The position numbers were made by a program, and so were the translations under genes. Source: Bathymodiolus japonicus methanotrophic gill symbiont (GTDB taxonomy: Bacteria > Pseudomonadota > Gammaproteobacteria > Methylococcales > Methylomonadaceae). Taken from it: a DNA stretch of 64,000 nucleotides. The stretch is from the NCBI RefSeq assembly GCF_019721995.1, contig NZ_BLYC01000001.1:248001-312000 (forward strand), read 5' to 3'. Of this stretch, positions 1 to 64,000 are shown in pieces. A model generated the notes under the pieces. It worked only from the letters and a program-made list of their open reading frames with translations, searched no databases and was not told the origin of the DNA. Position 1 is the stretch's first letter. Each line of letters begins with the position of its first letter.

Positions 1-1
1 T

Positions 2-1474
2 GCCAGTGAATTTTACTTTTCCAGACCCTTAAGCAAACTTCCGCTGGATCAGGTAACTGCTTTGATCGCCCTGGTGCGTGGACCCAGTTATTATGACCTG
101 CGTAAACAACCTAAACGTGCATTAAAGCGGCGTAATCTGGTGCTGGACGAAATGCTGGCGCATGGTGATATTAGCGAAAAACAGGCGCAGCATGCCAAGC
201 ACGAGCCGATTAAAGTAGTTGCCTACGCACACCGACCTGCGAATCGCTATCCTGCCTTTATCGATTTGGTTAAGCGCCAGTTAACTCAGGAATACAATGA
301 CCAGGACTTAACCTCGGAAGGGCTGAGTATTTTTACGACACTGGATACCCAGGTACAAGATGCACTGGATGCCAGTATTAAGCGTAAATTAGCCGAGATT
401 GAAAAGCGCAAGCGATCTAAAAAGCTGGAGACTGCGGCCATAGTTACCCGCCGGGATAGCGGCGAAATTGTTGCTCTTGCAGGAGGCAGAGATAGTCAGG
501 GTGTGGGCTTTAACCGGGCGCTCAATGCAGTGCGCCCTATAGGGTCTTTAATTAAGCCGCTGGTGTATTTAACAGCGCTGGAGTATCCGGAAAAATATAC
601 TTTAATCACAGCTGTCAGTGATACAAAAATTAAAGTAAAGGCGGAAAAGGGCAAGTTTTGGGAGCCTAAAAATTATGGCCGTAAAGAACATGGGAATGTC
701 GCACTGCATACTGCACTCGCACATTCCTATAATTTAGCAACCGTGCATATCGGCATGGATATAGGCCTGGGGCGCATTGCTAAAACACTACGTGAAACGG
801 GGGTAAAAAGGCCAATCAATTTATTTCCATCTATGTTGCTGGGAGCTTTAACATTAACCCCGTTTGAAGTCACACAGATGTATCAGACCTTAGCGGGTGA
901 CGGTTTTGCCATGCCGCTACGCTCGATAAGTGCGGTGCTGTCACATGATGGAGCCGTGCTACAGCGCTACCCTTATGCGCTAAGGCAGGAACTCGACCCT
1001 GCAGCAACCTATTTGACCAACACCATCCTGCAAGAAGTAATGCGCGAAGGAACGGGTAAATCCGCCTATAAGGTATTGCCTAAAAGCCTGGCGCTTGCAG
1101 GTAAAACTGGCACGACAAATGATTTAAAAGATAGCTGGTTTGCAGGCTATAGCGGTGATTATCTGGCGGTATTCTGGGTCGGGCGTGATGATAATAAGTC
1201 CACCGGAGTCACCGGTGCGAGTGGTGCGTTGAAACTCTGGACCGAGTTAATGCGGCAAGTGGCAAAGCAACCTGTGATTCTGTCCATGCCAGATTCAGTT
1301 ATTTCTGTCTGGATTGATAGGGCATCGGGGTTGAAAGTTAACGAATTATGTCCTGATATTATCGCGTATCCTTTTGTACGTGGCTCAGAGCCGAGTGCAA
1401 ATGCCGAATGTGTAGAAACCACATTGAATAAAGTAAAAACCTGGTTTAACGATTTTAAAGAGGAAAATTTTTAA
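2..1474 (+). CDS. mrcB: Penicillin-binding protein 1B, C-terminal part (start lies before the window)
   Basis: Bifunctional peptidoglycan glycosyltransferase/transpeptidase of the periplasm, anchored in the inner membrane. The frame is open back to base 2, and the residues before the TTG at 62 (RPLSKLPLDQ, then VRGPSYYD) match the end of a GT51 glycosyltransferase domain, so 62 is not the real start. About 490 of the usual 750-800 residues are present. The transpeptidase motifs are visible: SLIK with the active-site serine codon at 545, SYN near 724 and KTGT near 1103. The stop overlaps the lolA start (TAATG), so the two genes are probably co-transcribed. Confident family assignment. Confidence 0.93.
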   Translation, partial: ASEFYFSRPLSKLPLDQVTALIALVRGPSYYDLRKQPKRALKRRNLVLDEMLAHGDISEKQAQHAKHEPIKVVAYAHRPANRYPAFIDLVKRQLTQEYNDQDLTSEGLSIFTTLDTQVQDALDASIKRKLAEIEKRKRSKKLETAAIVTRRDSGEIVALAGGRDSQGVGFNRALNAVRPIGSLIKPLVYLTALEYPEKYTLITAVSDTKIKVKAEKGKFWEPKNYGRKEHGNVALHTALAHSYNLATVHIGMDIGLGRIAKTLRETGVKRPINLFPSMLLGALTLTPFEVTQMYQTLAGDGFAMPLRSISAVLSHDGAVLQRYPYALRQELDPAATYLTNTILQEVMREGTGKSAYKVLPKSLALAGKTGTTNDLKDSWFAGYSGDYLAVFWVGRDDNKSTGVTGASGALKLWTELMRQVAKQPVILSMPDSVISVWIDRASGLKVNELCPDIIAYPFVRGSEPSANAECVETTLNKVKTWFNDFKEENF

Positions 1475-2106
1475 TGAGTAAAATTATAGCGTTATCTATG
1501 CTGCTGATGTCCGCCATGGCGCATGCTGATTCTACCCCGGTAGAGAAACTAGAGGCATTTATCGCCCGGGCAAAAAACCTGCAGGCTGAATTTACCCAGA
1601 CCTCGCTAGACGAAGCAGGAAAGGTGATACAAACTAGTCATGGTGATTTCTATTTGCAGCAACCCGGTAAATTTCGCTGGAATTATAATCAGCCTTATGC
1701 ACAGCAAATTGTTTCTAAAGATGGCAAGGTCTGGTTTTATGATGCAGATCTAGAGCAGCTAATTATCAAAAAAATAGACCAGTCGATCGGTGATACGCCG
1801 GCTTTATTACTCAGTGGCAGTGTGGATTTAAATGAAAAATATAGCATTTCTACGCAAAGTGAAGCAGGCGATATTGTATGGTTAAAGCTAAGTCCAAAAA
1901 ATAGCGAGAGTAGCTTTAAATATATCTTAGTCGGTTTAAAAGGTGACATGCTATATGGCATGGAGTTAAGTGATAATTTTGGTCAATTGACGCAAATTAT
2001 TTTTTCCAATATCACTATGCCAAAGTCATTGGCGCCTGATATATTTGAGTTTATAGCGCCTGAAGGGACGGATGTTTTTGAGGGTTATAGACTTTCAGAA
2101 GATTAA
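1474..2106 (+). CDS. lolA: Outer-membrane lipoprotein carrier protein LolA, C-terminus supplied by an IS end
   Basis: Periplasmic chaperone that takes lipoproteins from LolCDE to LolB. It has a Sec signal peptide (residues 1-18, ending AHA) and the LolA fold signature (LQAEFTQTS, GDFYLQQPGKFRWNY, VWFYDADLEQL). Length of 210 aa is normal. The last codons (after EGY, from about base 2088) and the stop lie inside the left end of an IS630-type element, so the native final residues are probably replaced by RLSED. The protein core is intact and likely functional. In related gammaproteobacteria lolA is followed directly by rarA; here 4.2 kb of IS debris separates them. Confidence 0.93.
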   Translation: MSKIIALSMLLMSAMAHADSTPVEKLEAFIARAKNLQAEFTQTSLDEAGKVIQTSHGDFYLQQPGKFRWNYNQPYAQQIVSKDGKVWFYDADLEQLIIKKIDQSIGDTPALLLSGSVDLNEKYSISTQSEAGDIVWLKLSPKNSESSFKYILVGLKGDMLYGMELSDNFGQLTQIIFSNITMPKSLAPDIFEFIAPEGTDVFEGYRLSED

Positions 2107-3513
2107 TTTCCGAACAAACAAAAACGACAGAGGGGAAACTGGCTTATAATTTTCGTCCCAACACTAACGGAAACAGTCAAAAATGGTATCCCTCACTTTT
2201 TCAAAGTCAATTGTAGACCGACTAAAAAAAATATGGCGACAGCTCTCAAGCTAAGTAATATTTGTTTATATCGATTAACTCAAGCTCTACTCTGGTTCAG
2301 TGAATGCATGGGAATCAAAGAAATAGCACGCCTAATGGGAGTCTGTGAAAAAACCATTATAAATTGGCTGAAAACATTCATGCATAAAGGTGTCGGTTGG
2401 TTAATAGGGCAACACTATCAAGGACGTGGTCGGAAGTCAAAGTTAACTAAAGACCAGAAAAATAAATTGGTTGAGTTGATAAAGAAAGGCCCAGAAGACA
2501 ATGGATTTCATTGTGGAATATGGAATACTGCGATGATTGCCGAGCTTATTTGGTTAAAATTTGAAGTTCGTTATAACTTGAACTATTTATCAAGCCTAAT
2601 GAAAAAACTGGGCTTCAGTTATCAAAAAGCTCGTTTTGTGACTGATCGCCAAGAAGAAGAAAAGTACGAGCTTGAAAGAAAAACGTGGCTGGAAGAAACA
2701 TTGCCTGCCATTATGGAAAAGGCGGTAGAAGAAAAGAGTGTCGTTTTATTCGGTGATGAGGTGTCATTTGCTATGTGGGGTTCATTGGCACGAACCTGGG
2801 CTCCAATAGGAGAGCAACCCACAGTGAAAACATCAGGGATTCGAAAGGGTTGAAAATGTTTGGTACGATCGAACTCGAAGGAGGGAGTTTTCAATACCGA
2901 GAATCATTGGCTTATGAGATAAAACCAAAGTCACTTAGACTTTTAAAAGAAGCTGGGCTGCCTCAAGAATTTTTAGCTATTCTTAAAAGCTTAAAAAATG
3001 AGAAATATCCAACACAGAAGCTTTTTATGGAAGCGATATATTCTATTGCCGACAACGTCTTAATCGAGAGTTATAAGCCAATGATATTACAACACGCTGA
3101 AACATCTGGGCGTTTTAATGGTGAAAGCTATGTTGAGTTTTTAACACAATTGCTGGCTTATTATAAAGGCAAGATTATTCTAATTGAAGATGGTGCCCCG
3201 TATCATGGAAGCGGTGTTATTAAGGAATTTAAGTTAGCTAATGTAGATCGTTTGACAGTAGAACGTCTCCCTGCGTTCTCGCCGGATTTTAATCCGATTG
3301 AGAAATTATGGAAAAATACGAAACGCGATTCGACTCATATGAAGTATTTTAAAACTTTTGAAGATCTTCATGATTCAGTTGTGCAAACTTTTAACACTTA
3401 TATGCATGATGCCAGTAAAGTGATTTGTGTTATGCAAAAATTGCGGGAAGATTTCGTTGTTACCGCCTAAGTTTAAGCGCTCCAAATTTGGAAATTATTT
3501 ATCTGAGAAACTA
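2088..3513 (+). mobile_element. IS630-family element, copy 1
   Basis: Left end begins TAGACTTTCAGAAG and the reverse complement of the right end begins TAGTTTCTCAGATA, imperfect terminal inverted repeats flanked by TA (2086-2087 and 3514-3515), as expected for IS630/Tc1 elements that duplicate TA. The two flanks do not belong together: left is lolA, right is the middle of an IS4-type transposase. Either recombination between IS copies or an adjacent deletion has removed the rest. A second copy lies at 47959-49640. Confidence 0.8.
2233..3470 (+). pseudogene. IS630-family transposase, frameshifted
   Basis: DDE transposase with an N-terminal helix-turn-helix (IARLMGVCEKTIINWL) and the IS630 catalytic motifs LFGDEVSF, ILIEDGAPYH and SPDFNPIEKLW. 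Two overlapping frames (2233-2853 and the frame ending at 3470) join at about 2845. The second copy (48002-49551) has CGAAAAGGG where this copy has CGAAAGGG, and there the frame runs straight through. The break here is therefore a one-base deletion rather than programmed frameshifting. Intact length would be about 412 aa. Inactive as written. Confidence 0.85.
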
Positions 3514-4373
3514 TAGTTACCTCATCCATTACAGTGCCTGTCGGTTTTTTCTTTTATATGCCGGATCCAGCCTTAAAGCAGTGGGATAAAGAAGATAAAC
3601 GGTTGAAAAAGAGCGGTATAGCAAAAAAAGATCGGCCTATTAAGCCTGAACGTGACAGTGCCTACCCGACCAAAACAGAGATTGCATTAGGCTTATTAAA
3701 AGAGTTTAAAGTTGCGCATAGCCTGATTAAAATTAAAGGCGTACTGTCTGATGCGCTGTATGGTGAAAAAGCCTTTATGGACGAAGCCGCTAAAGAATCT
3801 GGAGGCTCGCAGGTGATTAGCCAATTACGTAAAAACCAAAATATTGAATATAGAGGTAGAATAAGGTCAGTCGAGAGCTACTTTAATTCGATTAACAAAG
3901 GCATTGATCAGATAATACGTGTACGTGGCGGCAAAGAGATTAAAGTGACTGTCAGCAGTGCACGATTGAAGGTGAGTTCTCACAGTAAAAAACGCTTTGT
4001 CATTGCCTTAAAATATGACGGTGAAAACGACTATCGCTATTTAGTGGCGACAGACCTGACTTGGCGCACACAAGATATTATTCAAGCCTATACGTTGAGA
4101 TGGCTGATTGAGGTTTTCTTTGAGGACTGGAAGCTTTATGAAGGATGGGGGCGTGAGGCCAAACAATTAGATGAAGAGGGATCAAGCCGTGGCCTGATTC
4201 TGAGTCTTTTGTTTGACCATTGCCTTCTCCTTCACCCAGAGCAAATAGCCCGCATTGAAAGCAAACTACCTGCGTATACCGTAGGAAGCTTACAGCGCAA
4301 GTCTCAAATGGATGTACTGCTTGAGTTCATCACGTCATTGCTAGAGTTTCCAGATCCTGGTGATAAGCTGAAA

Positions 4374-4577
4374 CTGAAGTTTCCCAATTATTGAGTAGCT
4401 GAAATACACAATGCTGGTGTATCGAGGTTTATTTTAGGTGGTTTTGTCATGTTTATAGCAAACCCCTACTTAATTCCCCTTAGGCAATAGCATTTGAAAC
4501 GAATGAAAAGATTATTTTTTTCATATAGTTGTAGCATAGTTTCAATTTTACCATAAATAATTATTGGGAAACTTCAG
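4374..4577 (+). mobile_element. MITE type 1, copy a (204 bp)
   Basis: Non-coding element bounded by CTGAAGTTTCCCAA and its inverted copy TTGGGAAACTTCAG. It interrupts the IS4-type transposase; CTGAAA occurs on both sides. Further copies are at 43306-43510, 54346-54549 and 58050-58253. The 43306 copy has a clean 9-bp target duplication. Confidence 0.85.
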
Positions 4578-4664
4578 CTGAAAGAGTTAGGTGAATTAAT
4601 AAAGGATGTGTTTCAACTGATGCCATCAGGAAAACATATGATTGGCAGAGATTTAGGGCGCTTA

Positions 4665-4987
4665 GCCCATCTTCGTCACTATTGATGATGATGTAGTTGT
4701 TATAAATCAATTGGTTGAAATTTTAAAGAGTAGCCAGTTGGCACTACAGATTTTGTGTTTTTGTATAAAACGTTGGATTTTTTAGAGTATTTTTGTCGCA
4801 TGTAAATTACACTCAAATAATGATGATTTTTTTGACAAAAGTCAATGAATTTATCGACAAAAATAATATAAATGGCACTACAAAACTTTCAAAAAAAACA
4901 CCATTGATTTTAAAGAGAATTTTTCGACAAAAAATCGCTTAAACCGATGAATCAATGGCTTAGAAAGATGAAAGTGACGAAGATGGG
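4665..4987 (+). mobile_element. MITE type 3, copy a (323 bp)
   Basis: AT-rich non-coding element with inverted ends (CCCATCTTCGTCACT and AGTGACGAAGATGGG), inserted near the end of the IS4-type transposase with a 3-bp TTA duplication (4662-4664, 4988-4990). A second copy in the opposite orientation is at 25158-25477 with a TAA duplication. Confidence 0.82.
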
Positions 4988-5076
4988 TTAGAGCCAACAC
5001 CATCATTAAAGTATTGTTCTGCTGGGTGAAGGTAAGAGTTTGATGGCAATGGGATGGAAAAACTTGAACATCGAGT

Positions 5077-5305
5077 GATAGGCGACAGGGCAATTCGCTG
5101 ATTCGACGTGTGCTAGCAGCACGCGAGAGGAGCAAGAATTGCATTCCGAATAGCCGTCCAGCCAGTGAGGTAGTGATGACGAAGCTACTTTTGTGCGTAG
5201 TCGTTGCGGACGCAGGGCGTTCAGGGCAGCTCCCATCCGCTGCGTAGGTGAACGAATTATGGCGACAGGAGTACCGGAATTTCGTGAGGTAGCATGGCGC
5301 GCCTG
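5077..5305 (+). repeat. 280-type modular repeat, 5' truncated
   Basis: Begins at GATAGGCGACAGGG because the ISb right end replaces the head hairpin; it keeps the body and the tail ending GCGCGCCTG. The tail joins the IS4-type transposase of the next feature exactly before a TTT codon. It carries a few substitutions relative to the other 280-type copies. Confidence 0.85.
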
Positions 5306-6112
5306 TTTCTTTGTCTGTTGACAAACGGAACTCAGAGACATCAAGAAATACCTGTGTTACGAGATCATATTGAAAAGCAAAACAAGGGAAATAACAGCTC
5401 TCAGAAACATCTCTATGTCTACGATAAAGCCGTCACCGACTTTGTCTGGTGGGATCGGCAGAAACGACATGCTAATTACATGATTTCAATGCTAAAAGAA
5501 AATTCAATTGCGACTCTGGTTGAGTCTATCCCTTTTGACTCCCGCCATGAGATCAATACAGGGGTTGAAGCATACAGTGTGTACGAAAACAAGGGCATCA
5601 AATTTAACGTGGTGGATTACCGTGATCCACAAACCGGAAAACTTCACCGGTTTGTGACAACCTTGCCAATGACTATTAACCCTGGAACCATTGCCATGCT
5701 GTATTTCAAGCGATGGACGATTGAAAAGACATTCAATAACACTAAAAGTAATTTCAAGGAAACTAAAGCTTGGTCTTCCAATACCCGCTCACTTGAAAAT
5801 CAAATGCGCCTGACTGCAATGAGCTATAATTTAATGCGCGTGTTTGAAGAGATTTCAAAAACACAACAGCCAGAATTGATTCATCCATCGGATAAAAAAT
5901 ATAGCGAGGCTCTGGAGATTAGGCAGCAACAGGCTCAAAAACGAGATCGTTTTGTGAATCCATTATTTTTCCAGGCAAGAATATCTCGTATCAGCTCGTA
6001 TACCATTCGGGCAGTTCAAAACGCAATAATAACAGGAATGTCTTTACAGTGCTTTATGAGCTCTCTTGTGGCGAGGTTAGTTTCACGGCCTCAATTGATA
6101 GGGGAGCACTGA
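5306..6112 (+). pseudogene. IS4-family transposase (element type ISc), N-terminally truncated
   Basis: Remainder of a second, different IS4-family transposase, with YREK residues Y-x2-R-x3-E-x6-K in YFKRWTIEKTFNNTK. It reads in frame from an ATG inside the tail of the upstream repeat, but the natural N-terminus is missing, so it is likely inactive. The gene ends ...PQLIGEH. Other partial copies: 47260-47958 on the minus strand, and 55576-55793 plus 58254-58615. The 206 bases between here and rarA hold no recognisable gene. Confidence 0.85.
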
Positions 6113-6318
6113 TGAAGAAAATAGATATTTTAAGGGTGTAGCATCATAAAGAAGAACGTTAATAACAAGCAACTCACTCGGATGGCTAAAGGCATTGATT
6201 TGGGCATTATATGATATACCTCATTCACACTACCCACCAAACCAACTCGGTGCTGCACTTGTTTTTCCAGCACCCTTCCAGAGGGCTTAAGTAAATATGA
6301 TTACTTCTATTATTAAGT

Positions 6319-7632
6319 ATGTGTAGTGATTTAAGCAAACCTCTAGCGGATCTGATGCGGCCCGAATCACTGGCTGATTATGCAGGACAAAAGCACCTGT
6401 TGATGCCTGGCAAGCCATTGTATGAAGCGATAAATTCTGGTCGCTTGCATTCAATGATTTTCTGGGGTCCGCCGGGAACCGGGAAAACCACTCTAGCGCG
6501 AATGATAGCCCAGCATTCTAACGCCGAGTTTATACCTATTTCTGCTGTCCTGGCAGGTGTTAAAGATATACGAGCAGCAGTCGCCGCAGCAAAGCAAATA
6601 CAGCAACAAGAGCAGCGGCAAACAATCTTGTTTGTCGATGAAGTACACCGTTTTAACAAGGCACAGCAAGATGCATTTCTACCGCATGTAGAAGATGGTA
6701 CGGTATTTTTTTTAGGCGCAACCACTGAAAACCCGTCTTTTGCATTAAATAATGCCTTGTTATCCAGAGCGCGAGTGTATGTCTTAAATGCGCTGACTGA
6801 TGATGATTTACGTAGTGTAATTGATAAGGTACTCAGCGATAAAGATAAGGGCTATGCACGTCTGGGTATCAGTATGTCTGATAAATTAAAACAGCAATTC
6901 GCCATTGCCGCAGATGGGGATGCGCGGCGCTTACTGAATTTACTGGAAATTGCAGTTGAATTAGCTCAAGCGAGTCAGCTTAATGAAATCACCGAGGCAG
7001 TCGCCAAAGAGGTGCTTGTCGGTGGGGTACGCCGCTTTGATAATCAAGGCGAAGAATTCTATAACCAGATTTCAGCATTGCATAAATCGGTACGCGGTAG
7101 CTCGCCCGATGCAGCTTTATACTGGTTTTGTCGTATGCTGGATGGTGGCTGCGATCCATTATATTTAGCGCGGCGCATAGTGCGTATCGCTTCTGAAGAT
7201 ATTGGTAATGCAGATCCCAGAGCATTGCAGCTGTGCATTAATGCCTGGGAAACTCAACAGCGATTAGGTAGCCCAGAAGGCGAGTTGGCATTGGCTCAAG
7301 CACTAGTTTATATGGCCTGCGCACCTAAAAGTAATGCGGTGTATATGGCTTATAATTCAGCGATGCGTGCGGCTAAGGAAAGTGGAAGTTTGACGGTTCC
7401 CAATCACCTGCGCAATGCGCCCACTAAATTAATGAAAGATCTGGGTTATGGTAAAGAGTATCGATATGCGCATAATGAGCCTGAAGCTTATGCGGCAGGA
7501 GAGCATTATTTTCCTGAAGGCTTGCAGGAAGCGCAGTTTTATCACCCAGTTTCGCGTGGACTGGAAATAAAAATAGCAGAAAAATTAAAATATTTGCGAG
7601 AATTAGATAAAATAGCATTCAATAATAATTAA
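6319..7632 (+). CDS. rarA: Replication-associated recombination protein A (RarA/MgsA)
   Basis: AAA+ ATPase of the clamp-loader/RuvB-like group, acting at stalled replication forks with SSB. Walker A GPPGTGKT at residues 50-57 and Walker B LFVDEVHRFN near 105 are visible, followed by the C-terminal MgsA tetramerisation region (SEDIGNADPRAL, MACAPKSNAVYMA, PNHLRNAPTKLMKDLGYG). The 437 aa length is normal. The start MCSDLSKPLADLMRP agrees with the family. It was probably once directly downstream of lolA; the IS cluster has likely cut that transcriptional link. Confidence 0.95.
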   Translation: MCSDLSKPLADLMRPESLADYAGQKHLLMPGKPLYEAINSGRLHSMIFWGPPGTGKTTLARMIAQHSNAEFIPISAVLAGVKDIRAAVAAAKQIQQQEQRQTILFVDEVHRFNKAQQDAFLPHVEDGTVFFLGATTENPSFALNNALLSRARVYVLNALTDDDLRSVIDKVLSDKDKGYARLGISMSDKLKQQFAIAADGDARRLLNLLEIAVELAQASQLNEITEAVAKEVLVGGVRRFDNQGEEFYNQISALHKSVRGSSPDAALYWFCRMLDGGCDPLYLARRIVRIASEDIGNADPRALQLCINAWETQQRLGSPEGELALAQALVYMACAPKSNAVYMAYNSAMRAAKESGSLTVPNHLRNAPTKLMKDLGYGKEYRYAHNEPEAYAAGEHYFPEGLQEAQFYHPVSRGLEIKIAEKLKYLRELDKIAFNNN

Positions 7633-7699
7633 CTGCCTAAGCAGGGCGTATTGAACTGCTCGCATGTTAGCCCTCTACAAAAAACTATAAACTAAAGTC

Positions 7700-8665
7700 A
7701 TGGATTTAAATTTTCTAGATTTCGAACAACCTATAGCTGAATTAGAAGCAAAAATTGCGGAGCTACGCCGTGTAGAAGCAGATAATGACCTAGATATTTC
7801 ATCTGCACTAGATGATCTGGAAGCTAAGAACCAGACCTTGACAGAAGAAATTTTTAAAGAGCTCAGTGACTGGCAGATCTCGCAGTTATCCAGACATCCG
7901 GGTAGACCTTATACGCTGGATTATATCGATCTTATGTTTACTGATTTTCATGAACTGCATGGTGATCGCAGCTATGCTGATGACAAGGCGATTATTTGTG
8001 GTCTGGCAAAATTAGAGGGTCAGGCAGTTGTTATTATTGGTCACCAAAAAGGCCGCGATACCAAAGAAAAAATTATTCGCAACTTTGGTATGCCTCGCCC
8101 TGAAGGCTATCGTAAAGCCCTGCGCGTTATGAAACTGGCCGAGCGGTTTCATCTACCTATTATCTGCCTGATAGACACCCCGGGAGCGTATCCGGGTATT
8201 GGAGCGGAAGAGCGCGGTCAGAGTGAAGCAATTGCACGTAACCTATTTGAAATGGCTAAATTGGAAACGCCCATAATCTGTACTGTTATCGGCGAAGGTG
8301 GTTCCGGTGGTGCGCTGGCGATTGGCGTGGGTGATCGCTTGATTATGATGGAATTCAGTACTTATTCTGTTATCTCTCCTGAAGGCTGTGCATCAATTCT
8401 CTGGAAGAGTGCTGATAAGGCAAAGCTTGCGGCAGAAGCAATGGGGATTACCTCAGACCGGGTGCGCGAGCAGGGACTATTAGATGAAGTCGTCAGGGAG
8501 CCTATAGGTGGCGCACATAGAGATTTTAAAACCACAGCTGAGAATCTAAAAGAAACGCTGATTCGCCATATTAAAGATTTACGCCATGAGAACATAGATA
8601 GCTTATTAGAAAAGCGCTACCAGCGCATTATGGCATTTGGTGTTTATACCGAAGATCAAAAGTAA
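7700..8665 (+). CDS. accA: Acetyl-CoA carboxylase carboxyltransferase subunit alpha
   Basis: Alpha subunit of the carboxyltransferase that moves the carboxyl group from biotin-BCCP to acetyl-CoA, the first step of fatty-acid synthesis; it works with AccD, which is not in this window. The 321 aa length and start ([19 protein letters not shown]) are typical. Core motifs are visible: [41 protein letters not shown] and [12 protein letters not shown]. It lies between rarA and tilS on the same strand with a 54-bp gap to tilS. Confidence 0.96.
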
Positions 8666-8719
8666 CCAGCATTTAACTCAAGCACGAGCGCTAGTCCTGG
8701 CGCTCAGAAAACAGTAGAT

Positions 8720-10051
8720 GTGAAACTTACTGCGCAATTTATAGCCCAGCACCTCGCACCTTATCAGACGGCCAGTAAGCTTTTTATTGGCTACAGTGGC
8801 GGTGTTGATTCCCACGTTTTACTGCATTTACTGGCTAATATTCCAGCACTAAAACATAAGCTGACGGCTGTGTATGTGCATCATGGATTACAGGCTTGTG
8901 CTGGTGACTGGGCGCAACACTGTCAACAGATTTCCAGGGATTTAGGCGTTGCTTTTAAAAGACTTAAAGTCAATGCCCAGGCCAAGCCAGGACAGAGTCC
9001 CGAAGAGGCTGCACGTATTGCACGCTATCAGGCATTCAAACAACTCTTGGGTAAAAATGACGTATTGCTATTTGCCCAGCATCGCGATGATCAACTAGAA
9101 ACCGTCTTATTGCAATTATTTCGTGGTGCAGGGCTAAAAGGTCTCTCTGGAATGCCTACCGCCATTCAATTTGCGCATGGCACACTACTTCGTCCCTTGC
9201 TGGAAATCAACCAGCAAGAAATTAAACACTATGTCCAGCAGCATGATTTACAGTGGATTGACGATCCCAGTAATCAAGATATTCAGTTTGATCGAAACTT
9301 TCTGCGGCATAATATTATTCCCCTGTTAGAGCAGCGCTGGCCTGGTCTGGATAAAACTGTTGCGCGTGTTGCAGAGCATTGTGCGGGTGCCCAGCAAGTG
9401 CTATCTGCAAATGCCCGGCAGCAAATGCACGGGTTATATAATGAACAGCAGCAGAGCTTATCCATTCCGGGTTTGTTAGCACATGAGCCGCCTAGCCACC
9501 AGTGGATACTGCGTGAATGGCTGCATCAGCTGGGCGTACGTATGCCTACGCAGAAAGTGCTAAGCGCTATTATGCAAGATGTGTTACTTGCCCGACCCGA
9601 AGCAAATCCACTTGTTGAGCATGATGGCCATACTATTCAACGCTACCGGGAAGGCTTGTATTTAGTTGCCGTAAAGCAGTTGCCAGACTTACGGCAAGTA
9701 TTTGCCTGGACTGATAGCAACAAATCCCTGGCTCTGGCAAATAATGGCATATTAAAAATCAAGCCGGTGCAGCAGGGCATTGCGTTAAACAGATGGCAGC
9801 AGGGGGATATACAGGTAAAGTATCGGCAAGGTGGTGAAAAAATTGCCTTGCCCAATAGAATGGGTCGGCATAGTTTAAAAAAGCTCTACCAGGAAGCGGG
9901 TATCGCTCCCTGGTTGCGTGATGTTATTCCGTTGATTTATATTAATGGAGAACTTGCAGCAATTGCCAGTTACTGGATAAATGCTGATTTTTATAGCCAG
10001 AGTGAGACCTGTATTTGTCTGCTCTGGGATCAATCTAGGCGTAATGATTGA
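8720..10051 (+). CDS. tilS: tRNA(Ile)-lysidine synthase
   Basis: ATP-dependent enzyme that puts lysidine on C34 of tRNA-Ile(CAU) so it reads AUA. The PP-loop SGGVDS is at residues 26-31; the N-terminal domain (VHHGLQ, AQHRDDQLETVLLQLFRGAG) is followed by the TilS substrate-binding and C-terminal domains. The start is GTG at 8720; the ATG two bases upstream is in another frame and closes at once with TGA. At 443 aa it is full length. Downstream lie 2.9 kb of repeats. Confidence 0.93.
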   Translation: MKLTAQFIAQHLAPYQTASKLFIGYSGGVDSHVLLHLLANIPALKHKLTAVYVHHGLQACAGDWAQHCQQISRDLGVAFKRLKVNAQAKPGQSPEEAARIARYQAFKQLLGKNDVLLFAQHRDDQLETVLLQLFRGAGLKGLSGMPTAIQFAHGTLLRPLLEINQQEIKHYVQQHDLQWIDDPSNQDIQFDRNFLRHNIIPLLEQRWPGLDKTVARVAEHCAGAQQVLSANARQQMHGLYNEQQQSLSIPGLLAHEPPSHQWILREWLHQLGVRMPTQKVLSAIMQDVLLARPEANPLVEHDGHTIQRYREGLYLVAVKQLPDLRQVFAWTDSNKSLALANNGILKIKPVQQGIALNRWQQGDIQVKYRQGGEKIALPNRMGRHSLKKLYQEAGIAPWLRDVIPLIYINGELAAIASYWINADFYSQSETCICLLWDQSRRND

Positions 10052-10191
10052 ACAAGTACTGGAAACAAGCGAGGTTAGATGGCCTGGTACTGAGATCCTA
10101 TAAGCAAGTACCTCTTACCCTGTAATGGTCAACAAAAACCGGACGCTTTTTAAGACACTTTCCTATAAAACTCACTCTCAACAGGCGCGCC

Positions 10192-10299
10192 ATGCTACCT
10201 CACGAAATTCCGGGACTCCTGTCGCCGTAATTCGTTCACCTACGCAGCGAATAGGAGATGCTCCAGCCGCCCTGCGTCCGCCACAGACTGAGCTGCTTT
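10192..10299 (-). repeat. 260-type modular repeat, partial
   Basis: Tail half of the 260-type repeat in reverse orientation (starts CAGGCGCGCC), broken at its GACTGAGC hairpin, where a 280-type copy begins. The hairpin loop appears in inverted orientation relative to the arm, so the break probably involved a local inversion. The bases between tilS and this repeat (10052-10191) hold nothing recognisable. Confidence 0.75.
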
Positions 10300-10579
10300 C
10301 GCTGAAAATCATGGAAACGGAGCTTAGCGAAGTGGTGATTTTTAGCCCCTGATAGGCGACAGGGCAATTCGCTGATTCGACGTGTGCTAGCAGCACGCGA
10401 GAGGAGCAAGAATTGCATTCCGAATAGCCGTCCAGCCAGTGAGGTAGTAATGACGAAGCGGCTTTTGTGCGTAGTCGTTGCGGACGCAGGGCGTTCAGGG
10501 CATCTCCCATCCGCTGCGTAGGTGAACGAATTATGGCGACAGGAGTCCCAGAATTTCGTGAGGTAGCATGGCGCGCCTG
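10300..10579 (+). repeat. 280-type modular repeat
   Basis: Full 280-bp copy: head hairpin CGCTGAAAATCA...TGATTTTTAG, hairpins CCCTG/CAGGG and CGTGTGCT/AGCACGCG, and tail ending GCGCGCCTG. It is joined to the partial 260-type copy on the left and an IS3 fragment on the right. Confidence 0.88.
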
Positions 10580-11125
10580 GTCCATACCTGGTTCGCTTTT
10601 TCTGCGATATAACTCGTTGGCTTGGAGGTGTTTTTGCGCTCTTTAGCCCGCCCTCTATCGCTGAAAATCCTGGAAACGGAGCTTTAGCGAAGTGAAGATT
10701 TTTAGTCCGCGATAGCCGTAGGGCCGTTGTTTTGTCGGAGTCTGAGCGTTAGCGAAGGTGGAGACAAAATAAAAGGCCATCCGACACGGCGTCAAGTCAT
10801 TTGGAGCCTATGTTCCGACCCCTTGTTGGGTCGGGACGAGGTGACGAGGACGAATCGGGGCCGCCGGAGGCATTAGTGGTCGCGTTAAGTTTTTGCCGCT
10901 TGCTTGGGCTGGGATGCCCAAAACAAGCTTTCGCAAAAATAGCGACTCCCCGCGTGTGACTTGTTCTGCTTTATGCAACACTCGATAAAATGATGATTCG
11001 GAGGCAATGTAGATGCCTTTGTCTGCCAGGATAGGGACGATTTGACTCGGTGGTAAATTGGCATACTCGTCCTCATTACAGGTCATTAAAATAGCGAGTT
11101 GCTCATATTCGCTTAATTTATTATT
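10580..11125 (-). pseudogene. IS3-family transposase OrfB fragment, interrupted by a 295-type repeat
   Basis: Minus-strand remnant whose translation reads LPPSQIVPILADKGIYIASE, SSFYRVLHKAEQVT and then, after removing the 295-bp repeat at 10659-10953, HRGRAKERKNTSKPTSYIAE. This is the N-terminal region of an IS3-family OrfB before the integrase core. The catalytic core is absent: the fragment is cut at 10580 by a 280-type repeat and at 11125 by an ISb end. Precise removal of the repeat restores the codons for THRG. Confidence 0.8.
10659..10953 (+). repeat. 295-type modular repeat
   Basis: 295-bp copy from CGCTGAAAATCC to GCGACTCCCCGC, inserted in the IS3 fragment. The flanks CCCTCTAT and GTGTGACTT join to give the expected uninterrupted coding sequence, with no target duplication. 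Internal hairpins include CCGACCC/GGGTCGG and GGGC/GCCC within GCTTG/CAAGC. Confidence 0.88.
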
Positions 11126-11785
11126 ACTCGATGTTCAAGTTTTTCCATCCCATTGCCATCAAACTCTTACCTTCACCCAGCAGAACAATACTTTAATGAT
11201 GCTGTTGGCCCTAAGCGCCCTAAATCTCTGCCAATCATATGTTTTCCTGATGGCATCAGTTGAAACACATCCTTTATTAATTCACCTAACTCTTTCAGCT
11301 TATCACCAGGATCTGGAAACTCTAGCAATGACGTGATGAACTCAAGCAGTCGCTGAAAATCAGGGAAACGTAGCCTAAGCGAAGTGATGATTTTTAGTCC
11401 GCGATAGCCGTAGGGCCGTTGTTTTGTCGGAGTCTGAGCGTTAGCGAAGGTGGAGACAAAATAAAAGGCCATCCGACACGGCGTCAAGTCATTTGGAGCC
11501 TATGTTCCGACCCCTTGTTGGGTCGGGACGAGGTGACGAGGACGAATCGGGGCCGCCGGAGGCATAAGTGGTCGCGTTAAGTTTTTGCTGCTTGCTTGGG
11601 CTGGGATGCCCAAAACAAGCTTTCGCAAAAATAGCGACTCCCCGCACATCCATTTGAGACTTGCGCTGTAAGCTTCCTACGGTATACGCAGGTAGTTTGC
11701 TTTCAATGCGGGCTATTTGCTCTGGGTGAAGGAGAAGGCAATGGTCAAACAAAAGACTCAGAATCAGGCCACGGCTTGATCCCTC
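11126..11785 (-). pseudogene. IS4-family (ISb) transposase C-terminal fragment, interrupted by a 295-type repeat
   Basis: Minus-strand ISb piece starting with the element end ACTCGATGTTCAAGTT and covering the last part of the transposase (EGSSRGLILSLLF, then SLLEFPDPGDKLKEL). It is split at 11351-11645 by a 295-bp repeat and cut off at 11786 by a 260-bp repeat. Dead. Confidence 0.85.
11351..11645 (+). repeat. 295-type modular repeat
   Basis: Full copy inside the ISb fragment. Left flank GAACTCAAGCAGT plus right flank ACATCCATTTGAG equals the uninterrupted sequence seen at 49855-49880, so the insertion is exact with no duplicated or lost base. Confidence 0.92.
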
Positions 11786-12045
11786 CGCTGTCAGCCCCGG
11801 ACGGGCTGATAGTCTCCAGAAGGCGCAGGGAAATTTGCCAATCCGAAGTGCGCGATAGCGCGCGAGGGAGGCTAAAATTTTATCCCGAATAGCCGTAGAG
11901 CCATTTGTGGTAGCCATGACTGAGCTGCTTTGTGCTCAGTCTGTGGCGGACGCAGGGCGGCTGGAGCATCTCCTATTCGCTGCGTAGGTGAACGAATTAC
12001 GGCGACAGGAGTCCCGGAATTTCGTGAGGTAGCATGGCGCGTCTG
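11786..12045 (+). repeat. 260-type modular repeat
   Basis: Full 260-bp copy from CGCTGTCAGCCCC to GCGTCTG (one change in the tail). Its head hairpin is TCAGCCC/GGGCTGA. On the ISb side it sits exactly before a GAG codon of the transposase. The far side joins unrelated sequence. Confidence 0.88.
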
Positions 12046-12128
12046 TGTTACGTAGAATGACTATGCTCCTCTTGAGATAGTTTGGCCAGAATCAAAAATT
12101 CTTCGTAATCTTGGTAACTTTATTCCGT
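12046..12128 (+). other. Unidentified 3' gene fragment
   Basis: An open frame from about 12057 reads NDYAPLEIVWPESKILRN, then LGNFIP, with a stop supplied by TAA once the 295-type repeat at 12129 is removed. It sits just upstream of the hicB remnant, where a toxin gene might be expected, but the residues do not resemble HicA. Family not recognised. Confidence 0.3.
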
Positions 12129-12421
12129 CGCTGAAAATCAGGGAAACGGAGCCTAAGCGAAGTGATGATTTTTAGTCCGCGATAGCCGTAGGGCCGTTAT
12201 TTTGTCGGAGTCTGAGCGTTAGCGAAGGTGGAGACAAAATAAAAGGCCATCCGACACGGCGTCAAGTCATTTGGAGCCTATGTTCCGACCCCTTGTTGGG
12301 TCGGGACGAGGTGACGAGGACGAATCGGGGCCGCCGGAGGCATAAGTGGTCGCGTTAAGTTTTTGCTGCTTGCTTGGGCTGGGATGCCCAAAACAAGCTT
12401 TCGCAAAAATAGCGACTCCCC
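12129..12421 (+). repeat. 295-type modular repeat, last two bases missing
   Basis: As the other 295-type copies but ending CTCCCC instead of CTCCCCGC. It separates the unidentified fragment from the hicB remnant. Confidence 0.87.
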
Positions 12422-12448
12422 AATAAACTGCCTTATTGGAGACGAGTA

Positions 12449-12944
12449 ATGTTTAAGTATGAAACAATAATTTATTGGAGTGAAGAAGACCAGGCGTACT
12501 TAACAGAAGTTCCAGAGCTTCTTGGGTGTGTGGCGCATGGCGGTTCCCATGAAGCTGCGCTTGCAAATATACAAGAAGCAATTTAGCTGTGGATTGATGC
12601 TGCGCAACAGGCGCGCCATGCTACCTCACGAAATTCCGGGACTCCTGTCGCCATAATCCGTTCACCTACGCAGCGGATGGGAGATGCCTTGAACGCCCTG
12701 CGTCCGCAACGACTACGCACAAAAGCCGCTTCGTCATTACTACCTCACTGGCTGGACGGCTATTCGGAATGAAATTATTGCTCCTCTCGCGTGCTGCTAG
12801 CACACGTTGAATCAGCGAATTTCCCTGTCGCCTATCAGGGACTAAAAATCACCACTTCGCTAAGCTCCGTTTCCATGATTTTCAGCGGAGGAGCTTGGTG
12901 ATGTTATTCCCTAAGCCAAAGGGCGTAGATTAATGTACGCATAG
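12449..12944 (+). pseudogene. HicB-type antitoxin remnant
   Basis: Translation MFKYETIIYWSEEDQAYLTE, VPELLGCVAHGGSHEAALAN, IQEAI, stop, LWIDAAQ; then, after a 280-bp repeat (12608-12887), EELGDVIP, stop, AKGRRLMYA. This is the HicB partial RNase-H fold in family order. Two in-frame stops (TAG at 12584 and a TAA in the last part) plus the insertion make it dead. Excising the repeat restores GCG CAA GAG GAG exactly. No intact HicA partner is visible upstream. Confidence 0.8.
12608..12887 (-). repeat. 280-type modular repeat
   Basis: Full 280-bp copy in reverse orientation inside the hicB remnant, exactly between a CAA and a GAG codon, with no target duplication. Confidence 0.9.
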
Positions 12945-12975
12945 CTAGCCCTTTACAATTGATGTTAACCTAGGC

Positions 12976-13485
12976 CTATCTTTCAGAACGCGCGCGCCAT
13001 TGTTTAACTACATGCCAGCGCCAGAACAACCTCATGCCAAAATAACCAATCACTGATGATGCAATACCGAGTATCAGGCACCCGATAAGAAAAGGTCCGC
13101 CTATATCGCTTAGTCCTGTGGTCACGCTTTCTATAGAAAATTCAAAATCGGCAGCTGGTGAAGGCTGGTTCAGAGTCCATAAACCTATGCGATATGCAAA
13201 ATAAAACATCGGTGGCATGGTCAATGGGTTAGTGACCCAGACTAGCGCAACAGAAATAGGCAGGTTAGCGCGGAAATATAGTGCGAATACCGCTGCAATT
13301 ACCATTTGACCTGGTGTTGGAATCCATGCGACAAAAAGGCCAACAGCAAGAGCTGCTGCAACGGAGCGCCGGTTTAAGTGCCAGAGGTTTGGGTCATGCA
13401 GCTTATCGCCTAAAAAAGTCAGATGCTTATGCTCTTTAATGGACTCAGGTGAAGGCATGTATTTCTTGATAAGCTTTTTGGGCAT
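12976..13485 (-). CDS. DUF2062 family membrane protein
   Basis: Small inner-membrane protein of unknown function with the DUF2062 pattern (GLFVAWIPTPGQMVIAA, ALVWVTNPLTMPPMFYFAYR). The three to four hydrophobic segments and 169 aa length are normal for the family. In several gammaproteobacteria a DUF2062 gene lies next to comEC, as here (divergent, 182 bp before the comEC start). Function unknown. Confidence 0.85.
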   Translation of the reverse strand: MPKKLIKKYMPSPESIKEHKHLTFLGDKLHDPNLWHLNRRSVAAALAVGLFVAWIPTPGQMVIAAVFALYFRANLPISVALVWVTNPLTMPPMFYFAYRIGLWTLNQPSPAADFEFSIESVTTGLSDIGGPFLIGCLILGIASSVIGYFGMRLFWRWHVVKQWRARSER

Positions 13486-13666
13486 GATGACTGGTATTCA
13501 CTAAATATAAACAGTGGCTAAGTGTAGCAGGTTTTCGTGTACATTTTAAGCTGTGCAATTAATAGTTTTAACCGTATTGCAGGTCATAAAAATCAGCGTC
13601 ACGGTCGTTCTGAAAAAAAGCGTGTTAGCATACAAATATTGCAAGTATTTTCAGGGTGTGCGGTTT

Positions 13667-14348
13667 ATGTTTTTATCAGTTCTGTGCTTTTTCTCCGGCG
13701 TGCTGTTTGTTCAGCAGTGGAGAGAATTGCCTGATAATTTCATCTTGCTATCTGCGCTAATTATTGCCATTTTAATGGCCTATTATAATTATCGTCGCAG
13801 CGCCTATTTTCTTTTAGGCATAGTGTTTGCCAGTGCCTTTGCAAACGCTGAAAATCATGGAAACGTAGCTTAGCGAAGTGGTGATTCTTAGTCCCTGATA
13901 GGCGACAGGGCAATTTGCTGATTCGACGTGTGCTAGCAGCACGCGAGAGGAGCAAGAATTGCATTCCGAATAGCCGTCCAGCCAGTGAGGTAGTAATGAC
14001 GAAGCGGCTTTTGTGCGTAGTCGTTGCGGACGCAGGGCGTTCAGGGCATCTCCCATCCGCTGCGTAGGTGAACGAATTATGGCGACAGGAGTCCCGGAAT
14101 TTCGTGAGGTAGCATGGCGCGCCTCTGCAGCTTTTTTGGCTAAGGTTAATCCAGAGATTATTCTGGTTCCCGCTGACTCACCAAACCGCTTTGGCTTTCC
14201 TCATGCAGAAGTTGTTAATCGCTACAAAGCAATAGCCGCAAAGTACTTTATTAGCGGCGAGTCTGGAGCTATTAGCGTTACCATATCTAAAAATAAAAGT
14301 AAGCTAGAAGGCTATAGAGACAAGCATAGTCACTACTGGAATAAGTAA
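13667..14348 (+). pseudogene. comEC: ComEC/Rec2 DNA-uptake channel, gutted
   Basis: ComEC carries transforming DNA across the inner membrane. Only the two ends remain. The N-terminal membrane segment is at 13667-13845 (MFLSVLCFFSGVLFVQQW to FLLGIVFASAFAN), and the last about 75 residues follow the repeat at about 14125-14348 (SAAFLAKVNPEIILVPADS, FGFPHAEVVNRYKA), matching the end of the metallo-beta-lactamase-like domain. A 280-type repeat sits where roughly 600 codons of channel and nuclease-like domain should be. Loss of natural transformation by this route is inferred. Confidence 0.82.
13846..14124 (+). repeat. 280-type modular repeat at the comEC deletion
   Basis: Starts with the CGCTGAAAATCA head and ends GCGCGCCT, with the terminal base ambiguous at the junction. 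It lies precisely between the two comEC ends, suggesting that recombination between two copies, or an insertion with a large deletion, removed the middle. Confidence 0.87.
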
Positions 14349-14384
14349 AAAATAATAACCAAGGCATTTACTATGGAATTAAAT

Positions 14385-14401
14385 AGGACTAAAATAGTAC
14401 T
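14385..14401 (+). promoter_or_regulatory. Putative Rrf2-type operator of the suf operon
   Basis: Near-palindrome AGGACTA-AAA-TAGTACT (half sites match 6 of 7) located 17 bp upstream of the regulator start, with GGAGAGG as ribosome-binding site in between. Position and form fit autoregulation by the IscR/SufR-like regulator. Confidence 0.45.
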
Positions 14402-14418
14402 ACATTGAAGGAGAGGAC

Positions 14419-14874
14419 ATGTTACGTCTAGGTAAAATGACTGACTATGCAACAGTTATCCTGAGTTTTATGGCAAAAAATCCAGAGCAAATGCATGCTG
14501 CGCTGGAAGTTTCGACAGTCACTGGGGTTACCCTGCCTACTGTTAGTAAAATTTTGAAGCTATTAGTTAAAGCAAAAGTATTAAGTTCTATTCGAGGAGC
14601 AAAGGGTGGTTATGTCTTAGTGCAAACACCTGAAAAAATTACTGTGGCATCGGTGATTACAGCTTTAGAAGGGCCAATATCTTTAACTGAGTGTAGCCAT
14701 TCTGATCATAGTTGTGATCAGGTTTCAGGTTGTCAAATTGGTAATAACTGGCGACTAATCAATCAAGCCGTGCAGCAAGCTTTAGAGTCAGTGACCTTAG
14801 CTGATATGTTGTTACCTGTTAACCCTCCGCAAGAAATTACTGTGCCAGTGGCCAGTTTGTATCGTTTAAAATAG
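14419..14874 (+). CDS. sufR: SUF system Fe-S assembly regulator, Rrf2 family
   Basis: Winged-helix Rrf2 regulator of the kind that opens suf operons in xanthomonads and relatives. The recognition region SKILKLLVKAKVLSSIRGAK is followed by KGGYVLVQTP. Cysteines 92, 99 and 105 can hold a 2Fe-2S cluster as in IscR, so DNA binding probably responds to cluster status. 151 aa, strong ribosome-binding site. It is the first gene of sufR-B-C-D-S-U with only 13 bp to sufB. The sufR name is used by analogy; the protein is not the cyanobacterial SufR. Confidence 0.85.
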   Translation: MLRLGKMTDYATVILSFMAKNPEQMHAALEVSTVTGVTLPTVSKILKLLVKAKVLSSIRGAKGGYVLVQTPEKITVASVITALEGPISLTECSHSDHSCDQVSGCQIGNNWRLINQAVQQALESVTLADMLLPVNPPQEITVPVASLYRLK

Positions 14875-14887
14875 ATAAAGAGTACTT

Positions 14888-16336
14888 ATGTCAACCAGCG
14901 CACAAGAAATTGATAGTTATATAGGTCAAAAGTATAAAGACGGCTTTGTGACCGACGTGGAAGTGGATACCTTTCCACCGGGTCTGGATGAGCAGGTTAT
15001 TGCCAAACTTTCGGCGATTAAAGGTGAGCCAGAGTTTATGCTGGAATATCGCTTAAAAGCTTTTCGCCACTGGCAAACCATGACTGAGCCAAATTGGGCG
15101 CAGTTAAATATTGAACCGATTGATTATCAGTCAATTAGTTATTATTCAGCGCCTAAAAAAGACTCAGATAAGCCGCAAAGCCTGGATGAAATTGACCCGG
15201 AATTGCTAGAAACCTATAAAAAACTGGGTATCCCTCTGGATGAGCAGGAGCGCTTAGCAGGTGTTGCGGTTGATGCTGTATTTGATAGTGTTTCAGTTGC
15301 GACTACATTTAAAGGTAAATTAAAAGATGCGGGGGTTATTTTCTGCCCTATTTCCGAGGCCTTGCAAGAATATCCCGACCTAGTAAAGCAGTATTTAGGA
15401 ACGGTTGTTCCTTCCGGTGATAATTTTTTTGCTGCTTTAAATGCAGCGGTGTTTACCGATGGCTCTTTTGTTTACATTCCTAAAGGTGTCCGTTGTCCGA
15501 TGGAATTGTCTACGTATTTTAGAATTAATGCGGCCAACACAGGACAATTTGAACGTACTTTGATTATTGCTGATGAGGATAGTCATGTTAGCTATTTAGA
15601 AGGCTGTACCGCACCGATGCGTGATGAAAATCAATTGCATGCGGCAGTAGTGGAATTAGTTGTCATGGATAACGCGGAGATTAAATACTCGACAGTTCAG
15701 AACTGGTACCCAGGCGACGAAAATGGAGTGGGTGGCATATATAACTTTGTCACCAAGCGTGCAGAGTGCCGTGGAGCAAACTCAAAGGTTTCCTGGACAC
15801 AGGTAGAAACGGGTTCTGCGATTACCTGGAAATATCCTAGTTGTGTATTATTGGGCGATAACTCGGTGGGTGAATTCTATTCGGTTGCGGTGACTAATAA
15901 TTATCAGCAAGCCGATACCGGAACTAAAATGATTCATATCGGTAAAAATACCCGCAGTACGATTATTTCCAAAGGCATATCTGCAGGGCGTTCGCAAAAC
16001 ACCTATCGCGGGCTGGTTAAGGTTGCTAAAAATGCGACAAACGCACGTAACTATACGCAGTGTGACTCCTTATTAGTGGGTGATAAATGCGGCGCACATA
16101 CGTTCCCTTATGTGGAAGTGAAACAACCTTCGGCACAAGTCGAGCATGAAGCGACCACCTCTAAAATTAGCGAAGACCAATTGTTTTTCTGTCAGCAACG
16201 TGGCATCTCTGCGGAAGATGCTGTTTCGATGATTGTTAATGGTTTTTGCAAAAGTGTATTCAAAGAATTACCCATGGAATTTGCCGTCGAAGCGCAGGCT
16301 TTATTAGGCATCAGTCTTGAAGGTTCGGTGGGTTAG
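14888..16336 (+). CDS. sufB: Fe-S cluster assembly protein SufB
   Basis: Scaffold subunit of the SufBC2D complex that assembles iron-sulfur clusters in the cytoplasm. At 482 aa it has the usual length. Typical blocks are visible: [79 protein letters not shown] and the C-terminal core [19 protein letters not shown] with the acceptor cysteine. 13 bp after the regulator and 69 bp before sufC. Confidence 0.96.
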
Positions 16337-16405
16337 AAATTTCTCCTATTCCCGCACAAAGTCGGGAGTCAGGCACAGTCCAAAAAATATTTCAGGTAAA
16401 AATAA

Positions 16406-17155
16406 ATGCTCAGTATAGAAAATCTTCATGTCAGTGTAGGTGATAAGCCTATTCTTAAAGGCCTTAATTTGCAGATTAATGCAGGTGAAGTGCATGCGAT
16501 TATGGGACCCAATGGCGCGGGTAAAAGCACGCTGTCGCATGTCTTGTCAGGAAAGTCAGGTTACACCGTGACAGCAGGAACAGTGATTTATCAGGGAAAG
16601 GACTTATTAGATCTGGAGCCTGATGAAAGAGCGCGTGAAGGTGTATTTTTAGCTTTCCAGTATCCAGTAGAAGTTCCTGGGGTGAGCAATATTTATCTAA
16701 TGAAAGCAGCTCTAAATGCAATTCGCAAGCACAAAGGTTTGCCTGAAGTGGATGCGATGGATTTTTTAACCTTAGTTAAAGATAAAGTCAAATTATTAGA
16801 AATGGATGAAAAGTTCTTATATCGTTCGGTCAATGAAGGTTTTTCAGGTGGTGAGAAAAAACGTAATGAGATCCTGCAAGCTGCTATTTTAGAGCCTAGC
16901 TTGTGTATTCTAGATGAAACCGATTCCGGGCTGGATATTGATGCCTTGAAAGTGGTTGCTGCTGGCGTGAATTCTCTTCGTGCGGATGATCGTGCTTTTT
17001 TAATGATTACCCATTATCAACGCATGCTGGATTATATTAAGCCTGATATCGTGCATGTTCTGGCGAATGGCAAAATTGTCAAATCAGGTGGTCCTGAACT
17101 TGCGCTGGAACTGGAAGCAAAAGGTTACCACTGGGTAGAAGAGCAGGCGGCATAA
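16406..17155 (+). CDS. sufC: Fe-S cluster assembly ATPase SufC
   Basis: ABC-type soluble ATPase that powers SufBCD. Walker A GPNGAGKST at residues 34-42, ABC signature FSGGEKKRNEIL, Walker B LCILDETDSGLD and the H-loop MITHYQR are all present. 249 aa. Its stop overlaps the sufD start (TAATG), indicating translational coupling. Confidence 0.97.
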   Translation: MLSIENLHVSVGDKPILKGLNLQINAGEVHAIMGPNGAGKSTLSHVLSGKSGYTVTAGTVIYQGKDLLDLEPDERAREGVFLAFQYPVEVPGVSNIYLMKAALNAIRKHKGLPEVDAMDFLTLVKDKVKLLEMDEKFLYRSVNEGFSGGEKKRNEILQAAILEPSLCILDETDSGLDIDALKVVAAGVNSLRADDRAFLMITHYQRMLDYIKPDIVHVLANGKIVKSGGPELALELEAKGYHWVEEQAA

Positions 17156-18480
17156 TGAGTGCTGTAAAAACTATCAGTCAATATCCAACTGAATATGAGA
17201 AATTTTCTGATGCATTACCTGGGCAATTAGTTAGCTGGTTAAGATTACTAAGACAGGATGCGGCACAGCACTTTTCAGCGCATGGTTTTCCTTCATTAAG
17301 AGAGGAAGAGTGGCGCTATACTAATGTTTCCGCCATCGAGAAGAAATTGTTTTCGCCGGTTGCTACAAGTGAAATCGGTGCGGTAGACATGGACAGTCTC
17401 AAACAGCATTTAATAGCGGATGCCTGGTCTGTCGTTCTGGTGGATGGACATTATTCAGCGTCCCTGTCTAATCTGGATGGCATTCCGGAATCAGTGACGG
17501 TCATGAATATGGCTAGTGCTGTAGAGCAGCGTGCTGATTTACTGGAAAAATACTTTTCTCAGGTAGTTGACTCTAAAGAACATGGCTTTGTAGCGTTTAA
17601 CACTGCCTGGTTTAGTGATGGGCTGTTTATTCATGTTCCTGCTAAGCAGGTGTTAGCTAAGCCGATTCAAATCCTGCATATCGTGACTCAAGCGGGCTTT
17701 ATGGCGAATACACGCGATATTATTGTTCTGGAGGAGTCAGCCGAGGCAAAAGTGATAGAAACCTATGTAGGCTGTGATGATGCTTATTGTTCAGCAGCAG
17801 TTATGGAAATTGCGCTGGAACAAAATGCTGATTTAACTTTATATAAACTGCAAATGGAAGGTGAGAAAGCTTACCATTTTGGCGGAACCTATGTTAAACA
17901 GGCTAGGGATAGTCGCTTTACACACCATAACTTTGCCTTTGGTGGGCTATTAGCGCGCAATGATACTCATACTGACCTGGGTCATGCCTCAGCATGTGAC
18001 TTAAATGGCCTGTATTTAGGCGTTAAACGCCAGCATATCGATAATCACACGCGTATTAATCATTTACAGCCGCATGCAATAAGTCATGAGCTGTATAAAG
18101 GCGTTTTAAATCAGCGTGCAAAAGGTGTTTTTCAGGGGCGGGTACTGGTTGCAGAGCAGGCGCAGAAAACCGACTCGATGATGAACAATCGTAACCTGTT
18201 ACTTTCAGATGATGCAGAAGCTGACACCAAGCCGCAACTGGAAATTTATGCGGATGATGTAAAGTGTGCACATGGTGTAACGGTAGGGCAATTAGATGAG
18301 CAATCGGTTTTTTACTTGCAATCGCGTTGCGTGGATAAGCAAACCGCACGAAATATGCTGACCTTTGCCTTTGCTAATGAAATGGTGGGAAAGATCAAGC
18401 TACCAGAGTTGCATGATAGGGTGCTAGCACAATTATTACAGCGCTTTCCTCAGGCAGGTATTCAGCAAGACTGGCTTTAA
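17155..18480 (+). CDS. sufD: Fe-S cluster assembly protein SufD
   Basis: SufB paralogue forming the SufBC2D scaffold. The beta-helix core shows the SufD pattern KAKGVFQGRVLVAEQAQKTD, SMMNNRNLLLSDDAEADTKP and DDVKCAHGVTVGQLDEQSVF with the conserved CAHG. 441 aa. Coupled to sufC; followed by a palindromic repeat (18491-18548) and sufS. Confidence 0.95.
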   Translation: MSAVKTISQYPTEYEKFSDALPGQLVSWLRLLRQDAAQHFSAHGFPSLREEEWRYTNVSAIEKKLFSPVATSEIGAVDMDSLKQHLIADAWSVVLVDGHYSASLSNLDGIPESVTVMNMASAVEQRADLLEKYFSQVVDSKEHGFVAFNTAWFSDGLFIHVPAKQVLAKPIQILHIVTQAGFMANTRDIIVLEESAEAKVIETYVGCDDAYCSAAVMEIALEQNADLTLYKLQMEGEKAYHFGGTYVKQARDSRFTHHNFAFGGLLARNDTHTDLGHASACDLNGLYLGVKRQHIDNHTRINHLQPHAISHELYKGVLNQRAKGVFQGRVLVAEQAQKTDSMMNNRNLLLSDDAEADTKPQLEIYADDVKCAHGVTVGQLDEQSVFYLQSRCVDKQTARNMLTFAFANEMVGKIKLPELHDRVLAQLLQRFPQAGIQQDWL

Positions 18481-18490
18481 TAATAAGAGT

Positions 18491-18548
18491 GTAGAGCGGA
18501 CTTTAGTCCGCTACGATTGTATAAAATGCGGACTGAAGTCCGCTCTAC
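18491..18548 (+). repeat. Short palindromic repeat (GTAGAGCGGACTTTAGTCCGC type), copy 1
   Basis: Two facing units GTAGAGCGGACTTTAGTCCGC and GCGGACTGAAGTCCGCTCTAC form a large hairpin between sufD and sufS. Similar pairs are at 20428, 61699 and 62717. Confidence 0.8.
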
Positions 18549-18575
18549 CCAAGTAGAGTAATCCCCGAAGATAAA

Positions 18576-19799
18576 ATGACCACATTCCCCATCGAAAAAA
18601 TTCGTGCTGATTTTCCGATTTTACAAGAGAAAATTCGTAATAAACCTTTAGTCTATCTGGATAATGCTGCAAGCTGTCAAAAGCCGCAGCAGGTAATCGA
18701 TAGCATAGTACACCTTTACAGCCATGAATATGCCAATGTGCACCGTGGTGTGCATGCATTAAGTGTTAAAGCGACTGATCGTTACGAAGGTGCGCGAGAA
18801 AAAGTGAAAGACTTTATCAATGCACAAAGTACTAAGGAAATCGTGTTTGTACGTGGAGCAACCGAGGCGATTAATTTAATTGCCCAGACCTTTGGTAAGA
18901 CCAATATCAAAGCGGGTGATGAGATTCTTATTACCGCGATGGAGCATCACTCTAATATCGTACCCTGGCAGATGCTATGTAAAGAAACTGGGGCGATATT
19001 AAAAGTTGCACCGATTAATTTACAAGGCGAACTTGTTTATGCAGAGCTTGAGAAATTAATCACTGACAAAACTAAGCTGATTGCCGTGGTGCATATGTCT
19101 AATGCATTAGGAACGATCAATCCAGTTAAGAAAATCATCGCCGCTGCAAAAGCAAGGAATATTGCTGTGTTACTCGATGGGGCTCAAGCTATTCCGCATA
19201 TGCCGGTTGATGTGCAGGCTCTGGGCTGTGATTTTTATGTGTTTTCCGGGCATAAACTGTATGCGCCATCAGGTATAGGTGTGATGTATGGGAAACAGGC
19301 TTTACTGGAAGCCATGCCTCCCTATCAGGGTGGCGGCGATATGATTCGCAAGGTGACCTTTGCAGAAACAGAATATAATGTTTTACCTTATAAGTTTGAA
19401 GCCGGAACGCCAAGCATAGCAGATGTAGTAGGTTTAGGCGCGGCAATTGATTACCTGAATGTAATAGGTATGGATAATGTTGCGGCGTATGAAGCCGAGT
19501 TGTTAGCGTATGCAACGGAAAAAGCAAAGCAGATTAAAGGCCTGCGACTAATAGGCGAGGCGCAGGAAAAAGGAGCGATTCTTTCTTTTGTATTAGATAA
19601 AATTCATCCGCATGATATTGGTACCATGCTGGACAGTCTGGGCATAGCCATAAGGGCGGGACACCACTGTGCCATGCCGGTAATGGATTTTTTTGAAGTG
19701 CCCGCAACTGCAAGAGCCTCGTTTGCCATGTACAATACTAAAGATGAGATTGATGTTTTAATCAATGGTATTGAAGATTTAATAAAGATTTTTGGTTAA
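18576..19799 (+). CDS. sufS: Cysteine desulfurase SufS
   Basis: PLP enzyme that strips sulfur from cysteine for cluster assembly. The PLP lysine is K227 in SGHKLY, and the persulfide cysteine C365 sits in RAGHHCAMP, the group II (SufS) signature. 407 aa. In the operon it precedes the IscU-like scaffold/sulfur acceptor gene; no sufE is seen here, so the SufU-like protein may be the acceptor (inference). The 168-bp gap downstream holds short CTTCAT/ATGAAG inverted repeats only. Confidence 0.95.
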   Translation: MTTFPIEKIRADFPILQEKIRNKPLVYLDNAASCQKPQQVIDSIVHLYSHEYANVHRGVHALSVKATDRYEGAREKVKDFINAQSTKEIVFVRGATEAINLIAQTFGKTNIKAGDEILITAMEHHSNIVPWQMLCKETGAILKVAPINLQGELVYAELEKLITDKTKLIAVVHMSNALGTINPVKKIIAAAKARNIAVLLDGAQAIPHMPVDVQALGCDFYVFSGHKLYAPSGIGVMYGKQALLEAMPPYQGGGDMIRKVTFAETEYNVLPYKFEAGTPSIADVVGLGAAIDYLNVIGMDNVAAYEAELLAYATEKAKQIKGLRLIGEAQEKGAILSFVLDKIHPHDIGTMLDSLGIAIRAGHHCAMPVMDFFEVPATARASFAMYNTKDEIDVLINGIEDLIKIFG

Positions 19800-19967
19800 C
19801 TCTTGCATGTTTGGCAGGTCATTGATGAATAGGTATTTTTACCATGAAAGACTTGAAGGTCAATTTTTTTCTTCTTCATTACCTACATGAACTTCATCGT
19901 GCATTAAAAGAAGTCATAAATTGCCGTGTAACAGCAATACCCGAAGAACACACAACTAGAGAACAAA

Positions 19968-20420
19968 ATGTTTGATGATTTACGCGACCTCTATCAGGAG
20001 GTTATTTTTGACCATAATAGAAACCCACGCAACTTCCATGTGATGGAAGATGCAGATCGCAAAGTTGAGGGGTTTAACCCTTTATGCGGTGACCGCCTGA
20101 CTTTATTTTTAAAGCTGGACGGCGACAAAATCACCGATGCGAGTTTTCAGGGTTCAGGTTGTGCAATATCAACAGCATCTGTTTCATTGATGACTGAAAT
20201 CGTTAAAGGCAAGACAGAATCTGAAGCCGAAGACCTATTTCAAAAGTTTCATCAAATGACTACTGGCAAAGAAGAAGAGGTGAATCTGGAAGCCATCGGT
20301 AAATTAGCCGTATTAGCCGGGGTACGTGAATACCCTGCGCGGGTAAAATGTGCGACTTTAGCCTGGCATACTCTGGATGCTGCCTTAAAAAATGAGCAAG
20401 AATCTATTTCAACTGAATAA
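19968..20420 (+). CDS. sufU: SufU/IscU-like Fe-S scaffold or sulfur acceptor
   Basis: NifU-N/IscU-family protein of 150 aa with three conserved cysteines (C40 in NPLCGD, C65 in GSGCAIS, C128 in RVKCATLAW) and D42. The RVKCATLAWHTL ending is typical of SufU rather than housekeeping IscU. Likely takes sulfur from SufS. Followed by a palindromic repeat, then rsmJ. Confidence 0.9.
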   Translation: MFDDLRDLYQEVIFDHNRNPRNFHVMEDADRKVEGFNPLCGDRLTLFLKLDGDKITDASFQGSGCAISTASVSLMTEIVKGKTESEAEDLFQKFHQMTTGKEEEVNLEAIGKLAVLAGVREYPARVKCATLAWHTLDAALKNEQESISTE

Positions 20421-20427
20421 AAGTATT

Positions 20428-20493
20428 GTAGAGCGGACTTTAGTCCGCTAGTCTCATCCATTGATTCAGTCAGCGGACTAAAGTCCGCTCTAC
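20428..20493 (+). repeat. Short palindromic repeat, copy 2
   Basis: Facing units GTAGAGCGGACTTTAGTCCGC and GCGGACTAAAGTCCGCTCTAC around a 24-bp spacer, between sufU and rsmJ. May act as a transcription attenuator or mRNA stabiliser. Confidence 0.82.
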
Positions 20494-20509
20494 GTTTGAT
20501 CTCACAATA

Positions 20510-21277
20510 ATGTACAACTATATCGGTAAGCTAGCTGTTTTGCATAATGCGGAATATGAGCTAGCTTTTGCACAGGCATTAGCTACTCGCTTATCAGTCC
20601 CCCTTTATCATTCAGTAGATAACAAAACCCCGGAAGATTTTTTTCTTTGCTGGCGCGATGGTTGTTTAAAGTTACTGGATAAAGACCTGCTAAAAAAGGG
20701 TGGTCTAATGGTTGATATAGATCCAAGGCAAGGAGAGCAGCGCTCCTGGCCGGCACCTAAAGAAGGCGCTTTGGCTGAGGCTATCGGGCGAAAAACCCGA
20801 ACGGTGATTGATGCTACGACCGGCTGGGCACAAGACAGCTTGCATATTTTTCGCATGGGTTACGACTTAAAATGTATTGAGCGATCGCCGGTGATGCTGG
20901 AATTACTGAGCGATGCATTTAAGCGCTTGCAAGCTGTAGACTGGGTGACTCGATTGGCCTTACCTGTTCCGACACTGATCCCTGGAAATGCCATAGACGT
21001 TTTAGCGCAACTGCCTGATACGCCTGATTGCATTTATATAGATCCGATGTTCCCAGCGAAGCGTAAAAAGTCTGCGTTACCTAAAAAATCGATGTTGATA
21101 TTGCGCGACTTACTAGGTGATGATATGGATAGAGAAGCCTTGTTTGAGGCGGCATTGCAGGCTACGGCAAAAAAAGTTGTGGTTAAAAGCCCAGACTATG
21201 CCTTGCCTATAGGGGGGAAGCCTGCACAAAGTTTTAAGAGTAAGCTGCTTAGATATGATGTCTATATAAAAAACTAA
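20510..21277 (+). CDS. rsmJ: 16S rRNA (guanine(1516)-N(2))-methyltransferase RsmJ
   Basis: SAM-dependent methyltransferase of the small ribosomal subunit. The order GRKTRTVIDATTGWAQDSLH (SAM loop), FRMGYDLKCIERSP, then CIYIDPMFPAKRKKSALPKK matches RsmJ, including the DPMFP catalytic-type motif. 255 aa. It sits inside the suf gene string, 12 bp before the Rieske gene. Confidence 0.88.
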   Translation: MYNYIGKLAVLHNAEYELAFAQALATRLSVPLYHSVDNKTPEDFFLCWRDGCLKLLDKDLLKKGGLMVDIDPRQGEQRSWPAPKEGALAEAIGRKTRTVIDATTGWAQDSLHIFRMGYDLKCIERSPVMLELLSDAFKRLQAVDWVTRLALPVPTLIPGNAIDVLAQLPDTPDCIYIDPMFPAKRKKSALPKKSMLILRDLLGDDMDREALFEAALQATAKKVVVKSPDYALPIGGKPAQSFKSKLLRYDVYIKN

Positions 21278-21289
21278 TACGAGGAAAAT

Positions 21290-21610
21290 ATGTCTGAATG
21301 GGTTGATGTAGTAGTGGAAAATGCACTGGCAGTGGGCGAGCACCTCGTGGTGGATGTTGATGGTGTAGATGTCGCCATTTTTAAATTAGAAGATGGGTTC
21401 TATGCTCTGGAAGATGTATGTACACATGATGGTGCTGAAATTGCCAGCGGTGAGTTTGATGGTGATGAAATCATCTGTCCCCGACATGGCGCGCGATTTT
21501 GCATTAGAACGGGTGAAGTGAAATCTGCTCCTGCCTACGAAGATATTGCCAGTTTAGCCGTGAAAGTTGAAGATGGTCGTATCAAGGTAAGAGATACACG
21601 CTGGGATTAG
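21290..21610 (+). CDS. Rieske-type [2Fe-2S] ferredoxin
   Basis: Small soluble Rieske protein (106 aa) of the non-heme ferredoxin type. Cluster ligands C44-x-H46 (VCTHDG) and C63-x2-H66 (CPRHGA) are present; there is no membrane anchor. Such genes recur at the end of suf operons in gammaproteobacteria and may feed electrons to cluster assembly, but its partner is unknown. Good AGGA site before the ATG. Confidence 0.88.
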   Translation: MSEWVDVVVENALAVGEHLVVDVDGVDVAIFKLEDGFYALEDVCTHDGAEIASGEFDGDEIICPRHGARFCIRTGEVKSAPAYEDIASLAVKVEDGRIKVRDTRWD

Positions 21611-21696
21611 AGTATTTAAGCTAAAGCCTGAATTCAGGATAGTATATAATAAATGGCTTTTTTATTAGCTTGAAAAGCCGAGTAAAGATAAATTCA

Positions 21697-22795
21697 ATGC
21701 AAGAAATAAACCCGATAAATAATAAAATACAAGATTTTCAGCATCGTACCCGGACCCTTAGGGGGTATCTTTGACTACGATGTTAAAAGTGAGCGCTTAG
21801 TCGAAGTTTTACGTGAACTGGAAAACCCTGAAATATGGAATAACCCTGAGCAGGCGCAGGCCTTAGGTAAGGAACGTGGGCTATTAGAAACGGTCGTCAA
21901 TACTATTTCTGAGCTAGAAGCAGGTTTAAGCGATGCATCTGAATTACTGGAAATGGCTGTAGCTGAAGCGGATGAAGATACAGTCGATACGGTTGTTGAA
22001 GATTTAGCTGTGTTTGAAAAGCAGGTAGAAGGGTTAGAGTTTCGTCGTATGTTTTCCGGTGAAATGGATGCTAATAATGCATTTCTGGATATTCAGTCGG
22101 GCTCAGGTGGTACCGAGGCGCAAGATTGGGCTTCCATGATTGAGCGCATGTATTTGCGCTGGGGTGAGCGCAAGGGCTTTAAAACCGAATTGATTGAAGA
22201 GTCGCAAGGCGAGGTCGCGGGTATCAAGAGTGCCACGATTAAATTTGAAGGTGATTATGCGTTTGGCTGGTTACGCACGGAAACAGGGGTGCATAGGCTG
22301 GTACGCAAGTCACCTTTTGATTCAGGCAATCGTCGGCACACTTCCTTTGCCTCAGTATTTGTGTCGCCTGAGATCGATGATAATATTGAAATAGAAATTA
22401 ACCCTGCTGATTTGCGTATCGATGTTTACCGTGCCAGTGGGGCGGGCGGTCAGCATGTGAATAAAACCGAATCAGCGGTTCGTATTACCCATCTTCCAAC
22501 TAATATTGTCTCCCAATGTCAGAATGGCCGTTCCCAGCATAAGAATAAAGATACGGCAATGAAGCAACTTAAATCTAGGCTTTATGAACTGGAGTTACGC
22601 AAGCGTAGTGAAACACAGAAAACGGTAGAAGATAATAAATCTGATATAGGCTGGGGCAGTCAGATCCGCTCTTATGTGCTGGATCAGTCGCGTATTAAAG
22701 ATTTACGCACCAATGTTGAAACCGGCAATACCCAGGCAGTATTGGATGGTGATTTAGATCAATTTATCGAAGCCAGTCTGAAGAGTGGCTTGTGA
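21697..22795 (+). CDS. prfB: Peptide chain release factor 2, with programmed +1 frameshift
   Basis: RF2 reads UAA and UGA. Frame one starts at ATG 21697 and runs 25 codons to an in-frame TGA at 21772-21774; the gene resumes one base later with GAC at 21773. The joined protein is 365 aa, the same length as E. coli RF2. Visible motifs: SPF in [14 protein letters not shown] (stop-codon recognition) and GGQ in [15 protein letters not shown] (peptidyl-tRNA hydrolysis). Upstream is the suf/Rieske string; lysS follows, the standard order. Confidence 0.96.
21760..21775 (+). promoter_or_regulatory. prfB autoregulatory frameshift site
   Basis: AGGGGG, spacer, CTT TGA C: an internal Shine-Dalgarno-like run just upstream of a slippery CUU followed by UGA and C. 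This is the conserved RF2 recoding signal; low RF2 lets the ribosome slip +1 and make more RF2. Confidence 0.93.
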
Positions 22796-22883
22796 GTCTT
22801 TAGTCTGCAACTTTTACCATTAAAAATTTCAGTTATAGAGCATGTTTTTGCTCGCTAAGAAAAAATCAAATAAATACACAAAA

Positions 22884-24383
22884 ATGTCCGAATTAGAACA
22901 CGACGAACAAGAGCAAATTAAACAACGCCGTAGCAAATTAGATGCATTACGAGAAAATGGTGCCATTGCTTTTCCCACAGATTTTCGCCGTAATGTTGTC
23001 GCGGGCGAGCTGCTTGCTGAATATGATGCAAAGAACAAGGAAGAGCTAGAAGCCGATCCGGTGCGCGTTAAACTAGCAGGTCGTTTGATGACTAGGCGTA
23101 TCATGGGTAAAGCAAGCTTTGCGCATATTCAGGATATGTCCGGAAAGATTCAGCTATATGTGACGCGTGATACTTTGCCAGAAGGTTTTTATAATGAGCA
23201 ATTTAAAAAGTGGGATATCGGCGATATAGTCGGAGCGGAAGGAGTGTTATTTAAAACCAAGGTAGGTGAGCTTAGTGTCAAGGTTGATGATATCCGCTTA
23301 TTAACTAAATCTTTACGCCCTTTGCCAGAGAAATTTCACGGCATCGCCGATCAGGAAATTAAATACCGACAGCGCTATCTTGATTTGATTATGAGTGAAG
23401 CATCGCGCAATACTTTTTTACTTCGCTCAAAAATTGTTGCCTATATACGCCAGTTTTTAATTGAGCGGCAATTTCTGGAAGTTGAAACGCCAATGATGCA
23501 GGCAATTCCGGGGGGGGCAACTGCACGTCCGTTCGAGACCTTTCATAATGCGCTGGATTTAGGTATGTACCTGCGTATTGCGCCAGAATTGTATTTAAAG
23601 CGCCTGGTCGTTGGTGGTTTTGAGCGAGTATTTGAAATTAATCGAAATTTTCGAAATGAAGGTTTGTCTACCCGTCACAATCCCGAGTTCACCATGCTGG
23701 AATTTTATCAGGCCTATGCTGAATATGGCGACTTAATGGATCTGACAGAAGCGATGTTAAAAGGTCTGGCGGAAGATGTTATAGGCCAGCCAGTGATCAG
23801 CTACCAGGGTGAGCAATATGATTTTGGTAAGCCATTTGATCGTATGACAGTGGTTGAGTCAATTCTGCAGTTTAACCCGGACTTAACGCCGGCTGATCTA
23901 GCGAGTCGTGAAGCTGCTGTAAAGGTTGCAGAAAACCTGGGTATTCCGCTTAAAGATAGTTATGGGCTGGGTAAAATACAGATAGAAATTTTTGAGAAAA
24001 CGGTAGAAAGCCGCTTAATGAATCCTACCTTTATAACCGCATACCCAGTGGAAGTGTCGCCTTTGGCGCGCAGAAATGATGATGATCCGCATGTGACTGA
24101 CCGGTTTGAGTTCTTTGTTGGAGGACGTGAGATTGCCAATGGATTTACTGAATTAAATGATTCGGAAGATCAGGCTGAACGTTTTATGCAGCAGGTGCAG
24201 GAAAAAGACGCTGGCGATGATGAAGCGATGCACTTTGATGCAGATTATATTACCGCTCTAGAGCATGGTATGCCGCCTACTGCCGGCGAAGGTATCGGCA
24301 TTGATCGCCTGGTGATGCTATTTACCGATTCGCCATCGATCCGAGACGTGTTGTTATTCCCCCATATGCGCCCTAAAGTTTAA
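22884..24383 (+). CDS. lysS: Lysyl-tRNA synthetase (class II)
   Basis: Charges tRNA-Lys. OB-fold anticodon domain at the N-terminus ([10 protein letters not shown]), then the class II core with motif 2 ([20 protein letters not shown]) and motif 3 ([11 protein letters not shown]). The ATG at 22884 ([16 protein letters not shown]) fits family N-termini and gives 499 aa; an in-frame ATG at 22842 adds 14 basic residues not usual for the family. Neither has a strong ribosome-binding site. Start confidence is moderate. Confidence 0.95.
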
Positions 24384-24793
24384 TCGTGGTTTGAGCAGGG
24401 CGTTTAAGCTTGAATATTAAATGTAATGATCACTAATACTTATCACCTCTTGGGTGAGTGTCCTCTTCTGCATAGTTTTGTGAATAAATTTGTGCATGAA
24501 ATCCTGCGTTACAACTCTGAGAGCAGAGCATGTCTTAGACGCTTTGCAATCAGATTAATAAAATAAAAAGTTGAGAAAGGTATTTCAAAGAAAATGAGGT
24601 AACTATCCCCCCCCCCGTGTTGTTTTAGACTATTTGAAAATTACTAAAAACCAGGAAGCCTGGCGCCGCTTATGGTTCAGAATATGAACAAATTAATCCT
24701 GGGATGATGGCTTCCTAGTTGTTGCTGCATTGGTAAATTTTGTAAGAGATATAAAGCCAGCTTGATTTAAAATAACAGGGGGATATAACAAAA
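24384..24793. other. Intergenic stretch with a C homopolymer; no gene seen
   Basis: No convincing gene. It holds a run of ten C at about 24607-24616. Part of it (24421-24525, up to TGCATGAAATCCTGCG) resembles the sequence around the 280-type repeat at 54690-55070 and could be its empty-site relative. Confidence 0.5.
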
Positions 24794-25088
24794 GCGGGGA
24801 GTCGCTATTTTTGCGAAAGCTTGTTTTGGGCATCCCAGCCCAAGCAAGCAGCAAAAACTTAACGCGACCACTTATGCCTCCGGCGGCCCCGATTCGTCCT
24901 CGTCACCTCGTCCCGACCCAACAAGGGGTCGGAACATAGGCTCCAAATGACTTGACGCCGTGTCGGATGGCCTTTTATTTTGTCTCCACCTTCGCTAACG
25001 CTCAGACTCCGACAAAACAACGGCCCTACGGCTATCGCGGACTAAAAATCATCACTTCGCTTAGGCTACGTTTCCCTGATTTTCAGCG
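24794..25088 (-). repeat. 295-type modular repeat
   Basis: Full 295-bp copy in reverse orientation (GCGGGGAGTCGC...GATTTTCAGCG). Joining the flanks ATAACAAAA and TTAGAAATGG gives a frame reading GGYNKIRNGDGLIQDDINRL, an EF-hand/dockerin-like fragment, consistent with clean insertion. Confidence 0.9.
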
Positions 25089-25157
25089 TTAGAAATGGCG
25101 ATGGCTTAATTCAAGATGATATTAATAGACTTTTACTTAAATTTAGCTTAATACTAA
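25089..25157 (+). pseudogene. Possible EF-hand/dockerin-like gene fragment
   Basis: Reads RNGDGLIQDDINRLLLKF when joined across the 295-type repeat. The NGDGLIQDDI string resembles a calcium-binding or dockerin loop. The rest of any parent gene is missing on both sides. Low confidence. Confidence 0.25.
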
Positions 25158-25477
25158 CCCATCTTCGTCACTTTCATCTTTCTAAGCCATTGATTCATCG
25201 GTTTAAGCGATTTTTTGTCGAAAAATTCTCTTTAAAATCAATGGTGTTTTTTTTGAAAGTTTTGTAGTGCCATTTATATTATTTTTGTCGATAAATTCAT
25301 TGACTTTTGTCAAAAAAATCATCATTATTTGAGTGTAATTTACATGCGACAAAAATACTCTAAAAAATCCAACGTTTTATACAAAAACACAAAATATGTA
25401 GTGCCAACTGGCTACTTTTTAAAATTTCAACCAATTGATTTATAACAACTACATCATCAATAGTGACGAAGATGGGC
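25158..25477 (-). mobile_element. MITE type 3, copy b
   Basis: Reverse-orientation relative of 4665-4987, about 320 bp, with ends CCCATCTTCGTCACT and AGTGACGAAGATGGG and a 3-bp TAA repeat on both sides (25155-25157 and 25478-25480). Confidence 0.82.
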
Positions 25478-25535
25478 TAATATTTCGATTCGCCATTTAG
25501 TGCAAGAAAAAATCGGTAGCCGCCTCAAGCACCTA

Positions 25536-25815
25536 CGCTGAAAATCATGGAAACGGAGCTTAGCGAAGTGGTGATTTTTAGTCCCTGATAGGCGACAGGG
25601 CAGTTCGCTGATTCGACGTGTGCTAGCAGCACGCGAGAGGAGCAAGAATTGCATTCCGAATAGCCGTCCAGCCAGTGAGGTAGTAATGACGAAGCGGCTT
25701 TTGTGCGTGGTCGTTGCGGACGCAGGGCGTTCAGGGCATCTCCCATCCGCTGCGTAGGTGAACGAATTATGGCGACAGGAGTCCCGGAATTTCGTGAGGT
25801 AGCATGGCGCGCCTG
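25536..25815 (+). repeat. 280-type modular repeat
   Basis: Full 280-bp copy. The left flank reads ISIRHLVQEKIGSRLKHL and the right begins AAC TAA, so it may lie between the last codons of an unidentified gene. The 190 bp to the right hold a possible 24-codon frame (METHIIQKLL...) and nothing else recognisable. Confidence 0.9.
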
Positions 25816-26006
25816 AACTAAGGGAGATGGAAACACACATCATCCAAAAACTGCTGGTCTTTTTGTCCATCTTCTGCGTTGTAGTAATAGTTGCGTAGCT
25901 TGCTATGCGCCTGTTACTACGCCTTGAATACGAACAAAAATACTGCTGAATATTGGGCAGTTATTTATTTCCAGCTCCCTAACACCGGCGCGACCACAAT
26001 TAAATC

Positions 26007-26426
26007 TTAAAGCTTGTACAACACGCTATTTTCTGCATCTCTAGGGGAGCGTTTCTTTTTTGTATTTTGAGCTTCGCGCTCTTTAGTATATTTGGCAATC
26101 ATTTCGTCCCAGTTTGCATATTGCTGGTATTCTTCGAAACCTTCTGCCTTGCGCTTGGTAAAAACCTCTTTGCCCACTGCAATTAATTCATCAGGCATTT
26201 TCCCACCGACGATATCCAGGAATTCTGAATTTTTACGATACGCTGTGCGTATTGCCCAGAAAGAAAGTTCATACTCAATTCTTTTTTCTTGGGGTAGACG
26301 GCTTTTTATCCTTTTGACCGATTTCAGTGCAGTTTTAAAATTACGCCCATTTATTTCTCCGCCGCTACTACAGGCAGTAGTCAATAAAATGCTGAATGAA
26401 ATAATGATAATAGAAAGTATGGGCAT
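26007..26426 (-). CDS. Small putative lipoprotein
   Basis: 139 aa with an N-terminal hydrophobic segment and a lipobox-like LTTAC (C19), then a charged helical region (LPQEKRIEYELSFWAIRTAY). Predicted to be exported and lipidated. It resembles short lipoproteins of the DUF6694 type, but that match is uncertain. Divergent from the GTPase pair, with 138 bp between them. Confidence 0.6.
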   Translation of the reverse strand: MPILSIIIISFSILLTTACSSGGEINGRNFKTALKSVKRIKSRLPQEKRIEYELSFWAIRTAYRKNSEFLDIVGGKMPDELIAVGKEVFTKRKAEGFEEYQQYANWDEMIAKYTKEREAQNTKKKRSPRDAENSVLYKL

Positions 26427-26564
26427 ATAAAGCCTCCTCGGTAAGTATTTTTATTTTTATCTGAAAATATTTGTCTATAATAGATAGCTCGTCTGAGTTC
26501 ACCAGGAATCGGTAGACTTAAACATAGTAAATCACTATGTAATTATATACATAAGCCAATATCA

Positions 26565-28304
26565 ATGCTGGAATTTATTACAAATTTAAAACAGCGCTAC
26601 CAGATAATTCAATCAGGGCTAGCCGAAGAAAGTACGCAGTGGACTACTTTTCAGGCTAGCATTGAACAATTAACATTAATTGAATCTTTTCTACATAAAA
26701 TCCAGCTAATTGAGCATGGAGATGTGCCGCTAAATATCGCCGTGATTGGCCCAACGCAATCGGGCAAGAGCACTGTGGTAAATTTATTACTCGCTCAGGA
26801 TGCCGCAGGTGTCAGTCCATTAGCGGGATATACTGTGCATCCGCAAGGCTTTGCGGTGGATTTAAAAATAGAGGATTTAAGCTATATCGCACAACATTTT
26901 TCCGGGTTTCGTGAGGTGCAGCAGTTTTCCCAGGATTCTGAAAGCTATGCATGTTACTCGCTAAGTCACCTAAGCACGCAGAATTTACCCAGATGTTTAC
27001 TTTGGGATACGCCTGATTTTGATTCGATTGATGCGCAGAGTTACCGGGAAGGCGTTTTAAAGTCCTTAGCTCTGGCAGATGTTTTAGTCCTGGTGGTCAG
27101 TAAGGAGAAATATGCAGATCAGTCAGTCTGGGATGCACTGGCTTTAATCGAGCCATTGAATCAGCCGGTGCTGGCGGTCATTAATAAGTTGATCGCTGAC
27201 TCGCAGTCGTTGGTGGCCGATTCTTTTAAGCAGCGCTGGCAGCAAATACGGCAGGATAAGACGCCTGCTATCATGCCCATTTTATTCACTAAGGGAGATA
27301 TTGCGCAGGAATGTCAGACAGAATTAATTAACTTATTACAACATCATATGCACAAGGTGCAGCGCAAAAAAAATGCGGCTGTGGCAATAAGTTTTATGCA
27401 GCAGCACTGGCAGTCCTGGCTGGCACCAGTCAGATTAGAGCAGGAGACGCAAACAACCTGGCAGATACTAATTGATCAGGCTGTAAAGCAAGCTATCACT
27501 GAATACCAACGGGATTACCTGGATCACCCGCATCATTACGATACCTTTCAAAATGCACTGGCACAATTACTTACCTTGCTGGAAGTGCCGGGGCTGGCAA
27601 ATATCATTGCACAAAGTAGAAAAATACTTGCCTGGCCGTTAAGAAAAGTGTTTGCCATCGGCAAGAATAAATATACACAGGCCTTTCCAAAAACTCAGGA
27701 AACAGCTGTTTTACAGCAAATTGCCGAGCATGTGTTTTTGCAACTGGGTGATCAGGTATTAGACCAGATTGACCAGACTCAGGGTAATAATAAATGGTGG
27801 AAAGCAATTAATAGTCAGCTAAGGCAGGACAAAGCAGTTGTTTTGCAGCATTTTGAGCGCGGCACTGATATTTATCACCAGGATTTTAAGCAGCAAATAG
27901 AAACGACCGCGCAAGGTTTATATCACCAGTTAGAAGAGCATCCGGCTTTGTTAAACGGTCTGCGTGCAACACGGGTAACAGCCGATGCTGCGATGTTAGG
28001 TCTGGCCGTACAAGCGGGCGGAATTGGCTTGCATGATTTACTGATTGCACCAGCGATGCTTTCAGTGACTTCCTATCTGGCAGAAAGTGCCATAGGCAGT
28101 TATCTGCAACGCGCTGAAACCGAATTAAAGCAGCAACAACTGAATACCGTAAAGCATCAGTTATTTGATCAGATTTTACTACAGCAGCTATCCAGCCTAT
28201 CAACAAAAATGATGCATAACACTTTTTTTAATATCTCTACACGTCAGCTTGCTGAAGCAGAGGCACAACTGGAACAAAAACGGCATGGATTACGCATACT
28301 CTGA
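26565..28304 (+). CDS. Large GTPase-like protein A, first of an overlapping pair
   Basis: 579 aa, not assigned to a named family. P-loop GPTQSGKS at residues 62-69, a G3-like DTPDFDS with D148 (replacing the usual DxxG) and a G4-like VINKL at 206-210. The C-terminal half is helical and contains a hydrophobic stretch (MLGLAVQAGGIGLHDLLIAP) that may touch membrane, a layout reminiscent of dynamin-like proteins (inference). It overlaps the start of the second GTPase gene by 20 bp, so the two are probably made together. Confidence 0.7.
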   Translation: MLEFITNLKQRYQIIQSGLAEESTQWTTFQASIEQLTLIESFLHKIQLIEHGDVPLNIAVIGPTQSGKSTVVNLLLAQDAAGVSPLAGYTVHPQGFAVDLKIEDLSYIAQHFSGFREVQQFSQDSESYACYSLSHLSTQNLPRCLLWDTPDFDSIDAQSYREGVLKSLALADVLVLVVSKEKYADQSVWDALALIEPLNQPVLAVINKLIADSQSLVADSFKQRWQQIRQDKTPAIMPILFTKGDIAQECQTELINLLQHHMHKVQRKKNAAVAISFMQQHWQSWLAPVRLEQETQTTWQILIDQAVKQAITEYQRDYLDHPHHYDTFQNALAQLLTLLEVPGLANIIAQSRKILAWPLRKVFAIGKNKYTQAFPKTQETAVLQQIAEHVFLQLGDQVLDQIDQTQGNNKWWKAINSQLRQDKAVVLQHFERGTDIYHQDFKQQIETTAQGLYHQLEEHPALLNGLRATRVTADAAMLGLAVQAGGIGLHDLLIAPAMLSVTSYLAESAIGSYLQRAETELKQQQLNTVKHQLFDQILLQQLSSLSTKMMHNTFFNISTRQLAEAEAQLEQKRHGLRIL

Positions 28305-29898
28305 TTTAGTCGTACAGGCTAAGGATTGGGCGCAACAGCTTGTAAGCAAAGCATGGGCATCTGAGGCTGCGCTGGAAACACTGCTAGATTATGATGCCCG
28401 CACGCCCGAGAGTTTATTTAACGATACCGTGTCCCGGCCATTAATTGTTGCCTTTCTTGGCGGTACCGGGGTAGGTAAGAGTACCTTGCTAAATCGTCTG
28501 GCGGGCAAGCAGATTGCCCAGACAGGCGTGGTCAGACCGACTTCGAGAGAAGTAACTTTATTTCACCATGAGAACGTTAATATAGCTCATTTACCTAGTC
28601 ATTTTCCGCTAGATAAAATCAATATAGCCGAGCACACAGAAGCAAAGAATCAGCATATTATCTGGATTGATATGCCTGATTTTGATAGTACCGAGCAAAG
28701 CAATCAGCAGTTAGTTTTAGAGTGGTTGCCACATATCGATGTACTCATCTATGTAGTGAGCCCTGAGCGCTATCGTGATAGTAAGGCATGGCAAATTTTA
28801 CTCGCTGAAGGTGGCCGGCATGCCTGGGTTTTTGTGTTAAATCAGGCTGACCGGGGGCAGGCTGAGCAGTACCAGGACTTTATTAAGCAGTTATCCAAAG
28901 CGGGGTTTAACAACCCGCTGGTTTATCAAACCAGTTGTACCAGCGATACGGCTGATGCACAGCTTGATGAGTTTGATGCCTTACAAATCAGCTTGCAGGA
29001 TCTGGCGACAGAAAACACGATTAAACAGCTGGAATTAAGAGGGCAGCAGGTACGTAAAGCTGAATTAAAGAGTGTATTACAAACTTCTATCACGCTACTT
29101 GGCACCGCAGATGCAACACCTGAATTAATTGTCTTCTGGAAAAATCAGGCGCGTGACTTGCAAAGGCTATTAGCGGAAAACACTGTTTTGCCGCAACAGC
29201 AAATGGCTGAATATTATGCGCTACATAGCGGCGACCTGGCACAGCAACAAGCAGAGCCTTATTTGCATCAGCGCTTATGGGACAAGTGGGCGCAAACACG
29301 TTTTGATGATGCGTTGGATGCTTTGATTTTACAGGCAGATCAACTGTCCATGCCGGTGCTGCCTATCAGGCAGCTTTTATTGCCTGTACGTGCCAATGCA
29401 GAGAAAGTAGTTGAGGAAAAAACCTTGCTATCGGTGCGCAAGGCACTGATTAAACCAGGTAATGTAGTACAGCGAGCGATTATAAAAACAGCGCAAATTG
29501 CCGAAATTATCTTGCCAATTGCAGCGATGGGCTGGGTAGGCTATCAGGTAGTTATTGAATTCTATGAAAGCAGCTCAGAAGAAGTGCCACACTATATTGG
29601 CACGGACTTCGCCATCAACAGCATCATGCTAATAGCCATCGCCTGGTTGTTTCCTTATTTTCTACAGAAAAAACTCCAGCCCTCGATACAAAAAGCGGCA
29701 TTAAAAGGCTTGAATCGAGGGTTTATAACCGCGTTACAAACTCTGGATCTAGACGTGCTGGATGTGATCAAAGCGAATGCCCAGGCTCAGCAATCTTTAC
29801 GCCAGAATGCGGAGCATATTATCGAGGGCTGTGATAGAGAACGCGAAACATTAGTCTCAGTCGTAGAAAACAGCGCATTGGAAAGGATGCTGTTGTGA
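28285..29898 (+). CDS. Large GTPase-like protein B, second of an overlapping pair
   Basis: About 537 aa from the ATG at 28285 (MDYAYSDLVV), chosen over 28249 because it leaves only a short overlap. P-loop GGTGVGKS at 59-66, DMPDFDS (D129) and NQAD at 186-189. Two hydrophobic segments near the C-terminus (IILPIAAMGWVGYQVVIEF, NSIMLIAIAWLFPYFLQ) predict a membrane hairpin. It shares the unusual D-x-PDFDS motif with its neighbour, suggesting duplication and a joint role. Function unknown. Confidence 0.7.
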   Translation: MDYAYSDLVVQAKDWAQQLVSKAWASEAALETLLDYDARTPESLFNDTVSRPLIVAFLGGTGVGKSTLLNRLAGKQIAQTGVVRPTSREVTLFHHENVNIAHLPSHFPLDKINIAEHTEAKNQHIIWIDMPDFDSTEQSNQQLVLEWLPHIDVLIYVVSPERYRDSKAWQILLAEGGRHAWVFVLNQADRGQAEQYQDFIKQLSKAGFNNPLVYQTSCTSDTADAQLDEFDALQISLQDLATENTIKQLELRGQQVRKAELKSVLQTSITLLGTADATPELIVFWKNQARDLQRLLAENTVLPQQQMAEYYALHSGDLAQQQAEPYLHQRLWDKWAQTRFDDALDALILQADQLSMPVLPIRQLLLPVRANAEKVVEEKTLLSVRKALIKPGNVVQRAIIKTAQIAEIILPIAAMGWVGYQVVIEFYESSSEEVPHYIGTDFAINSIMLIAIAWLFPYFLQKKLQPSIQKAALKGLNRGFITALQTLDLDVLDVIKANAQAQQSLRQNAEHIIEGCDRERETLVSVVENSALERMLL

Positions 29899-29922
29899 TG
29901 CAACACAAACCTATAAATCGCC

Positions 29923-30933
29923 TTATATAATTTTCTGGATGCCCACTACCTTACGCAATTCCAGTAAGAATGGCGCGCTAATAGCGCGTGCTTTTTCAGC
30001 TCCTTCCTGAAGTTGTTGTTCGATATGTGCCGGTTCCTGAATAAGAGCTTCATAGCGCTCTCTTGCCGGGATGATTTCCTCATTAATTTTTTCAAACAAG
30101 ATTTTTTTTATTTCACCCCAGGCAATACCGTCTGCATATTGCTGGCGTATATCGGCAACTTCATGCTCGTTAGCAAATGCCTGATAGGTACTGAATAGGG
30201 TACACTCAGTTGGATCTTTCGGCTCACCCGGTTCGAGTGAGTTGGTTTTAATTTTATTAATCAGTTTCTTGAGTTTCTTTTCCGGGACAAACAGGGGAAT
30301 GGTGTTGTTATAACTTTTACTCATTTTACGCCCATCCAGACCGGATAGAATAGACGCATTCTCGTCAATAATCGCCTCTGGCAGAGTAAAGTGTTCGCCA
30401 TAAATATGGTTAAAGCGTGAGGCGATATCGCGCGCCATTTCGATATGCTGAATTTGATCTTTTCCCACTGGGACTTTATGCGCATTAAAAATAAGAATAT
30501 CGGCAGCCATCAGAATAGGATAGCTGAATAGTCCCATAGTAATACCCTTATCAGGGTCTGTATTTGTGCTAGCTTCATTTTCTGCAACTACGCCTTTATA
30601 GGCATGTGCACGGTTCATTAAGCCTTTAGCGGTAACACAGGTTAGCATCCAGGTAAGTTCCATAATCTCGGGAACATCGGATTGACGGTAAAATGTTGCG
30701 TTTTTAGTATCTAGCCCTAATGCCAGCCAGGTTGCAGCAATTTCCAGGCTGGACTGGCGTACTTTTTCAGGTTCACTACATTTAATTAAGGCATGGTAAT
30801 CAGCCAGGAAATAGAATGGCTTGGCATTTGCATCTTTACTTGCGGCGATAGCTGGGCGAATGGCACCGACATAGTTTCCCAGATGGGGCGTCCCTGTGGT
30901 CGTGATGCCGGTGAGTATGGTCGATTTATTCAT
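29923..30933 (-). CDS. trpS: Tryptophanyl-tRNA synthetase
   Basis: Class I synthetase. The HIGH-type motif is GTPHLGNY (residues 14-21) and the KMSKS loop is present in [11 protein letters not shown]. 336 aa, normal length. Convergent with the GTPase pair (24 bp between stops). The 283 bp upstream hold no gene. Confidence 0.95.
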
Positions 30934-31228
30934 GCTTATTTATTCTCGTAGGTAAGTATTTATGTGTAATAGTCATCGATTTGCCGTAATATATCCCAGA
31001 TAAAAAATAGACTTATTACTGCATTATTGCTTGATGCTTATTTTACGTTATTCTTGACGCTAAGAAAGCTAGTACAGCAGCTATTTTGGATAGATGAATA
31101 AAAAATGATGATTTTAAATTTAATATCAATGAGATACAGATATTTCTATCCATTAAAGCTACACGGCGATGCACTAGTGATGGTTATAAGAACTGGGTAC
31201 TGAGACACTATGTTGGGTGATTTTTGTA

Positions 31229-31534
31229 ATGAACATGTTAAAGCTGGCAGAGTCTAGGCAATTTGATCGTATGGAGTTATCTTGCGCTATTAGCTATAAG
31301 TTTCCTGACTCGGAACAAGTTTATGAGGGTGTGTGCTTGAATATCAGTGGGTCAGGGGTTTTCTTCAGAGGCCGTCATATGTTGGAAAGCGGTATGGCAT
31401 TAGAGCTGGCTGTTGCCACTAAAAACGATCTGTGTGTACCGTTGCGAGCTTATGTAGAGGTGATTCGCAGCAAGCAAGTTGAAGGTGAGCTATATGAAGT
31501 GGCAACCGAAATCAAAGGCATCAGGGAGTATTAA
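31229..31534 (+). CDS. PilZ-domain protein
   Basis: About 101 aa single-domain PilZ protein, a candidate cyclic-di-GMP receptor. A basic stretch near the N-terminus (RQFDRMEL) and NISGSGVFF correspond to the RxxxR and (D/N)xSxxG binding motifs, the first one degenerate. The start is uncertain: ATG 31229 is preferred over GTG 31217; ATG 31235 is also possible. Six bp before the DUF1249 gene, likely one transcript. Confidence 0.8.
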   Translation: MNMLKLAESRQFDRMELSCAISYKFPDSEQVYEGVCLNISGSGVFFRGRHMLESGMALELAVATKNDLCVPLRAYVEVIRSKQVEGELYEVATEIKGIREY

Positions 31535-31539
31535 CTTTT

Positions 31540-31983
31540 ATGGCTAAAGTTGCGCCCCTTAATAAGTCATTTTGCTTGCAAAATATTTTTGAAACAAATT
31601 ACCGCAAGCTCTTTTCCCTGATTCCTGATTTAAGGGAGATAGCAGAATCTGCCCAGGGCTTTTCTAATGACAAGCCGATGCTGTATATGCAGACGCTGGA
31701 GCAAACTCCCTATACCAAAACCATACAGTTAAGTTATTATTTTGAGAATAATAGCAAAGCACTATTAGAACCCGCAGTAAAAATTCGTCTATATTTCGAT
31801 GTCTGTACGGCAGAAGTGTTACGCGATTATAAGCGCATCGAAGTGAGCAAGGCCATTGCTGACCTTAGTTTGAGTAGCGATATTATGGATTATAAATGGC
31901 GACTGAATTACTTTTTAGAAAAGTGGCTAGGCCACTGCCTTAAAGCTGACTATGCTTTTGTTAGCAATGATATAGCCGCATAA
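31540..31983 (+). CDS. DUF1249 family protein (YqiB-like)
   Basis: 147 aa soluble protein of unknown function. The family pattern is visible: FETNYRKLFSLIPDLREI, then YTKTIQLSYYF, RLYFDVCTAEVLRDYKRIE and NYFLEKWLGHCLKADYAF. Next to a PilZ gene here; convergent with the dead acylphosphatase gene. Confidence 0.82.
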   Translation: MAKVAPLNKSFCLQNIFETNYRKLFSLIPDLREIAESAQGFSNDKPMLYMQTLEQTPYTKTIQLSYYFENNSKALLEPAVKIRLYFDVCTAEVLRDYKRIEVSKAIADLSLSSDIMDYKWRLNYFLEKWLGHCLKADYAFVSNDIAA

Positions 31984-31990
31984 CCTGGTA

Positions 31991-32548
31991 TTACTTAATA
32001 ACGCAAAACTCATTATGCTCTGCTGAGACGACTATTCGCTCAACTATGACTTCGGTCGCTGAAAATCATGGAAACGGAGCTTAGCGAAGTGGTGATTTTT
32101 AGTCCCTGATAGGCGACAGGGCAATTCGCTGATTCGACGTGTGCTAGCAGCACGCGAGAGGAGCAAGAATTGCATTCCGAATAGCCGTCCAGCCAGTGAG
32201 GTAGTAATGACGAAGCGTCTTTTGTGCGTAGTCGTTGCGGACGCAGGGCGTTCAGGGCATCTCCCATCCGCTGCGTAGGTGAACGAATTATGGCGACAGG
32301 AGTCCCGGAATTTCGTGAGGTAGCATGGCGCGCCTGAACTTTTGCCGGGAGTGGACCTTTATGACACCACTGGATAAAGTCGCGTATTGCCTGTGGTTCT
32401 CCAGCGGCGATAATTTATACATCACCAGCCGCTGTGTTTCTTACCGTGCCAATAATGCTTAATTTTCGGGCGGATTTTTGTGTTGAGGCTCTAAAAAAAC
32501 ACCTTGCACACGGCCTTTTACGGTGAGTTTATAGTATTCTAAGGGCAT
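31991..32548 (-). pseudogene. acyP: Acylphosphatase, inactivated
   Basis: Minus-strand gene whose ATG overlaps the rlmKL stop. Translation YYKLTVKGRVQGVF, frameshift, ASTQKSARKLSIIGTVRNTA, AGDV, stop, IIAAGEPQAIRDFIQWCHKG, PLPAKV; then, across a 280-bp repeat, TEVIVERIVVSAEHN. The catalytic-loop region and fold order are those of small acylphosphatases. It is broken three ways: a one-base deletion after GVF, a TAA in place of a tyrosine codon, and the repeat. Removing the repeat rejoins GTT and ACC exactly. Confidence 0.85.
32057..32336 (+). repeat. 280-type modular repeat
   Basis: Full 280-bp copy inside acyP, exactly between codons GTT and ACC (minus strand), with no duplicated bases. Confidence 0.92.
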
Positions 32549-34734
32549 TTTATTTCCCAGCAATAATGAATCCTGTGTGAGCGGGAAAAATCTTCGGGGA
32601 TGGTTTGCGCACTGATGTCTGTAATATGCAGATGCGCTAATGACGGCATATCCAGCTTGAAACGACGGAAATTGGTAGAGAAATATAGAATGCCGTCAGT
32701 GCTTAATGATTTTGTGGCATGGCTTATTAATGCGACATGATCCTCCTGAATACTGAGATTATTTTCCATGCGCTTGGAATTGGAAAATGTGGGTGGGTCA
32801 AGAAAGATCAAATCATATAGCTGATCCGGCTGTGATTTATTTGCGGCCGATTTGAGCCATTCCATACAGTCAGCCCGAATAAAACGATTATCACTCTGGC
32901 TATTATTTAACGCCATATTGCGCTGTGCCCAGTCTAAATAGGTTTTGGACATATCCACGGTGGTGGTTGTAATCGCGCCTCCTATGGCAGCATGTACTGA
33001 AGCGGTGCCAGTATAGGCAAACAGATTTAGGAAATGTTTGTTTTTAGCCTGTTGCTGGATTTTCAGGCGAAGAGGGCGGTGATCCAGAAAGAGCCCGGTA
33101 TCCAGATAGTCTTCAAAGTTTACATGCAGCAATGCACCATGCTCTTCGATGGTCTCAAAAGTCCCCTGGCTGGCAAGCTTTTCATATTGATCCATGCCCT
33201 TTTGCTTACTACGGGTTTTTAAATAAATTTGCTCTTTGGGCAGCGCAAAAATGCGCGCGATTTCATTCACTGCACTACTCAGCCGCAGCATGGCCTTTTC
33301 CTGAGAAATACTTTTGGGTGCCTGATATTCCTGTACATTAAGCCAGGTTTTAGCACCCTGATATACATCGATAGCAATGGCATATTCGGGTAAATCTGCA
33401 TCATAAATCCGGTAGCAATGGATATTATTACGCTTCAGCCATTTGGCGGTTTTCTTAATATTTTTTTGCAAACGATTGGCAAACATGTCTGCATTTGGAT
33501 CGGCAGTTCTATTGTCGTCCTTAATTTGCTCAATTCGCTCCTGCGCTGATTTTGCTTTCGGGATAAAGAAGTTTTGCTCTTCGATAGCAAAGCGCAATAA
33601 TTTACACTCTAAAGGCCCGTTAAACAGGGTGATCGGTTTTTGCGAACGTATTCCTAAGCGAAAGCCCAGTTCAGGATCACTGATAATCATGGCAGCCTGC
33701 CAGTGGGTAAACTGCTGTTTTAATACTTCACCAAAGGTGCGATAAAGTTGCGCAGTTTCTTCGCTATTGCCCAGACGTTCGCCATAGGGAGGGTTACACA
33801 CCACTAGCCCCGGTTGCCAGCTTTCAGCCGCTGTAGCCGCGCTGATATCTCGACGCTCTACATGGATATGCTCTTGTAATCCTGCATTTTCTATATGTAA
33901 TAAAGCGGCATTAATGGCGCGTCTACTTTGATCAAAGCCTACGATCGTCGGTATTTTTTCCAGTCCTGCCTGTTTGCGTTGGCTAGCCTCATCAAGCAAT
34001 GACTGCCATAGCGCGGCATCATGTTGTTTCCAGTGTGAAAAACCAAACTGCTTCTGCTGTAGTCCAGGTGCATAATCGCCCGCTATCATTGCTGCTTCAA
34101 TCAGCATAGTACCCGAGCCACACATGGGGTCAATCAAGCTACCACCTTGTTGCGCAATATCCAGCCAGTGACTACGGTTTAAAATGGCGGCGGCCAGGTT
34201 TTCCTTAATCGGTGCAGTAATACTTAAGTCCCGATAACCACGTCGGTGCAAACTTTCACCAGACAGGTCTAAACTGAGTGTAGCCTGCTCATTGTGTAAA
34301 TAGACATTAATACGGATATTAGGCTGTGTGGTATTAATATCGGGGCGTTTATTGGATTTTTTACGCATCTGATCAACTACGGCATCTTTAACCTTGATTG
34401 CGCCAAAGTGAGTGTTATTGATTGCTTTGGATCCTTTAGCGTTAAAGGAAACGGCAAAGCTATCGTCTGGCGTCATATGTTCAAACCAGTTTATTTTATA
34501 AATTCCAGCATATAAATCTTCTTGGCTTGTGACGATAAAGCTACTTAAGGTTAATAAGACCCGGTTAGCAATGCGTGACCACAGGCAGACTCGATAGGCA
34601 ACTTCCAGTGAGCCTTCAAAATAGGCGCCTGCCATAGCCGCTTTAACATTTTTTGCACCCAGCTGTTTTAGTTCAGTAACCAGTATATCTTCCATGGCTT
34701 TGGGTGTGGTGGCAAAAAAATTAAAATTAGTCAT
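32539..34734 (-). CDS. rlmKL: Bifunctional 23S rRNA m2G2445 / m7G2069 methyltransferase RlmKL
   Basis: 731 aa fusion: N-terminal THUMP domain, RlmL methyltransferase (SAM motif DPMCGSGTMLIEA, catalytic NPPYGERL) and C-terminal RlmK methyltransferase (LNLFAYTGTASVHAA, LDPPTFSNSKRM). Both active-site sets are intact. Acts on 23S rRNA during 50S assembly. The gene end overlaps the acyP start. Confidence 0.95.
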   Translation of the reverse strand: MTNFNFFATTPKAMEDILVTELKQLGAKNVKAAMAGAYFEGSLEVAYRVCLWSRIANRVLLTLSSFIVTSQEDLYAGIYKINWFEHMTPDDSFAVSFNAKGSKAINNTHFGAIKVKDAVVDQMRKKSNKRPDINTTQPNIRINVYLHNEQATLSLDLSGESLHRRGYRDLSITAPIKENLAAAILNRSHWLDIAQQGGSLIDPMCGSGTMLIEAAMIAGDYAPGLQQKQFGFSHWKQHDAALWQSLLDEASQRKQAGLEKIPTIVGFDQSRRAINAALLHIENAGLQEHIHVERRDISAATAAESWQPGLVVCNPPYGERLGNSEETAQLYRTFGEVLKQQFTHWQAAMIISDPELGFRLGIRSQKPITLFNGPLECKLLRFAIEEQNFFIPKAKSAQERIEQIKDDNRTADPNADMFANRLQKNIKKTAKWLKRNNIHCYRIYDADLPEYAIAIDVYQGAKTWLNVQEYQAPKSISQEKAMLRLSSAVNEIARIFALPKEQIYLKTRSKQKGMDQYEKLASQGTFETIEEHGALLHVNFEDYLDTGLFLDHRPLRLKIQQQAKNKHFLNLFAYTGTASVHAAIGGAITTTTVDMSKTYLDWAQRNMALNNSQSDNRFIRADCMEWLKSAANKSQPDQLYDLIFLDPPTFSNSKRMENNLSIQEDHVALISHATKSLSTDGILYFSTNFRRFKLDMPSLAHLHITDISAQTIPEDFSRSHRIHYCWEIKCP

Positions 34735-34793
34735 GTGTGTGGAAATAGGAGAGGAAGTGGTTACTAGTGCAGCACTAGTGGAAATGCATTTCT

Positions 34794-34862
34794 ACCATGA
34801 AGAGCATGAAGGACTTGAAGAGTTAATTTTATAAAACTTCATGAACTTCATGTTCTTCATGG
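34794..34862. repeat. Inverted repeat between rlmKL and the FKBP gene
   Basis: CCATGAAGA...CATGAAG units on one side and CTTCATG...TCTTCATGG on the other can fold into a long hairpin. A related sequence lies between sufS and sufU (about 19840-19920). Confidence 0.6.
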
Positions 34863-34893
34863 TGATTATGTTTTAAGCTTGACGAAAGTATTG

Positions 34894-35373
34894 CTATTGA
34901 ATACTGAGTAACTCGACATCAAAGATTAGTGTTTCATTCGGTCCAATTTCAGCACCGGCACCTTTTGCTCCATAGCCTAAATCCGGATGAATGTAGAAAC
35001 GGTATTTTGCACCTAGTGGCATAAGTTGTACGCCTTCAGTCCAGCCAACTATAACTCTGTTTAATGGGAAGGTGGCAGGGGCATTACGTTCATAAGAGCT
35101 ATCAAAGACTTTGCCATCCAGGGTCGTGCCATGATAATGCACTGTGACGCTGGAACTGGCAGTAGGTTTTTCACCTTCACCTGCAGTTAAGACGATATAT
35201 TGCAAGCCACTTGCGGTAGTAATAACACCTTCCTTGTCGGCATTTTCAGCTAAAAAAGCTTCACCTGCCTGTTTATTATTGCCTGCAAGTTCAGGGTCTG
35301 GTCTGGTAAACATAAAATAACCTATAAATAAGATAATGAATATTACGAGAATAATGAGCTGGGTTTTACCCAT
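34894..35373 (-). CDS. FKBP-type peptidyl-prolyl isomerase, membrane-anchored
   Basis: 159 aa from ATG 35373, chosen because AAGGAG lies just upstream; an upstream in-frame start would overlap the next gene. One N-terminal membrane segment (LIILVIFIILFIGYFMF), then an FKBP domain with VTVHYHGTTLDGKVFDSS, FPLNRVIVGWTEGVQLM and GYGAKGAG. Probably faces the periplasm as a folding catalyst. Confidence 0.9.
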   Translation of the reverse strand: MGKTQLIILVIFIILFIGYFMFTRPDPELAGNNKQAGEAFLAENADKEGVITTASGLQYIVLTAGEGEKPTASSSVTVHYHGTTLDGKVFDSSYERNAPATFPLNRVIVGWTEGVQLMPLGAKYRFYIHPDLGYGAKGAGAEIGPNETLIFDVELLSIQ

Positions 35374-35405
35374 GGATAACTCCTTAAAGATGATGAACGG
35401 ATATT

Positions 35406-36038
35406 TTACCAAAAAAACCAGCCGGAACTTCCTAATTCTTCCCGACATGCTTTTAATTGTTGATTATAAGTCTGCGCTTTTCGGGCTACTTTTTTAGAAA
35501 CTTTAAGTAACCAGGGCTTTTTTTTGTAGGATTTACGCTTATAGCCGGTGTGGCCTTCATGGTATGCCAGATACTGTTTAGCCGTATCCCACTTTGAGAT
35601 GCCTAAGCTATTATGGCTAACAGTGCAGTACCAGCCAATAAAATCACTGGCATCGGCAAAGTCATCACGATCGGCAGACCAGCTTCCTGCTTCATCAAGA
35701 TACCAGTCCCATGTACTATCTTGCGCTTGAGGATAGCCATATGCCGAGCTATTTCTAAACCAGGGGATAAAACCTAAAATATAGGGTCTTGGGGGTTGTG
35801 CATCTGCGACAAAACGAGATTCCTGGTGCATAATGGCCATTTGAACATGAATAGGCACCCCCCACTTTTCATAAGTGTCCTGAGTGTATTCTAGCCAGTC
35901 ATCTTTTTCGCGGAATATGGCGCAGATGTTTTGTGTATTTTTAGGTTGTGAGGCGGTGCAGGCAGTTAATAAGTGCAACAGAATTAAAGCCAGGCCGCTG
36001 TATATTATTTGCTTGAACATCATGTTAAAACCAGGCAT
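35406..36038 (-). CDS. Lipoprotein with a transglycosylase (SLT)-like domain
   Basis: 210 aa with a signal peptide and lipobox (LTACTAS). The region VQMAIMHQESRF contains the HQES glutamate typical of SLT lytic transglycosylases, followed by GYPQAQDSTWDWY and YLAYHEGHTGY. Likely an outer-membrane murein-acting lipoprotein. The start may be MPGFNMM or the following MMFK. The 100 bp upstream to the IS30 element hold nothing. Confidence 0.82.
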   Translation of the reverse strand: MPGFNMMFKQIIYSGLALILLHLLTACTASQPKNTQNICAIFREKDDWLEYTQDTYEKWGVPIHVQMAIMHQESRFVADAQPPRPYILGFIPWFRNSSAYGYPQAQDSTWDWYLDEAGSWSADRDDFADASDFIGWYCTVSHNSLGISKWDTAKQYLAYHEGHTGYKRKSYKKKPWLLKVSKKVARKAQTYNQQLKACREELGSSGWFFW

Positions 36039-36689
36039 GGTGAGAATCGGGCGTATCTAAAATAAAATACAAGTTATTGGCAAGCGGTGTTGTTTTTAGT
36101 TTAATATAGCTTATCTTTTTATCAACGGAATTCATTGGACCTGAATTCAAGTCATAAGTACATAACCCAATAAATTTTTCATATCTATCCCAGTCAGCTC
36201 TTCAAATACCTCATAAGGTGTTTTGTAATTGAGACACTTTTTGGGGCGACTATTTAGCTTATCAACGGCTATAAAAACCTCTTTTATCGTAACATCAATC
36301 AACTCCATTACTTTAGGGAAATACTGTCTTAATAAGCCATTAGGATTCTCATTTTGCCCTCTTTCCCAAGAGCTGTAGGGAGTCGCAAAATACGTATCAC
36401 AACCTAGTGCTTCTGCTATTTTTTCATGCAGGGTAAACTCTTTCCCGTTACCAAAAGTAATTGTTTTAACAAAGCTTTTTATAGGATCAAGCATTAAAAT
36501 AGTTGCGTCTAATACATATTGAGCCTTTTTCCCCGCTAAAGGGAAGGCCAACCGTAATTTAGAGACTCGCTCATCCAACGTTACAATCGCCCCTTTGTGA
36601 TTTTTCCCAATGATTGTATCTGCCTCCCAATCACCTATACGCTTACGGTTGTTGACCTCTTCAGGACGCTCATCTATATCGACTCTATT

Positions 36690-36843
36690 ACTCGATGTTC
36701 AAGTTTTCAGCTATAACTGGGCTAAGAAAAGTAAATTTTTCCGGCTTTGTTTTATAAGTGATTGATTTACAATGATGTTGATGCTTTCTTTGTCAGTAAA
36801 ATTGTCAATAAAATCAATCAGTTAAAAAACTTGAACATCGAGT
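36690..36843. mobile_element. MITE type 2 (154 bp) with ISb ends
   Basis: Ends ACTCGATGTTCAAGTTTT and its inverted copy are the same as the termini of the IS4-type ISb elements in this window, but the inside is short and non-coding. A 3-bp duplication (ATT on the plus strand) flanks it. Likely mobilised by the ISb transposase. Confidence 0.82.
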
Positions 36844-36948
36844 ATTAGGGATTCCTGTCCTATTATGGGCTGACCCATACCGCTTGCGATAGGTTTTGTT
36901 CTGATGCCGAAGATGCTTGTATAGTTCACCCCCTGCCTTTTTGTCCGC

Positions 36949-37208
36949 CGCTGTCAGCCCCGGACGGGCTGATAGTCTCCAGAAGGCGCAGGGAAATTTG
37001 CCAATCCGAAGTGCGCGATAGCGCGCGAGGGAGGCTAAAATTTTATCCCGAATAGCCGTAGAGCCATTTGTGGTAGCCATGACTGAGCTGCTTTGTGCTC
37101 AGTCTGTGGCGGACGCAGGGCGGCTGGAGCATCTCCTATTCGCTGCGTAGGTGAACGAATTACGGCGACAGGAGTCCCGGAATTTCGTGAGGTAGCATGG
37201 CGCGCCTG
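36949..37208 (+). repeat. 260-type modular repeat
   Basis: Full 260-bp copy inside the IS30 transposase, exactly between CAA and GCG codons, with no target duplication. Confidence 0.92.
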
Positions 37209-37552
37209 TTGTTTATGCCTGTCGCCTCTTTGACCTGTATTGCGTTTAATCTCGCGTGAAATATTGCTTTGGCTTTGTTCTAAGGCTTCTGCTATTTTAT
37301 TCTGTGAAGTTCCCTTTTTTAATTCAATTTCTATATAATATCTTTCTTCAGGACATAGGTGTGTATAGCTCATTTGTAGCCTCTGTAAATTGTTTGGTAG
37401 CTGTTTACTTTACACCTATGTCTTGTCTTAATTCAACAGGTGTTAGTCTAGCCAATACTTGCAGAGGGTTATGCACTTATTATACGAATTCAGGGGATAA
37501 TAAATCAATAGAATAATATGATTAGTTGCAGCAGCCAATAAAAATTAGCAAT

Positions 37553-38179
37553 ATGATTAATCCTAGACAGTATTTTCGGAAAAATTTTGCGCTCTCAGGC
37601 TTGCTGTTTATCGGCAATGTCGAGCATGAAATGCAGGTACTAAACCTGTCTATTTCTGGCATTCTAGCGGCTATAGATACTTCGGCTAATTTGCTTAATG
37701 AGCGGGATGTTTTTTTGCTGCTGCAGCAATCCAGTATAGTGGATATATACATCGAAAATTTGAATCTTTCTGGTGAAGCGGAGATAGTCCGGGTTGATAT
37801 GGATGATGAGAAAATTCTGATCGGTATGGAATTTAAGCAAATTTCCTATGATGTAGAAAATTTACTGTATAAGAGAAAGGCCTATAGAAAAAGCATGACT
37901 GCGCCAGGGCAGGCTCTGATTGCGGAGAGTTTTTATGAGTTTATGACGCGTAATGTTTCTGTTGATGGCATCATGATTTATATAGACGAGCATGTTGATC
38001 TGCAACTGAATATGATTATTGAGTTTAAATTTGATAAGTTGCACTTGTATGGTGAAAGCCGTGTGATCTGGTTTGAGTATGATGAAACGGGTAGCACTGT
38101 TATAGGTATGGAATATCTACATATGGAAAAATCAGAAATAACCGGGATACCGCGCTTTTATCACTATGACTTCAAGTAA
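37553..38179 (+). CDS. Protein with two PilZ-like domains
   Basis: 208 aa from ATG 37553 (MINPRQYFRKNF); an upstream in-frame TTG is less likely. Two PilZ-type units are visible: YFRKNF with LNLSISGILAA, and KAYRKSM with RNVSVDGIMIYID, each resembling RxxxR plus (D/N)xSxxG motifs. Possible cyclic-di-GMP effector. Convergent with the TrpD2-like gene. Confidence 0.75.
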   Translation: MINPRQYFRKNFALSGLLFIGNVEHEMQVLNLSISGILAAIDTSANLLNERDVFLLLQQSSIVDIYIENLNLSGEAEIVRVDMDDEKILIGMEFKQISYDVENLLYKRKAYRKSMTAPGQALIAESFYEFMTRNVSVDGIMIYIDEHVDLQLNMIIEFKFDKLHLYGESRVIWFEYDETGSTVIGMEYLHMEKSEITGIPRFYHYDFK

Positions 38180-38196
38180 CAGGATACAGTTTATTT

Positions 38197-39192
38197 TTAA
38201 AAACGGCTTTTATCGCGACACTGCCAATACTCAGTTGCTAATTGCTGCGCAGTTTCTTGTGAATCTGCTCTCGCCATTAACTTTAATGTAATCGCTGTAG
38301 TGCCGATCACGCTGGCTATTGCAAATTCATCACTAATTTCACCTCGCCATAGCTGAACAAGTTGCCGAGGCTCTAGTGTTTCTGGCTTAACATGGCGTCT
38401 GGCAAATAAAGCGGGCCAGGTTTCTTCGTCTAATATCCCATTATGCACGTTCTGCGCCAGGCACGGCATATCCGGGTTCCGCTCGGTTTCTCCGCCTTCC
38501 CCTTTGATAACTGTCATATGCGCCTGGTTTAATAATAATGCAGCTTCCTGATGTACCGGGCGATAACCCGGGTGAAAAATACCCTGAATACTATAGGCTG
38601 CATTCAATGGATTAATCAGGCGTACCAGCGTATGTACTGGAGAGCGCAGCCCCATTAAATTCCGCAGATGAATCATTCTATTTAACGCAGGGCAAATCTG
38701 CTCTAGCGAAAGGTAGGCAAAATTTTGTGCTTGTAAATGTTGCTCAGCATCTGCAAATGAATCCGCTTTGTTTAATGAAAATAACGCTAGCATGTCCTGG
38801 GCAAAAATGCGGCTATCAGAATGCGAAGCGCAGCCGTGCATCAGCACTTTTATACCGTTTTCTGCCAGCAAGAGGCCGGATAATATAAACCACGGTAAGT
38901 GGCGGCGTTTTCCTGCATAAGCAGACCAGTCCAGATCAGCCGTAACAATGATTTTTTTAGGTAAGGTTTCACGCACGGCAGTGACAAAGCCAGCAAGTTC
39001 TTCAGGCGTTTCTTCTTTGACTCGCATTAGCATCAGGAACGCACCCAATTGTATCTCTTCTGCTTCACCTGCCAGTATCATGCGCATTGCATGGTAGGCT
39101 TCATCCTGGGTCAGGGGACGGGAGCCTTTTTTGCCTTTGCCCAGAATACGAATATATACGACAAAAGGGTGCTCAATATTATTGCTCTGCAT
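38197..39192 (-). CDS. TrpD2/YbiB-like protein (glycosyltransferase family 3 fold)
   Basis: 331 aa from ATG 39192 (MQSNNIEHPFVVYIRILGKG), just after the RegA-type gene; a longer frame overlapping that gene is unlikely. It resembles anthranilate phosphoribosyltransferase in fold (LTQDEAYHAMRMILAGEAEE, IQGIFHPGYRPVHQEAALLL, VIKGEGGETERNPD) but lacks the usual PRPP-site TGGD motif, as in YbiB/TrpD2 nucleic-acid-binding proteins. Exact role unknown. Confidence 0.78.
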   Translation of the reverse strand: MQSNNIEHPFVVYIRILGKGKKGSRPLTQDEAYHAMRMILAGEAEEIQLGAFLMLMRVKEETPEELAGFVTAVRETLPKKIIVTADLDWSAYAGKRRHLPWFILSGLLLAENGIKVLMHGCASHSDSRIFAQDMLALFSLNKADSFADAEQHLQAQNFAYLSLEQICPALNRMIHLRNLMGLRSPVHTLVRLINPLNAAYSIQGIFHPGYRPVHQEAALLLNQAHMTVIKGEGGETERNPDMPCLAQNVHNGILDEETWPALFARRHVKPETLEPRQLVQLWRGEISDEFAIASVIGTTAITLKLMARADSQETAQQLATEYWQCRDKSRF

Positions 39193-39196
39193 CTGC

Positions 39197-39739
39197 TTAC
39201 CCTTTAACCGGGCGTTTATCCAGCTTTCGCTGTAAAGTCCGGCGGTGCATATTGAGTGCTCTTGCGGCAGCGGATATATTGCCATCATGTTCCATCAGCA
39301 CTTTTTGTAAATGTTCCCATTCTAGTCGCTTGACCGACAAGGGGTTTTCATTAATGGCGACACTGCTATCCCCGGAATTTTTATGTAGGGCATGCATGAT
39401 CTCATCAGTATTAGCGGGTTTAGTCAGGTAATGTTTTGCGCCCAGTTTAATCGCTTCGACTGCGGTTGCAATACTTGCATATCCGGTGAGCATAATGATC
39501 TGGGTATTATCATCCAGAGAAATTAATTTTTGCACTAATTCCAGCCCTGATTCATGGCCTATGCGTAAATCAATAATGGCAAATTCGGGTTCGATCTGTT
39601 CAGCCAGGGTTAAGCCATTTTTAACATCATGGGCGACGGAAACAGAAAAACCTCTTTTTTCTAAGGCAGATTTAAGTACTGAGCAATAAGTCAGGTCATC
39701 ATCTACCAGTAATAATTGTGCTTGATTATGTTCTGACAT
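39197..39739 (-). CDS. regA: Response regulator, RegA/PrrA/ActR type
   Basis: 180 aa: receiver domain with phosphate-accepting D57 (FAIIDLRIG) and conserved K (LTKPAN), then a Fis-type helix-turn-helix (GNISAAARALNMHRRTLQRK) matching RegA/PrrA. Eight bp downstream of the sensor kinase gene. Expected to control redox-dependent respiration and assimilation genes; targets here are unknown. Confidence 0.85.
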   Translation of the reverse strand: MSEHNQAQLLLVDDDLTYCSVLKSALEKRGFSVSVAHDVKNGLTLAEQIEPEFAIIDLRIGHESGLELVQKLISLDDNTQIIMLTGYASIATAVEAIKLGAKHYLTKPANTDEIMHALHKNSGDSSVAINENPLSVKRLEWEHLQKVLMEHDGNISAAARALNMHRRTLQRKLDKRPVKG

Positions 39740-39747
39740 GGTCGTTA

Positions 39748-41094
39748 TTAAGGTTGTGTGGAGGTTATCAGGGGTAAGGTAATTGACACATTTGCCCCGC
39801 CAGTGGGTGCATTACTGATTTCAATTTTTCCACCTAAGCGGGCTATTGTAGAATAGGTAAGAAACAAGCCTACACCCAGTCCCTGGTTACTATCATCGAT
39901 AGGCATTTTACCAATTTTATTTATTAAGTCTTCAGCGATGCCGGGGCCATAGTCGCGTATTTGAATAGCAACACAGTTTAGGTCATCACAAGGCTCAACG
40001 ATGAGATCTATACCTTTATTCTGGGCGGTATATTCAGCAGCATTATTGAGGATATTGATCAGTGCATGCGTTAGCGTAAGTTCAGCCAGAATGCCATTTT
40101 CTAATGGTGCCAGCGGGTTGATCTGTAAATTTAGCTTAATTCCGGGTTGCTGACTGCGCCATTGATTAATGACTTCATCCAGGTAATCACTCAATACAGT
40201 GATATGTCCTGACTCGGCTCTTAACTCTCCTGCTGAAGCTGACATAACAGATAAAGCCTGTTTACAGCGGGTTATCTGATCCTGCATGATATGAATCTTA
40301 TCATGTAGTTCATTATGCACTTCAGGACTATAGTCATCTTTTAGCTCATGCACAATAATTGCCATGGTTCCTAAAGGTGTGCCCATATCATGAGCAGCAC
40401 TGGCTGCCAGAGTGCCTAAAGAAATAATGCGCTCATCCTGCAAAGATCTTTCGCGTGCTTCGGCAAGCGTACGCTCACCGGCTTTAATGGTATTGGATAG
40501 CTCCAGAGCAAAGAATGCAACGAGTCCGGCACTACAGACAAAGCCAAACCACATACCAAAAATATGAAAATTAAAAAATTCTTCATCCTGCAAGGTATGC
40601 ATTTGTTCGCTCATGACGGCCATATCCATATGCATTAAATGCGGCTCAACCGTAGTCAGGGTTGCATGAAAGGGAATTATGAAGGTATATAGAGTCGTGG
40701 TCAGGATAACCATATACCAGGTATAGGCATGTGGCAGAATAATGGCAGTAAGAATAACCGGAAGCAGGAAAATCCAGGTAAACGGGTTAGTCGCCCCTCC
40801 GGTTAAATATAACAGCGCGGCAATGGCAAAGACATCTATAGCCAATTGCGAGAATATTTCCATTTCTGTCACAGGTACATCTGTCTGCAGGCGCATCCAG
40901 GTATACAGGTTGACTGATCCAATCGCTATTATAGTGAGCCATAGGGCATCCTGGTGTAATTGTATCCTTAGAATATCTATAGAAATTAATAATAATAGCG
41001 ACTCGCCACCGATCATTAAATTTCTAAGAATAAATAGCCATTCCAGGTTTTCTTTTGCCGAAATTTCTACTTTGGGAACAAAGTTAATTAGCAT
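39748..41094 (-). CDS. regB: Redox sensor histidine kinase, RegB/PrrB type
   Basis: 448 aa with about six N-terminal membrane helices. The RegB ubiquinone-binding heptad GGATNPF (99-105), H-box AAHDMGTPLGTM with H235, a cysteine C277 at the position of the RegB redox-active cysteine (TRCKQAL), and ATPase boxes RDYGPGI and GLGVGLFLTYSTIARLGG are all visible. Paired with the RegA-type regulator and adjacent to ubiquinone genes, fitting a quinone-redox sensing role. Confidence 0.85.
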   Translation of the reverse strand: MLINFVPKVEISAKENLEWLFILRNLMIGGESLLLLISIDILRIQLHQDALWLTIIAIGSVNLYTWMRLQTDVPVTEMEIFSQLAIDVFAIAALLYLTGGATNPFTWIFLLPVILTAIILPHAYTWYMVILTTTLYTFIIPFHATLTTVEPHLMHMDMAVMSEQMHTLQDEEFFNFHIFGMWFGFVCSAGLVAFFALELSNTIKAGERTLAEARERSLQDERIISLGTLAASAAHDMGTPLGTMAIIVHELKDDYSPEVHNELHDKIHIMQDQITRCKQALSVMSASAGELRAESGHITVLSDYLDEVINQWRSQQPGIKLNLQINPLAPLENGILAELTLTHALINILNNAAEYTAQNKGIDLIVEPCDDLNCVAIQIRDYGPGIAEDLINKIGKMPIDDSNQGLGVGLFLTYSTIARLGGKIEISNAPTGGANVSITLPLITSTQP

Positions 41095-41099
41095 CGTAT

Positions 41100-42650
41100 T
41101 TACTGGAAGAATATTGCGACACTGATAATCGTGGCGCTAGCGAGTAGCGCATAAATTGTGCCGTGCTGGTTATCCTGCATCTGGTGGCGCATTTTTTCTA
41201 ATTGCAGTGATTGTCGTTCCGCCCGCTCACTGGTATGTGCAGCATCGTCTAGAACCTGAAACAGCAGGGATGGTATTTCAGGGAATTTTTCTGCTAATTC
41301 AGGGAACTTCTGCATCGCCTGTTTAATTTTTGTTTTCGGGCTCAAACGCTCTTTAAACCAGGCTTCTAAAAAGGGCTTGGCAGTTTGCCATAAATCCAGC
41401 TCAGGGTAAAGTTGGCGACCTAAACCTTCGATATTCAATAAGGTCTTTTGCAATAGCACTAGCTGTGGCTGCACTTCCATATCAAAGCGCCGGGCTGTCT
41501 GAAATAGACGTAGTAATAATAAGCCAAATGAAATATCTTTTAATGGCTTGTCAAAGATCGGCTCGCAGACACTACGAATAGCGGATTCAAATTCTTCAAC
41601 ACGCGTATGAGCAGGTACCCAGCCAGAAGCAATATGCATTTCGGCGACGCGGCGATAATCCTGATTAAAAAATGCCAGAAAGTTTTCTGCTAGATAGCGC
41701 TGATCCGAGGTGGATAAAGTGCCGACAATACCAAAGTCAACTGCGATATATTTACCCGGTAATTCAACAAAGATATTACCTGGGTGCATATCGGCATGGA
41801 AAAAATTATCTCTAAAGACTTGAGTGAAAAATATCTCAACCCCGCGCTCGGCAAGCAGTTTAAAATCGGCATTATTTTCACGTAATTCATCGATATTACC
41901 CACTGGAATACCATGAATTCGTTCCATAACCAGGATTTTTTTACGTGTCAATTCCCAGTGAATTTCGGGAATATAAATAGCCTCTGAATTTTTAAAATTG
42001 CGCCGTAATTTTGCCGCATTACCGGCTTCTCTGATTAAGTCCAGTTCATCCAGCAAGGTCTTCTCAAACTCCGCGACTATCTCTTTGGCATGTAGGCGCT
42101 TGGCATCATCCCAGAATTTTTCGGCAAAATAGGCCAGTTCATATAATAAGCCAATATCGGAATGGATCCATTTTTCCACATCCGGACGTAGTACCTTTAC
42201 AATAACTTGCTCGCCAGTGTGTAATACGGCTGTATGCACCTGGGAAACTGAGGCGGATGCTAACGGGCTGGCAGAGAATTCAGCAAAGGCAGTTTCAATT
42301 GGCATACCTAATTGCTGCTCAATAACTTCGCGTGCCTGCTGGTCGGAAAACGGGGGGACCTTATCTTGCAGCTTAACCAGCTCATCGGCTATATCATCAG
42401 GTAGAATATCTTTGCGTGTGGAAAGAGCCTGGCCAAATTTAACATAGATCGGCCCCAGGTCTTCCAGGGTTCTACGTATACGTACGCCACGCTCACCAAA
42501 GTCTTTTTTACGCCAGAAATTAGGCGAAAAAATAGCCAGAAATCGCAGTGGGCGGAATAAGTGGGTTTTGAGAATCAGGTCATCCAGTCCATGAGAGAGT
42601 AGAACCCAGTTTATATGTATTATTCTTAGTATCAGTTTGGGGTGTTTCAC
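41100..42650 (-). CDS. ubiB: Ubiquinone biosynthesis protein kinase-like UbiB
   Basis: 516 aa ABC1/ADCK-family atypical kinase supporting ubiquinone synthesis at the inner membrane. The KxGQ signature ([18 protein letters not shown]), ExD and DFG-like blocks ([23 protein letters not shown]) and a C-terminal membrane helix ([17 protein letters not shown]) are present. Eight bp after ubiJ. Confidence 0.95.
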
Positions 42651-42658
42651 GTTTCTTC

Positions 42659-43282
42659 CTATGCCTGCTGTGCGTCAAATTGCTTGTCTAAACGATTGAT
42701 GCGTGCCTCGAGCCGATCCAGGTCTTCTCTCAGCTGATCAATGCCTTCATTCAGGATATTTACCTCGGGGGCAGGGGGTAGGTCTTGTGTTTCATCTTGT
42801 AAAAATTCTTTGATATTCAGTTGCAGGCTGTTGAAGTTTTCCCGTTGCCATAGATTGGCATTGCGCAAAAACAGCCCGACCTTGTGAGCAATGACATCGC
42901 CGGTGACATGAGACAGTTGTTCTTCCAGGTCTATATCCAGTTGCGCAAAAAGCCTCTGAAATTGATGCCCCACATCGAGGTCACCTGTAATCTGTACTTC
43001 ACCAGAGAAAAAAGACCGTGCCGGTGTAGCGCTAAGCCCCATCAAGCCAAATGCGGGTAATGAACCTGTTAGTGTCGTATCTGCAGTGCCTGCATAATAA
43101 TCGATAAGCTGAATATTCTCGCTGTTAGGGCAAAGGTAAATGGTTTCATTAAACGGCTGAATCGTAATGGCAATGATCTTACCCGTAAGAGGCTTAAGAA
43201 ACATGGAAACATCTTCGTCCAGACTCAGATATTTATTCAGAGCGGCTTCAAATGCGCTGATCAGCAGAGGTTTAATAGTCAT
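42659..43282 (-). CDS. ubiJ: Ubiquinone biosynthesis accessory factor UbiJ (SCP2 domain)
   Basis: 207 aa SCP2-type lipid-binding protein that helps organise the ubiquinone enzyme complex. SCP2 core [37 protein letters not shown] and [20 protein letters not shown], followed by a C-terminal coiled coil ([20 protein letters not shown]). It lies in the usual ubiE-ubiJ-ubiB order, with a MITE between ubiE and ubiJ. Confidence 0.92.
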
Positions 43283-43305
43283 CGTATATTGAAGAGTAGA
43301 AAGAA

Positions 43306-43510
43306 CTGAAGTTTCCCAATAATTATTTATGGTAAAATTGAAACTATGCTACAACTATTATGAAAAAAATAGTCTTTTCATTCGTTTCAAATGCTATTGC
43401 CTAAGGGGAATTAAGTAGGGGTTTGCTATAAACATGGCAAAACCACCTAAAATAAACCTCGATACACCAGCATTGTGTATTTCAGCTACTCAATAATTGG
43501 GAAACTTCAG
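43306..43510 (-). mobile_element. MITE type 1, copy b, with a 9-bp target duplication
   Basis: 205-bp element CTGAAGTTTCCCAA...TTGGGAAACTTCAG, flanked by TAGAAAGAA at 43297-43305 and 43511-43519. It lies 23 bp upstream of ubiJ, between ubiE and ubiJ, and may separate or alter their transcription. Confidence 0.92.
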
Positions 43511-43550
43511 TAGAAAGAATGGAGCACAATAAAATTCATAACCGGTAGGA

Positions 43551-43603
43551 TGTGCTGAGGAACGAAGCGCATCACACAATGGTGCGCTTCGTTCCTCAGC
43601 ACA
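43551..43603. repeat. Perfect 21-bp inverted repeat downstream of ubiE
   Basis: Arms 43551-43571 (TGTGCTGAGGAACGAAGCGC and one more base) and 43583-43603 are exact reverse complements around an 11-bp loop. It could end ubiE transcription, although no T-run follows. Confidence 0.75.
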
Positions 43604-43682
43604 CACTACAGAATAGATAGTTTCGGGTATTAATAAATTATGAACCCTAAATGTTAAATTAGAAATGCACAGGTACTTAAAA

Positions 43683-44432
43683 TTAAAACTTATAGCCTCT
43701 ATGTACACAGACGATCCCCTGTGACATATTGAAATATTCACAGCGCTCCAGTCCTGCCTCCTGCATCATTTCTTTTAATTTATCCTGCTTGGGATGCATG
43801 CGAATAGACTCGGCTAAATAGCGGTAGCTATCTTCATCTTTAGCAACAAATTTACCAATTTTAGGTAATAATTTAAACGAATAAAAATCATAGACTTTTT
43901 CCGTGATTTTGTCGGTCGGGTGTGAGAACTCCAGAATGATAACCCGGCCACCTGGCTTTAATACCCGGTACATAGAACGCAGTGCCGCATCTTTATCGGT
44001 CACATTGCGTAAGCCAAAAGCAATACAGACGCAATCAAAGCTATTATCTTCAAATGGCAGGCATTCAGCGTTGACCTGAGCATAAGTGATATTTTCAATT
44101 AAGCCGCGGTCGATTAAACGGTCACGCCCCGTACGTAACATTTCAGAATTTATATCTGCCAGCACGATCTTGCCTTTTTTACCCACGCGTTTGGAAAAAA
44201 GCGTGGTTAAATCCCCTGTGCCTCCAGCCAGATCAAGTACCTGATCGCCTTCGCGTACATTGCTTAGTTGTACCGCAACGCGTTTCCAGATACGGTGTAT
44301 TCCAAGCGACATCAGGTCATTCATAATGTCATACTGGCTGGCAACGGAATCAAAAACTCCGCGCACAAGATTGACTTTGTCTTTTTCAGCGACTTGCTTA
44401 AAGCCAAAGTGGGTGGTGTTATCAGTTGTCAT
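43683..44432 (-). CDS. ubiE: Demethylmenaquinone/2-methoxy-6-polyprenylphenol methyltransferase UbiE
   Basis: SAM-dependent C-methyltransferase of the quinone pathway. 249 aa. Motifs: [23 protein letters not shown] loop [26 protein letters not shown] and [14 protein letters not shown], the last being the family's C-terminal signature. First gene of the ubi group on the minus strand. Confidence 0.96.
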
Positions 44433-44619
44433 AAGTTTATCTTAAATAATAAAATGTTTTAACGTAGGCTGGCTTAGATTTTTTTTGCGCAGCAATAACA
44501 GCGACCCAGCATTTTAAAGAGTTCATAATATGCTGGGTTACGTTATCTACGCTACGCTCGACAATCGAACCCAGCCTGCTTGTGATCCATTGATTACAAT
44601 ATACCTATTGAATAGGCGT
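44433..44619. other. Intergenic region with AACCCAGC-type repeats
   Basis: Contains short direct and inverted copies of GCTGGGTT/AACCCAGC around 44500-44580, which may fold. No gene seen. Confidence 0.5.
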
Positions 44620-45012
44620 TTAATTTTTCGCAACTTCAACCCGACTATGGCCGGCAGCTTTTAATTCTTCCAGGTAGCCAGGCCAGAGTACATCATACTC
44701 ATTACCGAGTTTATACAGCAATTCCCAGGTATAAATCCCGGTACTATGACCATCACTAAAGTCAGGGGCAATGCCATAATTACCAATCGGTCTTATGGCA
44801 TCAATCGCCACAGATTCTTTTCCGGTTTGTAAGATTTCCTGTCCCGGAGCATGACCTAAGGCTTCAGCCGATGGGGTGAAAACTCGCAGGTATTCGCAGG
44901 GCTGATGAAAAGTCTTGCCATCAGCAAAGCTTACTTCAAGAATACGCGATATTTTGTGTAATTTTATTTCCGTAGGGTGAGTCTCAATTGCGTCTGCTTT
45001 AATACGCATCAT
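44620..45012 (-). CDS. DUF971 (GBBH-like N-terminal domain) protein
   Basis: 130 aa. DUF971 core: IKLHKISRILEVSFADGKTF, YLRVFTPSAEALGH, VAIDAIRPIGNYGIAPDFSD and HSTGIYTWELLYKLG. This domain is often linked to iron-sulfur or cofactor metabolism, but its function is unknown. It overlaps the hslU stop by one base, so it is probably the last gene of hslV-hslU-DUF971. Confidence 0.88.
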   Translation of the reverse strand: MMRIKADAIETHPTEIKLHKISRILEVSFADGKTFHQPCEYLRVFTPSAEALGHAPGQEILQTGKESVAIDAIRPIGNYGIAPDFSDGHSTGIYTWELLYKLGNEYDVLWPGYLEELKAAGHSRVEVAKN

Positions 45013-46334
45013 TATAATATATAACGGCTTAAATCTTCATCTTCAGCAAATTCTGATAGATATTGATTGACGTAATCTTTATCGACGACAATATTTTTAT
45101 CCACCAAATCAGGTGCATAAAATGAGATGCTTTCCAGCAAACGCTCTAAAATAGTATGTAAGCGGCGAGCACCAATATTCTCAGTTTTTTCATTGACTTC
45201 CCAGCCTATCTCGGCAATCCGCTGGATACCCTCTGTAGTGAAAGTCAGCTGAACTCCTTCGGTAGCCAGTAAGGCCTGGTATTGCTCGGTTAAAGAGGCA
45301 TCCGGCTCGGTTAGAATACGCACAAAATCCGCAGTACTCAGGGCATCTAGTTCTACTCGAATAGGGAATCGCCCTTGTAATTCAGGGATTAAGTCAGAAG
45401 GCTTGGTTAGATGGAAAGCGCCTGAGGCAATAAATAAAATATGATCGGTTTTGATCATGCCATATTTTGTACTGACCGTGCTACCTTCAACCAAAGGTAA
45501 TAAATCTCTCTGTACCCCTTCTCGCGAGATATCACCACCGCCACCGGTATCAGAGCGCTTACAAACCTTATCTATTTCATCCAGAAATACGATACCATGC
45601 TGCTCTGCAGATTCGATTGCCGATAATTTGATTTCATCTTCATTCACTAACTTGGCAGCATGCTCCTCTGTTAGTAATTTAAGCGCATCTTTTACCGGTA
45701 ATTTACGATCTTTGGTTTTTTGACTGCCCAGGTTTTGAAACATGCCCTGTAATTGATTGGTCATTTCTTCCATACCAGGAGGTGCCATGATTTCAACGCC
45801 TATACGCGAAGCCTGCACTTCAATTTCTATTTCCTTGGCATCAAAATCACCTTCGCGTAATTTCTTGCGCATTTTTTGTCGCGTAGATGCTTCAGTTTTA
45901 GATAACATACCTCCGTCAGCACGGGGTAACAGAATATCTAGCACTTCTTCCTCAGCAGCATCCATAGCGCGATGCTGGACTGTTTCCATCTCGGATTCGC
46001 GAGTCATTTTATAGGCGGTTTCAACTAAGTCCCGCACGATAGACTCGACATCGCGACCGACATAACCCACCTCGGTGAATTTTGTCGCTTCTATTTTTAT
46101 AAAAGGCGCATTGGCAAGACGCGCAAGTCTACGTGCAATCTCGGTTTTACCTACACCCGTAGGGCCTATCATCAGGATATTCTTGGGCGTAATTTCATCG
46201 CGCATGATACCTTCCACCTGAGCGCGGCGCCAGCGGTTACGCAAAGCAATCGCAACGGAACGCTTGGCGCTGGCTTGACCGATAATATGCTTATCCAGTT
46301 TGTGGGCAATTTCTTTGGGGGTCATCTGTGTCAT
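45012..46334 (-). CDS. hslU: ATP-dependent protease ATPase subunit HslU
   Basis: AAA+ unfoldase of the HslVU protease. Walker [10 protein letters not shown], Walker [11 protein letters not shown], the pore/I-domain region and C-terminal sensor 2 ([16 protein letters not shown]) ending in DLSRYIL, the tail that inserts into HslV. 440 aa. Six bp after hslV. Confidence 0.96.
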
Positions 46335-46340
46335 CTGTTG

Positions 46341-46889
46341 TTAATCCTTTGGTTCTGCGTCTAGTTCTTCTATGCGAAGATTTTTATTAGTATAAATGCA
46401 GATATCTGCCGCAATATTCAGCGACTTTTCAACAATATCCCGGGCGCTTAGATCCGTGTTTTCCAGTAAGGCGAGCGCAGCTGACTGAGCAAACGGCCCA
46501 CCTGAACCGATCGCGATTAAATCGTATTCAGGCTCGATAACATCGCCATTGCCGGAAATGATTAACGAGGTTTTACTGTCTGCAATTGACAGTAGTGCTT
46601 CAAGTTTGCGTAACGCACGCTCGGTGCGCCAGTCTTTAGCCATTTCCACAGCGGCGCGAGTCAGGTTGCCGTGATGCTTTTCCAGCTTGCCTTCAAAATG
46701 CTCAAACAGCGTAAAAGCATCGGCGGTTGCCCCGGCAAATCCGGCGATCACTTTGCCGTGATATAAACGGCGTACCTTACGCGCATTACCTTTCATTACA
46801 GTATTACCCAAAGTAACCTGACCATCACCACCGATCACGACTTTATCGCCACGGCGTACAGAAAGAATTGTTGTACCTCTAAAATCCAC
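46341..46889 (-). CDS. hslV: ATP-dependent protease peptidase subunit HslV
   Basis: Proteasome-like threonine peptidase. The GTG at 46889 gives [13 protein letters not shown], so the catalytic Thr of TTIL follows a short propeptide; a TTG at 46925 would add 12 residues and is unlikely. GDGQVTLG and [11 protein letters not shown] are present. 182 aa. Ribosome-binding site AGGTAAG lies before the GTG. Confidence 0.94.
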
Positions 46890-47013
46890 TGATAACTTAC
46901 CTAATATAGAAAATAAATCGCTCAATTTTACATGGTTAATGTCGCTCTTGATAGCGATTAAAGTAGAAATAGTGTAAAACCAATGTAAAATTTGTTTATT
47001 AAGGGTTTAGTAG

Positions 47014-47050
47014 ACTCATCGTTCCCACGCAGAGCGTGGGAACGATGAGT
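47014..47050. repeat. Perfect 17-bp inverted repeat
   Basis: ACTCATCGTTCCCACGC, loop AGA, exact complement. It lies between the divergent hslV and the orphan gene start at 47141, so it is in a promoter region rather than at a gene end; probably an interspersed palindrome. Confidence 0.8.
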
Positions 47051-47140
47051 GATCTGCTCTATAATATGAAATAAGGCTAAACTAAATCTCTGCACCGAAA
47101 GTCAAATGCAAAGCCAGACTCCAATACTTGCGTAAACTCA

Positions 47141-47262
47141 ATGCCACATCGTCTTATCCACAGCCAACTCGATTTTATACTCTTCGAAGAAGGGAGATTT
47201 TCACCTTTAAACTGGTTACTGAGAGAAGGGCACTTAGACTATAACGACTATCTAGACCATCA
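47141..47262 (+). pseudogene. N-terminal fragment of an unidentified gene
   Basis: ATG 47141 reads MPHRLIHSQLDFILFEEGRF, SPLNWLLREGHLDYNDYLDH, Q, then runs into the ISc end. Composition looks like real protein, but the family is not recognised. The 174 bp after the IS cluster (50860-51033) begin with a frame AVAVKVIKLIDRVNQNALVA then stop, which could be the matching 3' end or another gene's. Confidence 0.4.
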
Positions 47263-47958
47263 GTGTTCCCCTATCAATTGAGGCCGTGAAACTAACCTCG
47301 CCACAAGAGAGCTCATAAAGCACTGTAAAGACATTCCTGTTATTATTGCGTTTTGAACTGCCCGAATGGTATACGAGCTGATACGAGATACTCTTGCCTG
47401 GAAAAATAATGGATTCACAAAACGATCTCGTTTTTGGGCCTGTTGCTGCCTTATCTCCAGAGCCTCGCTATATTTTTTATCCGATGGATGAATCAATTCT
47501 GGCTGTTGTGTTTTTGAAATCTCTTCAAACACGCGCATTAAATTATAGCTCATTGCAGTCAGGCGCATTTGATTTTCAAGTGAGCGGGTATTGGAAGACC
47601 AAGCTTTAGTTTCCTTGAAATTACTTTTAGTGTTATTGAATGTCTTTTCAATCGTCCATCGCTTGAAATACAGCATGGCAATGGTTCCAGGGTTAATAGT
47701 CATTGGCAAGGTTGTCACAAACCGGTGAAGTTTTCCGGTTTCTGGATCACGGTAATCCACCACGTTAAATTTGATGCCCTTGTTTTCGTACACACTGTAT
47801 GCTTCAACCCCTGTATTGATCTCATGGCGGGAGTCAAAAGGGATAGACTCAACCAGAGTCGCAATTGAATTTTCTTTTAGCATTGAAATCATGTAATTAG
47901 CATGTCGTTTCTGCCGATCCCACCAGACAAAGTCGGTGACGGCTTTATCGTAGACATA
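47260..47958 (-). pseudogene. IS4-family (ISc) transposase, N-terminally truncated copy 2
   Basis: Same protein as 5306-6112, from YVYDKAVTDFVWWD to the end (PQLIGEH), with the IS4 YREK residues. It is cut at a TA where the IS630 copy 2 abuts, so the N-terminal part is lost. Confidence 0.87.
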
Positions 47959-48001
47959 TAGTTTCTCAGATAAATAATTTCCAAATTTGGAGCGCTTAAA
48001 C

Positions 48002-49551
48002 TTAGGCGGTAACAACGAAATCTTCCCGCAATTTTTGCATAACACAAATCACTTTACTGGCATCATGCATATAAGTGTTAAAAGTTTGCACAACTGAATC
48101 ATGAAGATCTTCAAAAGTTTTAAAATACTTCATATGAGTCGAATCGCGTTTCGTATTTTTCCATAATTTCTCAATCGGATTAAAATCCGGCGAGAACGCA
48201 GGGAGACGTTCTACTGTCAAACGATCTACATTAGCTAACTTAAATTCCTTAATAACACCGCTTCCATGATACGGGGCACCATCTTCAATTAGAATAATCT
48301 TGCCTTTATAATAAGCCAGCAATTGTGTTAAAAACTCAACATAGCTTTCACCATTAAAACGCCCAGATGTTTCAGCGTGTTGTAATATCATTGGCTTATA
48401 ACTCTCGATTAAGACGTTGTCGGCAATAGAATATATCGCTTCCATAAAAAGCTTCTGTGTTGGATATTTCTCATTTTTTAAGCTTTTAAGAATAGCTAAA
48501 AATTCTTGAGGCAGCCCAGCTTCTTTTAAAAGTCTAAGTGACTTTGGTTTTATCTCATAAGCCAATGATTCTCGGTATTGAAAACTCCCTCCTTCGAGTT
48601 CGATCGTACCAAACATTTTCAACCCTTTTCGAATCCCTGATGTTTTCACTGTGGGTTGCTCTCCTATTGGAGCCCAGGTTCGTGCCAATGAACCCCACAT
48701 AGCAAATGACACCTCATCACCGAATAAAACGACACTCTTTTCTTCTACCGCCTTTTCCATAATGGCAGGCAATGTTTCTTCCAGCCACGTTTTTCTTTCA
48801 AGCTCGTACTTTTCTTCCGCTGTCAGCCCCGGACGGGCTGATAGTCTCCAGAAGGCGCAGGGAAATTTGCCAATCCGAAGTGCGCGATAGCGCGCGAGGG
48901 AGGCTAAAATTTTATCCCGAATAGCCGTAGAGCCATTTGTGGTAGCCATGACTGAGCTGCTTTGTGCTCAGTCTGTGGCGGACGCAGGGCGGCTGGAGCA
49001 TCTCCTATTCGCTGCGTAGGTGAACGAATTACGGCGACAGGAGTCCCGGAATTTCGTGAGGTAGCATGGCGCGCCTGTTCTTGGCGATCAGTCACAAAAC
49101 GAGCTTTTTGATAACTGAAGCCCAGTTTTTTCATTAGGCTTGATAAATAGTTCAAGTTATAACGAACTTCAAATTTTAACCAAATAAGCTCGGCAATCAT
49201 CGCAGTATTCCATATTCCACAATGAAATCCATTGTCTTCTGGGCCTTTCTTTATCAACTCAACCAATTTATTTTTCTGGTCTTTAGTTAACTTTGACTTC
49301 CGACCACGTCCTTGATAGTGTTGCCCTATTAACCAACCGACACCTTTATGCATGAATGTTTTCAGCCAATTTATAATGGTTTTTTCACAGACTCCCATTA
49401 GGCGTGCTATTTCTTTGATTCTCATGCATTCACTGAACCAGAGTAGAGCTTGAGTTAATCGATATAAACAAATATTACTTAGCTTGAGAGCTGTCGCCAT
49501 ATTTTTTTTTAGTCGGTCTACAATTGACTTTGAAAAAGTGAGGGATACCAT
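48002..49551 (-). pseudogene. IS630-family transposase interrupted by a 260-type repeat
   Basis: N-terminal HTH part (49551 down to 49078) and C-terminal DDE part (48817 to 48002) flank the repeat. Excision rejoins GAT CGC CAA GAA to GAA GAA AAG exactly as in copy 1. The C-terminal part also reads in frame from an ATG inside the repeat (48949). Confidence 0.88.
48818..49077 (+). repeat. 260-type modular repeat
   Basis: Full 260-bp copy inside the IS630 transposase between two GAA codons, with no target duplication; the cleanest case because copy 1 of the IS gives the empty site. Confidence 0.95.
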
Positions 49552-49640
49552 TTTTGACTGTTTCCGTTAGTGTTGGGACGAAAATTATAAGCCAGTTTCC
49601 CCTCTGTCGTTTTTGTTTGTTCGGAAATTAATTTTCTGAA

Positions 49641-50578
49641 ACTCGATGTTCAAGTTTTTCCATCCCATTGCCATCAAACTCTTACCTTCACCCAGCAGAA
49701 CAATACTTTAATGATGGTGTTGGCTCTAAGCGCCCTAAATCTCTGCCAATCATATGTTTTCCTGATGGCATCAGTTGAAACACATCCTTTATTAATTCAC
49801 CTAACTCTTTCAGCTTATCACCAGGATCTGGAAACTCTAGCAATGACGTGATGAACTCAAGCAGTACATCCATTTGAGACTTGCGCTGTAAGCTTCCTAC
49901 GGTATACGCAGGTAGTTTGCTTTCAATGCGGGCTATTTGCTCTGGGTGAAGGAGAAGGCAATGGTCAAACAAAAGACTCAGAACCAGGCCACGGCTTGAT
50001 CCCTCTTCATCTAATTGTTTGGCCTCACGCCCCCATCCTTCATAAAGCTTCCAGTCCTCAAAGAAAACCTCAATCAGCCATCTCAACGTATAGGCTTGAA
50101 TAATATCTTGTGTGCGCCAAGTCAGGTCTGTCGCCACTAAATAGCGATAGTCGTTTTCACCGTCATATTTTAAGGCAATGACAAAGCGTTTTTTACTGTG
50201 AGAACTCACCTTTAATCGTGCACTGCTGACAGTCACTTTAATCTCTTTGCCGCCACGTACACGTATTATCTGATCAATGCCTTTGTTAATCGAATTAAAG
50301 TAGCTCTCGACTGACCTTATTCTACCTCTATATTCAATATTTTGGTTTTTACGTAATTGGCTAATCACCTGCGAGCCTCCAGATTCTTTAGCGGCTTCGT
50401 CCATAAAGGCTTTTCACCATACAGCGCATCAGCCAGTACGCCTTTAATTTTAATCAGGCTATGCGCAACTTTAAACTCTTTTAATAAGCCTAATGCAATC
50501 TCTGTTTTGGTCGGGTAGGCACTGTCACGTTCAGGCTTAATAGGCCGGTCTTTTTTTGCTATACCGCTCTTTTTCAAC
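49641..50578 (-). pseudogene. IS4-family (ISb) transposase, N-terminally truncated copy
   Basis: From the element end ACTCGATGTTCAAG to the codons after DKEDKR (LKKSGIAKKDRP...). The YREK region and C-terminus are intact, but the N-terminal half is absent: a 280-type repeat starts at 50579 and unrelated sequence follows. One C-T style change (GLVLSLLF for GLILSLLF) relative to other copies. Confidence 0.87.
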
Positions 50579-50859
50579 CGCTGAAAATCCTGGAAACGGA
50601 GCTTTAGCGAAGTGAAGATTTTTAGTCCCTGATAGGCGACAGGGCAATTTGCTGATTCGACGTGTGCTAGCAGCACGCGAGAGGAGCAAGAATTGCATTC
50701 CGAATAGCCGTCCAGCCAGTGAGGTAGTAATGACGAAGCGGCTTTTGTGCGTAGTCGTTGCGGACGCAGGGCGTTCAGGGCATCTCCCATCCGCTGCGTA
50801 GGTGAACTAATTATGGCGACAGGAGTCCCGGAATTTCGTGAGGTAGCATGGCGCGCCTG
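50579..50859 (+). repeat. 280-type modular repeat at the same ISb site as the 56388 repeat
   Basis: 281 bp. Its head (CGCTGAAAATCCTGG...GTGAAGATTTTTAG) matches the head of the 295-type copy at 10659 rather than other 280 types. It abuts ISb at exactly the position where another ISb copy carries a 295-type repeat. Confidence 0.9.
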
Positions 50860-51033
50860 GCTGTAGCGGTTAAGGTGATTAAGTTGATTGATCGGGTTAA
50901 TCAGAATGCTTTGGTTGCTTAAGGAACGTACAGGAATAACTTCGATAACTTGTTTCTACGCCTTGAATACGAGCATAAATCCTGCGCCAGCGTAGCGGTG
51001 TGCCTAACTTATTTCGTGCGCGTTCCTGAAAAA
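50860..51033 (+). other. Short region with a possible gene tail
   Basis: Begins with the open frame AVAVKVIKLIDRVNQNALVA followed by TAA. The rest shows no gene and ends in the 3' side of the CcsA-like gene. Confidence 0.3.
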
Positions 51034-51831
51034 TCAAACCTTATTTAAAATCAGTTCTAACACCAGCTTGCTGCCAAAGTAAGCTAATAATAGACAGACA
51101 AATCCATATAAAGTCCAGCGTACTGCTGTCATACCGCGCCAGCCATAACGTTTTCTACCTATTAATAAACTGCTAAAAATCAGCCAGGCAATAATGGATA
51201 AAAATGTTTTATGCGCTAGGTGCTGGGCAAATAAATCTTCTATAAAGATAAAGCCACTGAGCAAGGAGATACTTAAAAATAATAAGCCGGTACTGATCAT
51301 TTGAAATAACAGCGACTCCATCGCCTGCAAGGGAGGAAATGACAGCATCAGACGCCCCGGGTTATGACTTTTAAGTTGCTTGTTCTGTAAGGCCAATAAT
51401 AATGACTGAAAAGCTGCAATGGTCAGTAAGCTAAAAGCAATAATGGAGCTGAGGATATGCATTTTCATGGCTAATGAATACTGTTGCCCCATTTGCACTG
51501 AGCTTGGGAAAGCATAGTCTAGTGCTAGCAAGATGGCTGCGATGGGAAACAGCGCAATGCCCAGTTTTTCCACTGGCCTGGAAAAAGAAGCGAACAGGAG
51601 TATAAAAGCAATAATTAGTGAAATAAGTGAGGCGGTATGAAAAAAGCTAAAGTCCAGCCCTTGCTTAGACCAGGTTGTTAATGAAATAGAAAACAGGTGG
51701 AAAAATGAAGCCAGCCAGGCAAGAGTGAGTGCCAGTTTTTTTAAGCGGTTTTCATTAATTTCCCGGATTAGCAGGATGATGCTGGCAAAATATAAACAAA
51801 ATGCTATGCCTACGAGTACAAATAAGTTCAT
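51034..51831 (-). CDS. Cytochrome c assembly (CcsA/YpjD-like) inner-membrane protein
   Basis: 265 aa with about eight membrane helices. Pattern as in YpjD/CcsA-like proteins: SLAMKMHILSSIIAFSLLTI, PPLQAMESLLFQM, AHKTFLSIIAWLIFSSLLIG and RYGWRGMTAVRWTLYGF with conserved histidines. Possibly a haem-handling or cytochrome-related protein; the role of this subgroup is not settled. 24 bp from dtd. Confidence 0.85.
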   Translation of the reverse strand: MNLFVLVGIAFCLYFASIILLIREINENRLKKLALTLAWLASFFHLFSISLTTWSKQGLDFSFFHTASLISLIIAFILLFASFSRPVEKLGIALFPIAAILLALDYAFPSSVQMGQQYSLAMKMHILSSIIAFSLLTIAAFQSLLLALQNKQLKSHNPGRLMLSFPPLQAMESLLFQMISTGLLFLSISLLSGFIFIEDLFAQHLAHKTFLSIIAWLIFSSLLIGRKRYGWRGMTAVRWTLYGFVCLLLAYFGSKLVLELILNKV

Positions 51832-51855
51832 GGGTTTTAAATATAGGGCAAGATT

Positions 51856-52293
51856 TTAAACTTTAAGTGTAAAAGTCACGGGGCCATCATTCGTCAGTGA
51901 TACTTGCATATCAGCACCAAATTGTCCGGTCTGAATTTCGGCATAATGCTGCCGGGCATAACTGACTAGATAATTAAATAACTGCTCGCCTTTTTCAGGT
52001 GAAGCAGCAGGAGTAAAGCTAGGTCGGTTGCCAGAATTTGTATCAGCCGCCAGGGTAAATTGCGGCACGAGCAGCAAACCACCCTGAATTGCTTGTAAAT
52101 TCAGGTTCATACGGTTTTGCTCGTCGGGGAAAATGCGGTAATTGATAATACGCTCAAATAAGCGCTGCACCGAACTTTCTTCATCGTCTCTTTCTATCGC
52201 AACCAAGACCAGAATGCCGCGATTGATTCTAGCTACTTTCTGCCCTGCGATCGATACTTCTGCCTGTGTCACACGTTGAATAATTGTAATCAT
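51856..52293 (-). CDS. dtd: D-aminoacyl-tRNA deacylase
   Basis: 145 aa proofreading enzyme that removes D-amino acids from tRNA. The two Dtd motifs are visible: LVPQFTLAADTNSGNRPSF and NDGPVTFTL. Normal length; start MITIIQRVTQAEV typical. Confidence 0.94.
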   Translation of the reverse strand: MITIIQRVTQAEVSIAGQKVARINRGILVLVAIERDDEESSVQRLFERIINYRIFPDEQNRMNLNLQAIQGGLLLVPQFTLAADTNSGNRPSFTPAASPEKGEQLFNYLVSYARQHYAEIQTGQFGADMQVSLTNDGPVTFTLKV

Positions 52294-52308
52294 CTTACTG
52301 TGGATCTG

Positions 52309-52365
52309 GTAGGGCGTGGCTTTAGCCTGCCAACTTTAATAGGCGGACTAAAGGCACGCCTTACC
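52309..52365. repeat. Palindromic repeat between dtd and the ZIP gene
   Basis: GTAGGGCGTGGCTTTAGCC facing GGCGGACTAAAGGCACGCC and TTACC; a different but similarly built hairpin to the GCGGACT repeats. Confidence 0.65.
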
Positions 52366-52371
52366 TGGTAT

Positions 52372-53307
52372 TCAACCTAGCAGGCTTTCTAAAGCCAGCA
52401 TAATAATAAAGCCCATCATCAGGGCAAAGGTCGCATAACGGGAGCGTCCATTGGAGTGAGTTTCCGGGATAATCTCTTCAGAAATAACAAATAACATGGC
52501 ACCTGCAGCAAAACCCATGGCAAAAGGCAATAGTGGAGAAAAGACCGAGACCATGGTAATACCTAATAGCCCACCTACCGGTTCGACTAAACCTGTTAAT
52601 GTTGCAATGCCTACGGCTGTCCATTTGTTATAGCCTAGAGCAACCAGGGGCAGGGCAACTGCCATTCCTTCAGGAATATTTTGTAATGCAATGGCGATTG
52701 CCAGAACTATACCATTATGCAAGTCCCCGGTACCGAAGCTAACGCCTACAGACATACCTTCGGGAAAGTTATGAATGGTAATGGCAAATATAAACAGCCA
52801 GATTTTTTGTAAGGAGTCTGTGTGCACATTCAGGTCGTTTTTAAAATGAATATGCGGTAATTTATTATCTGCCAGATGCAGAAAAAATGCACCGAATAAC
52901 ATCCCCGCGGCGACCACCCAAAGACCTTTATCTAGCCATAATTGATTACCATACTCTATGCCTGGCACTATTAAAGAGAAAGACGTTGCTGCAAGCATGA
53001 CTCCCGCCGCACCACCGAGCAGGCCGTTATAGACATTATTGGAAACCTGTTTAAAAAAAACGGCAGGCAAAGCGCCTAAACCGGTAGCTAGGCCAGCTAA
53101 AATACTAGCAAAAAAGCCTATCATGGCAACTTTGCCAAACAGCAGATATAAACTGCCAAAGACAATGATTTGTAAGGTTATAAAAAGTGCAGCCAAAGTA
53201 AGCCAGCGCTGATTTCGAGGAAGTGCCTGTAATTTTTGATAATACGAATATGAGTTGAGTTGTGACTGGCAGTTAGCAAAAATATTTGTAAAATCTAAGT
53301 CGCTCAT
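52372..53307 (-). CDS. ZIP-family metal transporter
   Basis: 311 aa inner-membrane transporter with about eight helices. ZIP metal-site motifs HNFPEGMSVGVSFG (helix 4) and QNIPEGMAVALPL (helix 5), plus FAAGAMLFVISEEIIPETH. Likely moves zinc or iron inward; substrate not decided by sequence. The 219 bp upstream hold no gene. Confidence 0.92.
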   Translation of the reverse strand: MSDLDFTNIFANCQSQLNSYSYYQKLQALPRNQRWLTLAALFITLQIIVFGSLYLLFGKVAMIGFFASILAGLATGLGALPAVFFKQVSNNVYNGLLGGAAGVMLAATSFSLIVPGIEYGNQLWLDKGLWVVAAGMLFGAFFLHLADNKLPHIHFKNDLNVHTDSLQKIWLFIFAITIHNFPEGMSVGVSFGTGDLHNGIVLAIAIALQNIPEGMAVALPLVALGYNKWTAVGIATLTGLVEPVGGLLGITMVSVFSPLLPFAMGFAAGAMLFVISEEIIPETHSNGRSRYATFALMMGFIIMLALESLLG

Positions 53308-53526
53308 TATTTCCTCTGGATAATGTAATGTGATTGAATATTATTTATTAAAGTATAACATTAACAATGCTTTTAAAATCTATTAAACATGCCTGATCTT
53401 CGGGAATTTACTTTAACTCTTGTACACTGGAAAATGAACTATACAAGTAAAAACAGGACTTTAAAGCTTGTGCAGCACCTATTTGTCTTTGGGAACTGGT
53501 GTTGTTTTAAAGTGACTGGTTTAACA

Positions 53527-54345
53527 TTGAAAATTAATTTATTTTCCGTTCGTTCCAAAATAGGAGCGGTGCTATTGCTATTGTTATTGTTATGTACCGA
53601 TTTTGTTATGCAACTGATATCTATAAATGGGCGGATGAACAGTGCCAGTTGCATTATTCTGATATAAAGCACACGGGTGCTACAGCATTGACACTGCAGC
53701 AGGATTATAGTTTTTATACAGTGCAAAAAGTCTATGATGGCGATACAGTATTATTAAGTGATGGCCGTAAAATACGTTTATTGGGTATTAATACGCCTGA
53801 AATAGAACATTCCGGCAAGACTGCACAGGCAGGTGGGCAAGAAGCAAAGCAGTGGTTAAAGCAGTGATTATTGAACACTCGGGGCAGGCTGGAATTTGAT
53901 CAGCAAAAGCGCGATAAATATCAGCGTTATTTAGCCCATTTATTTACCGAACAAGGGGAGCATATCAATCTGCAACTAGTTCGGCGAGGCTATGCCAGTA
54001 TTAGCATCTACCCGCCCAATTTAATCTACTTGACTGAACTACTAAAGGCTGAGCAGGCGGCAGCAGCAGAACGTCTGGGCATCTGGAGCTATGCTGAATA
54101 TGCTGTAAAGCATGGGAGTGATCTTAATAAAAAAAACAGGCAAGGCTGGCAACGGATAGTCGGACGAGTTTTGCGCATTAAACGCACGATGAAAAGTAGC
54201 TATTTAAAAATAAGCGATAATTTTGCTATACGTATCAAACAAGCACACCTGTAATACTTTAATGCATTGGATTCACTAAAGGGTAAACAGATTGAGGCCA
54301 GAGGCTGGGTTAAACAACATAAAAACGGGTATTCTATGTTAGTAA
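53527..54345 (+). pseudogene. Secreted thermonuclease (DUF4124 plus SNase domain), multiply broken
   Basis: A signal-peptide-like start (GAVLLLLLLLCTDFVMQ) is in one frame and the rest, DIYKWADEQCQLHYSD (DUF4124-like) then VQKVYDGDTVLLSDGRKIRL and NTPEIEHSGKTAQAGGQEAK (SNase), is in another, so a frameshift lies near 53615. In-frame TGA at 53865 and TAA at 54252 follow, and the 3' end is cut by a MITE at 54346. The catalytic D-x-D and the later E/R region are still readable. Dead. Confidence 0.8.
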
Positions 54346-54549
54346 CTGAAGTTTCCCAATAATTATTTATGGTAAAATTGAAACTATGCTACAACTATAT
54401 GAAAAAAATAGTCTTTTCATTCGTTTCAAATGCTATTGCCTAAGGGGAATTAAGTAGGGGTTTGCTATAAACATGGCAAAACCACCTAAAATAAACCTCG
54501 ATACACCAGCATTGTGTATTTCAGCTACTCAATAATTGGGAAACTTCAG
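54346..54549 (-). mobile_element. MITE type 1, copy c
   Basis: 204 bp with the usual CTGAAGTTTCCC ends, truncating the nuclease pseudogene. No clean target duplication is seen, and the sequence to the right (54550-54754) does not continue the nuclease. Confidence 0.87.
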
Positions 54550-54754
54550 TTGCTAATTAACTCGGCTTTAAGTGCTAATTTATTGTAAAATTAGCCGTTT
54601 TCCGTAATCTCACATTCACCCTCTTTATAGCGCAGTAAGATATAGAATCCTAGAAACCGAAGTCGACCGCTAAAAACACTGTAAGTATCTGAATATTACA
54701 CTAATGATCGTAAAAACTTGTCACCTATTAGGTGGGTATCCCTCGCTTCACCTT

Positions 54755-55034
54755 CGCTGAAAATCATGGAAACGGAGCTTAGCGAAGTGGTGATTTTTAG
54801 TCCCTGATAGGCGACAGGGCAATTCGCTGATTCGACGTGTTCTAGCAGCACGCGAGAGGAGCAAGAATTGCATTCCGAATAGCCGTCCAGCCAGTGAGGT
54901 AGTAATGACGAAGCGGCTTTTGTGCGTAGTCGTTGCGGACGCAGGGCGTTCAGGGCATCTCCCATCCGCTGCGTAGGTGAACGAATTATGGCGACAGGAG
55001 TCCCGGAATTTCGTGAGGTAGCATGGCGCGCCTG
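54755..55034 (+). repeat. 280-type modular repeat upstream of nrdR
   Basis: Full 280-bp copy. The flanks CACCTATTAGGTGGGTAT... and TTTGTGAATAAATCTGCGCA resemble one continuous stretch at 24445-24510, a probable empty-site relative. It lies 136 bp before the nrdR start and could alter its promoter. Confidence 0.9.
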
Positions 55035-55493
55035 TTTGTGAATAAATCTGCGCATGAAATCCTGCGTTACTGCTCTTGCCAAGGGCTACGGCTATTGCCT
55101 GAGATCTGTACCTTGTTTTTTATGCGCAGATTTTCCACAAACTCTGTGTTCAACTGCGGTTTCTAGGATTATGCGTTGTCCATTCTGTACGGCTCAGGAT
55201 ACTCGGGTTATTGACTCCCGATTAGCGAATGAAGGCGATCAGGTGCGTCGTCGACGTGAGTGTGTGGTGTGTAAAGAGCGCTTTACATCCTATGAGGTTA
55301 CTGAATTTAATCTGCCCCGAATAGTAAAGCGCGATGGCTTGCGCGAGCCTTTCGATGAAAACAAGCTACGTGCAGGAATTTTACGCGCACTGGAAAAACG
55401 CCCGGTTAGCAGTGATCAGATAGAAGCTGAAGAAGTACCTAAACAAAGCAGCCTATAACCTACCTGAAGGTAGCACCACTCGAATATTTCCAT

Positions 55494-55541
55494 CGCTGAA
55501 AATCATGGAAACGGAGCTTAGCGAAGTGGTGATTTTCAGCG
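55494..55541. repeat. Solo 48-bp head hairpin
   Basis: CGCTGAAAATCA...TGATTTTCAGCG: the head module of the 280/295 repeats alone, closed by perfect 12-bp inverted ends. The surrounding 55436-55600 stretch is not assigned to any gene. Confidence 0.85.
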
Positions 55542-55575
55542 GGGGAAAGTTTATGCGGCCGGGGGGATTTACGCG

Positions 55576-55793
55576 TTGAATCTCAGAAGTGGGTTGCTCA
55601 TATTTCTTTGTCTGGTGACAAACGGAACTCAGAGACATCAAGAAATACCTGTGTTACGAGATCATATTGAAAAGCAAAACAAGGGAAATAACAGCTCTCA
55701 GAAACATCTCTATGTCTACGATAAAACCGTCACCGACTTTGCCTGGTGGGATCGGCAGAAACGACATGCTAATTACATGATCTCAATGCTAAA
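55576..55793 (+). pseudogene. IS4-family (ISc) transposase, 5' fragment of copy 3
   Basis: Reads LRSGLLIFLCLVTNGTQRHQ to HANYMISMLK, matching residues near the start of the other ISc copies, then stops at an ISb terminus. The matching 3' part is at 58254-58615; the middle codons are missing. Exact left boundary of ISc is uncertain. Confidence 0.8.
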
Positions 55794-56387
55794 ACTCGAT
55801 GTTCAAGTTTTTGATATTGAGAAGGTAAAATCAGGTATTCTGAGGTTGTTGTAATTTTATCGGTGTAATCCCATGTTAATGAATGCCCCAGCCACCTTTA
55901 TCCAAAGCTATATTGACGATTTAAATGATGCGCTCAATCAGCTAAAACCCGGAGCCGCTTTGACACGGATTCAAGCCGCTTGGTTGGGCACTTGTTTAAC
56001 GGGCATACTGCTAATGAACTCTGTTTGCTGGGCTAAGTTTGAGCGAGCAAGCCTTGAAGATTGCAAAGTAGCTGCATTATCCTGGGTGTTTCGTAAAGCA
56101 AGTATACCCTGGGACTGGTTGCTACGGGTGAGTGTGGTTTTAATTTTAAAACGTTATGGCATTACTGAAGGTGTGTTGGCCTTTGATGAATCAGACCGAG
56201 CACGATCTAAGTCTACAAAACGTATTTATAAGGTTTACAAGCAGAAACACAAAGGCTCCGGCGGGTATGTTAATGGACAAACGATAGTATTATTGCTGCT
56301 AGTTACCTCATCCATTACAGTGCCTGTCGGTTTTTTCTTTTATATGCCGGATCCAGCCTTAAAGCAGTGGGATAAAGAAGATAAACG

Positions 56388-56682
56388 TCGGGGAGTCGCT
56401 ATTTTTGCGAAAGCTTGTTTTGGGCATCCCAGCCCAAGCAAGCAGCAAAAACTTAACGCGACCACTTATGCCTCCGGCGGCCCCGATTCGTCCTCGTCAC
56501 CTCGTCCCGACCCAACAAGGGGTCGGAACATAGGCTCCAAATGACTTGACGCCGTGTCGGATGGCCTTTTATTTTGTCTCCACCTTCGCTAACGCTCAGA
56601 CTCCGACAAAACAACGGCCCTACGGCTATCGCGGACTAAAAATCTTCACTTCGCTTAGGCTACGTTTCCCTGATTTTCAGCG
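56388..56682 (-). repeat. 295-type modular repeat
   Basis: Reverse-orientation 295-bp copy (terminal G changed to T). Flanks GATAAACG and GTTGAAAAAG join to the uninterrupted ISb sequence seen at 3593-3612. Confidence 0.92.
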
Positions 56683-56920
56683 GTTGAAAAAGAGCGGTAT
56701 AGCAAAAAAAGATCGGCCTATTAAGCCTGAACGTGACAGTGCCTACCCGACCAAAACAGAGATTGCATTAGGCTTATTAAAAGAGTTTAAAGTTGCGCAT
56801 AGCCTGATTAAAATTAAAGGCGTACTGGCTGATGCGCTGTATGGTGAAAAAGCCTTTATGGACGAAGCCGCTAAAGAATCTGGAGGCTCGCAGGTGATTA
56901 GCCAATTACGTAAAAACCAA

Positions 56921-57495
56921 CGCTGAAAATCGCGGGGAGTCGCTATTTTTGCGAAAGCTTGTTTTGGGCATCCCAGTCCAAGCAAGCAGCAAAAACTTAA
57001 CGCGACCACTTATGCCTCCGGCGGCCCCGATTCGTCCTCGTCACCTCGTCCCGACCCAACAAGGGGTCGGAACATAGGCTCCAAATGACTTGACGCCATG
57101 TCGGATGGCCTTTTATTTTGTCTCCACCTTCGCTAACGCTCAGACTCCGACAAAACAACGGCCCTACGGCTATCGCGGACTAAAAATCATCACTTCGCTT
57201 AGGCTACGTTTCCCTGATTTTCAGCGATGGAAACGGAGCTTAGCGAAGTGGTGATTTTTAGTCCCTGATAGGCGACAGGGCAATTCGCTGATTCGACGTG
57301 TTCTAGCAGCACGCGAGAGGAGCAAGAATTGCATTCCGAATAGCCGTCCAGCCAGTGAGGTAGTAATGACGAAGCGGCTTTTGTGCGTAGTCGTTGCGGA
57401 CGCAGGGCGTTCAGGGCATCTCCCATCCGCTGCGTAGGTGAACGAATTATGGCGACAGGAGTCCCGGAATTTCGTGAGGTAGCATGGCGCGCCTG
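56921..57495 (+). repeat. 280-type modular repeat, interrupted by a nested 295-type repeat
   Basis: Bases 56921-56931 (CGCTGAAAATC) plus 57227-57495 add up to exactly 280 bp. Outer flanks AAAAACCAA and AATATTGAAT match the uninterrupted ISb sequence at 3830-3850, so this too is an exact insertion, between CAA and AAT codons. Confidence 0.93.
56932..57226 (-). repeat. 295-type modular repeat nested in a 280-type repeat
   Basis: Full 295-bp copy inserted within the head hairpin of the 280-type copy; CGCTGAAAATC and ATGGAAACGG on either side rejoin perfectly. Confidence 0.95.
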
Positions 57496-58049
57496 AATAT
57501 TGAATATAGAGGTAGAATAAGGTCAGTCGAGAGCTACTTTAATTCGATTAACAAAGGCATTGATCAGATAATACGTGTACGTGGCGGCAAAGAGATTAAA
57601 GTGACTGTCAGCAGTGCACGATTAAAGGTGAGTTCTCACAGTAAAAAACGCTTTGTCATTGCCTTAAAATATGACGGTGAAAACGACTATCGCTATTTAG
57701 TGGCGACAGACCTGACTTGGCGCACACAAGATATTATTCAAGCCTATACGTTGAGATGGCTGATTGAGGTTTTCTTTGAGGACTGGAAGCTTTATGAAGG
57801 ATGGGGGCGTGAGGCCAAACAATTAGATGAAGAGGGATCAAGCCGTGGCCTGATTCTGAGTCTTTTGTTTGACCATTGCCTTCTCCTTCACCCAGAGCAA
57901 ATAGCCCGCATTGAAAGCAAACTACCTGCGTATACCGTAGGAAGCTTACAGCGCAAGTCTCAAATGGATGTACTGCTTGAGTTCATCACGTCATTGCTAG
58001 AGTTTCCAGATCCTAGTGATAAGCTGAAAGAGTTAGGTGAATTAATAAA

Positions 58050-58253
58050 CTGAAGTTTCCCAATTATTGAGTAGCTGAAATACACAATGCTGGTGTATCG
58101 AGGTTTATTTTAGGTGGTTTTGCCATGTTTATAGCAAACCCCTACTTAATTCCCCTCAGGCAATAGCATTTGAGACGAATGAAAAGACTATTTTTTTCAT
58201 ATAGTTGTAGCATAGTTTCAATTTTACCATAAATAATTATTGGGAAACTTCAG
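58050..58253 (+). mobile_element. MITE type 1, copy d, at an ISb/ISc fusion point
   Basis: 204-bp element. Left flank is ISb (gene end missing), right flank is the middle of ISc; no shared duplication, so a deletion or recombination at this MITE has fused the two elements. Confidence 0.88.
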
Positions 58254-58615
58254 ATTTCAAGGAAACTAAAGCTTGGTCTTCCAATACCCGTTCACTTGAA
58301 AATCAAATGCGCCTGACTGCAATGAGCTATAATTTAATGCGCGTGTTTGAAGAGATTTCAAAAACACAACAGCCAGAATTGATTCATCCATCGGATAAAA
58401 AATATAGCGAGGCTCTGGAGATAAGGCAGCAACAGACCCAAAAACGAGATCGTTTTGTGAATCCATTATTTTTCCAGGCAAGAATATCTCGTATCAGCTC
58501 GTATACCATTCGAGCAGTTCAAAACGCAATAATAACAGGAATGTCTTTACAGTGCTTTATGAGCTCTCTTGTGGCGAGGTTAGTTTCACGGCCTCAATTG
58601 ATAGGGGAACACTGA
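58254..58615 (+). pseudogene. IS4-family (ISc) transposase, 3' fragment of copy 3
   Basis: Reads from FKETKAWSSNTRSLENQMRL to the normal end PQLIGEH and stop; joins the 3' part of nrdR within a few bases. Confidence 0.87.
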
Positions 58616-58782
58616 TGGCGGAGATAGAGAAATTCCTGCCTTAGACATAGGCGAGCAGGTAATGAAGGAATTAAGTGCGCTAGATCATGTTGCCTTTGTA
58701 CGTTTTGCTTCGGTATATCGTAGCTTTGAAGATGTCAGCGAATTTTCTGCTATGGTGGCTGATTTACAAAACAAGCAAAATA

Positions 58783-59925
58783 ATGATTGACCCTGCTACC
58801 CAGCAAGATGAGCTATTTATGGCACGGGCTTTATTGCTGGCCAGAAACGGGCTATACACGACTAAACCTAACCCACGCGTGGGATGTGTGTTAGTTAAAA
58901 ATAATACGATTATTGCCGAGGGCTGGCATGAACGTGCAGGGCAGGGACATGCCGAAGTAGAAGCGTTAAAGCGTGTAGAGAATGCGCACGGCGCAACCGC
59001 CTATGTGACTTTAGAACCATGTTTTCATTATGGCAGAACACCGCCGTGTGCAGAGGCATTGATTAGAGCAGGTGTGGTGCGTGTTGTTGTGGCTATGCAA
59101 GACCCAAATCCCCTGGTTGCGGGAAAAGGACTGGCTTTGCTGAAGCAGGCGGGCATAAAGGTACGCAAGGGAGTGCTGGAAGCTGAGGCTAAACAGCTGA
59201 ATAAAGGCTTTATCAAACGTATGCGAAAGGCGCAACCTTATGTCACCAGTAAATTAGCCATGAGTGTGGATGGGCGTACAGCTATGGCAAGTGGAGAAAG
59301 TAAATGGATTACCTCCCCAGAGGCCAGGCGTGATGTACAAAAACTACGTGCGGCTAGTGGTGCAATTCTTACCGGGGTGGAAACGGTTTTAGCGGATGAT
59401 CCGGGCATGAATGTACGCATGGAAAATGTCGATGTTGAGCAGCCGATCCGCGTTATCCTGGATTCCCGGCTAAGAACCCCCTCCACGGCAAAATTATTAG
59501 GTCTTGATGGGCGCACGATTATTTTGACCTGCTCAGTGGAGCAATACAAAATAGACACATTAAAGCAGGCAGGGGCTGAGGTTTATTTTATAGCTGCTGA
59601 TAATCTGGGACGGGTAGATTTAGAGCAAGTCCTGAGTTTTCTGGCTGAGCAGCAGATTAATGACGTGCTAGTTGAAGCCGGTAGTGTATTGAATGGCGCG
59701 ATGGTGCAACAGGGTTTGATAGATGAATGCATAGTCTATATGGCACCGAGTATTATAGGTGCTAGCGGGCGCGGCTTATTTGCCATGCCGGATGTGTCTG
59801 CAATGGCAGATAAAATTCAACTTCAGTTTGTTGATATGCGTAAAATTGGCAGAGATATACGGTTACACTTTAACGTACAAAGACAGAGCGTACAAAAACA
59901 GCAAGCAAGCGATCAGGTGCAATAA
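58783..59925 (+). CDS. ribD: Riboflavin biosynthesis deaminase/reductase RibD
   Basis: Bifunctional pyrimidine deaminase and reductase, steps two and three of riboflavin synthesis. ATG 58783 is chosen because it overlaps the nrdR stop; it gives 380 aa. Deaminase zinc motif HAEVEAL and [14 protein letters not shown], then the reductase domain ([39 protein letters not shown]). Reads into ribE 3 bp later. Confidence 0.95.
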
Positions 59926-59928
59926 GAT

Positions 59929-60582
59929 ATGTTTACAGGCATTATTTTAGCCATAGGTAAAATAACACGAATTGAACAGCAAGCAGGCGATGTCCGGCTG
60001 GCGATAGATACCGGCAAGCTATCTCTGACGGATACCAAGCTGGGAGATAGCATTGCAGTGAATGGCATTTGTTTAACTGCAGTAGAACTAGGCGAGCATC
60101 GTTTTGTTGCGGATGTTTCCAATGAAACGCTGGCCAGGACTAATTTAAAGCAGGCCAGCATTGGCACGCCAGTTAATCTGGAATTGGCACTAACGCCACA
60201 AACCCGGATGGGAGGGCATATTGTCAGTGGGCATGTAGATGGCCTGGCTACTTTGCTGGAAAAAAAGCCGGATGGCCGTTCGATACGCTTTAAATTTAGA
60301 GTGCCGAATGATCTCGCCAAATATATAGCAGAAAAAGGCTCAATTTGTATCAATGGCATTAGCTTAACCGTAAATACAGTTGATGGTGCGGTGTTTAGTG
60401 TCAATATCGTACCGCATACTTTAAAAGAAACCAGTCTGGGCTTTGCTCAGGTTAATGACAAGGTGAATATAGAAGTTGACCTGTTGGCGCGATATATGGA
60501 GCGCTTAATGAAAGGTGAAGCGGCCGCGAACTGCGCATCAAATATCACTGAAAATTTATTAAAAGAGAGCGGGTTTATTTAA
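59929..60582 (+). CDS. ribE: Riboflavin synthase alpha chain
   Basis: Converts two dimethyl-ribityllumazine molecules to riboflavin. 217 aa with the two lumazine-binding repeats, MFTGIILAIGKI with GDSIAVNGICLTAV, and MGGHIVSGHVDG with GSICINGISLTVN. Four bp before ribBA. No FMN riboswitch was recognised in front of the operon. Confidence 0.95.
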   Translation: MFTGIILAIGKITRIEQQAGDVRLAIDTGKLSLTDTKLGDSIAVNGICLTAVELGEHRFVADVSNETLARTNLKQASIGTPVNLELALTPQTRMGGHIVSGHVDGLATLLEKKPDGRSIRFKFRVPNDLAKYIAEKGSICINGISLTVNTVDGAVFSVNIVPHTLKETSLGFAQVNDKVNIEVDLLARYMERLMKGEAAANCASNITENLLKESGFI

Positions 60583-60586
60583 TTAG

Positions 60587-61693
60587 ATGAATACAACTGA
60601 GGAAATTATTGCAGATATACACCAGGGAAAAATGGTCATTATTATGGATGATGAAGACCGTGAAAATGAAGGCGACCTGGTTATGGCGGCTGAGCACGTC
60701 CGCCCTGAAGATATTAATTTTATGGCACGCTTTGGTCGCGGCCTGATTTGTTTAACTTTAACAGGAGAACGCTGTCAGCAATTACGCTTACCCTTGATGG
60801 TCAATGATAATAATGCGGCTTTCTCGACTAATTTTACTGTATCTATTGAAGCAGCAGATGGTGTAACGACCGGGATTTCGGCAGCCGACCGGGCGAAAAC
60901 AATACAGGATGCTGTAGCTAAAGATGCCCGACCTGATGATATCGTTCAGCCTGGCCATGTTTTTCCAATACGCGCGCGCGATGGCGGCGTGCTAAATCGC
61001 GCTGGACATACAGAGGCTGCTTGTGACCTAGCTCGTCTTGCTGGGGCTGAACCGGCGGGTGTTATTGTCGAGATTTTAAATGACAATGGTTCTATGGCGC
61101 GGCGGCCAGATCTTGAAGTGTTTGCTAAAAAGCATCATCTGAAAATCGGTACGATTGCGGATCTGATTCATTATCGTACTGAAAATGAAAGTACGCTGGA
61201 GCGCATCAGCGAATGCGATTTTCCGACTGACTATGGTGATTTTCGCCTGGTTGCTTTTCAGGATCGTAATGATAATAAAGTGCATCTTGCAGTGGTTATG
61301 GGGGATGTCAGCACTGATGAGCCAGTTTTAGTGCGCGTGCATGCACGTAACTTACTGGACGATATTTTTTCTTCGACGCGTAGTGATTGTCAAATGCCTG
61401 TACGAGAGGCGATGAAGCTTATAGCCGGTGAAGGGCGTGGTGTTCTGGTTATTATCCGTCAGAATGAAAATAATAAGGATCTAGCTGAGTTGGTGCATCA
61501 GTATCAAATGCAGGATAATGGTGTGGTGATACCTGCGGTAGCCGAAAAGACGGATGCTTGGCGTACAACAGGAACAGGTTCGCAAATTCTTGCTGACCTG
61601 GGAGTACATAAAATTAAAGTAATAGGCCCGCATAAAACCTATTTTGGTTTATCGGGATTTAATTTAGAACTGGTTGATAGTGAACCTGATTAA
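60587..61693 (+). CDS. ribBA: 3,4-dihydroxy-2-butanone 4-phosphate synthase with a degenerate GTP cyclohydrolase II domain
   Basis: The N-terminal RibB domain is intact: [19 protein letters not shown] (acidic loop, residues 20-38) and [12 protein letters not shown]. The C-terminal RibA-like domain (from about 205) has lost key residues: the first zinc cysteine position is N255 (HARNLLDD for H-x-x-C-LTGD), the CDC pair is S266-D-C268, and the RQEGRG loop is RQNENN. It is therefore probably a RibB enzyme with a non-catalytic tail, needing a separate ribA elsewhere. 368 aa. Confidence 0.92.
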
Positions 61694-61698
61694 ATTGT

Positions 61699-61762
61699 GT
61701 AGAGCGGACTTTTAGTCCGCTAAAAGTAAGCTGTGGCATCAGCGGACTAATGTCCGTTCTAT
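61699..61762 (+). repeat. Short palindromic repeat, copy 3
   Basis: Facing GTAGAGCGGACTTTTAGTCC and AGCGGACTAATGTCCGTTC units between ribBA and ribH. Confidence 0.78.
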
Positions 61763-61799
61763 AGCTTTGCTTAAAGTTTTAATATTTAGAGAGGACAGT

Positions 61800-62276
61800 A
61801 TGTCAGCAGTAAAAATAGTAGAAGGTAATTTTGTAGCTCAGGGCGGTAAGTATTGTATTATTGCTTCACGCTTCAATAGCTTTATCGTTGAGCAATTAGA
61901 AAATGGTGCAATCGATGCGCTAGTGCGTCATGGCGTTGCAAAAGAGGATATTACTCTGGTAAAATCGCCCGGGGCTTTTGAATTGCCGATGGTGGTTCAG
62001 CGTGTTGCGGCGACTAAAAAGTATGATGCGATAATCGCAGTTGGTGCTGTTATTCGGGGTGCGACACCACATTTTGAATATGTGTCTAATGAATGTGTTA
62101 AAGGAATAGCTCAGGTTTCGATGCAGTATGATATTCCGGTTAGTTTTGGGGTGTTAACGGTTGATAGTATAGAGCAGGCAATTGAGCGCGCTGGAACTAA
62201 AGCAGGGAATAATGGTGCGTCTGCGGCCTTGTCTGCAATAGAAATGGTGAGTTTGTTTAATAATCTGGAAGCTTAA
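61800..62276 (+). CDS. ribH: 6,7-dimethyl-8-ribityllumazine synthase
   Basis: 158 aa from ATG 61800, preceded by GAGAGGA; an upstream in-frame start adds 11 atypical residues. Lumazine synthase motifs: [52 protein letters not shown] and [20 protein letters not shown]. Forms the icosahedral or pentameric enzyme before RibE. Stop overlaps the nusB start. Confidence 0.96.
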
Positions 62277-62713
62277 TGAGTTCAGCAAAGACTAAAGCTA
62301 GGCAATGTGCAGTACAAGCCTTGTATCAATGGCAAATGACCGGACAAAACCTGAGTGCTATTGAAGCACAGTTTAAGGAAGACCAGCGCTTAAAAAATGC
62401 GCAAAAAAGTTATTTTGCTGACTTATTTCATGGTGTGCCAAAGCATTTAGACAAAATTGATGCATCGATGACTGATTTTGTCGATCGTGATGTAGAGAAG
62501 ATTGACCCGGTTGAGCGTGCCATATTAAGAATTGGAGTGTATGAACTATTGCATAAGCCTGAGACTCCTTATCGTGTGGTGATTAATGAAGGAGTGGAGT
62601 TAGCTAAATCATTCGGTGCTGATGGTAGTCATCGCTATGTCAATGGTGTGCTGGATAAAGTCGCGCAGGTGCAGCGTAAGCAGGAAATTGAAGCTAAACT
62701 AAAGAAAAATTAA
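62276..62713 (+). CDS. nusB: Transcription antitermination factor NusB
   Basis: 145 aa all-helical RNA-binding factor for rRNA antitermination. Pattern ARQCAVQALYQWQMTGQNL, ERAILRIGVYELLHKPETPY and VVINEGVELAKSFGADGSHR, then YVNGVLDKVA. Coupled to ribH through TAATG. Confidence 0.95.
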   Translation: MSSAKTKARQCAVQALYQWQMTGQNLSAIEAQFKEDQRLKNAQKSYFADLFHGVPKHLDKIDASMTDFVDRDVEKIDPVERAILRIGVYELLHKPETPYRVVINEGVELAKSFGADGSHRYVNGVLDKVAQVQRKQEIEAKLKKN

Positions 62714-62716
62714 GAG

Positions 62717-62777
62717 TTAGAGCGGACTTTAGTCCGCTATTCAGATGTACTATATTGCGGACTAAAGTCCACTCTAC
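62717..62777 (+). repeat. Short palindromic repeat, copy 4
   Basis: Facing AGAGCGGACTTTAGTCCGC and GCGGACTAAAGTCCACTCTAC units after nusB; could end or attenuate transcription before the next gene. Confidence 0.78.
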
Positions 62778-62806
62778 AGTAAGTCAGACATTTAGAACGG
62801 GGTAAA

Positions 62807-64000
62807 ATGAACAATAAGGTTAAGTTTGGTACCAGTGGTATACGCGGCTTAGTCAGCGATATGACTGATAAAGTCTGTTATGCCTATACATTGTCCTTTT
62901 TACAATATCTGCAATCCATAGACGCGATACAGGATGGACACTCTGTTGGCATAGGCGGCGACTTACGCAGTAGCACACCGAGAATAATGAATGCAGTGGC
63001 TTCCGCAGTAGTTGATGCAGGCTATCAGCCGGTTAATTGTGGATTGCTAGCGACGCCGGCCTTGACACTGTATGGAATAAGCCAGGGGATAGCTACTATT
63101 ATGGTGACCGGCAGTCATATTCCAGATGACCGTAACGGTATCAAGTTTAATAAGCCGGAGGGTGAAGTTCTCAAACAGGATGAACATGGTATTTTAGCGC
63201 AAGATCCAGCACTTAACGATGCATTATTTGATGACGAAAATTTACTGAGAAATGATTATTTACTGGCTATTAATAATACAGCTGAGCAACAATATATCAC
63301 GCGCTATTTAGATTTTTTTGCAGAAAATGCCCTGGCGGGTTTAAAAGTCGGGGTTTACCAGCACTCATCAGTTGCGCGGGATGTATTGCTTACGATATTC
63401 TCCAGTCTGGGGGCAGAGGTTGTTCCACTAGGCCGCTCGGATCATTTTATTTCGGTAGATACTGAAGCCATACGCGCAGAAGATATCATGCTCGCAAAGC
63501 AGTGGTCTGAGCAATATGCTTTAGACTGTATTATCTCCACCGATGGTGATGCAGACCGTCCTTTAGTCAGTGATGAGTTGGGGATATGGTTACGCGGCGA
63601 TGTTGCCGGAATTCTGGTTGCGAGGTTCCTACAGATTGATGCGGTGGTAACGCCGGTAAGTAGTAATAGCGCGTTAGAAAAATGCGCCAGCTTTTCCCAG
63701 GTAGTGCGTACAAAAATAGGCTCACCCTATGTGATTTCGGCAATGCAGGCGCTTGGAAATGCGCAGCATGTGGGTGGATATGAAGCTAATGGCGGCTTTT
63801 TGCTAAATACTTCAGTTACTATAGATAACAGACAACTCGCAGCTTTACCGACACGTGATGCTGTTATCGTGCCATTGTGTATTTTACTTGCGGCACAGCA
63901 GGAAAATTGTACAATTTCACAACTCTTACAAACTTTGCCAGAACGTTACACATTCAGCGATAGAATTAAAGATTTTCCTACTGAGCTGAGTCAGTCGGTG
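62807..64000 (+). CDS. Phosphohexomutase (phosphomannomutase/phosphoglucomutase type), 3' end beyond the window
   Basis: Open from ATG 62807 (after GGGGTA) to the window end, 398 codons so far. Alpha-D-phosphohexomutase features: KFGTSGIRGLVSD, active-site serine in TGSHIP (MVTGSHIPDDRNGIKF), metal-binding DGDADRP and sugar-binding GYEANGGF. Interconverts 6- and 1-phosphosugars for nucleotide-sugar synthesis; the exact sugar cannot be decided. Weakly linked to the rib operon by position. Confidence 0.9.
   Translation, partial: MNNKVKFGTSGIRGLVSDMTDKVCYAYTLSFLQYLQSIDAIQDGHSVGIGGDLRSSTPRIMNAVASAVVDAGYQPVNCGLLATPALTLYGISQGIATIMVTGSHIPDDRNGIKFNKPEGEVLKQDEHGILAQDPALNDALFDDENLLRNDYLLAINNTAEQQYITRYLDFFAENALAGLKVGVYQHSSVARDVLLTIFSSLGAEVVPLGRSDHFISVDTEAIRAEDIMLAKQWSEQYALDCIISTDGDADRPLVSDELGIWLRGDVAGILVARFLQIDAVVTPVSSNSALEKCASFSQVVRTKIGSPYVISAMQALGNAQHVGGYEANGGFLLNTSVTIDNRQLAALPTRDAVIVPLCILLAAQQENCTISQLLQTLPERYTFSDRIKDFPTELSQSV

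Follow-up and report, generated by a model that had tools for sequence, protein, structure and literature searches.

Short gene-free mobile repeats with a conserved folded core in the genome of a Bathymodiolus methanotrophic gill symbiont

Repeats in the 64-kb window

The window analyzed here is a stretch of 64,000 nucleotides from the Bathymodiolus japonicus methanotrophic gill symbiont. Its genome, of 4.97 Mb, is related to that of the methanotrophic symbiont of Bathymodiolus platifrons. An earlier note on this DNA, made from the sequence alone, described a family of about 20 repeats of three fixed lengths. The family is real, and BLAST with all three types (280, 260 and 295) gives 20 copies or fragments. 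The features are summarized in Table 1. The repeats are GC-rich against the host, as had been suggested (0.54-0.58 versus 0.43), and a 62-base tail pattern, allowing at most 3 mismatches, has 13 matches compared with 0 in 100 shuffles.

Several details of the first description require revision. The copy at 12129 had been called partial and is a full copy of the 295 type, and the head-only palindrome was missing from the list. The statement that all copies begin with CGCTG is true of those on the plus strand, while minus-strand copies end in CAGCG. BLAST bears out the head common to the 280 and 295 types. The tail shared by the 280 and 260 types is also present, but the likeness of these two types, at about 80%, goes beyond 65 bp and extends almost from end to end. 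The 5' part of the fragment at 5076 was removed by another insertion, and its flank ends in ACTTGAACATCGAG.

Table 1. Repeat copies, fragments and related features of the window
Feature	Position	Strand	Evidence and remarks
280-type fragment, positions 51-280	5076..5305	+	BLAST
260-type fragment, positions 149-260	10182..10293	-	BLAST
280-type full copy	10300..10579	+	BLAST; core model match 10347-10503
295-type full copy	10659..10953	+	BLAST, core model; empty site present elsewhere
295-type full copy, the 295 reference	11351..11645	+	BLAST, core model; empty site present elsewhere
260-type full copy	11786..12045	+	BLAST, core model
295-type full copy	12129..12423	+	BLAST, core model
280-type full copy	12608..12887	-	BLAST; core match on minus strand, E 0.025
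280-type copy, last base C not G	13846..14125	+	BLAST, core model
295-type full copy	24794..25088	-	BLAST, core model
280-type full copy, the 280 reference	25536..25815	+	BLAST, core model
280-type full copy	32057..32336	+	BLAST, core model
260-type full copy, the 260 reference	36949..37208	+	BLAST, core model
260-type full copy, within IS copy	48818..49077	+	BLAST, core model; empty site found
280-type full copy, 281 bp	50579..50859	+	BLAST, core model
280-type full copy	54755..55034	+	BLAST, core model
Head-only perfect palindrome, 48 bp, CGCTG..CAGCG	55494..55541	+	
295-type full copy, within IS copy	56388..56682	-	BLAST, core model; empty site found
280-type copy split by nested 295	56921-56931 and 57227-57495	+	BLAST, core model
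Nested 295-type full copy, after base 11 of host 280 copy	56932-57226	-	BLAST, core model

Abundance and relatives

The survey was extended to 1.26 Mb of the same genome, comprising contig C1, which holds the window, and the contigs with listed matches (C2, C4, C5 and C7). This sequence contains 387 copies or fragments, of which 317 are full, and together they cover 7.8% of the bases. Extrapolation to the whole genome gives about 1,500 copies, a rough figure because the stretches read were not randomly drawn. Full copies are mostly 260-310 nt, and 290 of the 317 are exactly 260, 280 or 295 bp long. Among the 85 copies of length 260, 50 have one identical sequence. The remaining 70 matches are partial and were excluded from the target counts given below; 38 of these border on another copy, 10 lie against an IS end and 1 against a contig end. 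For the other 21, neither nesting nor another insertion nor a contig edge offers an explanation, and in several of them the 5' or the 3' end is missing.

When the same 15-base left flank is counted once, the 317 full copies fall into 293 distinct sites, and segmental duplication therefore fails as an explanation of their number. The repeats are one family, real and, as the earlier note had proposed, mobile: copies are near-identical, and in the first 464 kb homologous empty sites are found for 45 of the 126 full copies. In a fourth type, a body like that of the 295 type follows a different head. The idea of interchangeable modules holds insofar as heads and 3' ends occur in varied combinations; it does not describe the 280 and 260 types, which are diverged relatives almost end to end, nor the single structured core found in all types.

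Comparison with related genomes places relatives of the repeats in 106 of 151 genomes of the same family, its own included. One closed genome (G126) has 22 copies with a mean identity of 99.9%, and a genome from another family (G184) has 40 full copies in 400 kb that are some percent diverged. When the core model was run against 398 genomes of the phylum, it matched only the genome under study; this says little about range because the filters lose weak matches. No match to the element was found in phages.

Insertion sites and ends

Comparison with the homologous empty sites shows that insertion is exact, without duplication or loss of target sequence. In 44 of the 45 pairs the junction differs by the insert alone, and in the remaining one there is a one-base flank difference beside it. 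The empty-site match is poor in two of the 45 (80% and 87%). For the copy at 54755 the sole empty site is a diverged one (87%) with a mismatched junction. The elements begin with CGCTG and end in GGCGCGCCTG or CCCCGA, and they have no terminal inverted repeats. They are short, abundant and gene-free, as ordinary MITEs of a DDE insertion sequence would be, but that reading is refuted by the absence of both terminal inverted repeats and target duplication, and we give it almost no credence.

The target is marked by a single base. Of the 293 distinct left flanks, 287 have a C at position -4 of the insertion, against a background C frequency of 0.20, and five of the six exceptions have C at -3. 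The same rule is seen in other genomes, with C at -4 in 39 of 40 G184 sites, 21 of 22 in G126 and 7 of 8 in a second closed genome, G061. Counted from the 3' end of the insert, the fourth base is likewise C in 316 of 317 copies, and this holds across tails of different sequence (CCTG, CCGA/CCAA/CCGC/CCGT, and CTGA in G126). The base preceding the C is rarely C in the left flank (11 of 293) and always C in the 295 tail, which indicates some difference in how the two sites are recognised. Coupling sequences were considered as the source of the bases adjacent to insertions; the idea was dropped, since the CNNN is already in the target at empty sites.

The orientation of the 317 full copies follows GC skew by 257 to 60, and in the 400-kb stretch of G184 by 35 to 5. 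With strand identity taken from GC skew, the copies thus appear to follow the direction of replication.

Four head-only palindromes, including the one in the window, are flanked on either side by C at -4. The longer one, at C5:143101, has halves that differ, and for this reason the palindromes are read as fusions of two inverted insertions. A snap-back intermediate, in which a copy with a free 5' end would have primed its own synthesis, was set aside on the same ground.

A conserved folded core

The 295 type is folded on its plus strand and covaries strongly across 22 genomes; its covarying hairpins occupy columns 2-50 and 245-318 in alignment A1. The head hairpin begins at base 2, and its foot reads CG|CTG. 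A model of the 295 core detects every full 280 and 260 copy in the window. A structured core of about 160 nt is thus common to all types, and it is kept by compensatory changes between genera. The strand of the 280 type, scored by itself, folds no better than shuffles (z of 0.21 as RNA and -0.15 as DNA). The most likely role of the core is to bind an enzyme or to keep the strand folded. Exchanges of the G-U kind outnumber A-C exchanges in the alignment (61 to 14 cells). There is some chance, though a rather small one, that the core is itself a working part, in that an RNA from the element binds a nuclease and the pair cuts replicating single-stranded DNA 3 bases past a C. If true, the element would represent a gene-free single-strand transposon that depends on RNA, and it would differ from TnpB/IscB, bridge-RNA and group II systems.

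The earlier note did not recognise a named family, and a search of the window against Rfam, introns included, gave no match at the gathering score. A self-splicing intron spreading by reverse splicing would have a conserved structure and would insert without duplication. However, copies within reading frames lie in sense (60) about as often as in antisense (70), frames are avoided (130 of 314 full copies lie inside them, 3 of the 317 being skipped as overlapping, although frames make up 76% of the sequence), and no Rfam intron family matches. In this form the intron reading is refuted by the lack of sense bias in reading frames, and we hold its probability to be negligible.

Structured RNAs are found inside other small mobile elements, namely HEARO or omega-RNA elements and IStrons, and Rfam includes the HEARO family. 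A core acting as an omega-RNA-like guide for the TnpB/IscB nucleases of IS200/IS605 elements would account for the RNA-like structure of the core, for the shortness of the element and for the absence of a duplication. We consider it very improbable. Unlike the known cases, the present elements show no sense bias and no Rfam match beyond two at chance level (E up to 10) on 741 bases holding one 295 and one 260 copy. In 11 of the 13 element-bearing genomes searched, among them this one, G126 and G184, TnpB (PF07282) gave no match, so that the TnpB version of this reading is largely refuted.

Candidate enzymes

The enzyme families searched were Y1, reverse transcriptase (RT) and TnpB. No gene-bearing copy was seen, which agrees with the proposal that the elements are non-autonomous. 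A head match occurs 31 times in G061 and G126; all 30 with an assigned locus were read (the one without was left out), and in each an ordinary element body follows, so the enzyme probably acts in trans. The Y1 domain (PF01797) is present in the symbiont's own genome and in each of the 12 element-bearing relatives searched for it, which is weak evidence because Y1 genes are so widespread; none of them could be linked to the elements. The Y1 loci of its own and related genomes contain element sequence as ordinary copies only; in the relatives a copy is present in 3 of 40 loci (two being the same gene), which looks like ordinary insertion. The ends of IS copies in G078, G086 and G113 differ from the element ends in a comparison by eye that was not exhaustive.

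A RAYT was tried as the partner and rejected. An intact RAYT-like protein of 222 aa is encoded in this genome and is flanked, by eye, by other palindromes. In a profile test over 151 genomes, RAYT homologues showed no association with the 295 type (70/36/26/19, p = 0.36). Pairing of the conserved GATAG/AGAAG, as a guide, with the target was also rejected, as target choice is the same in both subtypes.

Matches to RVT_1 are found in the symbiont's own genome (5) and in 11 of 12 relatives tested. These matches would be expected of a bacterial SINE, whose RNA copy would be reverse-transcribed into nicked or replicating DNA, and the covarying, RNA-like structure on one strand, the excess of G-U exchanges, the replication-strand bias (compatible with retrotransposition too) and some of the 21 unexplained fragments that lack a 5' end would fit it as well. 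Nevertheless we regard a SINE as unlikely. Both ends are kept in 317 of 387 copies, and G184, with its 40 full copies, gave nothing for RVT_1 up to an E-value of 0.001, although the divergence of those copies leaves room for an RT that has since been lost. The RTs of this genome, to judge from their neighbourhood, are presumably of defence types; three loci contain four of the five, and any elements nearby are full copies of the usual kind. Group II introns and reverse transcription were set aside on the G184 result.

Proposed mechanism and comparison with known elements

We lean, with some reserve, towards a reading of the repeats as gene-free, PATE-like single-strand transposons (HUH, IS200/IS605-type) with an enzyme supplied in trans. 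The plus strand would fold into a 5' hairpin (the head), the conserved core and a 3' hairpin. A Y1-type HUH nuclease would cut this strand 3 nt after a C at both ends, behind the CNNN of the left flank and behind the CNNN formed by the last four bases of the element. The ends would be joined without any duplication, and the strand would reinsert behind C-NNN in the lagging-strand template at the replication fork. The single-stranded intermediate, the HUH enzyme and the lagging-strand template are inferred; the exact insertion without duplication, the C at both joints, the bias with GC skew, the covarying hairpins and core of the 295 plus strand and the gene-free state of the copies are observed. 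Counting against this reading are the failure to link any enzyme to the elements, the one-base target with no guide 5' of the head hairpin, the difference between the left-flank and tail sites, the 280-type strand that folds no better than shuffles, and the 21 unexplained fragments.

A non-HUH recombinase (serine, tyrosine or other) that cuts and joins the same ends in double- or single-stranded DNA is a possible but less probable alternative. It would accommodate the fact that the Y1, RT and TnpB searches gave no enzyme, and a one-base target rule with no obvious guide is unlike known HUH transposons. Single-strand HUH transposition, however, predicts both the strong bias with replication direction and the C-NNN shared by the two ends on one strand, neither of which is obviously expected of double-strand recombinases.

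The published account of the PATEs (palindrome-associated transposable elements) of Haloquadratum describes palindromes near the ends that resemble those of IS605-type transposons, no terminal inverted repeats, target duplication or transposase gene, and 177-194 copies counted in two strains (PMC3119063). The present elements are likewise gene-free and too short for a transposase gene, with palindromes near their ends and neither terminal inverted repeats nor target duplication; they differ in the covarying core of about 160 nt, in the one-base target code, in the higher copy number (about 1,500 by extrapolation), and in that no IS605-type partner with the same ends was found here.

IS200/IS605 elements are described as having hairpins at both ends and inserting into the lagging-strand template; a tetranucleotide of the target lies beside their left end, and their right end closes with a tetranucleotide of its own (PMC6006769). 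IS608 is reported to recognise a specific tetranucleotide (PMC5934647). The absence of duplication, the end hairpins and the replication-strand bias are shared with IS608 and ISDra2, as is the placing of the cut sites, one just outside the left end and one at the final four bases of the element, here deduced from sequence and with one base of the four fixed. In contrast, our elements have no tnpA or tnpB, and their target is one C, not a tetranucleotide. The guide tetranucleotides of IS200/IS605 lie 5' of the hairpin foot, whereas there is none 5' of the left hairpin here.

REPs and REPINs are described as sequences of 20-65 nt with a GTAG foot that often flank a RAYT gene, and their movement in trans, with a C|T cut, is attributed to a solitary HUH protein, TnpAREP (PMC8266576, PMC3733652). 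Like REP, REPIN and BIME sequences, the symbiont repeats are high-copy palindromic elements with a C at the cut site. Unlike them they are mostly 260-310 nt long and have no GTAG at the foot of the head, and the RAYT loci read here carry other palindromes.

Implications

The one-base target code at both joints, the conserved folded core and the abundance of the family are new points in this comparison. At about 8% of the bases read, the load of this short gene-free family is, to our knowledge, among the densest such loads known. The target code, the replication bias and the compensatory core make the mechanism directly testable, and G126, with its few and nearly uniform copies, is an apt genome in which to seek the enzyme. 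A single-strand integrator that is nearly free of sequence requirements would also be of interest to tool builders.

Copies in the window and in the genome

BLAST searches with three reference copies as queries located 20 copies or fragments in the window. The 280 type accounts for eight of these (a nested 295 splits one), the 260 type for three and the 295 type for six; the rest are two fragments and one head-only palindrome of 48 bp. The repeat coordinates of an earlier note on this DNA were essentially correct, except that the copy at 12129, listed there as partial, is full. The note had also confined the likeness of the 280 and 260 types to a tail of ~65 bp, whereas the two resemble each other along almost all of their length; its description of the repeats as GC-rich relative to the host is borne out (GC 0.54-0.58 against 0.43). 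Window 10182-14125 is a dense cluster, with seven full elements and one fragment inside 4 kb.

The assembly comprises 4.97 Mb in 109 contigs. A sample of 1,259,111 bases (the window, parts of contigs C1, C2 and C7, and the whole of C4 and C5) holds 387 copies or fragments, of which 317 are full: 114 of the 295 type, 112 of the 280 type, 87 of the 260 type and 4 of a fourth type that has a different head. Together they cover 98,453 bases, or 7.8% of the sample; by extrapolation from these stretches, which were not randomly drawn, the whole genome would carry about 1,500 copies. Among 70 fragments, 38 adjoin another copy, 10 an IS end and 1 a contig end, and the other 21 were not assigned individually. 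A diverged relative, matching the 280 type at ~70% and having a CGCTAAAAAT head, lies at C2:206287-206530 and 209905-210146 (L163).

Target rule and empty sites

C occupies position -4, counted from the left insertion joint, in 287 of 293 distinct left flanks (local C background 0.20), and five of the other six carry it at -3 instead. C at -5 and G at -1 occur in just 11 and 6 of these flanks, respectively. The same C is found in 21/22 copies of the closed genome G126, 7/8 of the closed genome G061 and 39/40 of G184, a closed genome from another family. At the opposite end, 316 of the 317 copies of the own genome have C as the insert's fourth base from the 3' end; this C is kept across the tails CCTG and CCGA, as it is in G126, where the tail is CTGA in 22/22. 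Thus C-NNN directly precedes both joints on the same strand. In their wider surroundings the two sites differ; the fifth base from the 3' end is C in 118/118 copies of the two 295 types. At locus L235 (G126:C1:2383100-2387500), where a 175-aa RAYT lies among REP-like repeats, one element was inserted without C at -4. The four palindromic units in the table are interpreted as products of deletions that fused two inverted insertions.

For 126 full copies, the two flanks were joined and compared with 464 kb of the own genome and other fetched loci, and an empty site was found for 45, many of them in other copies of repeated sequences; two of the matches are poor (80% and 87%). The junction differs by the insert alone in 44 pairs and has an adjoining one-base flank difference in the other, and no target duplication was seen at any of the 45. 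The final dinucleotide of 295-type copies (GA, AA, GC, GT) is part of the insert. Nesting of copies within one another is frequent. The copies are, to judge from their sequences, young, because 50 of 85 standard-length 260-type copies are a single identical sequence and mean pairwise identities of standard-length copies are 0.996 (260), 0.988 (280) and 0.984 (295).

Coordinates of derivatives, palindromic units and IS copies
Feature	Location	Remarks
100-bp 280-type derivatives, core deleted between two GGCGACAGG repeats	L043, C1:167260-167359; L176, C4:76363-76462	Different targets
Palindromic units CGCTG..CAGCG	L163, C2:205075-205103; L190, C5:143101-143283; L038, C1:71277-71325; window 55494-55541	C at -4 on both sides, 4/4
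IS copies, DDE_Tnp_1 and DDE_3 transposases in pieces	Window 2087-6125, 47248-50580, 55596-58628	Repeated; filled and empty sites for small elements

Folded structure

An alignment of 22 sequences of the 295 type, one per genome, gave a predicted structure of 78 pairs, in which 95.8% of 1,715 cells pair. Both sides change in 28 pairs, against 14.7 (sd 2.0) in shuffles, none of 500 reaching 28; slid controls gave 5 to 11 such pairs, a comparison that flatters the structure since it came from the same alignment. Because G-U exchanges at usually Watson-Crick pairs exceed A-C exchanges by 61 to 14, it is the plus strand that folds; a similar excess could also arise from G-T wobble in single-stranded DNA.

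A covariance model of the core (the structured middle), built from 19 sequences without any 280 or 260 copy, matched 8/8 copies of the 280 type (E 1.4e-4 to 0.025), 3/3 of the 260 type (E 0.0021) and 6/6 of the 295 type in the window, on the sense strand and at full model length, with no other window match up to E = 1; the E-values are rough. Since this model finds every full 280 and 260 copy, all types are, on its evidence, one family. A 260 and a 295 copy fold better than shuffles (z -4.46 and -4.05). A 280 copy folds no better than shuffles, as RNA or as DNA, which counts against a shared structure. No Rfam family matched at gathering score. The core-deleted derivatives in the table may show that the core is dispensable in cis, or may have arisen by independent deletions.

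Replication and gene orientation

The orientation of 257 of the 317 full copies matches the local GC skew. In G184, where the skew is -0.086 over 400 kb, 35 copies are minus and 5 plus; therefore the element's plus strand is on the G-rich strand, taken here as the lagging-strand template. Within frames of at least 120 codons lie 130 copies, 60 sense and 70 antisense, and 184 lie outside frames, though frames make up 76% of the sequence. Given the even gene orientation, the replication bias is not about transcription and the copies are not intron-like.

Range among genomes and replicons

Within the same family, the 280 query matched 62 and the 295 query 106 of 151 genomes, the latter in 27 of 29 genera (own genome included in each). 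An exact 42-base pattern occurs at six or more loci in the Bathymodiolus platifrons methanotrophic gill symbiont, to whose group the host is accordingly taken to be related. Of 369 genomes searched across the class, 6 matched, counting the own genome, and four of the 6 belong to other families. In G184, 40 full copies were counted in 400 kb, at ~89-98% identity to the query copy. Four plasmid records matched (Methylomonas, Methylobacter, Methyloprofundus), the Methyloprofundus match spanning just 60 bases; phage records gave none. At L018 (genome G086), a 280-type copy (1501-1779) sits amid CRISPR-array-like repeats (TTTCTAAGCTGCCTGTACGGCAGTGAAC).

Search for the enzyme

No gene-bearing copy was found among 30 of the 31 exact head matches in G061 and G126, all with an ordinary element body, and none following a head was seen in the own-genome stretches. 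Domain searches covered the Y1 transposase, reverse transcriptase and TnpB families. PF01797 (Y1 transposase) is present in 12/12 element-bearing genomes tested; in the own genome it is represented mostly by fragments, plus an intact 222-aa RAYT-like gene adjoined, by eye, by other palindromes. RAYT-like homologues do not track the elements (both in 70 genomes, element only in 36, RAYT only in 26, neither in 19). At locus L226 of G184 (G184:C1:3163757), an element copy lies close to, and possibly truncates, a RAYT-like gene whose reading is 148 aa. TnpB had no match in 11 of 13 element-bearing genomes. Reverse transcriptases occur in the own genome at L077, L079 and L080 (contigs C92, C102 and C85), one as a tandem pair, and, judged by neighbourhood, look like defence types (DRT or retron); G184 has no reverse transcriptase match.

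Mechanism and relation to known elements

In IS200/IS605, according to PMC6006769, the transposase binds a hairpin at each end, one strand is cut at the left-flanking tetranucleotide and the right end's final tetranucleotide, and insertion goes into the lagging-strand template. The anatomy of our elements fits this description. Unlike IS200/IS605, they fix one base of four and have no guide 5' of the left hairpin; a test for guide pairing was negative. A single-strand HUH mechanism in the manner of IS200/IS605 would move the elements, a reading we favour by a narrow measure.

No description of this family was found in the open-licence literature, judging by best-ranked titles and abstract starts. 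Passages of a paper on the G. platifrons symbiont speak of insertion sequences and do not mention these small elements (PMC10652631); other MITEs are described in a giant sulfur bacterium (PMC4853749). PATEs are gene-free relatives of IS605, and their descriptive features are shared by our elements (PMC3119063). We call the elements PATE-like because of these features and the fit to IS200/IS605 anatomy; membership proper of either group is not claimed, since tests for shared ends and guide features did not find them. The kind of element is already known, and this family is set apart from PATEs and REPs by a one-base code at both joints, a conserved folded core and a load of ~8% of bases.
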